Positions 1 to 64,000 of a stretch of 64,000 nt of DNA are shown piece after piece. This stretch comes from Eubacterium sp. (GTDB lineage Bacteria > Bacillota > Clostridia > Peptostreptococcales > Anaerovoracaceae), in contig JAFWHX010000016.1 of assembly GCA_017533915.1 (NCBI GenBank), positions 1 to 64,000 on the forward strand, given 5' to 3'. A program made the translations under genes and the position numbers. The notes beneath the pieces are model-generated. The model searched no databases. It had not been told where the DNA came from and worked only from the letters and a program-made list of their open reading frames with translations. Within the stretch, counting starts at the first letter, position 1; each line of letters begins with the position of its first letter.

Positions 1-89
1 ACACGTTCTGCACCAATGGCATTGGCAACAGTCTCCTGGGTCATATGCTTACCGGATCTTAAAGCCCGTAGTTGCCTGCTAAAAGACAT
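1..89 (-). CDS. HTH (XRE-type) regulator, N-terminal part only, cut by window edge
   Basis: Reading the minus strand from an ATG at 89 gives 29 codons that run off the left edge. The visible start is MSFSRQLRALRSGKHMTQ followed by ETVANAIGAER. The pattern of a short basic helix, Arg-Ser-Gly-Lys, then MTQETVANAIG is the first half of a Cro/C1-type helix-turn-helix, where helix 2 starts at the T-Q-E. A purine-rich AGAGGA lies about 10 bases upstream of the ATG. The gene is tandem to, and downstream of, the nitrilase-family gene at 186-983. The rest of the protein and its targets cannot be seen. This is an inference from 29 residues. Confidence 0.6.
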   Translation of the reverse strand, partial: MSFSRQLRALRSGKHMTQETVANAIGAER

Positions 90-185
90 GTATTATCCAT
101 CCTCTCATTTTGTTGAGTCGCCTCTCCGCTTCAGCTCGACAAACTGGAATTTGTCGTCATTTACAATCGGCCTTTACAATTATCT

Positions 186-983
186 TCACTCATACAGATC
201 CGTTCTTCGAAGAGATGTGTATGGCCGTTGGTGACGTTTTAGGGTTGCTCCGGAAAGATTCACCTCTGCCAGCATTAACTCTTCCTGATCTCCCGCCATT
301 TCAATCGTCTCGCCATCAAAGCCTGCAACTAGCGACTCGCCGGAGAACTCCATGCTTCCTTCCACTCCAACTCTGTTGCACATTGCTACATTGACACTGT
401 TTTGGAATGCTTGAACCTTTATCTCCCATTGAAACACATCAGAGGGCTCTGACTTAGTATTTGCTGTAGGGACAATAATCAGCTCCGCACCGCGTAGAAC
501 TTCCGTACGAATGCTCTCAGGATAGTGGCGATCAAAGCACACAACAATCCCGATTTTACCTAACTTCGTATCAAAGACCATAAACCCTTCTTCAGACGGA
601 GTGTAATAGCTCTGCTCATAGAACATTTCACATTGAGCGACATGAACCATCTTCTGTCTGCCGATGATTTCTCCCTGATCATCAATCAAAAGGCTCATAT
701 CGTATCTATGCCCTTTTTCCTCAATATAAAAGTTGGGGGAAGCAAATATGTGGTTTTCCCGGCATGCATCTCTTATTCCCTTCACATATTGACTATCTTC
801 CGTAAGAACATATTGCTCCACATCGCGGTCAGGATTTTGAGGAAAAAAGGGACACAACTGAATCTCAGGAAAGCAAATTAGTTCCGCTTTATTCTCCGCA
901 GCCTGCCTGATAAATTGCAGCGACTTTTCATAGTTGCTCCGAATAACAGATGACATCTTCATCTGAGCTAATGCAATTCTCAT
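186..983 (-). CDS. Carbon-nitrogen hydrolase (nitrilase superfamily)
   Basis: About 265 residues, the normal size for a single-domain nitrilase-superfamily amidohydrolase, cytoplasmic. The Glu-Lys-Cys triad can be placed: Glu in CFPEIQ (near residue 40), Lys in GRQKMVHVA (near 110) and the nucleophile Cys in GIVVCFDRHYPES (near 145). The Cys motif and overall layout resemble N-carbamoylputrescine amidase and omega-amidase-like branches, but the substrate cannot be read from sequence. I chose the ATG at 983 because GGAG sits 8 bases upstream; a GTG five codons earlier has no such site. It is followed on the same strand by an HTH regulator fragment, which may be co-transcribed. No sign of truncation. 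Confidence 0.85.
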   Translation of the reverse strand: MRIALAQMKMSSVIRSNYEKSLQFIRQAAENKAELICFPEIQLCPFFPQNPDRDVEQYVLTEDSQYVKGIRDACRENHIFASPNFYIEEKGHRYDMSLLIDDQGEIIGRQKMVHVAQCEMFYEQSYYTPSEEGFMVFDTKLGKIGIVVCFDRHYPESIRTEVLRGAELIIVPTANTKSEPSDVFQWEIKVQAFQNSVNVAMCNRVGVEGSMEFSGESLVAGFDGETIEMAGDQEELMLAEVNLSGATLKRHQRPYTSLRRTDLYE

Positions 984-1035
984 TCTCTTCTCCTTCACAA
1001 ATCCCGAGTTGTCGCGCTGACATCTATCTCACAGT

Positions 1036-1134
1036 CTCAACCCTGCGCTATCCAAATCACTAACTCAACCCTACCGCAAAAACATCTAAACCGACCACTC
1101 AACCCTATGACATCTAAATGGCCTACTCAACCCT
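1036..1134. repeat. Degenerate short direct repeat, CTCAACCCT core, four copies
   Basis: The core CTCAACCCT occurs at 1036, 1064, 1098 and 1126, so the spacing is 28, 34 and 28 bases. The spacers share CATCTAAA-like segments. It lies between the nitrilase-family gene and the rRNA methyltransferase gene, with no open frame worth calling. Unit and spacers are too degenerate for CRISPR. Confidence 0.6.
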
Positions 1135-1212
1135 CCGGCAGAAGCGGTTGATATGTTCTGACAGAGCGATTTTTGCGGTCAAATCCACCCGCTGCCGCTG
1201 ATGGCCCGATGC

Positions 1213-1244
1213 CCGAAAAGCCCGGAAATACGGCGCTTTTTCGG
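1213..1244 (-). terminator. Inverted repeat just after rlmD stop, possible terminator
   Basis: On the minus strand, CCGAAAAAGC pairs with GCTTTTCGG across a loop of about 13 bases, starting four bases after the methyltransferase stop codon. The T-run lies inside the 3' arm rather than after it, so termination is plausible but not textbook. Confidence 0.45.
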
Positions 1245-1247
1245 CGG

Positions 1248-2888
1248 TCAGTCCTTTACCCGTGACATCAATACTACGCACTCAACGTGGCCTGTATGCG
1301 GGAACATGTCGACTGGCGTGGCTTTGATGAATCCATATCCGTTTGCGGTCAGGTATTTCACGTCTCTGGCAAGTGTCGCAGGATCGCACGAAACATACAC
1401 GATCCGAGCTGGAGAGACCATGGCGACTGCGGCAAGGAGCTTTTCATCGCAGCCTACTCTCGGAGGGTCTAACACTGCAACGTTCACGGATGCGAGCACG
1501 TCCCTCGCGAACCATTCTGTACTCCCCTCTTCAGGCTCATCACAGCTTTGCTTGCCCTTATCGTTATCAACGGCTTCCCTGCCTTCTCCTGTCACGCCGG
1601 CAGCTGACGAAGCATGCTCGCTCATCCTCCCGAGGATATCCGGAAGCACATCTTCTGCTGCTCCGCAGATATATCTTGCGTTGATCACACCATTTATCAC
1701 AGCGTTCCTGTTAGCATCGAGCACGGCGGACTTATTGGATTCTATTCCAAGCACGCTCACCGTATCGTCCATCCTGTCTTCCAGATAAAGACCTATACTC
1801 CCTACTCCGCAGTAAAGATCCAGAAGTGAATCACCAGGCGAGAGCGCCGCATACTCAAATACCTTATCATACAGTTTGACAGTCTGTACAGGATTAACCT
1901 GATAAAACGACATCGGCGAGATCTCAAACTTCACTCCGCCAAGCTCTTCAGAAACAGTCTTCTTCCCGGCGATCAAAACCGGCACATTCTTGTCATTTAC
2001 GATGTATACACTTTCCAGACTCCAGCATATCGGCTTACCTGTTTCATCTTTCAGTCCTGCCGTATCACTCTGTTCCTCTCTTGACAGCGCATCTTCATCA
2101 GCAAAAGAGATCCTGTTTATCTGAGCATCCATCATATCGATCAATCTTCCTGCTTCCGGTATGTTCGTGCCGTTTATCTCAAGCACTACCATGACCTCGC
2201 CTGTTTCGAAGCAGGATCTGACTATGACATCTTTCAGAAGCCCCTTCCTGGTTTTGCTGTCAAAGCACGTTATCTTCTCCTGCAGCATGAATGTCCTGAG
2301 TGACGATGCGACCGCCTCTGCGGGTGGAGCCTGAATCCTGCATACTGGGCAATCCACTATGTCATGCGACCCTGCTCTGTAAAAGCCTACTACCGGATCA
2401 TCGCCATTCCAGCCGACCTGAAATGTGACTTTATTGCGATAATAATACGGTTCATCCATAGCAATCGTATCACAGACTTCTGGTCCTTCGATCCCGCCTA
2501 TCCTGATAAGATCCTGTATGATCTGCCTCCGCTTGATCTCGACCTGCTTTTCATAAGCAAGCTCACAGTACTGACATCCGCCGCACGCAGAAGATTTTGA
2601 TGCTGCGCTGCCGTGATCTTCCGGATCTGACGGCATGCCGTGATCTTCAGAGCCGTGAATAGCACCGAGGTCGCAGAAACTGTCGACCCTGTCAGGAGAT
2701 GGCTTTATGATTTCTACTGCCTCGGCTTCAGCGTATTTTTTCTTCGCTCGGTAGCATTCAGCCATCACAGTATCGCCTGGCAGTGCTCCGCGAACAAAAA
2801 CGGCAGCTCCGTCAGAGTCTCTTCCCACTCCCATGCCATGAGAAGTGATATCTGTTATATGTATTTCCTGTACCTCGCCTTTTACCAT
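1248..2888 (-). CDS. rlmD: 23S rRNA (uracil-5-)-methyltransferase, RlmD/TrmA family
   Basis: 546 residues. Order: N-terminal TRAM-like RNA-binding domain (about 1-60; HITDITSHGMGVGRD), an iron-sulfur motif (CGGCQYC near 107-113), central domain, and SAM-dependent methyltransferase domain (LLDLYCGVGSIGLYL). DPPRVGCDEKLL and the catalytic Cys in IVYVSCDPATLARD are both present. The family transfers a methyl from SAM to C5 of a uridine in 23S rRNA. The protein is about 100 residues longer than usual because of three hydrophilic insertions: one rich in Asp/His/Ser between the first cluster Cys and CGGC, one near residue 270, and an acidic one near 440-470 before the DPPR motif. Catalytic residues are intact, so the insertions probably sit in surface loops. 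Choice between RlmD, RlmC and RlmCD activity is uncertain. Confidence 0.85.
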   Translation of the reverse strand: MVKGEVQEIHITDITSHGMGVGRDSDGAAVFVRGALPGDTVMAECYRAKKKYAEAEAVEIIKPSPDRVDSFCDLGAIHGSEDHGMPSDPEDHGSAASKSSACGGCQYCELAYEKQVEIKRRQIIQDLIRIGGIEGPEVCDTIAMDEPYYYRNKVTFQVGWNGDDPVVGFYRAGSHDIVDCPVCRIQAPPAEAVASSLRTFMLQEKITCFDSKTRKGLLKDVIVRSCFETGEVMVVLEINGTNIPEAGRLIDMMDAQINRISFADEDALSREEQSDTAGLKDETGKPICWSLESVYIVNDKNVPVLIAGKKTVSEELGGVKFEISPMSFYQVNPVQTVKLYDKVFEYAALSPGDSLLDLYCGVGSIGLYLEDRMDDTVSVLGIESNKSAVLDANRNAVINGVINARYICGAAEDVLPDILGRMSEHASSAAGVTGEGREAVDNDKGKQSCDEPEEGSTEWFARDVLASVNVAVLDPPRVGCDEKLLAAVAMVSPARIVYVSCDPATLARDVKYLTANGYGFIKATPVDMFPHTGHVECVVLMSRVKD

Positions 2889-2965
2889 AGTTGATCAGCA
2901 CCTCGACCGAAAGGATATTATTACATTAATAAGAAGTGATCCCTAACGCCGCATCTACTGTCCCT

Positions 2966-3757
2966 TCACTCTACTTCAGCTGTGTCTTTCTTTTTGCAGC
3001 AATGCTTCTTTTTCCGGAACACAGGATGTCTGTAGCGGTAACGTCCTTCCAGTTTGTTTCCGTACTGAATAGCGCCGCATCTCACACACGACATGCAGAA
3101 TACGCATTTCTCAAGAACCCAGGTAGGTTTGCCGTCTACCATCTCGATCGCTTTCACCGGGCATCTCCTTGCGCAGACACCACAGCTCACGCATTTATCG
3201 TTAACATAGAATGGAGCAGTAACACGCGATCTGTCATACGTTGGATAGTTCGCTGTAGAAAGGGCTATCTCCGCTATCCCTGCTCCTTCTTTCACACATT
3301 CTCTGTCTCTGATCTTCTCTGCAATCACATCAAGTCTTTTCTCAGACGCTTCCAGTATTGGTTTTGCCGCATCTTCATGAGGCGGCTCGTAAAGGATCGC
3401 AAAGTTTGCCGGCATCTTGACGCCGAATACAGCCGACAGCTGAAGACCAGCTTTCTTCACTTTCTGCTCCAGTCTCCAGCCGGCGCCCATCATCATGCCC
3501 CCATACGTCAAAACCCCGAAAAGATATGATGGGGCATTTTCGAACTGCACCTTTTCAAGAAATTCATTCACTATAGACGGAAGGCCGCCGTAATATATCG
3601 GGCACACGATCCCGACCGGCTCATCATCAGCCGGCGCAAATACAAATTCCCCATTCTGTACACAGTCAGTAATACTTATCAGATCACCGTGAAGGTTTTG
3701 CTGGAGCTTGATCGCGGCCGCATAAGAATTACCCGTACCAGTAAAGTAAAACGTCAT
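2966..3757 (-). CDS. EFR1-family flavodoxin/4Fe-4S ferredoxin fusion protein
   Basis: 263 residues. Residues 1-160 form a flavodoxin-like fold: YFTGTGNSYAAA is the FMN phosphate loop, and GIVCPIYYGGLPSIV follows. The C-terminus carries ferredoxin motifs: a classical CVSCGVCARRCPVKAI, then CVFCMSCVRCGAIQYG. Members of this family (EFR1, often with radical SAM or nitroreductase partners in anaerobes) are presumed one- or two-electron carriers in the cytoplasm. The second cluster motif is odd. Spacing is C-x2-C-x2-C-x2-C without the Cys-Pro expected in CxxCxxCxxxCP, as though about three residues were deleted, while the flanking AIQYG and RYRHP are normal. The partner enzyme is not in this window. 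The gene stands alone between rlmD and a repeat block. Confidence 0.8.
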   Translation of the reverse strand: MTFYFTGTGNSYAAAIKLQQNLHGDLISITDCVQNGEFVFAPADDEPVGIVCPIYYGGLPSIVNEFLEKVQFENAPSYLFGVLTYGGMMMGAGWRLEQKVKKAGLQLSAVFGVKMPANFAILYEPPHEDAAKPILEASEKRLDVIAEKIRDRECVKEGAGIAEIALSTANYPTYDRSRVTAPFYVNDKCVSCGVCARRCPVKAIEMVDGKPTWVLEKCVFCMSCVRCGAIQYGNKLEGRYRYRHPVFRKKKHCCKKKDTAEVE

Positions 3758-3852
3758 AGATGGTCTCCTTTCTTTGATACCATTATTATATCAATTCCAT
3801 CGAAGCGCGTAAACAACTGCCTGCCTCGCAAATACCAAAAGGCTTCAGCGCG

Positions 3853-4020
3853 TCAACACAGGTCGCGGCCTCTGAAGACTCCGATCGATCAAAGCGCAAA
3901 ACATCGGTCGAGGCCTACGAAGACTCCGATCGACCAAAGCGCAAAACACACCGATCGCGGCCTACGAAGACTCCGATCGATCAAAGCGCAAAACACACCG
4001 ATCGCGACCTTCGAAAATTT
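3853..4020. repeat. Tandem repeat, 45-47 bp unit, about four copies
   Basis: The landmark GAAGACTCCGATCGA recurs at 3874, 3919 and 3966, with a degraded fourth copy near 4013. The unit also holds AAAGCGCAAAACA and a GATCG-rich segment. The array fills most of the gap between the EFR1 gene and the terminator of the HTH/zinc-ribbon gene. No coding function is evident. Confidence 0.75.
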
Positions 4021-4031
4021 CAATCGCAATT

Positions 4032-4061
4032 AAAAACCCCCGCTGCTTATCACAGCGAGGG
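4032..4061 (-). terminator. Intrinsic terminator of the HTH/zinc-ribbon gene
   Basis: Minus strand: CCCTCGCTG, loop TGATAAG, CAGCGGGGG, then TTTTT. The stem has nine positions with one G-T wobble and a direct T-run, 31 bases beyond the stop codon at 4092. Confidence 0.85.
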
Positions 4062-4091
4062 TGTAGACCATATTCAAACTTATAATGTCCG

Positions 4092-4859
4092 CTATCTTTT
4101 CTTATACATCACCAGCTCTGGATCTGCTCCATCTTTGCCATAAGTGCAGATCAGTATAAAATCCATGTTCGCCAGCACACCGAAGCATCGCTCTCCACCG
4201 AATTCTGATTCCAACTGATTACCGAGATATGTCGTCTGATCGTTAAGAAATTTCACATTCATTCCGCTCGGAAGTCTGTATTCCAGGTTGACGAACTTAC
4301 CAACAAGCGCATTCAGCTTTTCTACCTTTGGCATACCTTCGATCCGCAGATCGTTTATTTCTTTGATCAGCTGTGCCTTGAACTCCTCGAACTGTCCGCC
4401 GTCGCTCAGTTCATTATACCTTTTCCAGTAATCCAGTTTAGGCAGAGTATCTCTCATATACGCACGTGCATCTGCCTCAGAAAAATTATCACTTACCATA
4501 TTCTTTACACAGACATCGATTAGATCATCCATGTTGCTGTATGTATAGTTTCCATCTGCATAACACCATTTGCAATAATCTTCGTTAAACTCCCCATCCG
4601 GCTCCTTACTGATAAGGCTGTCTTCATTGAGCGGCATACCGCAGCACTGACATACAAGCTGGCGCGGACTTCCCAGAATCGTATTTATCGACACGTCGAA
4701 TTCCTTCGAAAGAAGCTTCAATGTATCTGTATTAGGTTGTGTCTCTCCGTTCTCCCATCTGCTTACTGCCTGCCGTGTCACCATTACTCTTTCAGCCAGC
4801 TCATCCTGTGAAAGCTCATGCTCCTCGCGGAGTTTTTTTAATACTTCTTTTGTTTCCAT
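4092..4859 (-). CDS. HTH regulator with zinc-ribbon and uncharacterised C-terminal domain
   Basis: 255 residues. Residues 1-60 are a Cro/C1 helix-turn-helix (LSQDELAERVMVTRQAVSRWENG, a very well-kept family pattern). Residues about 68-105 are a Cys4 zinc ribbon with two C-x2-C pairs (CQCCG and CKWC). After that comes an alpha-helical segment and a C-terminal region of about 90 residues ending LVMYKKR that resembles the small domain seen in zinc-ribbon regulators of Clostridia. The family is annotated as putative transcriptional regulators; ligand and targets are unknown. TTGACA and TATAGA occur upstream, but 21 bases apart, so the promoter spacing would be unusually long. GGGG sits 9-12 bases before the ATG. 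It is transcribed alone and ends in a strong terminator. Confidence 0.8.
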   Translation of the reverse strand: METKEVLKKLREEHELSQDELAERVMVTRQAVSRWENGETQPNTDTLKLLSKEFDVSINTILGSPRQLVCQCCGMPLNEDSLISKEPDGEFNEDYCKWCYADGNYTYSNMDDLIDVCVKNMVSDNFSEADARAYMRDTLPKLDYWKRYNELSDGGQFEEFKAQLIKEINDLRIEGMPKVEKLNALVGKFVNLEYRLPSGMNVKFLNDQTTYLGNQLESEFGGERCFGVLANMDFILICTYGKDGADPELVMYKKR

Positions 4860-5030
4860 AGCATTGATCCCCTATCTATACTGCTTGTTATTCTTTATGT
4901 ATGTCAACCGTACCATCCACGATACAATTATGTCTCATCCAGAATACGAAAACAAGCAACTGGCTGTTGCGGACAGTCAATCATTGCCTGCTGCTTCATA
5001 CTCTGCTTCTCATTTGATTCCTGCTCATTT

Positions 5031-5314
5031 TTCTACAGAATCTCCTCTTGTAGGCTGATTCCGTCTACAGAATGAGAAAGATCATGCAAAAGGAGATCAT
5101 TTTCAATCATTTCTTGCTTTCTGTAGACAGAATCAGGGTTTTCTGGCCATTTCTGTCTACAGAATGAGAAAAATCTTGCAAAAGGAGATCATTTTCGATC
5201 ATTCTTTGCTTTCTGTAGACAGAATCAGGGGGTTTCTGGCTGTTTCCGTCTACAGAATGAGAAAAAACAGCAAAAGTGATATCATTTTTGCTTATTTTCT
5301 GCTTTCTGTAGACG
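5031..5314. repeat. Hairpin-forming tandem repeat, 92-93 bp unit, three copies (locus 1)
   Basis: The motif GTCTACAGAATGAG recurs at 5063, 5155 and 5248 (period 92-93). Each unit ends in TTCTGTAGACAGAA, whose exact reverse complement TTCTGTCTACAGAA begins the next unit about 18-20 bases later, so each junction can fold into a 14-bp stem. The inner part, TGCAAAAGGAGATCATTTT, is also kept. The same family, with the same period and the same leading TTCTACAGAATCT segment, recurs at 42126-42504. Confidence 0.85.
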
Positions 5315-5405
5315 AGCAATTGATCATGAGTATGGCTGACTGCGGATCACATTCAAATCTGGTACAAAATATAATTTGCAAATATATGTGTGTCCGAATA
5401 ACAGC

Positions 5406-5537
5406 CATCTCAACAATCACAATTTGACAGAATGGCGCCATCTCAACAATCACAATTTGACAGAATGGCGCACATCTCAACAAATCACAATTTGACAGAA
5501 TGGCGCCCATCTCAACAATCACAATTTGACGAAATGT
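5406..5537. repeat. Tandem repeat, 33-35 bp unit, four copies
   Basis: CATCTCAACAATCACAATTT followed by GACAGAATGGCGC starts at 5406, 5439, 5473 and 5508. Copies are nearly identical, differing by one- or two-base insertions. With no variable spacer between units this is a simple tandem array, not CRISPR. From 5538 to 5630 I see nothing recognisable. Confidence 0.85.
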
Positions 5538-5630
5538 AACCTATCTCGGCAGATCCGAATCGTCCGAACTCATGACAACTAATCAGATCTGAAGTTGTCT
5601 CGCTCGAAGCTCCTACTAAGCCAGCTGATC

Positions 5631-5656
5631 AAAAAAGCGGCGCTTGTCGCACCGCT
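5631..5656 (-). terminator. Terminator of the V-ATPase operon
   Basis: Minus strand: GCGGTGC, loop GACAA, GCGCCGC, TTTTTT. The seven-bp stem has one wobble. It lies 105 bases after the subunit D stop, with no other gene between. Confidence 0.85.
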
Positions 5657-5761
5657 TCCCTAATATTTTGCCATGATGTACGTCAGACGCCGCAATCTGA
5701 CTTTACATTTCTCGCTTCGTCGTGCCACGTTTCTTTGTGACACTCCGCATCACGTCACGCC

Positions 5762-6454
5762 TTATACTCTTCCGCTCGGATCAGCTCCGCGAGTCTCTTC
5801 ACGCTCCTCGTAGTGGTGAGCATCCTCGAGCACCAGATCTTTCATCTTCATGAGTCTGGTCTTGGTATCCCTGTCGTTCTCCTCGAGCTTCATCGAGATG
5901 TATTTTATGTTCGTCTCGCACTCCGGGATCACGACATATTCCAGCGCATTAACACGGCGGCGGGTCTTCTCGATCTCATCAGCCATGAGCTGACAGGCTT
6001 TCTCTTTCTCAGCAAGCTCGAGCATGTCGGGCAACACATCTGCAAGAGACTTTACTGCCATATCAAGATCGCCTGAAGTAAAAGCAAAGCCATATGAATA
6101 GATGTCATTCGGGTCAGCAGTTCTGGTCTTTACCTCAAACTGCGGAATGTTCACACTCATGACATTTTTCCTGTGCATTTCCAGGCTTACCTTCTGTTTT
6201 GGCGCCATAAGTGCTGTATTCAGGGCATACTCATCCATGCCGGCTTTCGCGATGACGAAATCTGTATTCGCCGCACGGATGCCTGCTTCGACTTTCTTCC
6301 TTAATTCCATGTTTTTCCTGACCATGATCATGAACTGGCGCATCAGTTCGTCACGCTTGTCTTTAAGAAGCTTATGCCCCTTACGTGCGATCTGAAGCTT
6401 GTGCTTGATGCGTGACAGCTCCATTCTGGTCGGGATTATCTGACTAGATGCCAT
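5762..6454 (-). CDS. ntpD: V-type ATPase subunit D
   Basis: 230 residues, the usual size for NtpD. It is the long coiled-coil rotor shaft that sits inside the A3B3 head and joins it to the K ring through the F-type subunit. The start MASSQIIPTRMELSRIKHKL and the helix LKDKRDELMRQF match the family N-terminus. The C-terminal helix holds the classic RRVNALEYVVIPECETNIKYI segment. I chose the ATG at 6454 because AGGAA lies 8 bases upstream; the open frame extends further but without family similarity. Last gene of the operon, 91 bases after subunit B. Confidence 0.93.
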   Translation of the reverse strand: MASSQIIPTRMELSRIKHKLQIARKGHKLLKDKRDELMRQFMIMVRKNMELRKKVEAGIRAANTDFVIAKAGMDEYALNTALMAPKQKVSLEMHRKNVMSVNIPQFEVKTRTADPNDIYSYGFAFTSGDLDMAVKSLADVLPDMLELAEKEKACQLMADEIEKTRRRVNALEYVVIPECETNIKYISMKLEENDRDTKTRLMKMKDLVLEDAHHYEEREETRGADPSGRV

Positions 6455-6545
6455 TACAAATTCCTCTTGCTTATTATACCAATAATGCACCGACTTTTTC
6501 GGTATGCTATGTGTTTTCTGAAGCGATTCCCTAAAACGCAAAGCA

Positions 6546-7916
6546 TTATTTATCGTAGTACTCGTCGAGCCACTTGTCATTGATACGCTTGAGCTCGCTT
6601 CTTGGAAGCAGACGAAGCAGCTCCCATCCTATATCGAGCGTCTCCTCGATGGAACGGTCTGTATCATATCCTTGGCTGACGTATTTCTCTTCAAATTTAT
6701 CAGCGAATTCAGCGTATTTGAGGTCGATCTCTGTAAGTGCTGCCTCACCGAGGATCGTCATGAGTTCTTTCGCGTCCTTTCCACGTGCGTAAGCCGCGAA
6801 GAGCTGGTTCATCGTGTTCGCGTGGTCGCCTCTTGTCTTTCCCTCGCCGATACCTTTATCCTTAAGTCTTGAAAGTGACGGCAGTACGTTGATAGGCGGC
6901 TGAAGTCCCTTTCTGTAAAGATCACGTGACAGTATGATCTGTCCTTCTGTGATATATCCGGTAAGGTCCGGGATCGGGTGCGTCTTATCGTCTTCAGGCA
7001 TGGACAGGATCGGGATCATCGTGATCGATCCGTTCTTTCCTACCTGACGGCCTGCTCTCTCATAGATCTGAGCAAAGTCAGTATACATGTATCCAGGATA
7101 TCCTCGCCTTGCAGCGACCTCTTTACGGGCGGCTGATACCTCACGGAGTGCATCTGCGTAGTTCGTTATGTCCGTAAGAATTACGAGCACGTGCATATCC
7201 TTCTCGAACGCAAGGTACTCAGCAGCAGTAAGCGCCATTCTCGGGGTGGAGATACGTTCTACCGCAGGGTCGTTCGCGAGGTTCACGAACATGACCGTCC
7301 TGTCGATCGCGCCAGATTCTTTGAACGAGTTTACAAAGAAGTTCGATTCCTCGAACGTTATTCCCATTGCTGCGAATACTACAGCGAACTTCTCATTCGT
7401 TCCTCTTACCTTAGCCTGCTTTGCTATCTGCGCCGCGAGCTGTGCGTGTGGAAGTCCTGACGCTGAGAATATCGGGAGCTTCTGCCCTCTTACCAGCGTG
7501 TTCAGTCCATCGATAGCGGATATTCCTGTCTGTATGAACTCCGCAGGATATACTCTCGCGGCAGGGTTCATCGGAAGTCCGTTGATGTCGCGTCTTTCAT
7601 CCGGCAGGATCTCCGGCAGTCCGTCGATAGGTCTACCTATGCCATCAAAAACTCTACCGAGCATATCTTCTGAAACTCCGAGCTCCATGCTGCGCCCCAG
7701 GAATCTCACTTTACTCGAATCAAGGTTGATGCCGGCCGAATTCTCGAACAGCTGGACCATTGCGTTAGTCCCGTCCACTTCGAGTACTTTGCATCTTCTT
7801 TTCTCGCCGTTTGACAGCTCTATCTCACCGAGCTCGTTATATGTGACGCCTTCGACCCCGCGGACCATCATAAGAGGTCCGGCGACTTCCTGTATAGTTC
7901 TGTATTCCTTAGGCAT
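6546..7916 (-). CDS. ntpB: V-type ATPase subunit B (regulatory, non-catalytic)
   Basis: 456 residues, full length. Alternates with subunit A in the head and supplies an arginine to its ATP site. As expected for B, the P-loop is degenerate ([10 protein letters not shown] instead of GxxxxGKT). The segment [18 protein letters not shown] and [22 protein letters not shown] are hallmark B-subunit sequences. Its ATG overlaps the stop of subunit A by one base (TAATG), so translation is coupled. Confidence 0.96.
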
Positions 7917-9685
7917 TACAGATCCTCCTTCTCAAACGCGGCTTTGATCTCTGCGTCAAGCTCGTCATTTATCTCTTTGTAGCGCACCTCGACCTGATCC
8001 TCAGGCGTGTACTTGAATCTACCGATCGCCTCTCTTGCAGGCATGCTGATCAGCGCGTTCATGTCAGCTCCGTCAGCCAGCGCTTTTACTGATTTGTTGT
8101 AGAAGCTCATAACGAGCTTCATCATTGTGTACTGCTTCTCGAGAGATGAGTATGTATCGACCTCGTCGAATGAATTCTGGTTGAGGAAGTCCTCTCTGAT
8201 AGATCTTGCTGCTTCCATCTTCAGTCTGTCTGAAGGTGACAGCGCATCCATTCCTACCATCTGTACTATCTCGTTCAGCTCTGACTCTTCCTGGAGTAGC
8301 GTCATCATGCTCTGACGTCCCTCGCTCCAGCCGCTCTCAACATTTTCATCGAACCATTTGCCCATATCATCAAGATACAGTGAGTAGCTCGTGAGCCAGT
8401 TTATCGCCGGGAAGTGTCTCTGGTACGCAAGGTTGGAATCGAGCCCCCAGAACACCTTTACGATACGCAGCGTCGCCTGTGATACAGGCTCAGAGATATC
8501 GCCTCCCTGTGGAGATACGGCTCCAATAACTGAAAGCGCGCCTTCTCTTCCCTCTTTACCAAGTGAGACCACATGGCCTGCTCTCTCATAGAACTGGGCA
8601 AGTCTGCTCCCGAGGTAAGCAGGGTATCCTTCCTCACCAGGCATCTCTTCAAGTCTTCCTGACATCTCACGGAGCGCTTCAGCCCATCTCGATGTCGAGT
8701 CAGCCATAAGGGCAACTGAGTATCCCATGTCGCGGAAGTATTCCGCAATCGTTATTCCTGTATATATCGAAGCTTCACGAGCAGCTACCGGCATGTCCGA
8801 TGTGTTCGCGATCAAAACAGTCCTCTGCATCAGGGACTTTCCGGTCTTCGGGTCTACCAGCTCAGGGAATTCGTTCAATACGTCAGTCATCTCGTTGCCG
8901 CGCTCGCCGCATCCGATATAGATGACGATGTCAGCCTCCGCCCACTTCGCGAGCTGATGCTGTATGACAGTTTTGCCCGAGCCGAATGGGCCAGGTACCG
9001 CCGCGGTGCCTCCCTTTGCGATCGGGAAGAACATGTCGATTACACGCTGCCCTGTCACTAACGGCTTGTCCGGCTGCAGCTTCTTTTTATACGGGCGGTT
9101 CCTTCTTACCGGCCATGTCTGCATGAGCTTGACTTTCTTGTCGCCGTTTTCTGTCTCGATCGTAGCGACCGTCTCATCTACCGTGTATTTCCCGGCATCT
9201 ATGTCCTTGACGCGTCCTTTTACGCCAAACGGCACCATGATGCGCTCCTCGACCACTTCAGTCTCCTGCACGGTACCGATGATGTCGCCAGCCTCTACCT
9301 CATCGCCGACAGCGACACATGGCTTGAACTCCCATGTCTTATCTCTGTTCAGAGAATAGACCTGAACGCCTCTTTTCAGGCTGTTTCCAGAGACTCTCAT
9401 GATCTCTTCAAGCGGTCTCTGGATCCCGTCGTAGATACTGCCGATCAGGCCAGGACCAAGCTCTACTGACATTGGAACGCCTGTAGAAACGACCGGTGCC
9501 CCCGGTCCGAGCCCGGAAGTCTCCTCATATACCTGTATTGACGCCTGATCCCCGTGCATCTCGATGATCTCGCCCGTCAGGTTCTCATCACTCACGCGGA
9601 CCACGTCGTACATATTAGCGTCACGCATGCCCGTCGCTATGACGAGCGGCCCAGCAACTTTTTTAATCGTACCTGTACTGCTCAT
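7916..9685 (-). CDS. ntpA: V-type ATPase subunit A (catalytic)
   Basis: 589 residues, full length. Catalytic subunit hydrolysing or making ATP. P-loop [11 protein letters not shown] near residue 235, GCGERGNEM, the Walker B region [18 protein letters not shown], and the A-subunit-specific insertion region ([20 protein letters not shown], about 110-190) are present. Gap of 102 bases from the upstream small-subunit gene, containing a palindrome. Strong coupling to subunit B downstream. Confidence 0.97.
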
Positions 9686-9770
9686 TGTAGGTTTACTACC
9701 TCCTGATAGTGGTTATAACTTCTATTTTCACAATCGTATTATCAAAATCTCTATAGGCGCGCTATGCTCC

Positions 9771-9784
9771 GCGAGCATGCTCGC
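9771..9784. repeat. Perfect palindrome between the central-stalk and A subunit genes
   Basis: GCGAGCATGCTCGC is a perfect 14-base inverted repeat lying four bases beyond the end of the 106-residue subunit gene. With flanking GCGCG it could form a stem that protects or separates the 5' and 3' parts of the operon mRNA. No T-run follows. Confidence 0.55.
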
Positions 9785-9787
9785 GCA

Positions 9788-10108
9788 TTATTCCTCGTTC
9801 CCAAACAGGATGTCTGATCCGACAGCTTTTTCTACTGACAGATGAACGTCTCTCACTCCTTCGCCAGTATTTCCCGAGATCCCCGGTATCTGGATTATCG
9901 CCGGTAGAAGCTGGCCTCTGTATCTGTCGACCTGTTCCTGTATCTCTTTAGCGAGCTTTTCTGTTATATATATGACAGCATAATCTGATTCAGCGAGCTC
10001 GCGAAGCTTACGCCTTGCCTCGTCGCCTTCCACAGGGAATACATCAAATCCGAGCGCGGCAAATCCATAGATGCTGTCATGATCTCCCATTACACCTATC
10101 TTATACAT
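9788..10108 (-). CDS. ntpG: V-type ATPase central-stalk subunit F (NtpG)
   Basis: 106 residues, typical size. MYKIGVMGDHDSIYGFAALG is the diagnostic N-terminus (Rossmann-like CheY fold), and AVIYITEKLAKEI with LLPAIIQIPG is the conserved middle. The subunit binds the D shaft and helps couple rotation. Its start overlaps the end of subunit C by eight bases. Confidence 0.93.
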   Translation of the reverse strand: MYKIGVMGDHDSIYGFAALGFDVFPVEGDEARRKLRELAESDYAVIYITEKLAKEIQEQVDRYRGQLLPAIIQIPGISGNTGEGVRDVHLSVEKAVGSDILFGNEE

Positions 10109-11144
10109 ACATCTGCCTTACCCTTTCCCTGATGCTGTCATCTGGAAGACTGTTCGCCTTGCCTGTGAGGATCAGACGGACCGTCTTTATCTCATTCTGT
10201 CTGGCAATCACGTAAGCGATCACAGGCCCTATCGTAAAGGCCTCATATTTCTGTGACTCAAGCGATTCTGTGATCTTGTCATCACACCATTTCTCGAACG
10301 CAGACGGACTCTTCGCAAGATAATCCAAAGCATCCTTGTAGTCTGTCGTCGCAAGATAATCACGTACTGATTCCTCGCTCTGAGCTGCCGATCTTGCCAG
10401 ATGATCCGCACTCAGTGCTTCCGTATCCACGAGCGCCCTGTTAAGAAAGTCCTGTGATTTTCCGGTCCTCGCGGCTCTTACAGCAGTTCTTATATCAGCT
10501 ATACTCACGATAGTCTCTGCATAATCCTTTATCACGCCGTATCCTGCACGGCCGGCATTTCGGCCCGCCTCAAGCACTGCTGTAAGGCATGCCTTATCGA
10601 TTATTATGTCGCACGCCTGGCCGTCGCCGGTGTGCATCAATGTGTCATATGCCTCCGCTGCGGCGTTTCTCATATCATCTGGCAGGCGGTCAAAATCCCG
10701 CTCGCTGATGATCGCTTCCAGCTCTTCTCCAGATATAGAAAGACCGTCATAATAGATCGCCGGCTTCTGGCTCTCGCCAAGACTTCCTCTGTTATCTTTG
10801 TGCCCTGAAGCTTCTTCTCCAGAACCGTGACTGACAGAATCCTCATAGACTTTCTTCACCGCAGCCTTGAGATTATGAAATTCCTTCGGAAGTGAGAGCA
10901 CACTAAAGATCTTCATATCAATATGAAGATCCTTAACAACTTCCCATATTTTTTCTTCCTCGCGGGCAAGGATCGCTTCGCCGTTTCCTTCAGAGTCAGT
11001 GTCGCCCCATCCCTTTTCCTCAAGAAAATGAATGCAGCCTGCCTCGTCCTTACAGGCTATGAGCTGATCTATTACACTGTCTGTGAACAGACCATTCTCC
11101 AGCGCCCTTATCCTTGCGACCGCATAGGTATATTCTTCTGCCAT
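10101..11144 (-). CDS. ntpC: V-type ATPase subunit C (rotor-to-ring adaptor, d-like)
   Basis: 347 residues from the ATG at 11144, which has GGAGG 9 bases upstream; earlier in-frame ATGs lack such a site. Mostly helical, funnel-shaped subunit joining the central shaft to the membrane ring. YTYAVARIRALENGLF at the N-terminus and IGPVIAYVIARQNEIKTVRLIL near the C-terminus are family signatures. A Ser/Gly/Glu/Lys-rich stretch of about 30 residues near 95-125 (VSHGSGEEASGHKDN) looks like a loop insertion absent from most relatives. Operon position is canonical. Confidence 0.92.
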   Translation of the reverse strand: MAEEYTYAVARIRALENGLFTDSVIDQLIACKDEAGCIHFLEEKGWGDTDSEGNGEAILAREEEKIWEVVKDLHIDMKIFSVLSLPKEFHNLKAAVKKVYEDSVSHGSGEEASGHKDNRGSLGESQKPAIYYDGLSISGEELEAIISERDFDRLPDDMRNAAAEAYDTLMHTGDGQACDIIIDKACLTAVLEAGRNAGRAGYGVIKDYAETIVSIADIRTAVRAARTGKSQDFLNRALVDTEALSADHLARSAAQSEESVRDYLATTDYKDALDYLAKSPSAFEKWCDDKITESLESQKYEAFTIGPVIAYVIARQNEIKTVRLILTGKANSLPDDSIRERVRQMYV

Positions 11145-11225
11145 GTAATAATTCCTCCAGGCTCCAATCCGCACAAAGTTCGGAATAGAGCACAGCAACT
11201 GTCTCGTTCGATCTGAACCTGAGAT

Positions 11226-11819
11226 CTATGCAAACAGGATCTCTCTTACTGTGTCTGTGAGATCATCTTTCTTCTCTTCGAAAAGTGCATCTATCGTGCA
11301 GTTCTCTTCAATCCCGCCGTAGCTTAAGATGAAGCCGGGCCCCATCTCTCTGGCTTCTTGCGAGATGCGGAGATTTCCTCCTGCCTCTCTGGCCGCTTCT
11401 TTCATACTCTTTTCGAATCCTTCTGGAATACGTGTAAGATCTTCGGCTGAAAAATAGACTGTCCCCTCTTCAGGCTGTACGTGCTTCTCGATCAGCTTCA
11501 GCATGAGATCAAAATACTCTCGTGTCTGGAGTCCTGCGATCCTTTTCTTGGCCTCTTTGATGACGTCGCCTATTATCTCCTGCTTTGCGGCAAGGATCTT
11601 TGTCCTGTGCTCCATATCAAGAGATGAATCGACACGTTCTGAGAAGGCTTTGACATCTGATTCAGCCTTGGCTTTCACATTCTTTGCGATCTCGTCGGCA
11701 TCACGTACGGCTTCCGACTTAATGACGCGGGCTTCAGCCTCTGCCGCCTCGATCCTGGCAGCTGCAGTATTCTCAGCATCCTGAAGGATCTTTTCTCTTA
11801 TCTTTTCTAAACCTGACAT
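11226..11819 (-). CDS. ntpE: V-type ATPase subunit E (peripheral stalk)
   Basis: 197 residues. The N-terminal half is an Ala/Glu/Lys-rich coiled coil (residues 1-95), which pairs with the 103-residue NtpF-like protein to make the peripheral stalk. The C-terminal half is the globular domain that binds the top of the head (EMGPGFILSYGGIEENCTIDALFEE). Gap to subunit K is 12 bases, so it is co-translated. Confidence 0.92.
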   Translation of the reverse strand: MSGLEKIREKILQDAENTAAARIEAAEAEARVIKSEAVRDADEIAKNVKAKAESDVKAFSERVDSSLDMEHRTKILAAKQEIIGDVIKEAKKRIAGLQTREYFDLMLKLIEKHVQPEEGTVYFSAEDLTRIPEGFEKSMKEAAREAGGNLRISQEAREMGPGFILSYGGIEENCTIDALFEEKKDDLTDTVREILFA

Positions 11820-11831
11820 CAGCTGCCACCA

Positions 11832-12305
<474 letters not shown>

Positions 12306-14333
12306 TTACATTTCCTCCTTAACTTCTACATATTTGGTATCCTGAGTAAACGGCTCAAGAGGTCGCCCCCCGCCGTCATAGAATTTACCGAAAAACTCAA
12401 CGAACTGGAGCCTGTTCGTGTGAACATATGCACCCAGTATATTTATTGCCATGTTCAAAGAGTGTCCGATGAGGAACACTATTATGAACAGAACAGCCCC
12501 TACGATTCCGCCTCCTGCCATGGATCCCATCTGGTTCACGACAGAAGCAATTACACCTGTCGCTAGTCCAAGAGCAAGAAGTCTTGAATAAGACAGCACA
12601 TCTGACAGCCAGCTGGTGACTCCGTAAACGTCATACAGCCCGAGCGCGAGCCTGAGCAGCGGGTTCTTATGGTCTCTTCCCGACATAAGTATGAGACCTA
12701 ACGCACCGCCTGCCGCCATGACCTTTGCAAGCATATTCACAGCTGGCGGGAATGATATGTCTATCTGAGAGATCGATCTGAATATCTCAGAAGGTATCAG
12801 CATAAGCAGAAGACCTATGAGGAACACATACCACAGCACGACGTCGCAGAAGAAATCAAGTGTCTTCCCGTCCCTCAGCTCTTCATATCCTTTTATCGCA
12901 AGACCGACAAACAGATGAACTACACCGAACGCGAGACACCAGATGAGAAGCCTCATCGGATCTTCAAGCGGCACGAACCAGAGCGCTGGCACTGTAACTG
13001 TCTTATCAAAGAAAGTCTCAGCAACTACTGTTATCGCATCTCCGAAGTATCCGCCGAACATGATGCCCCAGAATGTTGTCGATATCCCGCAGAACATGAA
13101 CAGCTTGAGCTGTTTTTTCATGCCCTGGTCCATTCTCTTGTACTTCCAGAGCAGCAGCGCGCAGACGACCGTCATTACCAGTCCATACGCTGCGTCGGAA
13201 AGCATCAGCCCAAAGAAGAATACATAGAAGAAAGACATTATAGTCGTCGGGTCGAACTCATGACGCCCAGGAAGGCCATACGACTGCACTACGCCTTCCA
13301 TACTTGACGAGAATCGGTTGTTCTCCAGTACAGTAGGCACGTCCTCATCTTCAGAGATCTCATCTACGTCGATGTTACAGTCATATTTATCCCCGATGAC
13401 TTTATTAATGATCTCAACATGCCTTTCATCAACATAGCCGCTCACGATAAAAGCATCTTCTGTTTCCGGAAGGTCTGCGATGATCTCATATTTCCCGGAC
13501 CGCATCCTGTAGTAGTCACCAAGACGCCTTATGTCTTCCCTGTATTCTGCAAGACCGGCTATCTCAGAAGAAAGGCGCTCTATGTCCTGTTCTTCTTTCT
13601 TTATGTCGCTTTCGATCTTCTTTATCTCCTCAGCCGGTGCTGACTCAGTCTCTGCTGAAGGCTTTGCGAACCCTGCGCCTCTCAGCGCATCTTCTATTTC
13701 CGGAACGTTTTCTTTCATGCAGATCACGGAAATGTACTTTGCGTCGTTATCCTCTTCAAGTATGTCGACCACACATGGTACAGGATCTGCTTCATCATCC
13801 TGATCTGCCGACTCCATCACTTCATATATCTTGTCTTGTGTGAGATCAGGCGGTACCGTTCCGAGCAGAAGAGCTGTCTTTTCTGTTTCCTGGGCTGTCC
13901 CGGATAGCGGCGTTCCGAGAAGCTTCCACGGCTTCAGCTGTTCAGCCCTTGCCGCAAGTCTCTGGCATACTGCTTTTTTCTCCGATATCTCTTTTGACAG
14001 CGAAATGATATATCTTCCGGTCTCAAGAACTACCGCCGCTTTGCTGCCTGTCTCTACGTAATCTGCCTTGTCGATCAGCTCTTTTCCCTCAAGCGAAGAA
14101 AGAACCGACGCTTTCTCGGGAGAATAGCTCTCCAGCACATCCAGCGCCTGTTCTGTGAGTCTGACATTATTATCAAAGACCTGCCGGTCTTCTCTTGTAT
14201 CTACCTTCTCAAATCCCTCAGGCTCTATCTGATGCATCTCCATGATGCCAAGTGCCTGAAGCTTTTCAAGGATCGGTTTTCTGTCTTTTTTTAATGCGGT
14301 GATACTGATCCGCCGCATCTTTAAAACTGCCAT
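12306..14333 (-). CDS. ntpI: V-type ATPase subunit I (membrane stator, a-subunit)
   Basis: 675 residues. N-terminal cytoplasmic half (1-350) with two coiled-coil stretches begins MAVLKMRRISITALKKDRKP. The C-terminal half has about eight membrane helices (from FFYVFFFGLMLSDAAYGLVM to VLFIIVFLIGHSLNMAINIL). The sequence LSYSRLLALGLATGVIA contains the arginine that faces the ring Glu during ion transfer. LGAYVHTNRLQFVEFFGKFYDGGG is the family C-terminus. Abuts subunit K exactly. Confidence 0.95.
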   Translation of the reverse strand: MAVLKMRRISITALKKDRKPILEKLQALGIMEMHQIEPEGFEKVDTREDRQVFDNNVRLTEQALDVLESYSPEKASVLSSLEGKELIDKADYVETGSKAAVVLETGRYIISLSKEISEKKAVCQRLAARAEQLKPWKLLGTPLSGTAQETEKTALLLGTVPPDLTQDKIYEVMESADQDDEADPVPCVVDILEEDNDAKYISVICMKENVPEIEDALRGAGFAKPSAETESAPAEEIKKIESDIKKEEQDIERLSSEIAGLAEYREDIRRLGDYYRMRSGKYEIIADLPETEDAFIVSGYVDERHVEIINKVIGDKYDCNIDVDEISEDEDVPTVLENNRFSSSMEGVVQSYGLPGRHEFDPTTIMSFFYVFFFGLMLSDAAYGLVMTVVCALLLWKYKRMDQGMKKQLKLFMFCGISTTFWGIMFGGYFGDAITVVAETFFDKTVTVPALWFVPLEDPMRLLIWCLAFGVVHLFVGLAIKGYEELRDGKTLDFFCDVVLWYVFLIGLLLMLIPSEIFRSISQIDISFPPAVNMLAKVMAAGGALGLILMSGRDHKNPLLRLALGLYDVYGVTSWLSDVLSYSRLLALGLATGVIASVVNQMGSMAGGGIVGAVLFIIVFLIGHSLNMAINILGAYVHTNRLQFVEFFGKFYDGGGRPLEPFTQDTKYVEVKEEM

Positions 14334-14351
14334 ATATCGTCCTTTTTATAA

Positions 14352-14663
14352 TCAGTCAACGAGTTCATGAATAACTGCGCTGACCGCTCTCTCTTTACGT
14401 GCATCTGCCTTTCCGGCAAGCTCTTCTATCTCATGATCAAGCTGCTTTTTCGCGATCTCTCTCGCCTTGTCGCCTCGAGCTTCTGCATCTTTCATCAGAT
14501 CATCCGCATCGTCATTCGCATCAGAAAGCGCCTTTGCCTTCAAAGTCTCAGCGTCGCTCTCAGCTTTGCTTATGAGATCCTTCCCGGATTCCTCAGCTTT
14601 ACTGATTATCTCTCCTGCCTTACCTTCTATCTCTCTGATCACCTTTACGGTCTCTTCTACCAT
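14352..14663 (-). CDS. ntpF: V-type ATPase peripheral-stalk subunit G/H (NtpF-like)
   Basis: 103 residues, almost wholly a charged coiled coil rich in Ala, Glu, Lys and Asp (AEESGKDLISKAESDAETL), matching the small partner of subunit E in bacterial V-ATPases. First gene of the operon, 18 bases before subunit I. AGGGAG lies 8 bases ahead of the ATG. Family assignment rests on composition, size and position, because such coiled coils diverge fast. Confidence 0.85.
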   Translation of the reverse strand: MVEETVKVIREIEGKAGEIISKAEESGKDLISKAESDAETLKAKALSDANDDADDLMKDAEARGDKAREIAKKQLDHEIEELAGKADARKERAVSAVIHELVD

Positions 14664-14704
14664 ATGACATGCTCCCTGCTAATAAGACATGCTCTCCAGG
14701 AATA

Positions 14705-14756
14705 CGGTGCTCAGATGATATTGAAAACATCTGCTTCTCGTACAAGCAGAGCACCG
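14705..14756 (-). promoter_or_regulatory. Structured 5' leader of the V-ATPase operon (three-way-junction candidate)
   Basis: Within the leader, CGGTGCTC and GAGCACCG pair over eight bases and enclose two further hairpins: TGCTT/AAGCA and AGATG/CATCT. That gives a closed three-way junction of 52 bases between the promoter and the ntpF start. No run of T follows, so it is not a simple terminator. It does not match a riboswitch class I know. It could control stability or bind a protein or small molecule. Confidence 0.5.
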
Positions 14757-14781
14757 TCCTGAAAAAAAACGATTTGCCGTT

Positions 14782-14810
14782 ATTATAACTCTTTTTGTGT
14801 TTCTGTTCAA
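14782..14810 (-). promoter_or_regulatory. Promoter of the V-ATPase operon
   Basis: TTGAAC, 17-base spacer, TATAAT on the minus strand, followed by a leader of about 110 bases to ntpF. Near-consensus housekeeping sigma promoter. Confidence 0.8.
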
Positions 14811-14853
14811 TAGAAATCGTACAGTCGGGCTCCCAGCCGCGGTCTGTCCTTCT

Positions 14854-15795
14854 CTAGATATTTTTAGCCGCCTCAATTATCCGCTGGAGCCTGCTGTTTA
14901 TCCCTGCCTTCTTGAGCGGCGGATCCATCATCTCACCAAGTTCTGAAAGGCTTGCATCCGGATGCTCCAGTCTGAGCTCCGCTACTTCCAGCAGCTTCCC
15001 TGAAAGCGCGTCGAGCATGCCCGCATCATTCAGCTTCTGTATCGCTTCTATCTGCTTTCCCGCGGCGTTGACTGTTCTGTCAGTATTAGCGCTGTCGCAG
15101 TTTGCAAGGCGTACGGTCCTGTTTACTACTTCTTTCTGTATCCTTGTATTTTCAAGAGCGAGCACAGCCGAATCCGCGCCGATAAGTGCGAGCATATCAC
15201 TGATATACTCCGACTTCTTCATATATACGACATACTTTTCCTTACGCCGTGTTATCTTCCCCTCAAGATCATCGAATGTTCCTATAAGCTTCCTTATATC
15301 AGCCGCAAGCTGCTCGTGTTCCACAGTAAAGTCCAGATGATATTCCTTCCCCGGATCCGAGACTGAGCCGCACGCCATGAACGCACCGCGAAGGTAAGAC
15401 TTTCTGTCACACTTCTTTTTCACGATGTCCTGATATATACCGTCTGAAATGTAATTTGATCCTTCTTTGACCAGCAGGATACCAGTCTCTCGCAGGATCG
15501 ACTCGCTCTTCATGTCAGGATCGACGATAAGATAATAGATGTGCCCTTTTCTCAGCGCCCCGCCTTCCTCGATGCCGATTCCCGGGTCGACTTTAAAATA
15601 GCTTTTGATCAGCTTCTTATAATGTCGCGCGATAGCCGGGTTGTCAGTAGGACATACTATCCTGAATTTTCCGCCTCCCGCAAGCCTGAGGCTCCCGGAG
15701 ACACGCAGGAATCCCGCTATCTCAGCCAGCTGGCAGCACTTCTTTTCAGGTATATCCCGAGCCAGCTCATTTTTGGTCTCAGTGGAAAATGACAA
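14854..15795 (-). CDS. whiA: DNA-binding protein WhiA
   Basis: 313 residues. WhiA joins a degenerate LAGLIDADG homing-endonuclease fold (about 20-200; SYLRGAFMACGSVSDPGKEYHLDF is the most telling segment) to a C-terminal helix-turn-helix (about 215-310; NRTVRLANCDSANTDRTVNA and HPDASLSELGEMM). In Bacillota it affects cell division and chromosome segregation. I place the start at a TTG at 15795 with GGAGG eight bases upstream; the protein then begins (M)SFSTETKNELAR as in relatives. It follows rapZ by 97 bases with a hairpin between. The usual intervening yvcK gene is absent. Confidence 0.9.
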   Translation of the reverse strand: MSFSTETKNELARDIPEKKCCQLAEIAGFLRVSGSLRLAGGGKFRIVCPTDNPAIARHYKKLIKSYFKVDPGIGIEEGGALRKGHIYYLIVDPDMKSESILRETGILLVKEGSNYISDGIYQDIVKKKCDRKSYLRGAFMACGSVSDPGKEYHLDFTVEHEQLAADIRKLIGTFDDLEGKITRRKEKYVVYMKKSEYISDMLALIGADSAVLALENTRIQKEVVNRTVRLANCDSANTDRTVNAAGKQIEAIQKLNDAGMLDALSGKLLEVAELRLEHPDASLSELGEMMDPPLKKAGINSRLQRIIEAAKNI

Positions 15796-15821
15796 AACTA
15801 TCTTCCTCCATAACAAGCGCC

Positions 15822-15842
15822 GCCGCACCAAAAAGGTGCGGC
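15822..15842. repeat. Perfect hairpin between rapZ and whiA
   Basis: GCCGCACC, loop of five T (A on the plus strand), GGTGCGGC. Eight perfect pairs. It lacks a following T-run, so it may adjust whiA expression or mRNA ends rather than stop transcription. It lies where yvcK would be expected. Confidence 0.5.
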
Positions 15843-15892
15843 AGCTGAAGAATAACTACTGCTTCTGCAGAGAATTACTGCTGTTGCATGCC

Positions 15893-16768
15893 TCAGTGTT
15901 CTCTATGCTCAATAGTGACACGGTATCCCTCTTCCGAGAACATCCTGGCGAGCTCGTTAGCAACTGCAACTGATCTGTGCTGTCCGCCCGTACAGCCTAT
16001 CGCTATACTGAGGCTGTACTTACCTTCCTTTATATAATGCGGCACCAGAGTCTTCATCATGTTGTCCACTTCCGTAAGAAACTCCTGAGTCACATCCTGC
16101 TTGAGCACATACTGCGAAACTTTTTTATTATGTCCTGTAAGCTTTTTCAGACTCGGGATATAGAACGGATTCGGAATGAACCTCATATCAAAAACCATGT
16201 CGATACCCTGTGGTATGCCGAACTTATAGCCAAATGACATAATATTGAATGTGAAATGCTTCTCAGTATCCAGACCTTCGTATATCCTGCTCATATCTGC
16301 GAACATATCGGCCTGCTTCATGTGCGTCGTATCTATTATATGGTCAGCTTTTCTTCTGAACGGCTCAAGCAGATCACGTTCTTTCTGCACGACCTCCCTT
16401 GTCGTAATGCCGCCGTTCTTGTTCAGCGGATGTGTGCGCCTCGTCTCGTTGTATCTCTTAACAAGGGTGTCGTCCGACGCCTCGATGAACAAAATTCCCG
16501 AGTCGATAGCCGGGCTTTCATTAAGCTTCTCGATCGCCTCTTCAAGCCCTTCCATGAAATTGTGACTTCTTATATCCACAACAAAAGCCACTTTCTGGAT
16601 GCTCTTGTTGTCAAATGCTTCGAGTTCCAGAAAATTCCCGATCATAGACGGCGGCATATTATCGATCACATAGTATCCATGATCTTCGAACCAGTCCGCT
16701 GCCTGCGTCTTTCCAGCGCCTGAAAGACCTGTAACGATCACGACTTCCGTTCTGCCCTCTTCTGTCAT
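15893..16768 (-). CDS. rapZ: RNase adapter / nucleotide-binding protein RapZ
   Basis: 291 residues. The N-terminal kinase-like domain has a P-loop GLSGAGKTQA (near 14-23) and the downstream DHGYYVIDNMPPSM. The C-terminal domain has the highly conserved IAIGCTGGQHRSVAVANELA. In Enterobacteria RapZ steers small-RNA decay in cell-wall precursor control. In Bacillota (YvcJ) it binds nucleotides and is usually in a cluster with yvcK and whiA. Here it follows the PHP gene by 91 bases and precedes whiA. Confidence 0.93.
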   Translation of the reverse strand: MTEEGRTEVVIVTGLSGAGKTQAADWFEDHGYYVIDNMPPSMIGNFLELEAFDNKSIQKVAFVVDIRSHNFMEGLEEAIEKLNESPAIDSGILFIEASDDTLVKRYNETRRTHPLNKNGGITTREVVQKERDLLEPFRRKADHIIDTTHMKQADMFADMSRIYEGLDTEKHFTFNIMSFGYKFGIPQGIDMVFDMRFIPNPFYIPSLKKLTGHNKKVSQYVLKQDVTQEFLTEVDNMMKTLVPHYIKEGKYSLSIAIGCTGGQHRSVAVANELARMFSEEGYRVTIEHREH

Positions 16769-16859
16769 ACGCCGCTCCTCTCATTAAACTGCCCAATTAA
16801 TGTGAGTGATAACCATCTTTGTTCATGCGTCCTGTGTTTTGCAGCTATCTGCCATAAGA

Positions 16860-17666
16860 TCATTTACGTGCTATGTTTACTATTCTATCCGGGTCAAGTC
16901 CGGCTTTCAATGCACGCTCCAGCCCTTTCAGATAGCTTCCCACTCTGTTCGGTGTGTGTGCGTCGCTTGAGATCACGAACTTCACATCCTCCTGCATGGC
17001 TATCCTTATCTCCTCTATCGTAAGATGCATGTGCCATGTATTTATCTCCATCCAGGTATCAGTCTCTGCGCATACCTTAGCCACTTCGCGGATATCGACC
17101 GGGCCTTTGTCTCCAGGATGTGTCAGTATCTTAAGGTCATTATTGCGAAGTGTTTTGATATACATCTCTGTGTTTATCATACGCTGCTTCTCATACGCTT
17201 CACTGGTCTCAATCGGAAGTCCGTTGTCTCCTCCCTCCTGGTAGTGTCTACGAGCGAGCAGCCAGTTCTCTACTGCATGGCAGTTCATCACTCCGTAATG
17301 GTATCCTCCGAGCAGAAAGTCGAACTTCCCTGCTTCTTCACTGCTGACATCCAGATTATTCCCTGATTCGACGATATTTGCCTCACAGCTCATCCAGATC
17401 TTGATCTCAGGGTGCTTCTTCTGCGATTCCTCGATATCACGCCGGAGGTCATCGATCTTGTTTCTTTTGATCCCGTAGAAGACATGCCCCGGACCATGAT
17501 CAGAGATAGCTATCTCCTCCAGCCCGCGGTCTATCGCAGCCTGTACATTCTCCTCGACTGTACCTTTCCCGTGCGGTGTGATAAATCCGTGTGAATACGT
17601 CGTGTGTGTGTGATAGTCGAATACCATCCGGTATCCATTCACTAACTCCTCAATATTGTATTCCAA
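16860..17666 (-). CDS. PHP-domain phosphoesterase
   Basis: 268 residues, a single PHP metal-dependent hydrolase domain. The first motif is FDYHTHTTYSHG, followed by ISDHGPGH, HPGD and, near the end, VISSDAHTPN, which together give the His/Asp metal ligands. Members of this branch (YcdX-like or histidinol-phosphatase-like) hydrolyse small phosphate esters, but the substrate is not known for the clade found next to murB in Clostridia. 69 bases after murB, 91 before rapZ, so likely in one transcript. Confidence 0.85.
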   Translation of the reverse strand: MEYNIEELVNGYRMVFDYHTHTTYSHGFITPHGKGTVEENVQAAIDRGLEEIAISDHGPGHVFYGIKRNKIDDLRRDIEESQKKHPEIKIWMSCEANIVESGNNLDVSSEEAGKFDFLLGGYHYGVMNCHAVENWLLARRHYQEGGDNGLPIETSEAYEKQRMINTEMYIKTLRNNDLKILTHPGDKGPVDIREVAKVCAETDTWMEINTWHMHLTIEEIRIAMQEDVKFVISSDAHTPNRVGSYLKGLERALKAGLDPDRIVNIARK

Positions 17667-17735
17667 CTTTCAACCTCTCTGTCAAAATCTCATCAGTCCT
17701 CAGGCATTATACTCTGGTATGTCTGCAAAGGCACA

Positions 17736-18635
17736 CTATTCTTCTCCTACGATACGTACTTCCGGCTCCAGCATCACGCCGAACTGATCATATACAGTAT
17801 TCTGAACCAGACGCATCAGATGTATGATATCCGACGCAGTAGCGCCGCCTGTATTGATTATGAACCCGGCATGCTTTTCAGAGACCTGTGCTCCGCCTAC
17901 CGACATCCCTCTGAGCCCTGCATCCTGGATCAGCTTTCCGGCAAAGTATCCTTCAGGTCTCTTGAAAAAGCTCCCTGCGCTCGGATACTGCAGCGGCTGC
18001 TTATCATTCCTTCTATCGGTAAAATCCTTCATCCTAGCTTCTATCGTTTCTTTGTCATCCTGCGTGAGCTTCATCTTAGCTGAGAGGATCACGTCTCCTG
18101 TATCAGAAAACACACTGTGCCTATATGAAAGATCCAGCTTATCTGCCGGTATCTCGGTTATTTCACCGGTCTTTATCGAAAGCGCCGTAACACTTTCGAG
18201 CACATCCTTCATCTCGCCGCCATACGCGCCTGCGTTCATAAAGACTGCGCCGCCGACACTTCCAGGTATCCCGCTCAGCGGTTCGAGCCCTGAAAGCGAT
18301 TCTGCTGCTGCAGCCTTCGCGACCTGCGAAAGGAGCGCAGCTGATCCTGCAGTAACTCTGTCTCCCTTTATCTCGATCCTGGAAAAACCATCGCCCAGCT
18401 TGATCACGGTCCCTCTGTATCCGCCATCTCTCACAAGAGTATCTGAACCGTTTCCAAGCATGAGTACGCCACGTGCTTTGTCCTCACCTTCAGATGATGC
18501 GCCGTTATTCCCTGTTGCCTCGAGGAGAGCTTCTCTGAGCTCGTCTGGCGTGTCAGGGATCAGCAAAAGATCTGCTTTCCCACCGCAGCGGAACGACGTA
18601 TATTCACTCATGTCGGCATTTTCTATTCTTTTCAT
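17736..18635 (-). CDS. murB: UDP-N-acetylenolpyruvoylglucosamine reductase
   Basis: 299 residues. NADPH- and FAD-dependent reduction of UDP-GlcNAc-enolpyruvate to UDP-MurNAc in peptidoglycan synthesis. Motifs: MLGNGSDTLVRDGGYRG, GIPGSVGGAVFMNAGAYGGE, YRHSVF and YPSAGSFFKRPEG (catalytic Ser) with KLIQDAGLRG. This is the short type IIb-like MurB. A hydrophilic stretch NNGASSEGEDKARG near residue 45-58 is an extra loop. Its ATG overlaps the stop of the AI-2E-family gene by four bases (ATGA). First catalytic gene of the cell-envelope cluster murB-PHP-rapZ-whiA. Confidence 0.94.
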   Translation of the reverse strand: MKRIENADMSEYTSFRCGGKADLLLIPDTPDELREALLEATGNNGASSEGEDKARGVLMLGNGSDTLVRDGGYRGTVIKLGDGFSRIEIKGDRVTAGSAALLSQVAKAAAAESLSGLEPLSGIPGSVGGAVFMNAGAYGGEMKDVLESVTALSIKTGEITEIPADKLDLSYRHSVFSDTGDVILSAKMKLTQDDKETIEARMKDFTDRRNDKQPLQYPSAGSFFKRPEGYFAGKLIQDAGLRGMSVGGAQVSEKHAGFIINTGGATASDIIHLMRLVQNTVYDQFGVMLEPEVRIVGEE

Positions 18636-19864
18636 TTTATATCCTCATGTTCATAGGCCTCCGTATCTGTCGGAAGTCCTTTTGCATCAAGCTTCTTATC
18701 GATATGCTTGTTGAACAGATACATTATCACTGCGAATGTCGGGACAGCGAAGACCATTCCGAGGAATCCGAACATTCCTCCTCCGATTATTATCGCAAAC
18801 ATCACCCAGAAGCTTGAGAGGCCGGTGGAATCACCCAGGATCTTCGGCCCCAGAACATATCCGTCAAACTGCTGGAGAGCCAGGATCACCACAAGGAATA
18901 TAAGCATTTTGAACGGATCAGCTGCAAGTATAATAAGTGCTCCTGGTATCGCTCCGATGAATGGCCCGAAGAACGGGATGATGTTAGTGATACCTACTAT
19001 TACCGAAACGAGCACAGCATACGGGATCTTCAGTATGCTGAGTGCTGCAAAGCATATGAATCCTACTATGATAGAATCTATGATCTTTCCGCTGATAAAG
19101 CCGCCGAAGGCTTTGTTCGAGAACCTGAGAAAATCTATCACCTCGTCAGCTTTCTTTTCCGGCCAGACAGCTCTTACGATCTTGATGATCGACGCCTTGA
19201 ACTGATCTCGCTCTGTCATGAGATATACGCTTGTGATGAGACCGATCGCGATATTCAGGACTGTCTTCAACGTGCTCCAGACTCCCTGATAGATCTGCGA
19301 CATATAATTCCCCAGCTGAGGAAGCACCGTATCGCTGATCCATGATGTTATGTTGTCCGTGGAATGTTTCAGCCAGTCTATGAGTGACTCCATCAGCGCT
19401 CCCTGACTGTTGGCATCCTGCTTCTGAACGAAGTCGACGATCGCCTGAACTCGTTCAGGGATCGTAATGACAAGTGATGACAGGCTGTCGATTATCTGTG
19501 GAATCACCAGAAAGCCGAAGCCTATCAGGAACAATATGAATACGAGCATTGTGATCGCTACTGCGACACCGCCGGAAATACCCGATACTATTCTGGGGTG
19601 ATACTTCTCTTTCAGCTTCTTGTCAAGGGCTTCGTGAAGCGGCTTCCTTATAGCTTCATACAGCGGATCCAGAAGATACGCAAGCACGATACCGTATATG
19701 AACGGCGACAGTATCATCAGACCCTTGTTGAAAAGCGTCACGAATGAATGATACTGACTCATCGACATATACAGGATTATCAGCGCCGCGCCGGCGACAA
19801 ATATCGTCAGGCCAAGCGCCAGATATCTCCTGCCTTCATCTTTTCCCTTTGATTTTTCATTCAT
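18632..19864 (-). CDS. AI-2E-family membrane transporter
   Basis: 410 residues with about eight membrane helices: pairs near residues 13-33 and 40-62, a long helix at 105-130, and a C-terminal bundle (FICFAALSILKIPYAVLVSVIVGITNIIPFFGPFIGAIPGAL in pieces). ITNIIPFFGPFIGAIPG is the family hallmark. Family members are associated with autoinducer-2 export, Na+/H+ antiport or unknown efflux; the substrate here cannot be read. AAGGA sits 8 bases before the ATG. Translationally coupled to murB. Confidence 0.88.
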   Translation of the reverse strand: MNEKSKGKDEGRRYLALGLTIFVAGAALIILYMSMSQYHSFVTLFNKGLMILSPFIYGIVLAYLLDPLYEAIRKPLHEALDKKLKEKYHPRIVSGISGGVAVAITMLVFILFLIGFGFLVIPQIIDSLSSLVITIPERVQAIVDFVQKQDANSQGALMESLIDWLKHSTDNITSWISDTVLPQLGNYMSQIYQGVWSTLKTVLNIAIGLITSVYLMTERDQFKASIIKIVRAVWPEKKADEVIDFLRFSNKAFGGFISGKIIDSIIVGFICFAALSILKIPYAVLVSVIVGITNIIPFFGPFIGAIPGALIILAADPFKMLIFLVVILALQQFDGYVLGPKILGDSTGLSSFWVMFAIIIGGGMFGFLGMVFAVPTFAVIMYLFNKHIDKKLDAKGLPTDTEAYEHEDIK

Positions 19865-20039
19865 GTTGTATTCCTTCAGTTTATAATGATCTCGATACGG
19901 CAGTCATCCGGCCGGTTACCGGTGAAGATCCATACCATTTTTCATCAACGCCTATTTATCTAAGAATATATTACCACAAAATACTGTTTATACGCCAATT
20001 AAATGCCAAAACAACCTGAACAGGATCATTTTAAGTATC

Positions 20040-20070
20040 AAAAAACAGCTGCCCGTATCAGGACAGCTGC
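20040..20070 (-). terminator. Intrinsic terminator after the Lys/Asp-rich lipoprotein
   Basis: Minus strand: GCAGCTGTCC, loop TGATAC, GGGCAGCTG, TTTTTT. It lies 57 bases beyond the stop of the lipoprotein gene. Confidence 0.85.
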
Positions 20071-20126
20071 AAAATGATCCGGCGTCATACTGTTCTATCT
20101 CTTTGTAGCCTTGGTGTATACACGTT

Positions 20127-20576
20127 TTATTCAAGTGGTATTTCAGGAAGTTCCACGCCTCCCTGATCTTCTTCATCCCCCTTATCGTCTTTCTTGTCGG
20201 ACTTCTTACCGGATTTTTTCTTTGATGAGTTCCCTTTGTCTTTCTTGCTGCTGTCTTTTTTCTCATCTTTGCCGGCCGACTCAGTTTCTTCATCATTGCC
20301 GGTTTTTCCGCTCACTGCATTTCCCTTGCCATCCAGATCGGATGAGTCTTTCACTTCGGCTCCGCTTGATTCGTCTTTCTTATCGTTTTCTTTGACGCTG
20401 TCATTTCCGGAGCTGTCGGAAGCATCACTGTCATCCAGCATAACTTCAGGCCCGTTTATTGAAGAGTCGTCATCTGACTCCACTTCACTGTTTCCGGCGC
20501 TGCAACCCGCACACAATACTATTATCAGAAAAACTATTAATACAATTACAGTCCTGTTTCTTTTTAACAGCTTCAT
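20127..20576 (-). CDS. Small low-complexity lipoprotein
   Basis: 149 residues. Basic N-terminus, hydrophobic stretch VIVLIVFLIIVLCAGC and a Cys near residue 25 that fits a lipobox, except that the -3 position is Cys rather than Leu. The remainder is a very hydrophilic Ser/Asp/Lys/Glu tail with runs such as SSKKDKGNSSKKKSGKKSD, ending in an acidic VELPEIPLE segment. Probably disordered and attached to the outer face of the membrane. No recognised domain, so no function proposed. AAGGGG lies about 9 bases before the ATG. It sits after the first micropeptide's terminator-like hairpin, so is likely transcribed separately. Confidence 0.7.
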   Translation of the reverse strand: MKLLKRNRTVIVLIVFLIIVLCAGCSAGNSEVESDDDSSINGPEVMLDDSDASDSSGNDSVKENDKKDESSGAEVKDSSDLDGKGNAVSGKTGNDEETESAGKDEKKDSSKKDKGNSSKKKSGKKSDKKDDKGDEEDQGGVELPEIPLE

Positions 20577-20625
20577 CGCTCTATCCCCTTGATCTTTTTT
20601 AATTCCAGTTAAGTATACCAGAACA

Positions 20626-20654
20626 GGCCCCCAAAAGTCATCCTTTCAGGGGCC
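20626..20654 (-). terminator. Probable terminator after micropeptide 1
   Basis: Minus strand: GGCCCC ... GGGGCC closes a stem whose inner part also pairs (AAAG/CTTT). The following sequence TGTTCTGG is only moderately T-rich, so efficiency is uncertain. Confidence 0.55.
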
Positions 20655-20689
20655 GCCCAAAATATGTTTATTTCTGTCTATAACTATTC

Positions 20690-20797
20690 TTAACCTTCCA
20701 TCCCGCCGATCGGGACCTCCGGTCCGGAAACGATCATAACATCTTCACTCTTAAGAATTATCACTTCTGTTTCAGGTGTCTCATATCTCTCTTTCAT
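20690..20797 (-). CDS. 35-residue micropeptide 1, downstream of large surface protein
   Basis: Begins MKERYETPETEVIILK, continues SEDVMIVSGPE and ends VPIGGMEG. AAGGGA and GGAAGG lie 5-14 bases before the ATG, and the ATG is only 17 bases after the TAG of the 1440-residue protein, so co-translation is likely. The second copy at 25691-25798 differs by one residue (Ile/Val at position 14). The opening Y-x2-P-E-x-E-(V/I) followed by a hydrophobic run and a Gly-rich end is a pattern I associate with short unannotated ORFs of gut Clostridia. No transmembrane helix, no Cys. Function unknown: a processed peptide, a leader or an accessory of the surface protein are all possible. Confidence 0.8.
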   Translation of the reverse strand: MKERYETPETEVIILKSEDVMIVSGPEVPIGGMEG

Positions 20798-20814
20798 ATT
20801 ATCCCTTTTCCTTC

Positions 20815-23800
20815 CTATGCTGTTGCATATGCTTTGGATGATTTTCCGTAATTGTACAGTCTCTGCGCCATCGGCCCGAATGTGGCGTGCTCGTCAGTCA
20901 TGGAAACATATGTGTTGATGTTGTATGCGAGCACCTGTCCCGTTGCCTGGCCATCCACACTGAACGATGTCTCTATACGTTCTCCAAATGCATCAGCAGC
21001 GATATCGGTTACCTCTACATAATACTTATTTGCAGTACCTGTCGTCTTGATCTCGCGTTCTTCTCCGCCCGCCGTTACTGTAAGACCGTCGATACCGTTC
21101 GGCGCCATGAAGAACAGCTTGAGCCTCGCTGAGTTGTCCAGCATCACGCTTGCGCTGTACCAGTAATGGTTATCATCTTTTGTCCCTGTGAGCAGCGGCG
21201 ATATAACACCCTCATCTGCTGTCGGCCTTACATATTCTGTCGCCAGAGCCTTCTCTTCATCTGTAAGATCACTTGTCGCAAGCCTGTCAGTATTATGATC
21301 TTTATAGTTCTGTGCTTCTGCTCCATAGAACAGCGTGTCTACCATAAGTATGCGTGTCTCTTCCTCTGTTGCTGTCGATGGTAATGTGAGCTTATCCTGG
21401 TCTAACAGCTCCAGCGTCTTCATGCAGTACTTTTTAACGCTGTAGTTTTCAAGAGTATCTGTAAACTGTTCTCCGTTAACTGCATATGTCATAACAGCAT
21501 CAAACTCATCTCCGATGTACTCTGGGCTGATATCCTGATACCGGAAAACATACCTTCCATCGCTCTGCAGCGTCCCAGGTATCTCTGTCCCTTCTCCATT
21601 CATCGTAACATTCATGGAGATGCTGCCTTCATCAGGTTCTTCCGCAAATGTTGCATACAGCTTCATTGTGATATCATTCTCGAGAACCACATTAGCACTC
21701 GTGATCTGTCCTGCAGGTCCCTCAGGCTCTTCTACAGTGAAATTGAAGGTCTTAAGTGTACCGGTTCTACTACTATAGTATGGCTGAACAGTCATAGACG
21801 CCTGTCCCTGATTAAGTGTAACAGGCACTGTATGAGTCAGAGTACTGCTGGCTTTTCCTTTGTACTGTGTTCCGTTGATATTGACTCCCGCTGTTGCAAT
21901 TCTAGTATACATATCCACATTGAAGCTGAATTCCGCATTTTCATCTGTCTGAGAAATCAACGTGATGTTACATGTTTCTGCATTTACCCACTCGTACTCT
22001 TTAACTCGGGCTCCTGATGAGCTGACCTTATCTACATATCCATAGGTCTTGGTATACGGATACCATGTCTGACCATCTGTAGCTGAATTCCAGAATATTG
22101 TAGGGTCAGTACCCCCAAGAACCGTAAGGTTCACAGCAAATGTATCATCTGAATCATCTGATCCGTCGTTCGCCTTGAATACAAGCGATACTCTGCCTGC
22201 GGCCTCAGGAGTAAATACATAATTTTGTGGTGCAGCTACAAAATCACCACCCTTTACCGATACTTTATATGTTAGCGGATCTTCATCAGCATCCTCAAAT
22301 ATCGAAGAGAGGTCGAGCTCATAAGTTCCGTCCTGACCGATTGTCTTCTCGATCGATTCTTCTACATTAGCCTTACGCATCGGCTTGACGTTGCCTATTC
22401 CACATTTCACTACTACAGTGTAGACATCGTCAGATTCAGCCGATCCGTCGTTTGCTCTGAATGCAAGTCGATATATGCCCGTCTCACTGACCTGGAATGA
22501 ATAGTCTCTGTCAGCAGCGACAGGATCGGCACCATCTACGGATACAGTATATGTAAGGTCATCGCCGTTTGGATCAGTGAATATCTCTGAAAGGTCAGCT
22601 TCATATGACGCTCCTTCTTCAACCGGCGCTGTAACGGTATGAGGCAGATCATCAATAATATGCGGCTTTGCGTTAACCATGAAAGTAAGATGAGGAAGCT
22701 CTCCGAGGACCCCGGCTCCTGCAGTACCAGTTGCAGAACCGCTTGCACCGCCGTAGTTTTTTATACGATGCCCTCCTGCAGCAGTCCCGGAAAAACCCGC
22801 CAAAGCTACAGCGCCTCTGAGCTCATATGTATGCTTGGTAATCCAGTCTTCAGGGATAGGAACTGTAACGACCTGGTCCACACTGCTGAAGTTATACTGC
22901 CCATAGCCGTGTGTCCCGTCGTTGGTGGAAGCCATCCTCTTGTTAGTCTCGTCAAAGTATGCGAGGGAGAAGCTGTTGTTATAACATTGAGCCAGTTTTT
23001 CCTGTGGGCTGTTCACGTTATGCAGTTTGACTGAGAAAGTCTCGCCAGGGGCAAACGTGTGTGTCTCCCAATCACTTATCACCTCTCCGCCTTCATTTTT
23101 CACTTCAATTGTGACATGACGGGCTGACAGCACCTGGTAATTTGCAACGCCATTCTTTTCAACCTTGACGATATGACGTCCTGCTGTCAGGCCTGTTACT
23201 GTAACATTACCTTCGTCATCAGTTTCAACTCCATCTGTAGTGAATCCACTGAAGCTAAGATCACGGCTTCCTACTGAGCAGCGGGCTATGCTGACTGTTG
23301 ATCCTGTTTCAGGTTTAAAAGTATATTTTGCGCCCTCATCCCCATAGTAGTACAGCAGGTCGTGCTCTGCATCGATATTATCGCCTGCCACCTTGCCGGC
23401 ATGTGCTACTGGAAGGTCAGTATTTATCGTCATGCCCATGCTTGGGGCTGTACCATTCTGTCCAACTGAAACAACGATCACTCCTGTACATTCAGGCCAT
23501 ATAGCGCCAAGACGTGTTGGATCTTCTCCGCCGGCGCCATAACCGGAATCCTGACCCGGAGCGCCATAACCGTCCATATGAATCATCGCGTCATAAGTGA
23601 CTTTGACGATTGCAATACCTGTGCCGGAATTACTAGCCTTTAGATTAAAAATACCGGAATTGTTCTGATCCGTCGTAACTGTGACCAGATTGCTTGGATT
23701 TCCGTTTATGTCAACAACTTCGTAATGGAAATCCGGTATAGCTATCATACCGTTTGTGAAACTTTCGATTGCAGACCAATTCCTGAATGCATTGAGGGAC

Positions 23801-25137
23801 TTTGTGCCACCATTTGCCAGCGGAATATAACCCTGATTGTTTGCTGTAAGGTAAACATCCCCGAGGTCGAGATAATTATATACGAAATCATGATAGATAG
23901 TATCAGAATTGAACGTTCCGTTCTTGGTGAGGTCATTCATCGTGACCGTATATGCCTTTCCCGCTGCCATGCTTTCAAAATTCCAGTATGTAGTGCCATT
24001 TGGATTCTGAACTCTGAAGAATGGTTTACCTGTTGTTACTGGATTAAAGTAATAAGCTGCAGTTCCGTCATCATTTTCATTAACAGCTAATGGATCATAC
24101 CAATAGTATGTCCATTCACCATTCTCATATCCAGCTTTAACCGTCGATCCAACTGGTGCCGTGACCATTGCAGTATGTGTTACTCCTGTAACTGTAATTG
24201 CATGGTGCGCTTGTATGTTGGATAGAGTGTAGACATCATTTTCGTCAGCGATTATCGTTTCACCGTTGTCTTTTACGGCGTAATTAGTAGATTTCCAATA
24301 TGGCAGATCAACAGTAACTTTGAATTTGTAATCATTTCCTTCTTCTACTGGTGAGTTATATCCGTCAACAGGAATGTATGTAACTCCATCAGTTTCGGTA
24401 AACGTCACATTATATTGATTGATCGTATCAGATGTAACAACATCTTCAACTGTAACATCCTGATCAGCTGTAATGTTTGTTATTCTGTACTGATTGTTAT
24501 CATCAAGTGCAACTTCCTGCCCATTCACTTTTACAGCAAAGTTTGCGCCTTTCTTATAACCATCCTCAATATTTACGGCAAAGGTGTAGCTGCCTTTGTT
24601 TCTTACAGGTGTTGAAGAATTACCAACCGGAGTTACAGCATAGCCTGTGCCGGAATTCAACGTAACATCATAAAGTGTTTCCTGACCCCCGCCTTCAATA
24701 CTGAAATGAAAAATCTTCTCTGTACCATTATTACTCATCCAATACGGCTGAATCCTTACAGAAGCTTGTCCATTTGCAAGTTCCATAGGATAATCAATAT
24801 TAGTAGCGGTATACTGTGTTCCATTGATTTTTACTCCGCCTGTACTACCTCTTTTAATATTCAAATTGAATACTTGTTCCTTTTTAGTGCTAGGAACTAG
24901 TACTACATCACACGTAGTGCCTTCCCATCCATAGTTTTGCACGGAGACGCCTGACACTTGAACCTGATCAATGTTACTAGAAGTGAAAGTAATATACCAG
25001 TCATTACCTTTCCACAAATCTGTCGGATCAGTCCCATCAGCAAAGGAAGTGACCGTAGCGGCAGTCAATGTTCCGATGATCATAATCAGTGACAAGAGTA
25101 TTGTCATGATTTGTGACCTTAATCGATTCGCTTTCAT
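20815..25137 (-). CDS. Large secreted surface protein, paralogue 1, cadherin-like repeats
   Basis: 1440 residues. Signal peptide at 1-33 (IMTILLSLIMIIGTLTAATV then SFADG). A beta-rich module at about 35-145 recurs at about 1030-1140 (Trp/Tyr-containing, GVKINGTQY and GVNINGTQYKG). Two related modules of about 80 residues follow the first (NFAVKVNGQ... ITVTG). Next is a conserved middle region (about 330-840) with DTIYHDFVYNYLDLGDVYL and TAGRHIVKVEKNGVANYQV. Then come two cadherin-like repeats (EIFTDPNGDDLTYTVSVDG and IFEDADEDPLTYKVSVKGG). The last 300 residues are nearly identical to paralogue 2. No LPXTG or SLH motif, so the means of attachment is unknown. Expression is controlled by the cobalamin riboswitch at 25227-25517. 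Confidence 0.8.
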   Translation of the reverse strand: MKANRLRSQIMTILLSLIMIIGTLTAATVTSFADGTDPTDLWKGNDWYITFTSSNIDQVQVSGVSVQNYGWEGTTCDVVLVPSTKKEQVFNLNIKRGSTGGVKINGTQYTATNIDYPMELANGQASVRIQPYWMSNNGTEKIFHFSIEGGGQETLYDVTLNSGTGYAVTPVGNSSTPVRNKGSYTFAVNIEDGYKKGANFAVKVNGQEVALDDNNQYRITNITADQDVTVEDVVTSDTINQYNVTFTETDGVTYIPVDGYNSPVEEGNDYKFKVTVDLPYWKSTNYAVKDNGETIIADENDVYTLSNIQAHHAITVTGVTHTAMVTAPVGSTVKAGYENGEWTYYWYDPLAVNENDDGTAAYYFNPVTTGKPFFRVQNPNGTTYWNFESMAAGKAYTVTMNDLTKNGTFNSDTIYHDFVYNYLDLGDVYLTANNQGYIPLANGGTKSLNAFRNWSAIESFTNGMIAIPDFHYEVVDINGNPSNLVTVTTDQNNSGIFNLKASNSGTGIAIVKVTYDAMIHMDGYGAPGQDSGYGAGGEDPTRLGAIWPECTGVIVVSVGQNGTAPSMGMTINTDLPVAHAGKVAGDNIDAEHDLLYYYGDEGAKYTFKPETGSTVSIARCSVGSRDLSFSGFTTDGVETDDEGNVTVTGLTAGRHIVKVEKNGVANYQVLSARHVTIEVKNEGGEVISDWETHTFAPGETFSVKLHNVNSPQEKLAQCYNNSFSLAYFDETNKRMASTNDGTHGYGQYNFSSVDQVVTVPIPEDWITKHTYELRGAVALAGFSGTAAGGHRIKNYGGASGSATGTAGAGVLGELPHLTFMVNAKPHIIDDLPHTVTAPVEEGASYEADLSEIFTDPNGDDLTYTVSVDGADPVAADRDYSFQVSETGIYRLAFRANDGSAESDDVYTVVVKCGIGNVKPMRKANVEESIEKTIGQDGTYELDLSSIFEDADEDPLTYKVSVKGGDFVAAPQNYVFTPEAAGRVSLVFKANDGSDDSDDTFAVNLTVLGGTDPTIFWNSATDGQTWYPYTKTYGYVDKVSSSGARVKEYEWVNAETCNITLISQTDENAEFSFNVDMYTRIATAGVNINGTQYKGKASSTLTHTVPVTLNQGQASMTVQPYYSSRTGTLKTFNFTVEEPEGPAGQITSANVVLENDITMKLYATFAEEPDEGSISMNVTMNGEGTEIPGTLQSDGRYVFRYQDISPEYIGDEFDAVMTYAVNGEQFTDTLENYSVKKYCMKTLELLDQDKLTLPSTATEEETRILMVDTLFYGAEAQNYKDHNTDRLATSDLTDEEKALATEYVRPTADEGVISPLLTGTKDDNHYWYSASVMLDNSARLKLFFMAPNGIDGLTVTAGGEEREIKTTGTANKYYVEVTDIAADAFGERIETSFSVDGQATGQVLAYNINTYVSMTDEHATFGPMAQRLYNYGKSSKAYATA

Positions 25138-25226
25138 TTTTTCTCCTTTCTAAAGTCAAATAAGGTTTCGTCCATTAAAGATCAGGCAGTTTGGCTTTGA
25201 TTCCATGTTCCGGCAGTCAGAACATC

Positions 25227-25254
25227 AAAAAAGCGGCTGCCCAAGGCAGCCGCT
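25227..25254 (-). terminator. Expression-platform terminator of riboswitch A
   Basis: Minus strand AGCGGCTGCC, TTGG, GCAGCCGCT, TTTTTT. A strong ten-pair stem located after the aptamer and 89 bases before the ATG of paralogue 1. Confidence 0.9.
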
Positions 25255-25517
25255 AACAGCGATCATTGATCAGATACCAGAAAAGGTATCCGTCAGAAAG
25301 TGCAACCCCGTAGAGCTGTGTACTATCTATACAAAGCTCCCCTTAGGAATATACCTTTCCAGGCGACAATGTGACTACCTCAGAGTACATCATCGGAGCA
25401 GCAGGCTCGTCTCCCGACTCGTCCGGCAGCCTGTATAAACAGTATCTTTACAGGCTCCGGCTTTACGGTTGCTGAGACACAGCAGGGATTCTGACCCAAT
25501 TCCGTTAGCCGCTCTCC
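25227..25517 (-). promoter_or_regulatory. Cobalamin riboswitch A (aptamer about 25368-25517)
   Basis: On the minus strand the leader shows the cobalamin aptamer core in order: AACGGAATTGGGTCAGAATC, then CAGCAACCGTAAAGCCGG, a variable stem (GCCTGTA...TACAGGC), and GAGTCGGGAGACGAGCC, a form of the B12 box. GGAGAGC and GCTGCTCC close the element. A hairpin TGTACT-CTGAGGT-AGTCACA follows at about 25371-25389. Its loop CUGAG can kiss CUCAG in the L5 loop, as L13 does in this class. A second hairpin and a terminator complete a transcription-terminating switch. Two more copies are in this window. Confidence 0.85.
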
Positions 25518-25609
25518 AATTATTTATAATACTTATAATACTAACTTTAGAATACACCGACATTTTTTTATCGTCAATAGAATAGAATAAAATACTTAGA
25601 TGAACCAAT

Positions 25610-25650
25610 AAAAAACAAGGTATGACCATCGCTCAGGGTGATCATACCTT
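25610..25650 (-). terminator. Intrinsic terminator after micropeptide 2
   Basis: Minus strand AAGGTATGATCACC, loop, GGTCATACCTT, then GTTTTTTATT. It ends the transcript of paralogue 2 and micropeptide 2, 40 bases after the micropeptide stop. Confidence 0.85.
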
Positions 25651-25690
25651 ATCTGATACACGACTATAAAAGTTTAAGCTTCAGATCGGC

Positions 25691-25798
25691 CTAACCTTCC
25701 ATCCCGCCGATCGGGACCTCCGGTCCGGAAACGATCATAACATCTTCACTCTTAAGTACTATCACTTCTGTTTCAGGTGTCTCATATCTCTCTTTCAT
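25691..25798 (-). CDS. 35-residue micropeptide 2, downstream of surface paralogue 2
   Basis: Same sequence as micropeptide 1 apart from Val at residue 14 (MKERYETPETEVIVLK). The ATG lies 12 bases after the TAG of the 1374-residue protein, with GGAAGGGG directly upstream. DNA similarity to the first locus stops abruptly at the micropeptide stop codon, which shows that the duplicated unit consists of the C-terminal part of the surface gene plus this small gene. An intrinsic terminator 40 bases later places both in one mRNA. The retention of an open frame and ribosome site in both copies argues that it is translated. Confidence 0.8.
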   Translation of the reverse strand: MKERYETPETEVIVLKSEDVMIVSGPEVPIGGMEG

Positions 25799-25810
25799 AT
25801 TATCCCCTTC

Positions 25811-28800
25811 CTATGCTGTTGCATATGCTTTGGATGATCTGCCGTAATTGTACAGTCTCTGCGCCATCGGCCCGAATGTGGCATGCTCGTCAGTCATGGT
25901 AACATATGTGTTGATGTTGTACGCGAACACCTGTCCCGTTGCCTGGCCATCCACACTGAACGATGTCTCTATACGGTCTCCAAACGCATCAGCTGCGATA
26001 TCGGTTACCTCGACATAATACTTATTTGCAGTACCTGTCGTCTTGATCTCGCGTTCTTCTCCGCCCGCCGTTACTGTCAGGCCGTCGATACCGTTCGGCG
26101 CCATGAAGAACAGCTTGAGCCTCGCTGAGTTGTCCAGCATCACGCTCGCGCTGTACCAGTAATGGTTATCATCTTTTGTCCCTGTGAGCAGCGGCGATAT
26201 CACGCCCTCATCTGCTGTCGGCCTTACATATTCTGTCGCCAGAGCTTTCTCTTCATCGGTAAGATCACTCGTCGCAAGTCTGTCGGTGTTATGGTCTTTA
26301 TAGTTCTGTGCTTCTGCTCCATAGAACAGCGTGTCCACCATAAGTATGCGTGTCTCTTCCTCTGTTGCCGTAGGTGGTAATGTGAGCTTATTCTGGTCTA
26401 ACAGTTCCAGCGTCTTCATGCAATACTTTTTAACGCTGTAGTTTTCAAGAGTATCTGTAAACTGTTCACCGTTAACAGCATATGTCATAACAGCATCAAA
26501 CTCATCGCCAATGTACTCAGGGCTGATATCCTGATACCGGAAAACATACCTTCCATCGCTCTGCAGCGTCCCAGGTATCTCTGTCCCTTCTCCATTCATC
26601 GTAACATTCATGGAGATGCTGCCCTCATCAGGTTCTTCCGCAAATGTAGCATACAGCTTCATTGTGATATCGTTCTCAAGAACAACATTGGCGCTCGTGA
26701 TCTGTCCCGGAGGTGTAGTAACGTTGATCTTAGTCAGACTGAGTATCTGCGTAAACATGCAGTCATCGTTCCCATATGCTGCGATAGTATACTCACCAGC
26801 TTTATCAAAGTTTAACGTGACCTTTCCTTCGTCATCTGTCACAGCACCATCTATCTCTGTAAGTGCACCAGTCTCAGGATCGACCATGAAGATCTGCGCG
26901 TCTTCAATCTCGTACGCATCATCAGATGCCATCATTTCATCAGCATCTCTGAACAGACTTGATTCCATCGCATAGAAGCCTTTCAGAGTAAGTGAAAGGT
27001 CTTCCCCCTGCAGCACTGAGAAGCTTCTACCCGGCACATCCTCTGAATCAGTGAACCAGTTGTAAGTGTCACCCAGATAATCATCCTCATAGAAGAAGAA
27101 CTCCACCAGATCGCCATCCTGGACTGCCTGTGTCCCTGCAGTGGTACCATAGTAATGACCATCATCAAGCATCGTACCGTCATTCGGGAAACAGTGATTG
27201 ACGAAGAATCCGCCATAATAATCATCCATATCGATACCAAACTGTTTTGTCGGGCTTCCGGAAGATGCTATCTCCAGATAGGTATCAGCTGTCTGAGTTG
27301 TGAATTCATCACCATATACAAGCTCATGAGCCGCAACCAGAACATCAAGTGCTGATACACCATCTACGGAATCTTCATATCCATAGTTCTCTGCAAGATC
27401 TCCTGCCACTTCATATCCGAACTTCGGAGCATGCAGGAATCCACCGCTCATCTGAGAAGTGAAATCCACTTCTACTGTAGGTGCAGGCTGTTTTACTTTC
27501 AATGTAATATCCGGCAGTTTCCCGAGCACTCCCTTACCAGCTGTACCTGTAGCCATTCCAGAAGCCGCACCAAAGCTCTTTGATCGGTGCCCTCCAGCAG
27601 CAGTCCCGGAAAAACCGGCCATAGCAACAGCCCCATGTGTGGCCGAATATGTCTTTCCGGTCCAATCATCTGGAATAGCGATCGTTGCCGTGACATCTAA
27701 ACTACTGAAATTGTACTGTCCATATCCATGTCCGCCGCCATTATTTGATTGTGCTAATCTCTGACCGTTTTCACCCATGTAGTAAATAGTAAATGAGTTA
27801 TTATAGCATCCCTGAAGCTTTTCCTGCGGGCTATTTACATTGTGGAATATCAGCTCTATAGAATCCCCTGGCTCATAGACTCTAGTCTCCCAGTCCTGGA
27901 TCTGATTATGAGAAGCATCTCTTGCAGTAACAGTAACTTTTCTTGCTGAAAGGACCTGATAGTTTGCTACTCCGTTCTTTTCCACCTTTACGATATGGCG
28001 TCCGGCTGTAAGTCCTGTCACGGTTACATTATTACCTTCTTTTATCACACCTTCAGTTGTGAAACCGCTGAAGCTGAGATCATGCTCGCCTACTGTACAG
28101 CGCGCGACCGAAACCGTCGAGCTGCCATCAGGCGTAAATGTATACTCTGCACCATCATCACCAAAGTAATAGAGCAGATCATGTTCAGCATCGATATTAT
28201 TTCCGGCTACTTTCCCTGCATGGCCTTCCGGGTGGTCAGTGTTTATTGTCATCCCCATACCAGGGGCGGTTCCACTCTGTCCAACAGTTACAACGATAAC
28301 TCCTGTACATTCTGGCCAGATTGCAGTAAAACGAGTAACATCCTGCCCGCCTGCGCCATAACCTGAAGCATAGCCCTGTTTATAGATCATTGCGTCATAT
28401 GTTACTTTTATTACCGCAAGCCCGGTTCCAGAGCTGCTTGCATTAATCGTGGCATATCCACTGTTGTGCGCATCTGGTTCAACTGTTACAAGGTCACTCG
28501 GATTCCCGTTTATATCGACAACTTCATAATGCACATCCGGAGCAGCGATCTTGGCATTGGTAAAGCCCTCTATCGCCTGCCAGTTACGGAACACGCTTAA
28601 TGTACGAGTACCGCCATTCGCCAGTGACAGATAGTTCTTTTCATTTATGTTAAGATAAACATCACCAAGGTCAAGGTAGTTGTACACAAAGTCATGGTAT
28701 ATGGTATCAGACTCCATGGTGCCATTCTTCGTAAGATCATCCATCGTAACTGTATAAGACTTCCCAGCAGTCATCGGCTGATAGTCCCAGTATGTTACGC

Positions 28801-29935
28801 CTTCAGGATGTTGTACTCTATAGAAAGTAGTCCCGCTGATCGGGTCGAAATAGTATGTTGATGTGCCATTGCCGTTATTTTTAGTACGAACCGGATCTTT
28901 CCATGAATAGACAAAATAATTGCCAAATGTGCCCGCTGTGACAGTCGATCCTGCAGGTGCCGTGACCACAGCATAGGACTCTGCAAACATTATACCTGTA
29001 ACTGTGATCGCGTGATGTTCATGGATATCTGAGATAGTATAAACACCATCACTGTCTGCAGTAATAACTACATCATTATCTTTGACAGCAAAACTCTCAG
29101 TCGCCTCATAGCCTTCATCGATCGACACTTTAAATTTGTAGTCGCTCCCTTCATCGACCGGTGAACTGTAGCCATCTTCAGGAGTGATAATAACACCGCC
29201 GGTCTGAGGCAATACAATGTCGTATTGATTTACTGTGTCCTGTGATACTACGTCCTCAACAGTGATCGTTTTTTCTTCTGTAATATCTGTAATAGTATAT
29301 ATGTCATTTACCGGTTCGATCACCGCTCCATTCACTTTAACAGCAAAATTGGAACCTTTCTTGAACCCGTCTGCTATGTTTACAGAAAAACTGTAATTAC
29401 CATGTTTTGTTACCGGCGATACGGATCCTGCTTCAGGCACTACCGTAAATCCCTGACCTGTAGGCAAGGTCACATCGTACGTGGCATCGTTGCCTGCGAC
29501 GACCAGATTGATCGTAAATTTTTGTGCAGACGCACCAATAGGCCTGTTAGGCGCTCCTGCACAGGCAACAACGTCCGTAGTAATAGTACCTTGTCCGCCA
29601 CTAAGCGTACATCTCGGAGTCCCCGATGTAATATAAAATCCAGATTTAGCAGAAACTGTAAAAGCAGCATTGATTACCTGATTTGCGGGTGTATCGGCTG
29701 CAAGCGTAACATCGATAGTAGTAGATGAAGAGTCATCAGGCACAACGCTGGCTACAGTTGCACCACTTAAAGTTATTTTGATACTATTAAAATACTGCTC
29801 ATTCCCCACCCCGTCATAGATCACATTATTCTCTAAGGCATGTGATTCAATGATCGATGCAGGCAGCATCATTGCTGTTACTAATAAAGCAAGAAACAGT
29901 ATCAGCAATCTTGATCTGATTTGATTAGTTTTCAT
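25811..29935 (-). CDS. Large secreted surface protein, paralogue 2, with DUF4430-like insert
   Basis: 1374 residues. Signal peptide at 1-34 (LLILFLALLVTAMMLPASII then ESHALE). The same N-terminal beta modules and the same middle region (DTIYHDFVYNYLDLGDVYL, TAGRHIVKVEKNGVANYQV) as paralogue 1. At about 830-1080 it differs: instead of cadherin-like repeats it has a segment with DGVSALDVLVAAHELVYG and VQDGDLVEFFFYEDDYLG that resembles DUF4430-type (transcobalamin C-terminal-like) domains in secreted Clostridial proteins. The final 300 residues match paralogue 1 with six substitutions by my reading. No covalent anchor motif. Controlled by riboswitch B and followed by micropeptide 2. The corrinoid-binding role is an inference from domain and control. 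Confidence 0.8.
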   Translation of the reverse strand: MKTNQIRSRLLILFLALLVTAMMLPASIIESHALENNVIYDGVGNEQYFNSIKITLSGATVASVVPDDSSSTTIDVTLAADTPANQVINAAFTVSAKSGFYITSGTPRCTLSGGQGTITTDVVACAGAPNRPIGASAQKFTINLVVAGNDATYDVTLPTGQGFTVVPEAGSVSPVTKHGNYSFSVNIADGFKKGSNFAVKVNGAVIEPVNDIYTITDITEEKTITVEDVVSQDTVNQYDIVLPQTGGVIITPEDGYSSPVDEGSDYKFKVSIDEGYEATESFAVKDNDVVITADSDGVYTISDIHEHHAITVTGIMFAESYAVVTAPAGSTVTAGTFGNYFVYSWKDPVRTKNNGNGTSTYYFDPISGTTFYRVQHPEGVTYWDYQPMTAGKSYTVTMDDLTKNGTMESDTIYHDFVYNYLDLGDVYLNINEKNYLSLANGGTRTLSVFRNWQAIEGFTNAKIAAPDVHYEVVDINGNPSDLVTVEPDAHNSGYATINASSSGTGLAVIKVTYDAMIYKQGYASGYGAGGQDVTRFTAIWPECTGVIVVTVGQSGTAPGMGMTINTDHPEGHAGKVAGNNIDAEHDLLYYFGDDGAEYTFTPDGSSTVSVARCTVGEHDLSFSGFTTEGVIKEGNNVTVTGLTAGRHIVKVEKNGVANYQVLSARKVTVTARDASHNQIQDWETRVYEPGDSIELIFHNVNSPQEKLQGCYNNSFTIYYMGENGQRLAQSNNGGGHGYGQYNFSSLDVTATIAIPDDWTGKTYSATHGAVAMAGFSGTAAGGHRSKSFGAASGMATGTAGKGVLGKLPDITLKVKQPAPTVEVDFTSQMSGGFLHAPKFGYEVAGDLAENYGYEDSVDGVSALDVLVAAHELVYGDEFTTQTADTYLEIASSGSPTKQFGIDMDDYYGGFFVNHCFPNDGTMLDDGHYYGTTAGTQAVQDGDLVEFFFYEDDYLGDTYNWFTDSEDVPGRSFSVLQGEDLSLTLKGFYAMESSLFRDADEMMASDDAYEIEDAQIFMVDPETGALTEIDGAVTDDEGKVTLNFDKAGEYTIAAYGNDDCMFTQILSLTKINVTTPPGQITSANVVLENDITMKLYATFAEEPDEGSISMNVTMNGEGTEIPGTLQSDGRYVFRYQDISPEYIGDEFDAVMTYAVNGEQFTDTLENYSVKKYCMKTLELLDQNKLTLPPTATEEETRILMVDTLFYGAEAQNYKDHNTDRLATSDLTDEEKALATEYVRPTADEGVISPLLTGTKDDNHYWYSASVMLDNSARLKLFFMAPNGIDGLTVTAGGEEREIKTTGTANKYYVEVTDIAADAFGDRIETSFSVDGQATGQVFAYNINTYVTMTDEHATFGPMAQRLYNYGRSSKAYATA

Positions 29936-30012
29936 CTTTCCTTTCCTTTCATCAATCCTACAACAACCAAAACGATCTATTTGAAACCCTCTTGTTCAGA
30001 TGAGAGTATAAG

Positions 30013-30039
30013 AAAAAGCGGCTGCCCAAGGCAGCCGCT
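30013..30039 (-). terminator. Expression-platform terminator of riboswitch B
   Basis: Minus strand AGCGGCTGCC, TTGG, GCAGCCGCT, TTTTT, 78 bases before the ATG of paralogue 2. Confidence 0.9.
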
Positions 30040-30293
30040 AATAGCGATCATTGATCAGATATCAGAAAAGATATCCGTCAGAAAGTGCAACCCCGTAGAG
30101 CTGTGTACCATCTATACAAAGCTCCCATTATGAGTATACCTTTCCAGGCGACAATGTGACTACCTCAGAGTACATCATCGGAGCAGCAGGCTCGTCTCCC
30201 GACTCGTCCGGCAGCCTATATTGATACAGGCTCCGGCTTTACGGTTGCTGAGACACAGCAGGGATTCTGACCCAATTCCGTTAGCCTCTCTCC
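30013..30293 (-). promoter_or_regulatory. Cobalamin riboswitch B (aptamer about 30153-30293)
   Basis: Nearly the same sequence as riboswitch A: GGGTCAGAATCCC, CAGCAACCGTAAAGCCGG, GAGTCGGGAGACGAGCC and the L13-like hairpin at 30156-30173. The downstream stem reads GATATC/GATATC where copy A has GATACC/GGTATC, a paired change that supports real RNA structure. From 30294 to 30426 I see only AT-rich DNA. Confidence 0.85.
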
Positions 30294-30426
30294 TTGTTTG
30301 TTATGATCTCTAAAACCCTTTAACCCATTAACAGGCTACACCCTCATATCGTATCTGTCAATACGAATAACCTATTGACCACTATTCATCTGTTTAAAAA
30401 TATCAATAAATATAACTAAACAATCA

Positions 30427-33400
30427 TTAACTGCATTTTGCTGTTTTGGCAGCTGTCCATTTGCCGTAATATGTCTTACCGGACAACTTTGTATATGTGC
30501 GCACTCTGAACTGATATTTCGCACCTTTTTTCATTGCCTTGGATCTTACTTCCAGAGTCGTCGTCTTTTTAAGCGACGACCATTTCTTTGCGCCCTTCAG
30601 CTTATACTGTACCTGATACCCGGTCGCGTACAGAGTCTTCTTCCATTTGACTGTGAACTTACGCTTAGCTGAAGTGATCTTAAGCCCCTTGACTTTGTAT
30701 TTTTTTGCAGCGGCCGGATTCTCGCCCGTCCTGTCGATAATGATAGTATAGGAAACTGTTTTGCTCTTCAGCCCTTGCGCCATAGCGTATGCTTTGAATG
30801 CAACCGCGGTCTTCTTTCCGGCCTTACCTGTGACGGCGACAGGATCCTCATATACCTTCGTCTTATCGCTTCCGCTCATAGTATAGAACACTGCCGCGCC
30901 TGGAGTAGCGCTTGACATGGTCACATACTGAGGCTCTTTATATTTTCCGGCAGAAGGCTTAAAAACAGGTTTGCTCACTTTCCCCTCCTGTACGGTCACT
31001 ACGACCGAAACGTCGCGGCTGCTTCCATCCGGATCTATACTGTCCGGGAGAGTTACTTTACCCTCAGCGCCGAACGCGACAGGGCAAAGATCCGAAGGAT
31101 CGTACCTGGTGATTATTACGTCTTCATCCCAGAATACGGACTCAGCACCGAGCGACATGGTCCTGCCGTCTGTAGACTTCGCCATAACTGTAAGTGAGGA
31201 TAACCTGTCTCTTATCTCTTCCACCGATATTCCATTAGGAAGATCGGTTATACTATCCGAAGATACGGTAAGCCCTGTCCCGTCTGACGTATCGAGGACG
31301 AACCTTCCGGCGGGATCTTCCGGCTCCCCTGTAAGATCGATCGTATACAGATAATCCATGACCTCACTCTTTGCTCCGATCGAATTGAAAGCAGCTGCTC
31401 TGATAAGATACTGCTTCACCTCACCTTCTTCGCCAAGAACTATCGGCGACTCATAAAGAGTGCTTTCCTCAGTCGGTATCTCTACTGCCTCTTCGTTAGG
31501 ATCGCCGATGTTATAGTACACCTTTGCTCCTGGCGTGCTCGAAGTAAGTACTATATTTCTCTTCTTGAGATATGTGCCGTTTTCGATATTTGCCAGCGGT
31601 CTTGCACATAGCGGCTTAACGACTGATACAGACACCGGCCTCTCCTGTGCTCCGTATCTTGCCCAGATCGAGATCGGATTGTCTGACGCAACTTCTGAAC
31701 CCTGCGCAGCGATCATTCCGGTCGAGTCGACAGTCACTTTAGACGGCCTGCTGCTCGTCCATACACAATCGGCAGTTACGTCCTTACCGCCGTATGTCGC
31801 TTTAGCCTGTCTGGTCTTGTTGCCGCCCTCAGTATAGAGCTCACATGTCGCAGGCTCAACATACAACGGCTCCTTGCCTATATCCAGATTCCTTTCTGTA
31901 CGGACAAGTTCTATGTCATATGATTTCACTACTTTGCCGCTTGCAGATGTCACTTCTACCCTGACTTCAGCGGATATCTGCCCTTTGATCCAGTATACCG
32001 GATATCTGAGATTGCCGTTCATCCCCTTGTCAGGAAGCGTTCCATCAGGATTGGTGTAGACCAGGTCATTTCCAACATGATCCACCGGCCATACCTTTAT
32101 CGTTGATCTGCTGTCGCTCTTTGTGATCCAGACATTAATAAATTCTTTGCTTCCATCATATCGCCTGCTGACATACTTGACTGTGTCCGGGCTGAATTCA
32201 GGGTCCATACCAAGCCCTTCACTTCCCGAAGGTGGTGTATTGGTGTCAGTAATGATTATTCCCTTGAGATTTGCGTCATTTGACGACGTCTTCATATTAA
32301 GAGTATATGTCCTTGTATAGTTTTCTTTACCGACAGTCTTCTTTACCACAACTGTAGTTGCAGCAGACTCTTCAGTCACAGGAACTGCCACCTTGCCGCC
32401 CTTATACTCTTTCCCGTTGATATACGCAGTCATTCCTTCCGGAACATCAAGCTCGAAGTTCACCGACTGGGCATCATTTGGAGCGATAAGTGTATATTTC
32501 AGCGTCCCCTGTCTGAAGTCGATGTTCCATTCTACTTCATCATCACCCGCTGTGACTTTGATATCATTCAGCCATGCTTTGTTGTTAGCGACCGCCATCA
32601 TATAGCCACTGTCATTTTTGATATAAAGTGTCCCCTCTTTATCTACGGCTATAGGGCTGATGCAGTACTGCTCCATTTCAGATTCAGGACGGAACAGAAG
32701 CTCTGCTTCTTTATGATTGCTTTGATTTGCTGACGGTGTGTCTTCAAGGTAATATATGCCGCCCGGAAATGCATTGAATGTGAAGTACAATCTCACGACA
32801 CCAGACTTTTCAGAGTATGTAGAGAGCACCGGCGCAGCCTGCGGGTATCCGGCTATGTCAACGCAGTAGCGGAACGAGCCGGTACCATCCTTCATGACTT
32901 TGATCCTGCGCTTGCCAACGATCTTCTCGTCGTATATCGCCTGGCCGGTCAGCTTCTCATCGTCACTGAAAACGCAGAATTTGTGACCGCCATCCGCATT
33001 GAACTGTCCTGCCATACCACATACGCCGACATATATCCTGCCGTTATGTACCACTGGAGATGCAGTCATCAAAGCACCAGTATCGAATGAAGACAGATCG
33101 CTGAACTTTCCGTCAGAGCCAAGCTTTACTTTGTGAAGGACACCGCCTTTAGATGTAAAGTAGATATAGCCGTTATGATGTACTACTGTACTCCTGATAT
33201 CGCCTTTACAACCGTCGATCTTGTCAATGATCTCTCCGGTCTTTTTATCACACGAATAAAGAATAGAAGTACTTGTATACGTTGCATCTCCGGCCGCTCC
33301 AAACGTGTTGTTCTGGCCGTCGTCTGAACCGAACACCACATATCTGTCGTTCACATAGCAGCCTGCCCAGTAGAATCCATGAGGGATATCCCCTTCTTTC

Positions 33401-34467
33401 CATTCTATGTTCAATACGTCAAAATACTCTGAAGTATTTACATCTGTATCCAGCAAAGCACCTACTGTTGGTACATCAAGCCCGGAAATTACAGACGCGC
33501 CCTTCTGTGCGCTGCCCTGCTGAGTAAAATGTCCCTGGTAATAATCGAATCCTGCCCTGACAACGGCCTGGCCGGATCCGTCGTCACTGTACTCGATATC
33601 TGCAGAAAGGCCGTTCACTGTGCACGGAACAGCAGTGGACTCAGTCGTTCCCGCAGGCAAGAGCTTCTTCCCGGTGCTGTCGCAGATCCAGCACTTCCCG
33701 AATCTATCGCATTCGAACTTGTAGCCCGATTTCGGCTTTACCGTGATGAGTGCTGTGTACTTGTAATAATTCTCAGGAGCATCAAAGCCCACAGGCACCT
33801 GGAAGGTATCAAGCTCTTCAGCTTTTGTAACTGTCCTGAGCTCTGAAGGCCGTAATGTCCATATAGTTTTCCCGGTCTTCGCGTCAAGGCAGAAATATGC
33901 TCCGTCAGCAGTCTCTTTGGTCCAGATCCCTGTATATACACGCCCATCACTATATGTAATCGGGCTCAAAGCCTGTGAACCGGGATAGGCCTTGCTGATC
34001 CATTTCAGTTGGAGTGTGCCTGGATCTATACACTGCACACGGCCTCTCAGCAGCGGAAGATAAAGAGCGTCTTCCTTAGAAGAATATGTCATCGGATGCA
34101 TGGCATAGCTGACGTCGATCTCCATCTTCTCGCTTTCAGCCAGGATCTCTCCTGTTTCTTTGGACAGCTTATATACTTTCTCTCTTGACGCTGTATAGAT
34201 GTATCCATCGATGATCAGCGGCGGAGTGAATGAGGTCGTATAGCCCGAGACCAGCTGCCGTCCCCATTTCAGTGCGGTATCGTTATATGACTCAGGAGTG
34301 CTCCGGTCGGTCACTCCATTATTGTCCACACTATTCTGATAGCTCCCCCATTCGACATCCCTTGCCGCATAGACACTATCTGTCTGCACCAAAAAGAGCA
34401 TGCTCGCAAAGATGACAGTGAAAAGAATTACTGCACACGTTATGCTCTTGTTTATGATCCTGCTCAT
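30427..34467 (-). CDS. Secreted PQQ-propeller / Ig-like / chitobiase-like / Fn3 protein
   Basis: 1346 residues from the ATG at 34467, chosen for AGAGGGAG upstream and because it begins a good signal peptide (ITCAVILFTVIFASMLFLV, then YAARDVEWG). Order: PQQ-like beta-propeller blades (about 40-600; YTASREKVYKLSKETGEIL and IWTLRP), a cadherin-like beta-sandwich (about 690-860; NMKTSSNDANLKGIIIT), a Big-2-like segment (VWTSSRPSKVTVDSTGMIAA), two chitobiase C-terminal-like modules (STPGAKVYYNIGD and ATPGAAVFYTMSG), and a C-terminal Fn3 domain (about 1250-1346). Extracellular, probably a binding scaffold. No catalytic residues seen. Last gene of the operon behind riboswitch C; 133 bases after the DUF4430 gene, with a direct repeat between. 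Confidence 0.82.
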   Translation of the reverse strand: MSRIINKSITCAVILFTVIFASMLFLVQTDSVYAARDVEWGSYQNSVDNNGVTDRSTPESYNDTALKWGRQLVSGYTTSFTPPLIIDGYIYTASREKVYKLSKETGEILAESEKMEIDVSYAMHPMTYSSKEDALYLPLLRGRVQCIDPGTLQLKWISKAYPGSQALSPITYSDGRVYTGIWTKETADGAYFCLDAKTGKTIWTLRPSELRTVTKAEELDTFQVPVGFDAPENYYKYTALITVKPKSGYKFECDRFGKCWICDSTGKKLLPAGTTESTAVPCTVNGLSADIEYSDDGSGQAVVRAGFDYYQGHFTQQGSAQKGASVISGLDVPTVGALLDTDVNTSEYFDVLNIEWKEGDIPHGFYWAGCYVNDRYVVFGSDDGQNNTFGAAGDATYTSTSILYSCDKKTGEIIDKIDGCKGDIRSTVVHHNGYIYFTSKGGVLHKVKLGSDGKFSDLSSFDTGALMTASPVVHNGRIYVGVCGMAGQFNADGGHKFCVFSDDEKLTGQAIYDEKIVGKRRIKVMKDGTGSFRYCVDIAGYPQAAPVLSTYSEKSGVVRLYFTFNAFPGGIYYLEDTPSANQSNHKEAELLFRPESEMEQYCISPIAVDKEGTLYIKNDSGYMMAVANNKAWLNDIKVTAGDDEVEWNIDFRQGTLKYTLIAPNDAQSVNFELDVPEGMTAYINGKEYKGGKVAVPVTEESAATTVVVKKTVGKENYTRTYTLNMKTSSNDANLKGIIITDTNTPPSGSEGLGMDPEFSPDTVKYVSRRYDGSKEFINVWITKSDSRSTIKVWPVDHVGNDLVYTNPDGTLPDKGMNGNLRYPVYWIKGQISAEVRVEVTSASGKVVKSYDIELVRTERNLDIGKEPLYVEPATCELYTEGGNKTRQAKATYGGKDVTADCVWTSSRPSKVTVDSTGMIAAQGSEVASDNPISIWARYGAQERPVSVSVVKPLCARPLANIENGTYLKKRNIVLTSSTPGAKVYYNIGDPNEEAVEIPTEESTLYESPIVLGEEGEVKQYLIRAAAFNSIGAKSEVMDYLYTIDLTGEPEDPAGRFVLDTSDGTGLTVSSDSITDLPNGISVEEIRDRLSSLTVMAKSTDGRTMSLGAESVFWDEDVIITRYDPSDLCPVAFGAEGKVTLPDSIDPDGSSRDVSVVVTVQEGKVSKPVFKPSAGKYKEPQYVTMSSATPGAAVFYTMSGSDKTKVYEDPVAVTGKAGKKTAVAFKAYAMAQGLKSKTVSYTIIIDRTGENPAAAKKYKVKGLKITSAKRKFTVKWKKTLYATGYQVQYKLKGAKKWSSLKKTTTLEVRSKAMKKGAKYQFRVRTYTKLSGKTYYGKWTAAKTAKCS

Positions 34468-34484
34468 TACTGCTCCCTCTTTCG

Positions 34485-34580
34485 ACACATTCTGCCTGCT
34501 GCGGGCTGTTAATTTACTGTCCGCAGCTTTCAACACATTCTGCCTGCTGCAGGCTGTCCTTTTACTGCCCGCAGCTTTCA
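34485..34580. repeat. Direct repeat, 48 bp, two copies, in front of the PQQ-propeller gene
   Basis: ACACATTCTGCCTGCTGC begins at 34485 and 34533, followed in both by an inverted GGCTG/CAGCC-type stem and CCGCAGCTTTCAA. Each unit can form a small hairpin. It lies in the leader between the DUF4430 gene and the PQQ gene. Confidence 0.75.
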
Positions 34581-34600
34581 ATGTTCAGAAACTGATCTCT

Positions 34601-35893
34601 TCAGTCAGTCTCAAATAAGATAAACTCGAGTTCTATTTCATCTCCATCATCAGGTATATATGCACCTATGCCCACATTCGGCATAGAGCCGTTTACCCTG
34701 TATATCCATCCCGATCTGTTCGAGAAATCTTTCTCGAACAGCCTGTCCTCCCAGCCTTTCGGCCAGTCTTCACGGTCATAGATCGTTATCCTTCGCTCTT
34801 CCGCCTCTTCAAGCAATTCTTCAGGAATCTCTGTTCCGGCTGCTATGCCCGGCCTGCTGATCCCCTGAAGATACGAATCAGTCATCGTCGAAGATATGCC
34901 GGCTTTCTTGAAAGCATCTCTCAGGATATCAGCTGTCGGCTCCTCTTCAAATATCTTTACTGATATATTGCTCTCTATCACATCCAATCCAAGAGACGGA
35001 GCTATTATGCTGACATATACCGTGCCTATCGGTTTTGCTTCCTGTTTGGTATCACAGTTGACACGTCTGGTGATCGTCCTCTTATTGCCCTTTCTGTCAA
35101 CTGCAGTGATCTTCACGGTATTCTTGCCGTCTTTAACAGCCGGCCGGAAATTCGTCTTTTTCCCTGAAGTCCCGGTACTCGTCAGCTCCTCGCCGTTAAG
35201 ATATACGGTAAATCTGCCTTCGCCGTTGGAAAACACTGGAATATTCTGTTTCTTGTAATCTGTAGCCGTGACCCAGAAGCTGATCGTTTCGCCTTTGGTA
35301 CTTACACCGTCTCTCAGACTTGTTTTTATAGTAGGAAGGACGTCTCTGTCTTTTTGTTTCTTTTTATAGTAGTCTTCCTCATCATCGTCATCCGGATCTG
35401 TTTCCGAAGGTTTTGATGGATCAGCCGGTTTTGTAGGTTTAGGATCCTGCCTGCGGGGCTCAGGCGTTCTCTGTGGTTCGTTCTCAGGTTCAGGCTCTGC
35501 CGCCTTTTTCGGTTCACCTGCTTTTTTGCTGCTCTCCCCTGTATTTCCGCCGCCCTTACCGCTTTCCTGCTTTACCTCGGACTGTCCTCGCGTCTCATCC
35601 AGTCTTTTCTGAGTCGCAGTCTGCTGATGACTTGCTCTTTTTTCTGCCAGTATCCTGCTTCGCTCTTTCTCTTCCTCCTCATGGGCGTTCTTTGTATCTT
35701 CGTCAATGGCATAATTAGAACCACTAAGGAACACTTGCGATCTCTCGCTGTTAAGACCGCTGATCGCTTCTTCCGGGCTATATGGTCCGTCTGAATTCAG
35801 TGTCCCATGTACCCAGAGTACGAAAACAAGCATCAGCAAAACTGATGCTATTCTATAGTATAGTTTTCGTCTTTCCCGCGTCATGTTACCCAT
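34601..35893 (-). CDS. Membrane-anchored protein with DUF4430 (transcobalamin C-terminal-like) domain
   Basis: 430 residues. One N-terminal membrane helix (about 11-28; IASVLLMLVFVLWVHGTL) acts as anchor or uncleaved signal. Residues 50-195 are a Pro/Glu/Lys/Asp-rich, likely disordered stalk. Residues 195-295 form an Ig-like beta domain (KDGKNTVKITAVDRKGNKR). Residues 300-430 are a DUF4430 domain: PTADILRDAFKKAGIS, then the key NRSGWIYRVNGSMPNVGIGA and DDGDEIELEFILFE. In animals this fold is the small domain of intrinsic factor and transcobalamin; in bacteria it occurs in secreted proteins. With the upstream cobalamin riboswitch, a corrinoid-binding role is attractive but inferred. The ribosome site is weak, and a second ATG three codons on is possible. 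Confidence 0.82.
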   Translation of the reverse strand: MGNMTRERRKLYYRIASVLLMLVFVLWVHGTLNSDGPYSPEEAISGLNSERSQVFLSGSNYAIDEDTKNAHEEEEKERSRILAEKRASHQQTATQKRLDETRGQSEVKQESGKGGGNTGESSKKAGEPKKAAEPEPENEPQRTPEPRRQDPKPTKPADPSKPSETDPDDDDEEDYYKKKQKDRDVLPTIKTSLRDGVSTKGETISFWVTATDYKKQNIPVFSNGEGRFTVYLNGEELTSTGTSGKKTNFRPAVKDGKNTVKITAVDRKGNKRTITRRVNCDTKQEAKPIGTVYVSIIAPSLGLDVIESNISVKIFEEEPTADILRDAFKKAGISSTMTDSYLQGISRPGIAAGTEIPEELLEEAEERRITIYDREDWPKGWEDRLFEKDFSNRSGWIYRVNGSMPNVGIGAYIPDDGDEIELEFILFETD

Positions 35894-35917
35894 ATCTCTA
35901 TTCTAACGCAGTCAGAA

Positions 35918-35939
35918 CTACAGCAACGTTATGCTGTAG
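35918..35939. repeat. Hairpin between HNH-repeat gene and DUF4430 gene
   Basis: CTACAGCA and TGCTGTAG pair perfectly over eight bases around a six-base loop. No T-run, so likely an mRNA stability or processing element inside the operon. Confidence 0.5.
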
Positions 35940-35947
35940 GAATTAAA

Positions 35948-36223
35948 TCAGTTCGACATCTCAATAGCGGAATCCTGCTTAGTACGCTTCCTTTTGTGTC
36001 GTTCTTTATGTCGTTTCCTCCTATCAAGTGTTTTCTGCGATGGAACGGACAGACCTGCCTCTTCCAAGGCGTAACACCACTTTCCGAAGACTATCTTGTA
36101 GTACATCCTGATGTCATACGGCATATCTTTCCATGTAGGTTTCCTGTCGAGAACTTTCCCTGTAGTCTGCAGAATAGAAATAAGCTCTTCCTTTGTATAC
36201 GGACACTTATTCTTACCTGTCAT
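35948..36223 (-). CDS. Small protein with homing-endonuclease-associated (HNH) repeat
   Basis: 91 residues. Residues 8-60 match the pattern of the HNH-associated repeat: YTKEELISILQ, then RKPTWKDMP, then YYKIVFGKWCYALEEAGL, in which the spaced Trp, Phe-Gly-x-Trp and Ala-Leu-x-x-Ala-Gly-Leu are diagnostic. The C-terminal 30 residues are strongly basic (RRKRHKERHKRKRTK). There is no HNH nuclease motif, so it is probably a DNA-binding module only. GAGG lies 8 bases upstream, and the ATG is 12 bases after the stop of the FIVAR-like gene, so it is a true member of this operon. A nucleic-acid-binding protein in a surface-protein operon is unexpected and might regulate it. Confidence 0.72.
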   Translation of the reverse strand: MTGKNKCPYTKEELISILQTTGKVLDRKPTWKDMPYDIRMYYKIVFGKWCYALEEAGLSVPSQKTLDRRKRHKERHKRKRTKQDSAIEMSN

Positions 36224-36235
36224 ACCTGGTCCTCT

Positions 36236-38623
36236 CTATTTGGCTTTTACTTTTACAGCACGTGACATTTTACCATTATAATGAGTGCCGTCTATCTTAG
36301 TGAACACACTGACTTTATAGTAGTACACCTTACCTTTCTTCAGCTTTTTATCTGTGAACTTGACAGTACTACCCTTTTTGATCGTCTTGACACGCTTGTA
36401 TTTGCCATTTTTCTTAGTAGAACGGTATACACGGTATCCGGATACCGGCCTTGTTTCTTCTACACCTTCAGCCGTATACTTCAGAGTGATCTTCTTCCAG
36501 CTTATCTTTGCCTTTCCTTTCTTCATAGCTTTCGCAGAGATCTTTGGCTTAGCTGCTTTTGCGGCTTTGATGGCAGCGTTATCAAGCGCCTCATTGATCT
36601 CGGCATCAGTCTTTATAGTATCGATCTCGTCTTTTGCTGCTTTAAGAGCTGATGCCACTTCATCCTTCGACCCGGCTGCTTCAATTGCTGCATTACCCCT
36701 GTTTATGGCAGCTGCCAGTTCCTCTTTCTGGGCATCTCTATAGAGTGACGCATCTTCATATGACGCCAGCTCTGTTTTTGCGGCTTTCTTCGCTGCGTCA
36801 AGCTCAGCCTTGTCATCATCGACTTTGATCAGGTCTATCTCAGCCTTTGCTGCTGCCAGCGCTGAGTTTACTTCTTCCGTGTTTTTCGCCGCGTCTATCA
36901 TGGTGTTGCCGCGTGCTATGGCATTTGCCAGTTCCTCTTTCTGGGCATCTTCGTACAGCGACGGATCTTTGTACTTGCTGAGTTCCTCCTTTGCCGCCTC
37001 TTTCTCTTCTTTCAGCAGATCCGCATCTGTTTTGATCTTATCGATTTCTCTTTCAGCCTTTAATAGCACTGAAGCGACATCATTAGTATCCTTGGCTGCA
37101 TCTATTTCTGCGATACCTTTATTGATCGCAGCTATCAGCTCTTCTTTCTGGGGATCTCTATACAGCGAAGGATCTTTATATTTACTGAGTTCTGCTTTGG
37201 CGGCTTTTTTCGCCTCTTCCAGGTTTCCTTCTTCGATCGCCATCTGAGCGTCTGTTTTGATCTTGTCTATCTCCTTCTTTGCGGCTGCAAGAGCAGAATT
37301 GACACCTGCTGTCGTCTGAGCAGCATCTATTGCAGATTTTCCGCTGCTTATAGCAGCAGCAAGTTCCGTTTTCTGAGCATCTCTGTAAAGTGATGGATCT
37401 TTATATGAACTGAGTTCATTTTTGGCTGCTGTTTTTTCCTCTGCGAGCAGCATGGCATCTGTTTTGATACCATCAATCTCGGCTTTCGCTGAGACAAGTG
37501 CACTGTTGACAGCGCTTGTGCTGTCTGCAGCATCTATCAAGGCGTTCCACTTGGCGATCAACTGAGTAAGCTCTGTCTTCTGAGCATCTCTGTAAAGTGA
37601 TGGGTCTTTATATGATGCCAGTTCTGTTTTTGCGGCGGCCTTTGCTGCGTCAAGCGCAGCAGAAGGATCTTCTTTTACTGCCAGGTACATAACAGCAGGT
37701 GCAAAAGTATCAGATATCACATAATACATTCCTGGCTCCAGACTTGATGTGTCAAGAGTCACCTCACCGTCAGAATCAGTCGTACCACTAACGATAGCGT
37801 TCCCGCCTATCGCGTTTACCACACTTACAGTACATCCCTCATCAGCGGGACTGTGTATCGTCTCTGTAGGAAACATGAAATCATCCATCTCTACTTTGTA
37901 AAGCGACAGAGTTATCGTACTGTTCTGATCCACTTCCTGATCAATTAACGCGTTTTCTCCAAAGTGATAGAATGTCCCTATATCATCCTCTGATCCATAC
38001 GGAGTGTTTTTTACCGATACGACATCACCGTTAGTCAAAGCGATCTGATCAGCTGTCGCTCCCAGACCAGGGTAGCCAAATGGATATTCATAGTTCAAAT
38101 AATAATTCAGATCCCCACCAGTGTAATCCCAAAATGTAGGGCTGAAGAAAATCGATCCAACATTGCCGGAGAACGTGAGATCTTTCCAGTCGTTATCCGC
38201 CAGCCAGCCTGTTCCCGCATCAGATGGAGAAACACCGTTCCGATATACTTCTGTAATGTATATAAAAAGATGGAGCATCGTGACTATACCATCTGCAGTT
38301 TCTTTCGTACCGGGTTCAAAATTCCCAAACGGGACCCCTCCCGATTCTGCATAGCAGTTTTCATTATAATATAAGTATTCAAGATCGTAATTCGCCAGAT
38401 CGAAGTACGGAACTGTAACCGGTTCGAGAGCAAATGACGATCCTCCACCCTGTACAAATTCATCATACATTGTCATATTCACATAAACGGTTACTGCTTT
38501 GTTCCAATCCGGCGCTGTCTTATCATCTGCATATGCAGTCTGCGCTGTCAGAAAAGACGCAGCAAACAGCATCAAAACAATTATAAGGGCTGCACACATA
38601 CCTGTTTTTCTGTAACTAAACAT
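36236..38623 (-). CDS. Secreted protein with five FIVAR-like repeats and Fn3 domain
   Basis: 795 residues. Signal peptide 1-32 (CAALIIVLMLFAASFLTAQT). Residues about 33-330 form an aromatic-rich globular region with a DUF4430-like feel (DLEYLYYNENC, LNYYLNYEYPFGYPGLG), ending in a beta segment (GMYYVISDTFAPAVMYLAV). Residues 335-690 hold five repeats of about 66-71 residues, each with SLYRDAQK(T/E)EL and the D-x-I-K-T-D end, alpha-helical, like FIVAR modules of Gram-positive adhesins. The C-terminus (700-795) is a very basic Fn3 domain (SGYRVYRSTKKNGKYKRVK). No LPXTG. First gene after riboswitch C, followed within 12 bases by the HNH-repeat gene. Confidence 0.8.
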   Translation of the reverse strand: MFSYRKTGMCAALIIVLMLFAASFLTAQTAYADDKTAPDWNKAVTVYVNMTMYDEFVQGGGSSFALEPVTVPYFDLANYDLEYLYYNENCYAESGGVPFGNFEPGTKETADGIVTMLHLFIYITEVYRNGVSPSDAGTGWLADNDWKDLTFSGNVGSIFFSPTFWDYTGGDLNYYLNYEYPFGYPGLGATADQIALTNGDVVSVKNTPYGSEDDIGTFYHFGENALIDQEVDQNSTITLSLYKVEMDDFMFPTETIHSPADEGCTVSVVNAIGGNAIVSGTTDSDGEVTLDTSSLEPGMYYVISDTFAPAVMYLAVKEDPSAALDAAKAAAKTELASYKDPSLYRDAQKTELTQLIAKWNALIDAADSTSAVNSALVSAKAEIDGIKTDAMLLAEEKTAAKNELSSYKDPSLYRDAQKTELAAAISSGKSAIDAAQTTAGVNSALAAAKKEIDKIKTDAQMAIEEGNLEEAKKAAKAELSKYKDPSLYRDPQKEELIAAINKGIAEIDAAKDTNDVASVLLKAEREIDKIKTDADLLKEEKEAAKEELSKYKDPSLYEDAQKEELANAIARGNTMIDAAKNTEEVNSALAAAKAEIDLIKVDDDKAELDAAKKAAKTELASYEDASLYRDAQKEELAAAINRGNAAIEAAGSKDEVASALKAAKDEIDTIKTDAEINEALDNAAIKAAKAAKPKISAKAMKKGKAKISWKKITLKYTAEGVEETRPVSGYRVYRSTKKNGKYKRVKTIKKGSTVKFTDKKLKKGKVYYYKVSVFTKIDGTHYNGKMSRAVKVKAK

Positions 38624-38756
38624 TTACCATACCTCCACTTCTAACTGACAGTCGTACTGGAATCACTATTTCGTGCTGTATATTCCTGTTTCATCCAGTC
38701 CATCTGGATCCGATAAACATGATCCAGCTATACATACGATCATCAAAAAGGCCACA

Positions 38757-38788
38757 AATAAAACAGCGGCTGCCTGAAGCAGCCGCTT
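38757..38788 (-). terminator. Expression-platform terminator of riboswitch C
   Basis: Minus strand AGCGGCTGC, TTCA, GGCAGCCGCT, GTTTTATTT. Same stem as in copies A and B with a different loop, 134 bases before the FIVAR gene. Confidence 0.88.
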
Positions 38789-39046
38789 TAGTAACGTCAT
38801 CGGATGGTACCGTTGATAACGATACATACCCGGAAGTGCCATCCCACATGACAATGCACCATTTATACAAAGTCCTTTTTAAGGGATATACCTGTCCGAA
38901 TGACGATGTGACTACCTCAGAGTACATCATCGGAGCAGCGGTCTCGTCTCCCGGCTCATCCGGCTGTCTATGCAGATAATAGACACCGGCTTTACGGTTG
39001 CTGAGATACAGCTTGGATTCTAACCTGATTCCGTTAGCCGCTCTCC
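38757..39046 (-). promoter_or_regulatory. Cobalamin riboswitch C (aptamer about 38904-39046)
   Basis: Core elements on the minus strand: AACGGAATCAGGTTAGAATC, CTCAGCAACCGTAAAGCCGG, a variable stem, GAGCCGGGAGACGAGACC, and closure GGAGAGCGG with CCGCTGCTCC, which pairs better than in A and B. The L13-like hairpin TGTACT-CTGAGGT-AGTCACA is unchanged at 38907-38925. Downstream sequence has diverged from A and B, except for the terminator, so this is an older copy. AT-rich DNA upstream (TATATAAT-like) may hold the promoter but I cannot fix a -35. Confidence 0.85.
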
Positions 39047-39209
39047 AATTATTATATATAATATGTATATATATGGTTTATATATCTCTAATTTCAATAC
39101 CTATATCCATTTATTATGGTACGACTACCTTTTCTGCCTGTCAATAGAGATCAATTAAATTACACTTAAAGCGACAAAAAAGGCAGGCGCCGTTCTATAA
39201 TGTTCACTG

Positions 39210-39239
39210 TTTACATGGTATCGATAAGAGTGATATACT
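39210..39239 (+). promoter_or_regulatory. Possible promoter of the phosphodiesterase gene
   Basis: TTTACA, 18-base spacer, TATACT, ending 92 bases before the ATG at 39332. The only reasonable match in the divergent region between riboswitch C and this gene. Confidence 0.45.
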
Positions 39240-39331
39240 CAGTTATGTGACATGTACTGACTGAATTAACAGAAGCAGCACTGTCCTTGAAAGCAGACGG
39301 GCTATCTCCGCCTGTAAATGGAGGTATTTAT

Positions 39332-40267
39332 ATGAACATTTTCATTACAGGAGACACTCACGGAGACCTCAGCCGGGTAATCGAGATGTACGACGCGATA
39401 ACATCCGATAATACTCCAGCAGGCATTCCGCATGTAGATAAGTTTGACTATCTGATCCACTGCGGCGACTACAAAAAAGATGGCTTTGATCTTGGCGAGG
39501 AGCTTGGACTCCCTGTCATTACAGTGTATGGCAACTGCGACGATGTATGGGAGCCGGATTTTGATATAATCGACACCGACGCCGGAAGCATCGTGGCGAC
39601 ACACGGCCACGTAGAAGACATCAACAATACTCATGAGCACCTCTACGAGCTCGCTGAAGACCAGGGATGCAACTGCATCTGCTACGGTCACTCTCACATC
39701 GCTTTCTACGGCGAGGAGAACGGCTATCTTCTCATAAATCCAGGCAGCCTGACCAAGCCTCTTGACGGGACTATGGGCTCCGTCGCGATACTGAAAGCAG
39801 ACGAAAACGGATATGCCGGGAACCTTATCTGGTACTCAGACCTCCTTAAGGCAAAAGAAGCCCAGGCAGCTGAGGAAGAGCCGGAAGAAGCTCCGGTCGA
39901 AGAACCGGCTGCCGAGCCAGAGCCTGAGCCAGAAGAAGCTCCTATTGAGGAACCGGCTGCTGAGCCTGAGTCGGAAGAAGCTCCGACCGAAGAACCGGAA
40001 GCAGAGGAACCCGCAACCAAGCCAGAGCCGGAAGAAGTGCCTGTTGAAGAGCCGGCTGCGGAACCTGAGCCAGAAGAAACGCCTGTTGAAGAACCAGCTG
40101 CGGAACCTGTGCTAGAAGAAGCGCCTGCCGTTGAGCCTCAGCCTGCACCTGACACGAAGCCAGAGCACAAAGAACCGCCTGCTCCGTCCGCAAAGCCAGC
40201 CAAAAAGAAATCCGGCGGGATCGGCGGATTTCTGCGCAGGATCTTCAATTACAGCGACGGACAGTAA
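39332..40267 (+). CDS. YfcE/MJ0936-type metallophosphodiesterase with acidic repeat tail
   Basis: 311 residues from the ATG at 39332 (GGAGG nine bases upstream). Residues 1-175 are a compact calcineurin-like phosphoesterase: FITGDTHGD, HCGDYKKDG, VYGNCDDVW, THGHVED and YGHSHIAFYG supply the two-metal ligands, so activity on phosphodiesters is likely. Residues about 180-285 are a Pro/Glu/Ala repeat tail (EEPAAEPEPEPEEAP type, about eight imperfect repeats), and the last 24 residues are basic with Gly and bulky hydrophobics (KKKSGGIGGFLRRIFNY). The tail is not part of the family and may extend the enzyme from a membrane or partner. One of only two plus-strand genes. Confidence 0.85.
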   Translation: MNIFITGDTHGDLSRVIEMYDAITSDNTPAGIPHVDKFDYLIHCGDYKKDGFDLGEELGLPVITVYGNCDDVWEPDFDIIDTDAGSIVATHGHVEDINNTHEHLYELAEDQGCNCICYGHSHIAFYGEENGYLLINPGSLTKPLDGTMGSVAILKADENGYAGNLIWYSDLLKAKEAQAAEEEPEEAPVEEPAAEPEPEPEEAPIEEPAAEPESEEAPTEEPEAEEPATKPEPEEVPVEEPAAEPEPEETPVEEPAAEPVLEEAPAVEPQPAPDTKPEHKEPPAPSAKPAKKKSGGIGGFLRRIFNYSDGQ

Positions 40268-40323
40268 AACAGTGCGCAGTATAAAATTGGCTTGATTCAG
40301 CACTATCATTAACTAGTTCCTTG

Positions 40324-40355
40324 AAAGCCACACATGGTAATTGCGTGGCTTTTTG
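40324..40355 (+). terminator. Intrinsic terminator after the phosphodiesterase gene
   Basis: AAAGCCAC, loop, GTGGC, TTTTT on the plus strand, 56 bases after the stop codon and 28 bases before the permease ATG. Confidence 0.8.
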
Positions 40356-40382
40356 TATATTTAAACAGAAAGCGAGTTATAT

Positions 40383-41750
40383 ATGGATAAATTTTTCAAG
40401 CTGACCGAACGGCATACCGATGTTCGCACTGAGATCATCGCGGGCATAACGACATTCCTCTCGATGGTATATATTCTTGCCGTCAACCCGGCATTGCTGG
40501 AAGCTGGAGGGATGGATAAAGCCTCTGTATTCACCGCGACCGCTATAGCAGGAGCTTTTACTACGCTCCTTATGGGGCTCTATGCGAATTACCCGATCGC
40601 GCTTTGTACTGGAATGGGGCTTAATGCTTATTTTGCGTATACAATCTGCGGTGGACTTGCCGCGCAGGGTGTTCAGAATCCATGGACTGTAGCCCTTACC
40701 GCTGTCCTCTGTGAAGGCGTGATCTTCGTCCTGATCTCGCTCACAAAATTCCGCGAGCAGTTTGTTAATAGTGTTCCTCAGGTACTTCGCTCCGCTATCA
40801 TCGTCGGAGTCGGCCTCTTCATTACGATCTGCGGAATGGTGAACGCCGGAATAATGCAGGCTGCACCTTCAACGCTCGTAACGCTCGGAAACCTTGGCTC
40901 TCCTCAGGTCGTGCTCGCAATGGCAGGTGTGATCATAATCGCCCTGCTCGCTCATTTCCATGTCCGCGGCCACATCCTGCTCGGGATCCTTGCTACCTGG
41001 ATCCTCGGCATGATCGCTCAGGCTGCCGGCTGGTACCAGGTCGACCCGGAAGCTGGAGCTTACTCGCTTTACCCAGTCTTCACAGGCAGCTTTATACCTG
41101 TGGACAAACATGTTTTTGATTTCAATTTCGGATGGGCGCTCGAGCACATAGTCACCTTTGCGACTATATCGTTTACACTGCTGCTGATCGACCTGTTCGA
41201 TACAGTAGGGGCTTTGATCGGTATCGCTCCTAAGGCAAACCTCGTCGACGAGAACGGCGACTTCATCGATGCGCGAAAAGCATTCCTGACTGACTCAGTC
41301 GGAACTGTCTTCGGTGCGTGTGTCGGAACATCTACTGTCACCGGATTCATTGAATCAAGCACAGGCGTCGCAAGCGGCGGGAGGACCGGCCTTACATCAG
41401 TCACCACCGGGCTGCTTTTCATCCTGGCACTGTTCTTCTCACCGATATTCCTTGCGATCCCTATGTTCGCGACTACACCAGCGCTCGTCTGGGTCGGCCT
41501 AATGATGATGGAAGAAGCCCGCAATATCTCATTCACAGATGACATCGCTGATTCAGTCGCGGCATTCCTCACGATCGTCATGATGCCGTTCACCTATTCC
41601 GTCGAAAACGGCCTGATGTTCGGTTTCCTCTCATGGGTAATCCTGAAGATGCTCACAGGCAAGGCAAAAGAAGTCAAGCCGATGATGTGGATCTCATCCG
41701 CGCTGTTTGCGATCTACGCGATAAAGATCGTGTTTATCCCGGGAATCTAA
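40383..41750 (+). CDS. NCS2/AzgA-family purine permease (hypoxanthine/guanine type)
   Basis: 455 residues with 12-14 membrane helices. The start DKFFKLTERHTDVRTEIIAG and GITTFLSMVYILAVNP are typical of the PbuG/PbuO/AzgA branch, which takes up guanine, hypoxanthine or adenine with protons. ALCTGMGLNAYFAYTI and GASVG-like GTSTVTGFIESSTGVASGGR are the substrate-site motifs. The exact purine cannot be told. No purine riboswitch is present in the 115 bases upstream, which is notable because such permeases are often so controlled in Bacillota. I see no clear terminator before the repeat region that follows. Confidence 0.92.
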   Translation: MDKFFKLTERHTDVRTEIIAGITTFLSMVYILAVNPALLEAGGMDKASVFTATAIAGAFTTLLMGLYANYPIALCTGMGLNAYFAYTICGGLAAQGVQNPWTVALTAVLCEGVIFVLISLTKFREQFVNSVPQVLRSAIIVGVGLFITICGMVNAGIMQAAPSTLVTLGNLGSPQVVLAMAGVIIIALLAHFHVRGHILLGILATWILGMIAQAAGWYQVDPEAGAYSLYPVFTGSFIPVDKHVFDFNFGWALEHIVTFATISFTLLLIDLFDTVGALIGIAPKANLVDENGDFIDARKAFLTDSVGTVFGACVGTSTVTGFIESSTGVASGGRTGLTSVTTGLLFILALFFSPIFLAIPMFATTPALVWVGLMMMEEARNISFTDDIADSVAAFLTIVMMPFTYSVENGLMFGFLSWVILKMLTGKAKEVKPMMWISSALFAIYAIKIVFIPGI

Positions 41751-41842
41751 ACAGTGCTTGCTGTCTTAATTATTGACTGCCAAAACCCACAGTCCAGGAT
41801 TTGTTTAGACGATTACCATTCTGACGGGCTGTAGTTTGTGCG

Positions 41843-41994
41843 GCATCGCCGTCCCAGACTTACAGCCCGCAGTTCGTGTAGCATTGTCCTCATATGCTTA
41901 CAACCCGCAGTTTGCTCGGCATTGCCCTACCATGCCTACAACCCGCATTTTGTGCAGCATTGCCCTATCATGCTTACAACCCGCAGTTTGTGGG
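41843..41994. repeat. Tandem repeat, exactly 38 bp, four copies
   Basis: GCATTGCCCTATCATGCTTA followed by CAACCCGCAGTTTGTGCA starts at 41843, 41881, 41919 and 41957, so the period is constant although copies differ at several bases. No variable spacer, so not CRISPR. Confidence 0.85.
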
Positions 41995-42125
41995 AATGTC
42001 TGCTGTTATGCTCTCATCTGGTTTTGGTTTACTTTCTACTGAATCTCTTTCGCGAGGTTGTCTCCGTAGAAAAATGCTTCGTTATTGCTTGATTTACTAC
42101 ACTTTTCATCAAATTCTTGCTGTTT

Positions 42126-42504
42126 TTTCTACAGAATCTTTCGCTGAAGGCTACATTCGTCTACAGAATAGGTATAATCTTGCAAAATGATATCACTTTT
42201 GGTATTTTTATGCTTTCTGTAGACAGAATCAAGGGTTTTTAGCTGTTTCTGTCTACAGAATGAGTAAAATCATGCAAATTGATATCATTTTTGATATTTT
42301 TTTGCTTTCTGTAGACGGAATCAGGGGTTCTCTGGCTGTTTCTGTCTACAGAATGAGTAAAATCGCGCAAAATGATATCACTTTTGATATTTTTATGCTT
42401 TTCGTAGACGAATCCGGATGTATTTAGTCATTTCTGTCTACAAAATGAGTAAAATCACGTAAAATGATATCATTTTTGATGGGTTTCTGCTTTTCGTAGA
42501 CGGA
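42126..42504. repeat. Hairpin-forming tandem repeat, 92-93 bp unit, four copies (locus 2)
   Basis: GTCTACAGAAT recurs at 42159, 42251, 42344 and 42436. Each unit carries GTAAAATC, GATATCA-TTTT and ends in TTCTGTAGACAGAA or a decayed form, which pairs with the next TTCTGTCTACAGAA. Same family, period and leading TTCTACAGAATCT segment as the array at 5031-5314, 37 kb away. From 42505 to 42710 I see nothing recognisable. Confidence 0.85.
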
Positions 42505-42710
42505 CGCATAATTGTTTCAGACAATCTGTATAAAGCAGCATGTTGTAAGTATCCCTACAGATCACATTTTACGAATTAGTTCCCACTTTGTAGACTCCTA
42601 TAGGTTGTTTCTGTGGCAAAACCAATTGGTATTCCCGTATTTTCTACATTTCTCGATCAGAACCATCTCATTTGTCTATAATAGTTTTGCTTTCGCTTAC
42701 CTATCTCAAC

Positions 42711-42931
42711 TGATGTTAGTATAAATATACTAACATTTGCTCGATTTTATACTAGCTTTAGCATGTGATGCAAATGAGTTAGTATAATTCTACTAACATT
42801 TGCTCGATTTTATACTAACTTTAAGCATATGATGCAAATGAGTAAGTATAATTTTACTAACATGTGCTCGATTTTATGCTAACTTTAAGCATGTGATGCA
42901 GATGAGTTAGTACAAATATACTAACATTTGT
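42711..42931. repeat. Tandem repeat, 63-64 bp unit, with palindromes, 3.5 copies
   Basis: GTTAGTATAAATATACTAAC (9-bp arms) at 42715 recurs as related palindromes at 42778, 42842 and 42906. Between them ATTTGC and GCAAAT form a second inverted pair enclosing a constant TCGATTTTATACTAACTTT-like core. The regular palindromes look like operator sites, but no regulator gene is adjacent. 42932-43001 holds nothing I recognise. Confidence 0.85.
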
Positions 42932-43001
42932 TTTTTTGATGGATTCAGTATTTAGTAAAACAGAAATCAAATGGGCATACACAGACACCAACATTGCTCA
43001 C

Positions 43002-43051
43002 AAAAAGACTGCTGCCCTAGTGATCTGTTATCACTCAGGCAGCAGCTTTTT
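43002..43051. terminator. Bidirectional terminator after the transhydrogenase operon
   Basis: GCTGCTGCC and GGCAGCAGC pair with a long inner stem (AGTGAT/ATCACT) and T-runs on both strands (TTTTT plus strand; TTTTTG minus strand). It ends the minus-strand operon starting with StnC. Confidence 0.82.
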
Positions 43052-43067
43052 CATGTTATAAGCTTTC

Positions 43068-43130
43068 GAGGATCTATCCAGACTATATCAGATCGTAGTC
43101 TGGCGGTCCTATAGATCTTTGAAGATCCTC
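43068..43130. repeat. Nested inverted repeats in the 3' UTR of the transhydrogenase operon
   Basis: Three concentric pairings: GAGGATC with GATCCTC, GATCTAT with ATAGATC, and CCAGACTA with TAGTCTGG. The whole can fold into one long imperfect stem of about 60 bases just after the StnA stop codon. Confidence 0.6.
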
Positions 43131-43178
43131 ATTACCTTTTGCACCGAAAAGCTAGTGGTCAACCGGTTCAGCGGCTTA

Positions 43179-45239
43179 CTAGTCTTCGTCTTTTGCGATC
43201 TCTGCAGGGAGACGGCGACGCAGTGCTCCTGTCGGGCAGGCGTCTACGCACTTCATGCAGTTCTTGCAGAACTCTACTGTATCCTTATCTCTGAACTCAG
43301 GCTTGATAACGGTCTTGAATCCACGTCTTACAAGTCCAAGTACGCCCTTGCCTACGATCTCGTCGCATGTTCTTACGCAGATACCGCAGAGGATGCACTT
43401 GCCCTGATTCCTCTCGATATACTTGAGGTCATGCTCGATGAAGCTGTCATGCTTCTCACCCTGCATTCTCTCAATATCGATCTTGTAGCGGTTAGCAGCT
43501 TTGATGAGCTTGCAGTCGAAGTATGCGTGGCATCCGCACTCGAGGCAGCGCTTTGCTTCTTCGACGGCTTCTTCCTCTGAAAGGCCGAGGTTGATCTCAC
43601 CGAAGTCGCATCTGCGCTCTTCAGCAGGTCTGAGGTGCTTCTCAACTCTCTGCTTCTTTGGCTCGTCAGCGAGATCTGTCTCATCGATCTTACGCTCTGA
43701 ATAGAACGGTGTCTTGTAGAAGTCGTCGCTCTCGTTCAGATATTTGTCTACCATTGCAGCGCACTTTCCGGCCTGGCCGATAGCTCTTACTGCGATAGTA
43801 GCTCCCTTGTTGGTGCACTCGCCGCATGCGAACACGCCTTCCATAGATGTACGGAATGAGTTCTCGCCGCAGTCGATGTTGCCCTTCTGTGAAGCCTGGA
43901 GCATATCCCATTCGCCGCGTACGAGTCCATGTCCGAGAGCTGCGATTACTGAATCGAGCTCGAGCTCTTCAAATTTTCCTTCTACTGGAACAGGCTTACG
44001 TCTTCCGCTTGCGTCAGGCTCGCCAAGCTCCATAACCTGAAGCTTTACACCGGTTACCTTGCCGTCTTTTCCGAGGATCTCATCAGGGTTCGTGAGGAAT
44101 TTGAAGTCAACTCCCTCTTCGATAGCTTCTTCGATCTCGTCATCCTCAGCAGGCATCTCGTCTCTTGTACGACGATAGATAACATATACGTTCTCAGCGC
44201 CGAGTCTTACTGCTGAACGGCAGCAGTCCATAGCTGTGTTTCCGCCGCCGACGATAGCAACGTTCTTCCCGATCTCAGGAGCATTGCCGTTTGCGTTGGC
44301 TGCAAGGAAAGCAGTTCCACCGTAAACACCCTGAAGGTCGATGCCCGGGCATCTGAGCGGCATGTCAGCCCATGCGCCGACTGCAACTACTACTGCATCA
44401 TACTGAGCTTTCAGTTCTTCCAGAGTAACGTCCTTGCCTACTTTTACGCCATAGTCGATAGTTACTCCGGCATCTGTCAAAACATCCACTTCCTTCTGGA
44501 GGATAGCCTTTGGAAGTCTGTACTCAGGAATACCATATCTAAGGAATCCGCCTGCCTTAGGCTGTGCCTCGAGGATCTTTACCTGATGGCCTTTCTCTCT
44601 CAGATAGTATGCGCACGCAAGGCCTGCAGGGCCTGCACCGATGACGCAGACTGTCTTATCTGAGTTGCCTTTTACCTTCAGTTTGAACGGATCGTCTGAC
44701 TCATAGTCTCTGTCGCTTGCGTATGCCTTAAGAGCACAGATCGAAAGCGGCTGGTCTACCAGACCTCTTCTGCAGTTGTCCTCGCAAGGATGCGGGCAGA
44801 TACGTCCGATCGAGCTAGGCAGTGGAATGTGCTCACGGATGATCTCCGTAGCCCACTTATAGTCCTTCATCTGGATGGCCTTGAGGTATCTCTGTGGATC
44901 CTCACCAGCCGGGCAGTTCAGATGACATGGTCCTCTGCAGTCTCCTTCATGGTCACTCATAACGAGCTCCATGTTTATCTTTCTCTGCTTGACGATACGG
45001 TCAGACTCTGTATGGATGACCATTCCGTCAGCTGCTTCTGTCGCGCATGCGCGGAGAAGCTTGTTGTTTCCTTCTACTTCTACGATACAAAGGCCGCATG
45101 CAGCATATGTCTTAAGACGCTCATCGTTGCAGAGAGTCGGGATATATATGCCGTTATGCTGAGCGATCTCGAGGATTGTCTGGCCTTTTTTCGCAGTAAT
45201 TTCCTGATCATTGATCGTGACTTTGATATATTCGTCCAT
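43179..45239 (-). CDS. stnA: StnA/NfnB-like flavin and iron-sulfur transhydrogenase subunit
   Basis: 686 residues. Order: 2Fe-2S ferredoxin domain (1-80; Cys in PTLCNDERLKTYAACGLC), a GltD-type 4Fe-4S region (GDCRGPCHLNCPAG and CPHPCEDNC), two dinucleotide domains (VIGAGPAGLACAYYLREKG and VAIVGGGNTAMDCC) ending GVFACGECTNKGATIAVRAIG, then a C-terminal ferredoxin with CILCGICVRTCDEIVG and CKNCMKCVDACPTGAL. This is NfnB fused to the 2Fe-2S and Fe-S parts of HydA, the layout of StnA in the Sporomusa-type Nfn and of three-subunit NfnABC. No H-cluster motif (TSCCPxW or FMPCxxK), so it is not a hydrogenase. Expected role: linking NADPH to NADH and ferredoxin. AGGGGGG lies 9 bases before the ATG. 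Confidence 0.82.
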   Translation of the reverse strand: MDEYIKVTINDQEITAKKGQTILEIAQHNGIYIPTLCNDERLKTYAACGLCIVEVEGNNKLLRACATEAADGMVIHTESDRIVKQRKINMELVMSDHEGDCRGPCHLNCPAGEDPQRYLKAIQMKDYKWATEIIREHIPLPSSIGRICPHPCEDNCRRGLVDQPLSICALKAYASDRDYESDDPFKLKVKGNSDKTVCVIGAGPAGLACAYYLREKGHQVKILEAQPKAGGFLRYGIPEYRLPKAILQKEVDVLTDAGVTIDYGVKVGKDVTLEELKAQYDAVVVAVGAWADMPLRCPGIDLQGVYGGTAFLAANANGNAPEIGKNVAIVGGGNTAMDCCRSAVRLGAENVYVIYRRTRDEMPAEDDEIEEAIEEGVDFKFLTNPDEILGKDGKVTGVKLQVMELGEPDASGRRKPVPVEGKFEELELDSVIAALGHGLVRGEWDMLQASQKGNIDCGENSFRTSMEGVFACGECTNKGATIAVRAIGQAGKCAAMVDKYLNESDDFYKTPFYSERKIDETDLADEPKKQRVEKHLRPAEERRCDFGEINLGLSEEEAVEEAKRCLECGCHAYFDCKLIKAANRYKIDIERMQGEKHDSFIEHDLKYIERNQGKCILCGICVRTCDEIVGKGVLGLVRRGFKTVIKPEFRDKDTVEFCKNCMKCVDACPTGALRRRLPAEIAKDED

Positions 45240-45251
45240 TACTGTCCCCCC

Positions 45252-47009
45252 TTACTCTACGTCGATAGCGCCGAATCTGCAGTTGCTGTAGCACTTGCCG
45301 CACTTGATGCAGATCGAATGATCGATCTCATGAGGCTTCTTGACTTCGCCGGTAATAGCCTTCACCGGGCAGTTCCTTGCGCACAGCGTGCAGCCTACGC
45401 ACTTGTCTTTGTTGATAGTGTATGTGAGCAGCTTCTGGCATTCTTTCGCCGGGCACTTCTTGTCTCTGATATGAGCATCGTACTCGTCTCTGAAGTACTG
45501 GATAGTCGTAAGCACCGGGTTTGGCGCAGTCTGTCCAAGTCCGCAGAGAGCCGTGCTTCCTACCATGTGGCAGAGGTCTTCGAGGAGCTCTACGTCTCCT
45601 TCTTTACCTTCACCGTCAGTGATCCTGGACAGAAGCTCAAGCATACGCTTGGTGCCGAGTCTGCATGGGAAGCACTTTCCGCATGACTCGTTGGATGTGA
45701 AGTTCAGGAAGAACTTGGCCATACCTACCATGCATGTGCTGTCGTCCATAACTACCATTCCGCCGGAACCCATGATGGCTCCTGTGGCCTGCAGTGCTTT
45801 GTACTCGATCTTCGTGTCGATGAGTGATGCAGGGATGCATCCGCCTGACGGTCCGCCGAGCTGAACAGCCTTGAACTGACGATCGTTCCTGACTCCGCCG
45901 CCGATGTCGAAGATGACTTCACGCAGTGTCTTTCCCATTGTGATCTCAACGAGTCCGCCGCGCTTGATCTTTCCTGAGAGTGCGAATACCTTTGTTCCCT
46001 TACTGTCCTCAGTACCCATGGCAGCAAAAGCAGCACCGCCGTTATTGATGATCCATGCAACGTTCGCGTAAGTCTCTACGTTGTTGATGTTGGAAGGCTC
46101 CTGGTTATATCCCTTCTGAGCAGGGAATGGCGGCTTCAGCTTAGGCATACCTCTCTGTCCTTCGAGGGATGCGATAAGGGCTGTCTCTTCTCCACAGACA
46201 AAAGCTCCTGCGCCGGCTTTGATCTTGATGTGGCATGAGAAGTCGGATCCGAGGATGTTGTCTCCGAGGTATCCTCTCTCCTCAGCAACTTCCAGAGCAT
46301 GCGACAGTCTCTTGATAGCAAGAGGATACTCAGCTCTTACATAAACAAAAGCATCCTCAGTTCCCATAGCGTATGCTGCGATGAGCATTCCTTCGATCAG
46401 GCTGAACGGGTCGGACTCGATAACAGCTCTGTCCATGAATGCACCTGGGTCACCTTCGTCTGCGTTGCAGATGAGATGTTTATGCTCGTTCGGCTGATTG
46501 TGGCATGCGTTCCACTTGAACCATGTCGGGAATCCTGCGCCTCCACGTCCTCTGAGGCCTGAGATCTTGACTTCTTCGATTACTTCTTCAGGAGTCATAC
46601 CTGTCTTCAGGATCTTTGTGAGAGCCTGGAATCCGTCTGCAGCGATGTACTCGTCGATCGACGTCGGGTCGATCAGTCCGCAGTGACGGAGAGCGATACG
46701 TGTCTGCTCTTCAAGGTAAACCTTGTCCTCGTCCTTGATCATAAGATCAGCAAGAGCATCCAGGTCATCATCCTTTACTGCCTTTACGATGTCAGCAGCC
46801 TGCTCAGGCTTTACGTGAACGAGTCTTGCCGCAAGCTGTTCGTCCTTGTACACATCTACGATAGGCTCGAGGAAGCACATTCCGATACATCCTGTGATGC
46901 CGAGCTCAGCGACTTTGTCTGCCTCTAATTCTTTTGCGAGGCTGTCATATACTTTCGCGGCGCCTGCGGAGATACCGCAGCTGCCCTCTCCTACGATAAG
47001 CTTTATCAT
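45252..47009 (-). CDS. stnB: StnB/HydB/NuoF-like FMN subunit
   Basis: 585 residues. Order: 2Fe-2S thioredoxin-like N-terminus (about 1-110), NuoF core with the NADH/FMN site (GLRGRGGAGFPTWFKW, near 150; ICNADEGDPGAFMDR and AYAMGTEDAFVYVRAEYP), a 4Fe-4S motif SCGKCFPCRLGTKRM, and a C-terminal two-cluster ferredoxin (CVGCTLCARNCPVKAI and CIKCGKCYSNCRFGAI). It is the flavin subunit that in HydABC and Stn complexes bifurcates electrons between NADH and ferredoxin. Overlaps StnC by four bases (ATGA) and is 12 bases before StnA. Confidence 0.9.
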   Translation of the reverse strand: MIKLIVGEGSCGISAGAAKVYDSLAKELEADKVAELGITGCIGMCFLEPIVDVYKDEQLAARLVHVKPEQAADIVKAVKDDDLDALADLMIKDEDKVYLEEQTRIALRHCGLIDPTSIDEYIAADGFQALTKILKTGMTPEEVIEEVKISGLRGRGGAGFPTWFKWNACHNQPNEHKHLICNADEGDPGAFMDRAVIESDPFSLIEGMLIAAYAMGTEDAFVYVRAEYPLAIKRLSHALEVAEERGYLGDNILGSDFSCHIKIKAGAGAFVCGEETALIASLEGQRGMPKLKPPFPAQKGYNQEPSNINNVETYANVAWIINNGGAAFAAMGTEDSKGTKVFALSGKIKRGGLVEITMGKTLREVIFDIGGGVRNDRQFKAVQLGGPSGGCIPASLIDTKIEYKALQATGAIMGSGGMVVMDDSTCMVGMAKFFLNFTSNESCGKCFPCRLGTKRMLELLSRITDGEGKEGDVELLEDLCHMVGSTALCGLGQTAPNPVLTTIQYFRDEYDAHIRDKKCPAKECQKLLTYTINKDKCVGCTLCARNCPVKAITGEVKKPHEIDHSICIKCGKCYSNCRFGAIDVE

Positions 47010-47491
47010 TGAGCAGCCTCCTTCTTTCTGTAATCATTGATGATCTTCACGGCTTTCTTGCCGTCGAGCTGACCATAGGTCTCGCCATTGATCATCATTA
47101 CTGGTGAAAGCGAGCAGCATCCGAGACATGCCACATACTCGAGTGTGAACAGTCCGTCTTCTGTCGTCTCGCCGTTCTCGATCCCCAGCTCACCGGAGAT
47201 CACATCTCCGATAGCGTCAGAACCGTTTACATGGCAGGCAGTACCTTTGCAAAGCATGATCAGATATTTGCCGATAGGCTGAAGTCTGAACTGAGCGTAG
47301 AATGTGGCAGTTCCCATGATCTTGGCAGGAGAGACTCCCGTCCTCTCAGAGATGTGATAGATCGCATCCATAGGAAGATATCCGTAGACCTCCTGCGTTC
47401 TCTGCAGGATGGATATCATGCTGCCATACTGATCCGCAAGCTCGTCCAGGATCTCGTCCAGTGGCTTAAGGTCCAGTGCACTGTTTTCCAT
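47006..47491 (-). CDS. stnC: StnC/HydC/NuoE-like 2Fe-2S subunit
   Basis: 161 residues, usual length for NuoE. A thioredoxin-like fold with the four cluster Cys in CKGTACHVNG and ACLGCCSLSPVMMING. The N-terminal helical part contains YLPMDAIYHISERTGVSPAKI. It hands electrons between NADH/FMN in StnB and the rest of the complex. AAGGAGG is 8 bases before the ATG. First gene of the operon; an inverted repeat TTCATT/AATGAA is in its leader but I could not fix a promoter. Confidence 0.92.
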   Translation of the reverse strand: MENSALDLKPLDEILDELADQYGSMISILQRTQEVYGYLPMDAIYHISERTGVSPAKIMGTATFYAQFRLQPIGKYLIMLCKGTACHVNGSDAIGDVISGELGIENGETTEDGLFTLEYVACLGCCSLSPVMMINGETYGQLDGKKAVKIINDYRKKEAAQ

Positions 47492-47565
47492 GAATTACCT
47501 CCTTCTGATTTTTCCTTTCAACAATTGATATATCTTCATTAAAACAATGAACTATTTTACGGCCG

Positions 47566-47595
47566 GGCCGGAGCGCCGTAGATGACGCTCCGGCC
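47566..47595. terminator. Strong hairpin after PFOR gene
   Basis: GGCCGGAGCG and CGCTCCGGCC pair over ten bases around a ten-base loop, 35 bases after the PFOR stop. There is no real T-run on the minus strand, so it might partly separate the PFOR and transhydrogenase messages or protect the 3' end. Confidence 0.55.
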
Positions 47596-47629
47596 GAGCT
47601 CATAAACGATTTTATCTGCAGTAATATCC

Positions 47630-50600
47630 TTACTGCTCAGGTTTTTCCTCTGCAGGCTCCAGACTCGCTTTCTGATTGACCAGTTTCACATATCTGTCCA
47701 TAGCGAGGTCTTCATTCTCCTTGAAGAGCTTCTCGGCTCTCTCAGGGAATCTCATCTTAAGTGAGTTGTATCTTACTTCACCCATCAGGAAGTCCTGATA
47801 TCCACCTTCTACCGGCGGCTTGCTGTCGATCGTCAGCGGGTTCTTTCCTGCCTTCGCAAGGTCAGGATTGTATCTGATGAGGTTCCAGTATCCACAGTCT
47901 ACGGCTTCCTTCATCTCTTCCATGATCTTGTTCATGCCCTTCTTGATGCCGTGGTTGATGCACGGTGAGTAAGCGATGATCAGAGATGGGCCGTCGTATG
48001 CTTCAGCTTCCTTGATGGCCTTGATTGTCTGGTTGTAGTCAGCACCCATAGCGATCTTGCAGACGTATACATAGCCGTAAGCTATCGCGATCTGTGCGAG
48101 GTCCTTCTTTCTGATCGGCTTGCCGGCTGCCGCGAACTTGGCGACTGCGCCGACAGGTGTCGACTTGGATGCCTGTCCGCCTGTATTGGAATATACCTCT
48201 GTGTCATATACCATGACATTTACGTTCTCTCCTGATGCGAGCACGTGGTCTACTCCGCCGTAACCGATATCATATGCCCAGCCGTCTCCTCCGAACGCCC
48301 ATACTGAAGGCTTCCTGAGCATATCCTTGTTCTGAAGGATGAATTTGGCGTCTTCTGAGTCTCCGAGAGCCTCGCATGCCTTTTCAAGATCAGGCGCAAC
48401 CTCAGCTGCCTTCTCAGGATCGTTCATCGTTGCGAGCCATCCCTCTGCAGGATCTCCGAGCTTATCCAGATTCCTCTTAACAGCGTCTTCAACTTCCTTG
48501 CGTCTTGCCTTTACAGCGATAGCCATACCAAGTGCGAACTCGGCGTTATCCTCGAACAGGGAGTTGGACCATGCAGGGCCGCGTCCTTCTTTGTTTACTG
48601 TGTAAGGCGTGCTCGGAGCACTGTTGCCCCAGATAGATGAGCATCCTGTAGCGTTTCCTACGATCATCCTCTCGCCGAAGAGCTGTGTGATCAGCTTCGC
48701 GTATGGAGTCTCGCCGCATCCCGGGCATGCGCCTGAGAATTCAAGCAGCGGCTGCTTGAACTGAACGCCCTTTACTGTATCGTCGCTGAACGGAAGATCC
48801 TTGTTGTCGACATTCTCGAACAGGTAATCGAACTTCTTCTGCTCTGCATTCACGATCTCATCTTCAACAGGCTTCATCTCGAGAGCCTTGGTCTTGGACG
48901 GGCATACCTCTGCGCAGAGTCCGCAGCCTGTGCAGTCGAGAGCTGAGATCGCGATCGAGAACATCTTTCCTTCTGTTCCCTTTCCGATCATCTTGATCGC
49001 ATCTCCGTCTACTGCGGCAGCCTGCTCTTCTGTAAGAGCAAATGGTCTTACTACTGCGTGCGGGCATACCATAGCGCAGCGGTTGCACTGGATGCAGTTC
49101 TCCTTGATCCATACCGGAGTATCTGCAGCGATACCGCGCTTCTCGAAAGCAGATGTTCCCGAAGGCTGTGAGCCGTCGCTTGAATCGAGGTATGTGGAAA
49201 CAGGGATGTCGTCCCCTCTCATCGTCGACATCGGGACCATGACTTTGTTAAGGAACTCTGTCATCTTTTCGTCGCGGCCGATCAGCTCAGCAGGAGCCGG
49301 ATCGTCAGGAGCGTCAGCCCATGACGCAGGTACATCTACTTTATGAACATATTTGATACCGGCTTCTACAGCTGCGATATTCATGTTCACGACTTTCTCG
49401 CCCTTGCGTCCGTATGTGTGCCTGATTGCATCTTCCATGTATTCCTTGGCTTCATCGATAGGAATGATGTCGGCCAGCTTGAAGAACGCTGCCTGAAGTA
49501 TCGTGTTGGTCCTCCTTGCGCCGAGTCCGATCTCTTTCGCCAGATTAACGGCGTCGCATGTGTAGAACTTGATGTCGTTCTTTGCGATGAATCTCTTTAC
49601 TTTTCCAGGCAGGTGCTCATCGAGCTCCTCGTCCTTCCATACGCAGTTCAGCAGGAAGTGCCCGCCCGGCTTGACGTCTTCTACCATGTCGTACTTCTTA
49701 AGGTACGCTGAGTTATGGCAGGCTACGAAGTCAGCCTGCTTGATGTAATATGTGGATTTGATCGGCTTGTCTCCAAAGCGGAGGTGTGAGATGGTCACGC
49801 CGCCTGACTTCTTGGAGTCATACTGGAAGTATGCCTGCACCTTCTTGTCGGTGTGGTCTCCGATGATCTTAACGCTGTTCTTGTTCGCGCCAACTGTTCC
49901 GTCAGCTCCGAGGCCCCAGAACTTGCATGCTGTGGTCCCCGCAGGCTGTGTGTCAGGATACTCTGACGGTACGAGCGAAAGGTGCGTAACATCGTCGTTG
50001 ATGCTGATCGTGAACTCCTTCTTAGGCTCGTCAGACCACATGTTCTCGTATACAGCGAGAACGTCGCCCGGCTGGATGTCCTTGGATCCGAGTCCGTATC
50101 TTCCGCGGAATACAGGTACATCTCTGAACTCTGTGTCTGAAAGAGCAGCGACCATGTCTGCGTACAGCGGCTCTCCTACTGAGCCAGGTTCTTTAGTCCT
50201 GTCGAGCGTAGCGATCTTCTTTACTGATTTCGGAAGTACGTTCAGCAGGTATTTAACTGAGAACGGTCTGTACAGGTGTACTTCGACGACGCCGACTTTC
50301 TTATCGCCCTTTGCGTTGATGTAGTCTACTACTTCCTCTGCGCAGTCGCATACGGAACCCATAGCTACGATGACTTCCTCAGCGTCAGGCGCGCCGTAAT
50401 AGTTGAACGGCTTGTAGTCTGTGCCGATAAGAGCATTGATCTTATCCATATACTCGGCTACTACTTCCGGATATTCGACATATCTTCCGTTCTTCGCCTC
50501 GCAGTGCTGGAAATATGCTTCAGGCTGTTCTGCGGCACCGTTAAGATGCGGGTGCTCAGGATTGAGCGAGCGTGCTCTGAATGCCTGTACAGCATCCTTG

Positions 50601-51190
50601 TCTACCAGTTCTTTCAGCTGATCATAGTCCCAGATCTCGATCTTCTGCTGCTCGTGTGAAGTTCTGAATCCATCAAAGAAATGCAGGGTAGGCATAGATG
50701 ACGCGATCGTAGCGAGATGTGCTACTGCGGCAAGGTCCATGACCTGCTGAACATTGTTGCTCGCGAGCATGCCGAATCCTGTCTGGCGTACTGCCATGAC
50801 GTCCTGCTGATCTCCAAAGATAGACAGAGCATGTGTTGCAAGTGCTCTTGCCGAAACATGGAATACTGCAGGCATCTGTTCAGCAGCGATCTTATACATA
50901 TTAGGTATCATCAGAAGAAGGCCTTGTGAAGCTGTAAACGTTGTTGTATACGCACCGGCATTTACAGATCCGTGAACGGCACCTGCAGCTCCGCCTTCGG
51001 ACTGCATCTCTATAACCTTTACTTTTTCTCCGAAAATATTTTCCCTGTCCTGAGAGGTCCATTCATCCACACTCTCAGCCATTGGAGATGATGGAGTGAT
51101 CGGGTAAATAGCAGCAACTTCAGTAAATGCATACGCTGCATGCGCTGCCGCGGTATTACCGTCCATCGTCTTTAACTGTCTTCTGCCCAT
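47630..51190 (-). CDS. nifJ: Pyruvate:ferredoxin (flavodoxin) oxidoreductase, single-chain
   Basis: 1186 residues, the fused type. Converts pyruvate and CoA to acetyl-CoA, CO2 and reduced ferredoxin. Domain I begins KTMDGNTAAAHAAYAFTEVA and has YPITPSSPMAE; the CoA-domain follows. Two ferredoxin motifs are CIQCNRCAMVCPHA and CTGCGLCAEVCPS. The C-terminal TPP domain has CPGCGETPYAK (proximal cluster), GDGWAYDIGYGGVDH and NTGGQASKSTP. Start at the ATG at 51190 with GGAGG nine bases upstream. It has its own promoter and is followed by StnCBA, so reduced ferredoxin made here could feed that complex. Confidence 0.97.
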   Translation of the reverse strand: MGRRQLKTMDGNTAAAHAAYAFTEVAAIYPITPSSPMAESVDEWTSQDRENIFGEKVKVIEMQSEGGAAGAVHGSVNAGAYTTTFTASQGLLLMIPNMYKIAAEQMPAVFHVSARALATHALSIFGDQQDVMAVRQTGFGMLASNNVQQVMDLAAVAHLATIASSMPTLHFFDGFRTSHEQQKIEIWDYDQLKELVDKDAVQAFRARSLNPEHPHLNGAAEQPEAYFQHCEAKNGRYVEYPEVVAEYMDKINALIGTDYKPFNYYGAPDAEEVIVAMGSVCDCAEEVVDYINAKGDKKVGVVEVHLYRPFSVKYLLNVLPKSVKKIATLDRTKEPGSVGEPLYADMVAALSDTEFRDVPVFRGRYGLGSKDIQPGDVLAVYENMWSDEPKKEFTISINDDVTHLSLVPSEYPDTQPAGTTACKFWGLGADGTVGANKNSVKIIGDHTDKKVQAYFQYDSKKSGGVTISHLRFGDKPIKSTYYIKQADFVACHNSAYLKKYDMVEDVKPGGHFLLNCVWKDEELDEHLPGKVKRFIAKNDIKFYTCDAVNLAKEIGLGARRTNTILQAAFFKLADIIPIDEAKEYMEDAIRHTYGRKGEKVVNMNIAAVEAGIKYVHKVDVPASWADAPDDPAPAELIGRDEKMTEFLNKVMVPMSTMRGDDIPVSTYLDSSDGSQPSGTSAFEKRGIAADTPVWIKENCIQCNRCAMVCPHAVVRPFALTEEQAAAVDGDAIKMIGKGTEGKMFSIAISALDCTGCGLCAEVCPSKTKALEMKPVEDEIVNAEQKKFDYLFENVDNKDLPFSDDTVKGVQFKQPLLEFSGACPGCGETPYAKLITQLFGERMIVGNATGCSSIWGNSAPSTPYTVNKEGRGPAWSNSLFEDNAEFALGMAIAVKARRKEVEDAVKRNLDKLGDPAEGWLATMNDPEKAAEVAPDLEKACEALGDSEDAKFILQNKDMLRKPSVWAFGGDGWAYDIGYGGVDHVLASGENVNVMVYDTEVYSNTGGQASKSTPVGAVAKFAAAGKPIRKKDLAQIAIAYGYVYVCKIAMGADYNQTIKAIKEAEAYDGPSLIIAYSPCINHGIKKGMNKIMEEMKEAVDCGYWNLIRYNPDLAKAGKNPLTIDSKPPVEGGYQDFLMGEVRYNSLKMRFPERAEKLFKENEDLAMDRYVKLVNQKASLEPAEEKPEQ

Positions 51191-51243
51191 AGTATGTTTC
51201 CTCCATTTGATAACAAAAAACACCGGGTATAAATACCCTCTTT

Positions 51244-51272
51244 ATCTTACTATTTCAGCACCTTAAAGTCAA
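51244..51272 (-). promoter_or_regulatory. Promoter of the PFOR gene
   Basis: TTGACT, 17-base spacer, TAAGAT on the minus strand. A palindrome GGGTATTTATACCC lies in the leader, about 40 bases before the ATG. Confidence 0.65.
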
Positions 51273-51273
51273 C

Positions 51274-51306
51274 AAAAATGGAGACCGAACGAAGTCGATC
51301 TCCATC
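51274..51306 (-). terminator. Intrinsic terminator of the EAL gene
   Basis: Minus strand ATGGAGATCGA, loop, GTCTCCAT, TTTTTG, 77 bases after the EAL gene stop. It abuts the -35 of the PFOR promoter. Confidence 0.78.
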
Positions 51307-51383
51307 TGTAAAGCTGTCTGAAAAGAGTAGTCTCGTCGCTTGAGAAACACTGCTTAATTATCACTCTTATATTTACTTTTTGA

Positions 51384-54266
51384 TCACTCAGGTATTTCCA
51401 GATATGTGACCGCGCAGTATCCAGGATACAATATCTGACGCGCTGTGAACTTGAATCTCTTTCCGCCCACTGCATACATGAAGTCGCCGTCGACAGGCTC
51501 TCCGTCGAACGCCGCTCTGCTCACCTTGTCGAACCAGTCCTCCTCGATCGACGGATACAGCTCTCTGACACTGTGGCCGATAACCTCGTCAGCAGTTTTT
51601 CCTCCATACTCTGCATATTTCTTGTTCACATAGAATATCACCGCATCGATCCTGCCGCTGTGCTCGGCGCGCGTCACGCGATACACGCTGTACGAGAGCG
51701 GGAGATCGTCGAACAGATGGAACAGCTCCGAGGCGTGAGCTATACGGCTCTCAGCCGAGATGTTATCGTCATAATCAGCATGAAGCCTTAGCTCGCAGTG
51801 CTTGGCCTGTTCTTCCAGGTCTCCGTATTCCGAGAACAGCGCGAATCCTATGGAAAGATACAGCGTGACCGGCGTTCCTCCGACTTCACGGATCGTTTTC
51901 CCTATCTCTTTTATCCTGTCCCGCACCGCGAACGCATCGCTCCGGTCTTTTACCTTGCACAGCATTATGAACCTGTGTCCCATGTACCGCGCGACCGCGC
52001 AGGTCCTTCCGTACTCTTTCTCAAGTAGCTTGCCGAACACAGTCAGGATCTTATCGCCGAGATCAAAACCATACTGCTCGTTGATAGTATTGAAATCGTT
52101 TATCTCTATATGGATACGCACGAAGTCCGCGTTCCTGAGATAGTATTCATCGCGGTATCTTACGATCTCCTCAGAGAGCCCCCGGAAGTTCAAAAGGCCG
52201 GTCAGCATGTCTCTTCGAAGCGTTTCTTTGCCTCTCTTGTCGTTGGCCGTGAGGAGTTCTCTGTCGATAAAGTAACCAATGAGGCCTTTGATCTTGCCGT
52301 TGTCGTCGTACATCGGCGTCTTGCTTGCCAGTATCTCCTTGCTCTCCCCTCCGCTCGTGCAGAGCCCCGGGATGTTATGCGTCGTAACGCCCTCATGTAT
52401 AACCTGGTACTCGTCGTCTCTGTAGCGGTCCGGGTGTATGTGCCATCCAAGATCTTCGTCATTCTTCCCGATGATATCATCCAGAGAATCAAAACCATAA
52501 TAGTCCAGGAAGGCTTTGCTCGCCCCCAAGAATCTGCGGTCCGTGTCCTTCCAGAAGATCCTGAGAAGATCCGACTTTACGAGATTCTCCCAAAGATGTG
52601 CCGGCGAACAGATCTCATTAGCATCCGGGGCGTCGCTGGTCTTCTGCATATACCCAGCGATGCTGTCATGGACGTTTCTTATGAGCATGAAGTAGTTATC
52701 ATCGTCGAGCTTGAGGAGCGTGTACTCCTTCCACGCATACTGTCCGTGGCGCACGCTCGTGCGGAACACCTGAGATATGCTCGACGTGCTCGTATCAGCG
52801 AAGTGCTCCGCGACCGTCTTCGGGTCGAAGAGACTGATGTAGCTTTCCCTGTCGTCTGGGTAAATGTATTTCCCTGCGTATTCTTCCAGCAGCTTTCGTA
52901 TACCGCGTCTTCCGGACACCAGATCTTTTCGCGTTGCAATATAGAGCGGCCGGATAATGTCTTCTTTGATATTTACAAGTGTGATCCTCTCGAACAGCGC
53001 ATAGACCCGCCTTACGAACTCGTCAAGTTGGCTCGTGTTCTCCGACTGCATTTCCTTGCTCAGGTCCGTTATCCGTATGAGCACGCAATATCTTCCTTTC
53101 GTCTTTGCCATGCAGCGGACCTGGACCTCATAATAATCCTCATTGTATGTGAACAGCATCCTGCCGTCGCCGCCGTTTCTCACTGAATCCATCAGGTTGA
53201 TCATCTTGTCCGACAGCCTGCTGTACGGCTGCGGCCTGCAGAGCATATCCTGCGTGAAGACGATCGATACCAGACCGGTATCTCCCGCAGTTTCCTCGAA
53301 AGCGCTGTTATAGAAAAGGACGCTGAATGAATCTTCCGCAAACTCAGCAAGAGCAAGCGGGATACTGTTAAGCTGCCTTGCGCTGACCAAAGCGTCCCGC
53401 TCTTCTCTTGTCATGAACGGGACCGCGCTCAGATAGTCGATCGTTCCTATCGTTTCATAATACTGCCTGTCCTGCGGCTCTTCTATGCTTATCCCCTGCT
53501 TAAGTATATTCGCAAGAGAATCCTCATACGGCATAGGTTTTCCGAAATAGTATCCCTGAACCTTCTCACAGCCGATATTCCTGAAGTACCTGAACTGCTC
53601 CTCGTCCTCCACTCCTTCGACGAGTGTGTGGATCTCTATGCTCTTTGCCATCTCGACGACTGACGTCGCGATGCGCTTGGACCTCAGCGTGAACGGCCTT
53701 ACGAAGCACATGTCCAGCTTGAGCTCGTCAAACGAGAACTCTTTCAGCGCGTTAAGCGATGAATAGGCGCTTCCGAAGTCGTCCATCCATATCTGGTATC
53801 CTGCGCTCCGGAACTTGTCGACTATCCCTTTAAGGAGCTCCTTCTGCTCAGCCATGACACTCTCTGTTATCTCGAAGTAGATGAAATCGTGCGGGATCTG
53901 AAAGTCGCTGACTATCTGGTCGGCAGATGTGAAGATATCACATAATGTGAAATCAAGACGTGAAAGATTGACAGATACAGGTATCGGGGTCTCGCCGCGG
54001 GTCACGGTGCTCCTGATCCTCTCACATACCTGCGTCAGGATCGCCTCATCAAGGCGGTATATGTTCTTTTCCTTTTCCAGTACCGGTATGAACTCATCCG
54101 GGTATATCATGCCGATCTCAGGATCGATCCACCGTGCGAGCGCTTCAAAGCTGCACAATTTCCCAGAAGAAGTGCGTATTACAGGCTGATAGAACGCCTG
54201 TATCTCATGACGCCTGATCGCCTCTTCGAAATGGCTGCTGACGAATTCTTCAATATTCCTGCCCAT
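51384..54266 (-). CDS. EAL-domain protein with PAS modules and degenerate GGDEF
   Basis: 960 residues from the ATG at 54266 (GGAGG 8 bases upstream). Residues 20-255 are an EAL c-di-GMP phosphodiesterase domain with FEALARW (E41), VNLSR, ITES, MDDFGSAYSS, ELKLD, VEGVED and VQGYYFGKP; all usual catalytic residues look present. Then sensory regions follow: a PAS-like domain near 280-400, another near 540-640 (FLDYYGFDSLDDIIG), a GGDEF-type domain near 660-830 (DMLTGLLNFRGLSEE) in which GGDEF is replaced by MGHRF, so no cyclase activity is expected, and a last PAS near 850-950 (AVIFYVNKKYAEYGGKT). EAL at the N-terminus and sensors after it is an unusual order. Probably cytoplasmic, as no membrane helix is seen. 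No other c-di-GMP enzyme in the window. Confidence 0.85.
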   Translation of the reverse strand: MGRNIEEFVSSHFEEAIRRHEIQAFYQPVIRTSSGKLCSFEALARWIDPEIGMIYPDEFIPVLEKEKNIYRLDEAILTQVCERIRSTVTRGETPIPVSVNLSRLDFTLCDIFTSADQIVSDFQIPHDFIYFEITESVMAEQKELLKGIVDKFRSAGYQIWMDDFGSAYSSLNALKEFSFDELKLDMCFVRPFTLRSKRIATSVVEMAKSIEIHTLVEGVEDEEQFRYFRNIGCEKVQGYYFGKPMPYEDSLANILKQGISIEEPQDRQYYETIGTIDYLSAVPFMTREERDALVSARQLNSIPLALAEFAEDSFSVLFYNSAFEETAGDTGLVSIVFTQDMLCRPQPYSRLSDKMINLMDSVRNGGDGRMLFTYNEDYYEVQVRCMAKTKGRYCVLIRITDLSKEMQSENTSQLDEFVRRVYALFERITLVNIKEDIIRPLYIATRKDLVSGRRGIRKLLEEYAGKYIYPDDRESYISLFDPKTVAEHFADTSTSSISQVFRTSVRHGQYAWKEYTLLKLDDDNYFMLIRNVHDSIAGYMQKTSDAPDANEICSPAHLWENLVKSDLLRIFWKDTDRRFLGASKAFLDYYGFDSLDDIIGKNDEDLGWHIHPDRYRDDEYQVIHEGVTTHNIPGLCTSGGESKEILASKTPMYDDNGKIKGLIGYFIDRELLTANDKRGKETLRRDMLTGLLNFRGLSEEIVRYRDEYYLRNADFVRIHIEINDFNTINEQYGFDLGDKILTVFGKLLEKEYGRTCAVARYMGHRFIMLCKVKDRSDAFAVRDRIKEIGKTIREVGGTPVTLYLSIGFALFSEYGDLEEQAKHCELRLHADYDDNISAESRIAHASELFHLFDDLPLSYSVYRVTRAEHSGRIDAVIFYVNKKYAEYGGKTADEVIGHSVRELYPSIEEDWFDKVSRAAFDGEPVDGDFMYAVGGKRFKFTARQILYPGYCAVTYLEIPE

Positions 54267-54534
54267 ACCGGCTCCTCCACGCAAAAAAACAAGATGTCTA
54301 CAGTCGTATGTTTCCTTCGTCGATCATTAACCATTTACATCAGTGAATATATTATATCACATAGTAAAGAATGCGTACATAAGTTTTCGGGGATTCATGC
54401 GACATCATGGCCGCGATCAATACCGGCCTGTCATCTGACCATAGCGATGATTAATCATGCGGTCACCGTCGATTTCTCTTGACACGACAATGTCATTTTG
54501 TTAATATAGTAAAGCAAACAAAAAGCAAATATAT

Positions 54535-54611
54535 GCGCCACTAGCTCAATTGGATAGAGTGCCTGACTACGAATCAGTAGGTTGGGGGTTCGAGTCCCCC
54601 GTGACGCACCA
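54535..54611 (+). tRNA. tRNA-Arg (anticodon ACG), CCA encoded
   Basis: 77 bases fold into a cloverleaf. Acceptor GCGCCAC with GTGACGC (one C-A mismatch), D-arm TAGCTCAATTGGATAGAG, anticodon arm CTGA-CTACGAA-TCAG with ACG at 54569-54571, variable loop, T-arm GGGGG-TTCGAGT-CCCCC, discriminator A and encoded CCA. ACG is read as inosine-CG for Arg CGN. Confidence 0.95.
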
Positions 54612-54613
54612 CG

Positions 54614-54641
54614 AAAAAAGATGGCCGAGGCCATCTTTTTT
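54614..54641. terminator. Bidirectional terminator between tRNA-Arg and histidine kinase gene
   Basis: AAAAAAGATGGCC, GA, GGCCATCTTTTTT, a perfect stem with T-runs on both strands. It serves the plus-strand tRNA and the minus-strand kinase gene. Confidence 0.9.
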
Positions 54642-54643
54642 CA

Positions 54644-54670
54644 TGGTGCGGAGCGGGGGAACTCGAACCC
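54644..54670 (-). other. tRNA 3'-end-like relic opposite tRNA-Arg
   Basis: The minus strand here reads GGGTTCGAGTTCCCCC then GCTCCGCACCA, i.e. a T-arm and CCA end, though the T-stem no longer pairs correctly and no D or anticodon arm lies upstream (that DNA is the kinase gene end). With the real tRNA 3' end and the terminator it forms an imperfect inverted repeat about 90 bases long. It may be a decayed tRNA or an old integration-site copy. Confidence 0.6.
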
Positions 54671-54685
54671 GAACAGCCGTTTACT

Positions 54686-57076
54686 CTACCTGACCCTGTT
54701 ATCTCCCCGGCGGGAAAGAATAGAGCCCAGCAGTTCTTTAAATTTATCTATATCCACCGGCTTTGAGATATGTCCATCCATACCGGCCTTTATACACGCT
54801 TTCACATCCTCTTCAAAAGCGTTCGCTGTAAGTGCGATGATCGGTATATCCGCCGCATCCGGGCGGTCCAGCTTCCGGATCGTCTTTGTAGCAGCTAGTC
54901 CGTCCATGACCGGCATCCTCATATCCATTAGAATAACGTCAAAGTGGCCAGGCTCGTTCTGTTCAAACAGCTCCACTGCGCGTTTGCCGTTTTCTGCCCA
55001 TTCCGACGTGATATTCTCCATATCCAGAAGATCCGTCATGATCTCCGCGTTCATTTCCACGTCTTCCGCAAGCAGAACATGAAGTCCGGCCAGAGATATC
55101 TCCGCAGCAGCCTCATTAACATTGCCGGAATCCGCGGCATGATCCGCCTTCTTCAGCGGTATAGTGACAGTAAACGTCGTTCCGCTTCCCTTCCTGCTCT
55201 CAACACTTATTGTGCCGCCCATCAGGTCGACCATATTCTTCGTAAGCGCAAGCCCGAGGCCGCTTCCCCCGTAACGGTTCGTCGTCGTAGCGTCCTCCTG
55301 AGAAAACGGCTCGAAGAGCTTCGGGATAAACTCCTCGCTCATGCCGACACCGGTATCCTTCATCGTGAATCTGAGCTCTCTGATATCATCGGTACAGCTT
55401 TTCTGCTCTACTCTGAATGTGACAGTCCCCGGCGGATCGGTAAATTTAACGGCATTACCGAGAATATTGATTATTATCTGTCTTACTCTCAGGTCGTCTC
55501 CGATAAAGTACTCCTCCATATCACCAATCACACTGCTGTCGTATGTAAGACCTTTATCTTCACACTGTCCGTTGATTATGATATTGATCTGCTCGATCAT
55601 CTCTTTGAAGGAGAACTCCTCCTCCTTGAGTACCATACGTCCGGATTCGATACGGCTCATGTCCAGGATGTCATTTATAAGTGCCAGCAGATGACGTGCG
55701 CTTGCGCCTATCTTTTCGAATTCATCACGGATGTGCTTAGGTATGTTCTTTTCATGAAGCGCAATACTGTCCAGACCTATGATGGCGTTCATCGGCGTCC
55801 TTATCTCATGGCTCATCGAGCTCAGGAAAGCCGTCTTTGCTTCATTTGCCTCTTCCGCCCTGGCCAGCGCCTCAGAGAGAGCACGGTTCTTTTCCATCTG
55901 CTCGCGGGTCTCGCGGTCGACATCAGAGAATCCGATCGCGACGGCATGGACGATATGGTCGTCGCGTTCCTCAATAAGACGCACTCCGGCTATCCTGACC
56001 ATCTCATACTGCTCGACGCCGTTTTTGACAGTAAGATATCTATGCGAGATCATCTTCTCCGTCGCAAGTCTTTCACGGATATTGTCAGCTTCAACAAAAT
56101 CCAGAAAATCCGCTCTGTAATTCTCTACTATATAACGCTCCGCATAATCGATCATGCCTTCGCGGAACGGGAAGATACGTCCTTCCCACATATTCTTATT
56201 CTGTTTATCCGTCGACCGGACGCAAAGGCTCTCATCCTTGTCGAGATTAACGTGGTATATGCTCGTGTAATCTGCGGACATCGCCGTGATCATCTGGTGA
56301 TCCGTCTTTAAATGTTTCTCCATCTCCTGCTTCAGGAGCTGATGATCCGTAACGTTGTTTATCAGCGCTATGATACCCTTGACCTTGCCGTTATCATCGA
56401 AAACAGGACGCTTGATCAGCTGAAGGTATTCTGTAACACCGTCTTCATTCTCTTCAATGATATAATCGGCACCCTTGCCTGTCTCAAGAATACGGCGGTC
56501 CGATTCGATCGCCTTTTTCGCGTTTTCCTTATCACGTCTGATATCCAGATCCGTTTTCCCTCTGATCGTCCAGCACGGGTCATTTCCTGTATCAAGGTGA
56601 TGCCAGTACTTTGTAGAGAAGACATAGCGACCTTCTGTATCTTTAAGATATATACAGGAAGGAAGCTCCCCGAGCATCTTCTCAACTTCAGTAAGAGACA
56701 TAGAGTCCTTTGCCCGTATAGCGTTTCTGATCCGCTGATATACGAGCTGCCTTGGCGATCTCTCACAGATAAGGTCGAAGAACCCGTGCTCGATGCAGTC
56801 TATATCTCCATCATCAGCATATGAATCCGAAATGGCGATCAGTGGAACAGCAGACAAAAAAGAGTATTCCTGTATATGATCAGAGAAGATAAAGCCGCTC
56901 TTTCTGGCAAGACTGAGCTCCACCAGCACAGCCGCAATTCTTCTATAATCCTTTTTCAGAACTTCTATCCCCTTCTGCTCCATAGTGACGTGTACCACAT
57001 TAAAAGCCGGTGAGAGCATCGTAGTGAAAGATCTGATAATATCCTCTTTTTCAGCAATCAGTAGTATGTCGTTCAT
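54686..57076 (-). CDS. Hybrid sensor histidine kinase (pseudo-receiver, PAS, HisKA, HATPase, receiver)
   Basis: 796 residues from the ATG at 57076 (GAGGA upstream). Order: N-terminal receiver-like domain (1-120) in which the phosphorylated Asp region reads VLVELSL, so it is probably inactive; PAS (about 130-245; SCIYLKDTEGRYVFSTKYW); a second sensory region (to 390); HisKA with MSHEIRTPMN (H423); HATPase with NILGNAVKFTD, DTGVGM and GSGLGLALTK; and C-terminal receiver with LLAEDVEMN, LMDMRMPVMDG (D718), ALTANAF and HISKP. No membrane helix, so a cytoplasmic sensor. The output partner is not adjacent; an Hpt protein or response regulator elsewhere is implied. Domain order resembles kinases next to EAL/GGDEF proteins in Clostridia, and the EAL gene is just beyond the tRNA. 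Confidence 0.88.
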   Translation of the reverse strand: MNDILLIAEKEDIIRSFTTMLSPAFNVVHVTMEQKGIEVLKKDYRRIAAVLVELSLARKSGFIFSDHIQEYSFLSAVPLIAISDSYADDGDIDCIEHGFFDLICERSPRQLVYQRIRNAIRAKDSMSLTEVEKMLGELPSCIYLKDTEGRYVFSTKYWHHLDTGNDPCWTIRGKTDLDIRRDKENAKKAIESDRRILETGKGADYIIEENEDGVTEYLQLIKRPVFDDNGKVKGIIALINNVTDHQLLKQEMEKHLKTDHQMITAMSADYTSIYHVNLDKDESLCVRSTDKQNKNMWEGRIFPFREGMIDYAERYIVENYRADFLDFVEADNIRERLATEKMISHRYLTVKNGVEQYEMVRIAGVRLIEERDDHIVHAVAIGFSDVDRETREQMEKNRALSEALARAEEANEAKTAFLSSMSHEIRTPMNAIIGLDSIALHEKNIPKHIRDEFEKIGASARHLLALINDILDMSRIESGRMVLKEEEFSFKEMIEQINIIINGQCEDKGLTYDSSVIGDMEEYFIGDDLRVRQIIINILGNAVKFTDPPGTVTFRVEQKSCTDDIRELRFTMKDTGVGMSEEFIPKLFEPFSQEDATTTNRYGGSGLGLALTKNMVDLMGGTISVESRKGSGTTFTVTIPLKKADHAADSGNVNEAAAEISLAGLHVLLAEDVEMNAEIMTDLLDMENITSEWAENGKRAVELFEQNEPGHFDVILMDMRMPVMDGLAATKTIRKLDRPDAADIPIIALTANAFEEDVKACIKAGMDGHISKPVDIDKFKELLGSILSRRGDNRVR

Positions 57077-57107
57077 TATAAGTGTCCTCATGTAGCTGAT
57101 ATATTAC

Positions 57108-57143
57108 AAAAGGGTGAGATCATCAATTCTCTCACCCCTTTTT
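57108..57143. terminator. Terminator after the serine hydroxymethyltransferase gene
   Basis: AAAAGGGTGAGA, loop, TCTCACCCCTTTTT: 12-pair stem with T-runs on both strands. Serves the minus-strand glyA, 16 bases after its stop. Confidence 0.88.
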
Positions 57144-57158
57144 ACAGTCTGCTCTTTT

Positions 57159-58541
57159 CTAATCTATCCCAGGTATCGGGAATCTGAGCGCGAGAGCCTT
57201 CACATCGCGGCGTATCGACTTCAGCTCATCTGAGTATTCAGGCAGATGGTCTTCATCTCCAGCCTTCTGGCATATCAGAGCTACGTCTTTCATCCATTTC
57301 GCGATCATATGCATCTCTTCGATACCCAGACCTCTCGTCGTTACAGCAGGCGTACCAAGACGGATGCCTGACGGACGAAATGCATCACTCTTATCTGAAG
57401 GCAGAACATTGGCATTCATCGTAAGGCCTATCTTATCAAGAGCTCTTTCAAAGAACTTACCATCTATACCATAACTTGCCCTGATGTCAACAAGGATCAG
57501 ATGGTTGGCAGTTCCATTGCCCTGCAGAATAAAACCGTTTTCTTTCAGATCATCTGCCAGGATCTTCGCATTATCGACGATATTCTTTACATATGTCCGG
57601 AAGGACGGCTGTAATGCCTCACCGAAAGCAACAGCCTTGGCAGCGATAATATGATCAAGCGGGCCGCCCTGTGTACCCGGGAAAACAGCTCGGTCTATAA
57701 GTACCGGTATGTTCTTGAGTGTATGATCCGGCTTGCTCAGAGGCGATGCGACATGGCCTTTGCTTAAGATCAGTCCGCCCCTCGGACCTCTGAGAGTCTT
57801 ATGCGTAGTGGTGGTCACAACATTGAATCCATAATCAAATGGATTTGGATGCACTCCTCCTGCGATCAGGCCTGCAACATGCGCCATGTCCGCCATCAGC
57901 AGAACTTCATGTCCGGCTTTTCTGCTGACATCATCACGTATCCTGGCGATACGCTTGAAATCCGGGATCTTCATATAGGCAGAATAACCTATGAGGATCA
58001 GATTAGGGAGATTCTCAAGTGCCTTTCTCTCCAGCTCGTCGTAATCTATATCTCCTTCTGCCGTAACACCATAATTCACGAATTTCCAGATGTGAGCATC
58101 TAAAGTGACTTTCGCGCCATGCGTAAGGTGGCCTCCCGCAGGAAGTGACATGCCGAGGATCGTATCTCCCGGCCTGCACCAGGCGTAATAAACAGCCATG
58201 TTCGCCTGGGCGCCTGAATGAGGCTGCACATTTGCATGATCAGCATGAAAGAGTCTGCACGCTCTTGCGATCGCCAGTCTCTCGATACGGTCCACATTCC
58301 TCTGGCCGCCATAATAACGGTGATTGGCGAGCTTCTTTGAAGCGATCTCGTCATCATCCCATTCGGTGAGCCCTGTAAAGCTTGGATACCCTTCAGAGTA
58401 CTTGTTAGTCAGGATGGATCCCATAGCAGACAACACATTGCTGCTCACATAGTTCTCGCTTGGGATAAGTTCCAGTCCTTCGCGCTGACGCTTCTTTTCT
58501 TTTTCTATTAGATCAAATACCGGTTCGATAAATTCACTCAT
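57159..58541 (-). CDS. glyA: Serine hydroxymethyltransferase, variant with N-terminal insertion
   Basis: 460 residues, about 45 longer than usual. PLP enzyme exchanging serine and glycine with tetrahydrofolate. The PLP Lys is K248 in [37 protein letters not shown] and [14 protein letters not shown] are conserved. Between YSEGYP and RYYGG, usually adjacent, lie about 21 extra residues ([20 protein letters not shown]). The usual LAHGGHLTHG is [12 protein letters not shown]. These mark a distinct clade, so preference for serine over another beta-hydroxy amino acid (threonine aldolase-like activity) should be treated as likely but unproven. Leader has a perfect GCGGCCGC palindrome and a -10-like TATAAT. 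Confidence 0.88.
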
Positions 58542-58569
58542 AAATATCTGTTTCTCTCTATACGATATG

Positions 58570-58592
58570 AGCGGCCGCTTTATGCGGCCGCT
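58570..58592. repeat. Perfect hairpin in the glyA leader
   Basis: AGCGGCCGC, TTTAT, GCGGCCGCT, nine perfect pairs. It would sit near the start of the glyA mRNA if the TATAAT at 58599-58604 is the -10 element; on the plus strand it is followed by GTTTTC. It could also be the terminator of the ABC operon, but the minus strand has no T-run after it. Confidence 0.6.
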
Positions 58593-58598
58593 GTTTTC

Positions 58599-58604
58599 AT
58601 TATA
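58599..58604 (-). promoter_or_regulatory. Possible -10 element of glyA
   Basis: Perfect TATAAT about 60 bases before the glyA ATG, but with no good -35 at 16-18 bases. Confidence 0.35.
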
Positions 58605-58664
58605 TCAATCTGTCATCTGCATCGATCATAGATCGCTGCAGTTGTCACATCAGTGAAGTCAGTA

Positions 58665-59510
58665 TCAGATCTCCAGAACTTTGCTCAGGAAGTCCTGAGT
58701 CTTCGGATTCTGAGGATGTCTGAACACTTCTTCAGGTGTACCCTCTTCCTGTATCACGCCGTTGCTGATAAAAATGACGCGGTCAGCTACTTCCATGGCG
58801 AATCCCATTTCATGTGTGACTATGACCATCGTCATGCCCTCAGCCGCCAGTTCCTTCATTACCAGAAGTACCTCTCCGATCATCTCCGGGTCAAGTGCCG
58901 ATGTCGGTTCGTCAAAAAGCATGATGGAAGGATGCATGCAGAGAGCTCTCGCGATCGCTACTCTCTGTTTCTGTCCTCCGGAGAGCTGATGAGGGAATAC
59001 GTTTGCCTTGTCAAGAAGTCCTACGCGGTCAAGCATATATTTCGCCGTCTTGACTGCTTCTTCTTTTGTAGCTTTCTTGAGGTCAACAGGCGCAAGCGTC
59101 AGGTTGTCCAGCACACTCATATTTGCAAACAGGTTGAAGTGCTGGAATACCATGCCTACATCTTCACGGACCTTGTTGATGTTGACCTTCTTGTCCGCGA
59201 TGTTGCTGCCGTTTACTTCAACTGTTCCGGAGGTTATCTCTTCAAGACCGTTCATACACCTCAGGAATGTGGATTTACCCCCTCCTGAAGGGCCGATGAT
59301 CACGAGCACTTCTCCTTCTGTAACGTCCAGATCTATACCTTTAAGGACCTCCAGCTTATTATTATATGTCTTATGGAGATCCTTTACATGTATCTTGACT
59401 TTATCAGACTTCTTGTTGCTTTTCTTCTCTATATGATGCGCCAGCCTTATATCCATTTCGGCTTCGGCTGTACTGAAATCACTTTCCGTTCTTTTCTGCT
59501 CGTCTGTCAT
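58665..59510 (-). CDS. Polar amino acid ABC transporter, ATP-binding subunit
   Basis: 281 residues. GlnQ/HisP-type ATPase: Walker [11 protein letters not shown]-loop [14 protein letters not shown], signature [15 protein letters not shown], Walker [14 protein letters not shown] and switch VTHEMGF. The first 38 residues (before [13 protein letters not shown]) are a charged extension not found in most members. The start is supported by AAGGAGG 8 bases upstream, although it lies 32 bases inside the permease gene. Works as a dimer below the permease. Confidence 0.93.
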
Positions 59511-60168
59511 AATTCAGCCTCCTTTCCAGTATCTTGGCTATCCTCTGCAGGATAAGTATAACGATCAGGTACATAACAGCTACGATCGACCATACCTGGA
59601 AGGATTTGAATGTGATAGCGATAACGTTCTGTGCCTTATTGACCAGTTCAGGGAATCCGATGACCGAAAGAATGGATGTATCCTTCAGCGTTATGATGAA
59701 CTGGTTTACGATGCTCGGCACCATGTTTTTGATAGCCTGAGGAAGAACTACTCGGTACATACTGCGCCAGTATGTGAGTCCGAGGCTCCTTGCGGCTTCC
59801 ATCTGTCCGGGATCTATGGATTGTATACCCGCTCTGATGATCTCCGACATATAAGCTCCGCAGTTTAAAGCCAGACAGATCGTACCAGCTGTGAGCGCTG
59901 TAAGAGTCACTCCCATGCCGAAGAACTGATTCAGCGCATACGGTACGCCGATATATACGAAGAACGCGAGTACTATCATAGGTACTCCACGGATAAGATT
60001 TACATATATCAGTGCTATGCTATTACAGATCTTGTTTTTCACAACACTCATAAGGCCGAAGATCACGCCCAGAATGCATCCGAAAAACAGGCTTAACAGT
60101 GCCAGAAGCAGAGTCTGACCCATTGCGGTCAGCAAGATCGGACCATATTGAGATAGAATTTGAGCCAT
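59479..60168 (-). CDS. Polar amino acid ABC transporter, permease
   Basis: 229 residues, about five membrane helices, GlnP/HisM type. The EAA loop that docks the ATPase reads [22 protein letters not shown]. Other hallmarks: [20 protein letters not shown] and [20 protein letters not shown]. The end overlaps the ATPase gene by 32 bases. The binding-protein gene lies 66 bases upstream beyond an attenuating hairpin. Confidence 0.93.
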
Positions 60169-60188
60169 AAGTCACCATCTTTCAGCAT

Positions 60189-60219
60189 AAAAAGGGCATC
60201 GGATCACTCCAATGCCCTT
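60189..60219 (-). terminator. Attenuator-like terminator between binding protein and permease genes
   Basis: Minus strand AAGGGCAT, loop, ATGCCCTTTTTA. Partial stopping here would give more binding protein than permease, a common arrangement. Confidence 0.8.
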
Positions 60220-60234
60220 CATAACAATAATTAT

Positions 60235-61014
60235 TTACTCTTCGGCTTCACCAAGATATTTTGCGATGATCTCATCATATTTGCCGTTTGTCTTGATATT
60301 AGCAAGTCCGGCATTGAATGCGTCGATAAGATCCTGCTTGTCCTTGTTGAATACTGCCATACCATAAGCAGCCGGAGCATTTTCAGTTCCGTCTACATAC
60401 TTCATGTCAAGCTCGCCAGTCTTGATGCTGTACTTCAGAATAGGGGTATCATCGAAACATGCTACTGCCTGTCCGCCTGTTACCTGCTGATACATATCAG
60501 GAGATGTGGAAACACGTGTTACTGTGAATCCGATCTTCTCGCTGAGCTCAGTAGCATACTGGTCGCTCATCGTTCCGTTCTTTACTACTACGGTCTTCCC
60601 TTTCAGATCCTGAATGCTTGCAATGTCTGAGTCAGCCTTTACAGCCATTCCCTGTGTTGCATCGTAGTATCCTTCTGAGAAGATCCAGCCATTCTCTTTT
60701 CTTTCCTCTGTGATCGACGCGCCGGCGATCATACCGTCAGCCTGTCCGGCCTGACACTCTGCGATTGCCGCATCCCAGCCGATGTAGTGAAGATCATATG
60801 TGAATCCCTGGTCTTCAGCTATTGCCTGAAGGATCTCCATGTCGATACCCACAATATTGCCGTCCTCATCTTCGAACTCAAATGGGCTGAATCCTTTATC
60901 AGTTGCTATGGTATACTTCTTTCCTTCTGCTTCGCTCTTCTCCTTTGGAGCACATGCTGCAAGCATACCGACTGATAGTGCTGCGATAAGCACAAGCGCT
61001 AATACCTTTTTCAT
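60235..61014 (-). CDS. Polar amino acid ABC transporter, substrate-binding lipoprotein
   Basis: 259 residues. Signal with lipobox: KKVLALVLIAALSVGMLAAC, lipid Cys at 21. The periplasmic-type binding fold (SBP family 3) starts KYTIATDKGFSPFEFEDEDG; WDAAIAECQAGQADGMIAGA and SITEERKENGWIFSEGYY are family segments, and NGTMSDQYATE marks the second lobe. Ligand likely a polar amino acid (Gln, Glu, His, Arg or cystine type), not resolvable here. First gene of the ABC operon, with a near-consensus promoter. Confidence 0.92.
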   Translation of the reverse strand: MKKVLALVLIAALSVGMLAACAPKEKSEAEGKKYTIATDKGFSPFEFEDEDGNIVGIDMEILQAIAEDQGFTYDLHYIGWDAAIAECQAGQADGMIAGASITEERKENGWIFSEGYYDATQGMAVKADSDIASIQDLKGKTVVVKNGTMSDQYATELSEKIGFTVTRVSTSPDMYQQVTGGQAVACFDDTPILKYSIKTGELDMKYVDGTENAPAAYGMAVFNKDKQDLIDAFNAGLANIKTNGKYDEIIAKYLGEAEE

Positions 61015-61107
61015 TGAATCATCCTCCTTCTTTAAAACAGCTCAACCTCAAGCCGTCTATACGCCGGAAACAATACACCGATCCAGCGTATAATAAAACT
61101 ATTTTGT

Positions 61108-61136
61108 ATTATATCATTGATATTTCAACAATTCAA
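61108..61136 (-). promoter_or_regulatory. Promoter of the amino acid ABC operon
   Basis: TTGAAT, 17-base spacer, TATAAT on the minus strand, 94 bases before the binding-protein ATG. Confidence 0.8.
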
Positions 61137-61283
61137 TACCGGCTGACGATACATGATATCCTCGCATACTTCCCCATGAATGTACATAATACAATAACAG
61201 TACACTTTGAGGGTTTAACAATGCAAAGTACAAAAGTGTTCTTTTTTTGTTTTTCTGCACATATAACAGGTATTACGGTCTTC

Positions 61284-62162
61284 TTACACCGCCGTCCATA
61301 TTAATCTGTTGTCTGATATTTCTGATCGCACTCTGCCGGATCCTTCCAGCCACGCAAGATATGACCTCACCGTGCTTCCCACGAGTGCATGCTGCTCGAA
61401 CGTCATCTCGAGGCCGTAATCATCAAAAATTCCTTTAAGGATATCATCAAACACGGCAGACGCTTTGCATATTCCGGCTATTTTATCAGCTATCTCATGG
61501 ACTTTAGCGATATTCAGCTCAGCAAGCTCTGAGACATCTTCTGCCGGCTCTGCATGTGCAGGGATGAACAGTCTTGCTTTCATGGCTTTTACCGCTTCCA
61601 GCGTGCTCAGGTAAGCCTCCACGTCTACAATGAAGCTTATCTGATATTTCTTAAGTGTCTCAGCGCTCGCAAGACAATCCGCGAGATATACTATATCGTC
61701 TTGCGTCCTGAAGCCGACCATGTCGAACGAATGACCCGGAAGCGGCATCATCACCCATCCGTCAGGAAGAGCATGCTCGTCCAGCAAAATCGCATCACTT
61801 TCTTTAGCCATCAGAAACTTATGTCTCAGCTCTGACGGCGGATACCCTCCATAAAGGAAAGAAGGCTCCAGCAGTGGATGCCTGGTGAAGCTGCACTCGA
61901 TACCCGGAGCGTATATCCTGCACCCTGTCTGCACCGCAAGATACCTGTTCCCGCCTATATGATCCGCATGAGAATGCGTATTATATATCGCCGTCAGCTT
62001 CCAGCTGTTAGCATCCAGTATCTTCTTTACCTTTTTGCCTGCATCCTTGTCATTTCCGCTGTCGATCAGGCATACTTCATCATCGCCGGTCTTCACCAGG
62101 CCGATCTTTGCCGGGCTTTCAATGTAGTAGCAATCTTCAGATACCTGTACCAATTCATACAT
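61284..62162 (-). CDS. MBL-fold metallohydrolase
   Basis: 292 residues from the ATG at 62162 (GGAG about 9 bases upstream). Metallo-beta-lactamase fold with the metal motif YNTHSHADHIGG (H-x-H-x-D-H), further ligands in LPGHSFDMVG and VYLADCLAS, and a final IPAHAEPAED. C-terminal 70 residues are helical (LEMTFEQHALVGSTVRSYLAWLEGSG), like a winged-helix tail in some glyoxalase II-like hydrolases. Substrate unknown. Between the ABC operon and fbp. Confidence 0.85.
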   Translation of the reverse strand: MYELVQVSEDCYYIESPAKIGLVKTGDDEVCLIDSGNDKDAGKKVKKILDANSWKLTAIYNTHSHADHIGGNRYLAVQTGCRIYAPGIECSFTRHPLLEPSFLYGGYPPSELRHKFLMAKESDAILLDEHALPDGWVMMPLPGHSFDMVGFRTQDDIVYLADCLASAETLKKYQISFIVDVEAYLSTLEAVKAMKARLFIPAHAEPAEDVSELAELNIAKVHEIADKIAGICKASAVFDDILKGIFDDYGLEMTFEQHALVGSTVRSYLAWLEGSGRVRSEISDNRLIWTAV

Positions 62163-62231
62163 TACAGTTTCTCCTTCAGAACGCAGAAGCATATCTCTTA
62201 TAGAGGCTTTCTCAGTGACACTCTCAGTGCA

Positions 62232-64000
62232 TCAGTACCTCTCCTTGATCACACCGTCACGATATGCCTGCACAAGTTCCTTGAGATCCGCGATCTTCTG
62301 CTTGATATCGATTCCCTTGTCTGTATCTGCAACAAGCATCCGCTTATCCAGCTTTTCGACTACTTCAAGTCTGGGCGAATGGAATTCCTGCGTACCGTCT
62401 TCCTTCATCGGGCTGTATGGCTTATGTTCTGCAAGCGCCATGGAGTGTGAGTTGTAGATGAATGTGTAGCCTGCGATGCCGGTCGTCTTCTGATAAGCCT
62501 TTGACATACCGCCATCTATGATGAACAGCAGGCCGTCTGCCTTGATCGGGCTCTCGCCCTTTTTGATCTTTACAGGTACATGTCCGTTCAGGATCTTGGA
62601 CCTTGATGGATCAAGACCGAACTCACGAAGCATCTTCTCTACCGGTCCGCGCGATTTGATCAAAGTATAATATGGGCCGGTCGTTTCCTTATGTGTAGAC
62701 TTGTCTTCTATAAACATCCTCTCGAATGTCGTCATCTTGTCTTTGCCGAAGAGCGGCGACTTGCTGCCCTTCCAGAGGTACCACATGAGATCCCCCGGCT
62801 TTCCGCCCTCTGTTGCTTTTTCCGGCGTATAGAACTGCTTTCTTACCTGATCGTCCAGATACTCCATGAGAGCCCTGCCCTTATGTGACTCTCCTGCGAG
62901 CTTTACATCCATGAACTCACCGTCTGCAGTCATCGGCATGCATCCATGGAACATCAGGTTCCCGTTTGTGATCTTGAACAGCGCACCGTGGCTGAACAGG
63001 AATTTGATGTGCTCCTGCAGCTTTTCGGAGTTCCTGATAGATACCTCCAGTGCTTTCATCACAGTTTTCTCATCATCTGTAAGCTCGTATGGATGCGCCG
63101 GATCCACCGTCGGAAGGAACATATCCTTGAGCGGCCATACTTTTCCGTCGACAGTTACCGTCTTCTTATCAAAATCTATCTTGTCGAGCAGCAGCCTGTC
63201 CTCCATCTCATACTCCGGGTGCTCCATGATGAGCTGCCCTTCGACTTTGAGCATGATTATGGAGATGGCTTTGTTCATCCTGGCTGCAGTGCCCATGCTT
63301 ACCGGGTCGCCTTTATTCTCATCGTATAGATGCGGCTTGAAAGCTTCACACGGGTCATCTCGGTATGCCCTCGCAGCAAGTGACGTAAGAGGTCTCAGAT
63401 TGATACCGTAACCAACTTCCAGCATGTCAAAATTGTTATAGCTCACATTGTTTCTGATTATGTTCGCTATGCACGCCCAGTTCCCGCACGCGGCGCCCAT
63501 CCATATCACGTCGTGGTTCCCCCACTGGAAGTCCACATCGTGCTGTTCCATAAGGTAGTCCAGTATCTTATCCGGATGCCCCCCTCTGTCGAAGATGTCG
63601 CCTATTATGTGCAGCTGATCGATCGCCAGACTGCTTGTGACGTCTGCGAGTTCTCTGATAAAAGTCTCTGCAAGGCCGCATTCCACGATCGAATTGATGA
63701 TCGCCTCATAATAGCTCGTCTTGTTTTCCTCATCATCCGCATGGAGAAGCTCGTCCATCACATATCCCAGATACTCAGGAAGGCGCTTCCTGACCTTGGA
63801 CCTTGTATGCTTGCTCGCCACAGCTTTGCATATAGCGAGCATGCGGTATATCGACACTCTGCACCATTCGTCAAAATCCTGCTCGGATGCCTTTCTTCTC
63901 CTTATCTCTGAAGCCGCGTCATAGAACAAAGCCGCGAGCGCATCGCGCTCATCTTCTGTAAGCTCATCTCCAAAGCGGTCATCGATCTTGTCTTTTATCG
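62232..64000 (-). CDS. fbp: Fructose-1,6-bisphosphatase class III, N-terminus beyond window
   Basis: The 3' 589 codons; the frame stays open to the right edge, so the true start is outside. Class III enzymes (Bacillota gluconeogenesis) have about 640-670 residues, so roughly 60-80 are missing. Metal-site motifs of the phosphoesterase fold are visible: LHIIGDIFDRGGHPDKILDYL (in parts), QWGNHDVIWMGAACGNWACI, and ILNGHVPVK with IDGGMSKAYQ. It removes the 1-phosphate of fructose-1,6-bisphosphate; in Bacillus it is stimulated by phosphoenolpyruvate. 69 bases before the MBL gene. Confidence 0.95.
   Translation of the reverse strand, partial: IKDKIDDRFGDELTEDERDALAALFYDAASEIRRRKASEQDFDEWCRVSIYRMLAICKAVASKHTRSKVRKRLPEYLGYVMDELLHADDEENKTSYYEAIINSIVECGLAETFIRELADVTSSLAIDQLHIIGDIFDRGGHPDKILDYLMEQHDVDFQWGNHDVIWMGAACGNWACIANIIRNNVSYNNFDMLEVGYGINLRPLTSLAARAYRDDPCEAFKPHLYDENKGDPVSMGTAARMNKAISIIMLKVEGQLIMEHPEYEMEDRLLLDKIDFDKKTVTVDGKVWPLKDMFLPTVDPAHPYELTDDEKTVMKALEVSIRNSEKLQEHIKFLFSHGALFKITNGNLMFHGCMPMTADGEFMDVKLAGESHKGRALMEYLDDQVRKQFYTPEKATEGGKPGDLMWYLWKGSKSPLFGKDKMTTFERMFIEDKSTHKETTGPYYTLIKSRGPVEKMLREFGLDPSRSKILNGHVPVKIKKGESPIKADGLLFIIDGGMSKAYQKTTGIAGYTFIYNSHSMALAEHKPYSPMKEDGTQEFHSPRLEVVEKLDKRMLVADTDKGIDIKQKIADLKELVQAYRDGVIKERY

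Follow-up and report, generated by a model that had tools for sequence, protein, structure and literature searches.

Giant putative surface proteins and a transcobalamin-like domain downstream of variant cobalamin-type leaders in a clostridial genome: a candidate system for corrinoid capture

The window, i.e., the whole stretch of 64,000 nucleotides that was analysed (G000:C4:1-64000), belongs to a genome of 2.19 Mb whose genus is taken as Hornefia in the family Anaerovoracaceae. Its minus strand, on which all features of the window named below are located, carries three units, each headed by a leader with a cobalamin-type aptamer. Leader 3 (38901-39047) precedes an operon comprising operon gene 1 (795 aa, 36236-38623), operon gene 2 (91 aa, 35948-36223), operon gene 3 (430 aa, 34601-35893) and operon gene 4 (1346 aa, 30427-34467, with ATG at 34467). 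Leader 2 (30149-30294) stands ahead of paralogue 2 (1374 aa, 25811-29935) and leader 1 (25364-25518) ahead of paralogue 1 (1440 aa, 20815-25137). A scan of positions 20500-39300 yielded 28 terminator-like sites, and the first three, which feature stems of ten pairs, close the leaders (in this order leader 2 at 30017-30039, leader 1 at 25232-25254 and leader 3 at 38765-38787). Thus, the three terminator-bearing leaders reported in the preliminary description were all located. Each paralogue is followed on its 3' side by an ORF of 35 aa (20690-20797 after paralogue 1, 25691-25798 after paralogue 2); the two copies differ in one residue, have a ribosome-binding-like site upstream and are part of the duplicated paralogue unit, and a tight pattern for this ORF matched only these two copies in the fetched loci. 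Of the 19 window proteins submitted to Pfam, none belonged to a BtuFCD-type importer, whose absence had been noted before, or to an ECF importer. Likewise, a PADLOC search for defence genes with six window proteins (E ≤ 0.001) gave no match.

Both paralogues, operon gene 1 and operon gene 4 begin with signal-peptide-like starts, operon gene 1 features repeats of about 60 aa, and operon gene 3 combines a hydrophobic N-terminal anchor with a C-terminal DUF4430 domain; these traits, like the ribosome-binding-like sites, were read from the sequence, and the giant proteins are presumably secreted. The paralogues share 54% identity over 831 columns and 90% over 336 columns at their end. Neither has a Pfam match over cut-off, and Ig-like or prealbumin-like folds were matched weakly. 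Residues 819-1082 of paralogue 2 contain a domain common to operon gene 1, whose N-terminal domain is of the same family, and to a protein of a second cluster on contig C17. A further homologue of operon gene 1, of 834 aa, is encoded on C12 of the same genome. According to Pfam, operon gene 4, which has a homologue in the C17 cluster, consists of a PQQ-type propeller (PQQ_2, 28.2 bits, cut-off 27.6), cadherin-like and CHB_HEX_C_1 domains and an Fn3-like end. Of the scaffold parts proposed earlier, the propeller was thus confirmed, Fn3 stayed below threshold (21.7 bits, cut-off 25), and FIVAR had to be dropped, since a search of seven window proteins at E ≤ 1 did not detect it. The ORF of operon gene 4 has an alternative opening at TTG 34581, and the stretch between this codon and the ATG (34467-34581), which is repeated and in frame, is perhaps outside the protein. 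Operon gene 2 encodes an HNH_repeat protein (PF18780, 47.3 bits, cut-off 26), a homing-endonuclease-associated repeat sitting inside a surface-protein operon. Sequence searches of the PDB with the propeller gene, both paralogues and the 183-aa DUF4430 family of C17 gave no useful relative.

The leaders align end to end with a mean column identity of 85%, and the two tested for folding against shuffled sequence are more stable than expected (z -4.5 for leader 1 and -3.4 for leader 3). The Rfam cobalamin model RF00174, with a gathering score of 31.5 bits, assigns 16.9 bits to leader 1 (E 0.052) and 21.0 bits to leader 2 (E 0.0026) and has no match to leader 3 at E up to 5; at the gathering threshold, a tRNA was the sole Rfam match in the whole window. 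All three leaders fall short of 31.5 bits, so that, taken at its word, the result is the one which the preliminary description had named as speaking against it (no RF00174 hit above threshold). RF00174 alone was, however, rejected as a test, being too strict for this lineage, because its matches overlap in part with those of R1, a covariance model built from five members (leaders 1-3, C17:8395 and C10:14771), among which leaders 1, 2 and 3 score 167.7, 163.2 and 155.5 bits, respectively. With R1, 28 matches (E ≤ 0.1) were obtained, spread over 9 of 17 genomes of the genus; 17 of them overlap RF00174 matches (E ≤ 0.1), 11 do not, and four of the 17 pass the RF00174 cut-off (49.8, 49.1, 32.5 and 32.0 bits). 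Thus, the R1 family grades into RF00174. At E ≤ 0.001, it was found in 16 of 197 genomes and 10 of 92 genera of the family, and a search of the order returned 25 of 297 genomes, all from the family of the window, although the family make-up of the 297 is unlisted and stricter filters lose weak matches.

In an alignment of 45 distinct leaders, which was fitted to the structure, the core helices P2-P6 around the junction are conserved with covariation, standard pairs fill 91.2% of the pair cells and both partners vary in 40 of 47 pairs, values of which neither is reached by any of 500 shuffles. An L5-L13 kissing loop, a feature of cobalamin riboswitches according to an excerpt of PMC9600662, is present in most of the 45 and absent in some, e.g., L086 and L046. 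Its mean complementarity of 13.5 compares with 9.2 after letter shuffling and 12.8 after swapping of partners, with 3 of 500 swaps reaching the observed value; in L074, the loops are compensated (CTAAG/CTTAG where most have CTCAG/CTGAG). Covariation, terminators and neighbourhood led to the rejection of a chance origin. The leaders are filed as cobalamin-type relatives and not as RF00174 members, and regulation by a cobalamin-type riboswitch, the core of the earlier reading, is very probable in view of architecture, covariation, kissing loop and the importer, CbiD and CbiK genes preceded by the same aptamer family.

The terminators appear to be linked to this loop. If G-U pairs are allowed, a stretch of twelve bases around L13 is complementary to the loop and 5' arm of the terminator in all three leaders, also in leader 3, whose terminator loop differs. 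A terminator lies within 350 bases in 37 of the 45 distinct leaders, and the match between L13 and its arm ranks among the highest 5% of control windows in 22 of these 37 (18 of 36 under a cruder choice of L13); exchange of the arms among leaders gives a weak separation (observed 14.1 against a mean of 12.6 and a maximum of 14.3 in 500 swaps). L13, which is complementary to both L5 and the terminator arm, would be held by one or the other and would alternate between them. With a corrinoid bound, the kissing loop with L5 would hold L13, the terminator would form and transcription would stop. In the absence of ligand, L13 would instead capture the 5' arm of the terminator, and transcription would run on into the giant genes.

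Additional members of the regulon were detected elsewhere in the same genome. On C17, ECF T, A and S genes and a variant aptamer are followed by nitrogenase-like genes on the other strand and then by an RF00174 riboswitch of 55.7 bits, which precedes homologues of three protein types of the window, i.e., paralogue-2-type repeats, a DUF4430 protein and a propeller protein. Further downstream lie MoxR-, DUF58- and transglutaminase-like genes as well as a toroid protein of 324 aa and a DUF4430 protein of 183 aa. The ECF S component matches PF07155 (59.3 bits, cut-off 26.7), with the folate and riboflavin S families of NCBIfam below threshold. The nitrogenase-like genes (L015 9481-13072, minus strand) comprise a NifH-NifDK fusion, matched best in NCBIfam by CfbC (332.5 bits, cut-off 402), and a second NifDK-like gene. 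On C10, a variant aptamer precedes Peripla_BP_2/FecCD/ABC genes, and at a separate site an RF00174 riboswitch of 72.4 bits precedes a CbiK-domain protein and a Peripla_BP_2 protein. Candidate importers are accordingly encoded outside the window, a BtuFCD-type one on C10 and an ECF one on C17. On C12, a variant aptamer stands before three surface-type proteins, one of them related to operon gene 1. The same contig (L017 1897-5202) features a divergent cobalamin-type aptamer, with 39.4 bits to R1, before LytTR regulator-, sensor- and AgrB-like genes (named, like the three gene types downstream on C17, from their sequences), possibly a case of B12-linked quorum sensing. On C15, an RF00174 riboswitch of 113 bits (L019 6055-6242) lies ahead of a zinc-ribbon gene, after which come two genes with BMC shell-protein domains (L019 8516-9363). 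Besides, the genome encodes CbiD and one protein with a B12-binding domain (E ≤ 1e-5).

The DUF4430 domain of operon gene 3 (PF14478, 34622-34735) is as clear as described before, with 42.5 bits at a cut-off of 23.8, and is the only one among the seven window proteins searched with Pfam. Its AlphaFold model has a pLDDT of 92, and the top PDB matches of this predicted fold are transcobalamin, intrinsic factor and haptocorrin, which bears out the proposed relation to the small domain of these carriers; according to the model, the domain folds as the transcobalamin beta domain. An alpha-toroid was not matched in the Pfam search of operon gene 3, so toroid and beta domain are not united in one protein here.

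In relatives, the parts of the cluster recur behind riboswitches of this kind. In one genome (G006), the surface set is contiguous and terminates in ECF T-A-S genes, with no toroid noted at that locus, and in other genera (G065, G020, G019, G365 and G388) one or more parts adjoin ECF genes. Fusions include a protein of 1495 aa with DUF4430, paralogue-2-like, cadherin-like and propeller parts, one of 2056 aa with a toroid (by BLAST only) and DUF4430, and one of 1844 aa from another genus, in which DUF4430 is joined to the paralogue 1/2 core (37-41% identity, 37% for paralogue 1). Members of the R1 family precede CbiD, tetrapyrrole methylases and CbiK. Long loci were available for 41 of the 48 R1 places (7 without), and a scripted count, made with no control loci and with some profiles derived from these very loci, found expected genes within 9 kb at 30 of the 41; ABC-only matches, e.g., two excinuclease-like genes, were left out. 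The 11 non-fitting loci are leader 1 (paralogue 1 being without listed domains), C13, C12:1897, G015:C25, G004:1879049, G004:1887531 (where another search shows a DUF4430), G001:C24:99000, G011, G009:C24, G055:C2 and G101:C31. Of eight loci fetched later, six fit as well, two of which solely through NEAT- or CbiK-like genes. Moreover, 22 of 46 DUF4430 matches have a cobalamin-type riboswitch no more than 15 kb upstream, with about 0.9 expected from the space covered, an expectation using partly rounded genome sizes; the cases are not independent because the genomes are related. A contig scan with two peptide patterns returned two loci, one in Hornefia butyriciproducens.

Two further gene types were observed in these riboswitch-associated loci. 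MotA/ExbB-type and DUF2149 genes, the latter presumably ExbD-like, stand behind the variant riboswitch in relatives (L057 4221-5178, L063 1593-2234 and L069 5214-6165; the L057 proteins were tested, the others are alike in sequence), and their products could supply energy to uptake at the cell surface. Under cobalamin-type riboswitches, CbiK chelatase and NEAT-like proteins that begin with signal-like sequences occur in L022 (9797-11761) and L020 (7974-10159), assigned by Pfam, and in L068 (6645-9085) and L065 (2471-5674), assigned by BLAST only.

What the computations show is the riboswitch architecture, the terminators, the DUF4430 fold and the conserved gene neighbourhood. The reading favoured here, and considered somewhat probable, is a cobalamin-repressed surface system that captures corrinoids for importers encoded elsewhere in the genome; we infer the identity of the ligand, the direction of control, corrinoid binding and the hand-over to an importer. 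For the B12-repressed surface system of the preliminary description, cobalamin-type regulation is supported, as is a connection of the surface proteins with transcobalamin-type domains and ECF importers; FIVAR parts and an RF00174 score over threshold are not.

The aptamers might instead sense corrinoid as an indicator of the niche or of the metabolic state, with the giant proteins acting as B12-regulated adhesins for scaffolding or attachment that bind no corrinoid. The weak Ig-like and prealbumin-like matches of the paralogues, which have no Pfam domain over cut-off, would fit such a role, as would the variant aptamers of C12 before surface proteins and LytTR/AgrB-like genes, an arrangement as in a signalling circuit. 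Nevertheless, other genera have these domain types, too, next to ECF and corrinoid genes and as fusions with DUF4430, toroid and propeller parts, and operon gene 3 has a transcobalamin-type fold, which makes this explanation unlikely. Less probable still is a specificity of the variant aptamers or proteins for a compound other than cobalamin, be it a further tetrapyrrole (heme, cobinamide or another corrinoid) or a different vitamin, as might be suspected from a P3 core of CGGAA...AGACG where the consensus has GGGAA...AGACC, from NEAT and CbiK genes in the same regulon, from the nitrogenase-like proteins adjoining the C17 cluster (CfbC best, sub-threshold) and from importer genes without substrate assignment. 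However, the P3 change relative to the RF00174 consensus is from G-C to C-G and thus keeps the pair, although P3 was not seen to covary within R1, and family members precede CbiD, tetrapyrrole methylases and CbiK. That the leaders are decayed riboswitches which lost ligand sensing, as the two low RF00174 scores and the unmatched third leader could suggest, is highly improbable in view of helices kept by compensatory changes, the kissing loop and terminators in many species.

Under corrinoid capture, scarcity of corrinoids would cause the cell to produce paralogues 1 and 2 and operon genes 1 and 4 as large surface proteins, along with the membrane-anchored protein of operon gene 3 and its transcobalamin-beta-like DUF4430 domain. 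Joined by the alpha-toroid protein and the DUF4430 proteins from the C17 cluster, the surface proteins of the window would concentrate corrinoid at the cell face, and the captured corrinoid would be handed to an ECF or BtuFCD-type transporter. A more specific version can be put forward tentatively, as possible yet doubtful: alpha-toroid and DUF4430, separate or fused, would close over the corrinoid at the cell surface like the two transcobalamin domains, the giant propeller/Ig proteins would hold these domains and the ECF system would import the corrinoid, under control of the L13 kissing-loop/antiterminator switch, as a monoderm counterpart of vertebrate B12 carriers.

Searches of open-licence literature (titles and abstract openings) returned no account of such a system among the matches listed. 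Little has been described about the way in which Gram-positive gut bacteria collect corrinoids prior to import, and cobamide acquisition is less known in Firmicutes according to a passage of PMC8941943. The conserved surface genes, which are under control of the cobalamin type and encode domains with the shape of human B12 carriers, are named candidate binders, which would bear on the competition for B12 among gut bacteria. The leaders represent a lineage of riboswitches to which the standard model gives scores under its cut-off.

Compared with RF00174 and clan CL00101, the leaders keep the core helices, the L5-L13 kissing loop and the terminator platform but score below the Rfam cut-off, have an altered P3 and possibly use L13 as an antiterminator. 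With ECF-type vitamin transporters and BtuFCD, the cluster is connected by ECF T, A and S genes that join it in relatives and by BtuFCD-type genes behind the same aptamer variant, whereas neither importer was found in the window and those elsewhere in the genome are candidates only. As a member of the Clostridia, the bacterium is not known to have an outer membrane or BtuB. The BtuB-BtuG-BtuH loci of Bacteroidetes (for BtuH, a passage of PMC8941943) resemble the cluster in featuring riboswitch-controlled surface proteins, including a propeller protein, beside corrinoid importers. In contrast, a two-sequence profile of the propeller gene matched no PDB chain at E ≤ 0.01, hence no BtuG-type chain, and searches with both paralogues and their shared domain found no chain of the B12-binding C-terminal domain of BtuH at the thresholds used; the clostridial cluster has transcobalamin-type DUF4430 and toroid parts instead. 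As regards transcobalamin, intrinsic factor and haptocorrin, the DUF4430 domain shares the predicted fold of their beta domain, and the C17 cluster and its relatives bear separate or fused toroids with the general shape of the alpha domain. Differences are that operon gene 3 is a beta-like domain alone behind a membrane anchor, that profiles of the bacterial toroids match squalene-hopene cyclases best in the PDB, and that the toroid reaches Cobalamin_bind only below cut-off (18.7 versus 25). The cluster, filed as a member of neither group, would thus work as a functional analogue of BtuG/BtuH and transcobalamin, and it points to a place where bacterial relatives of the two-domain carrier design may exist.
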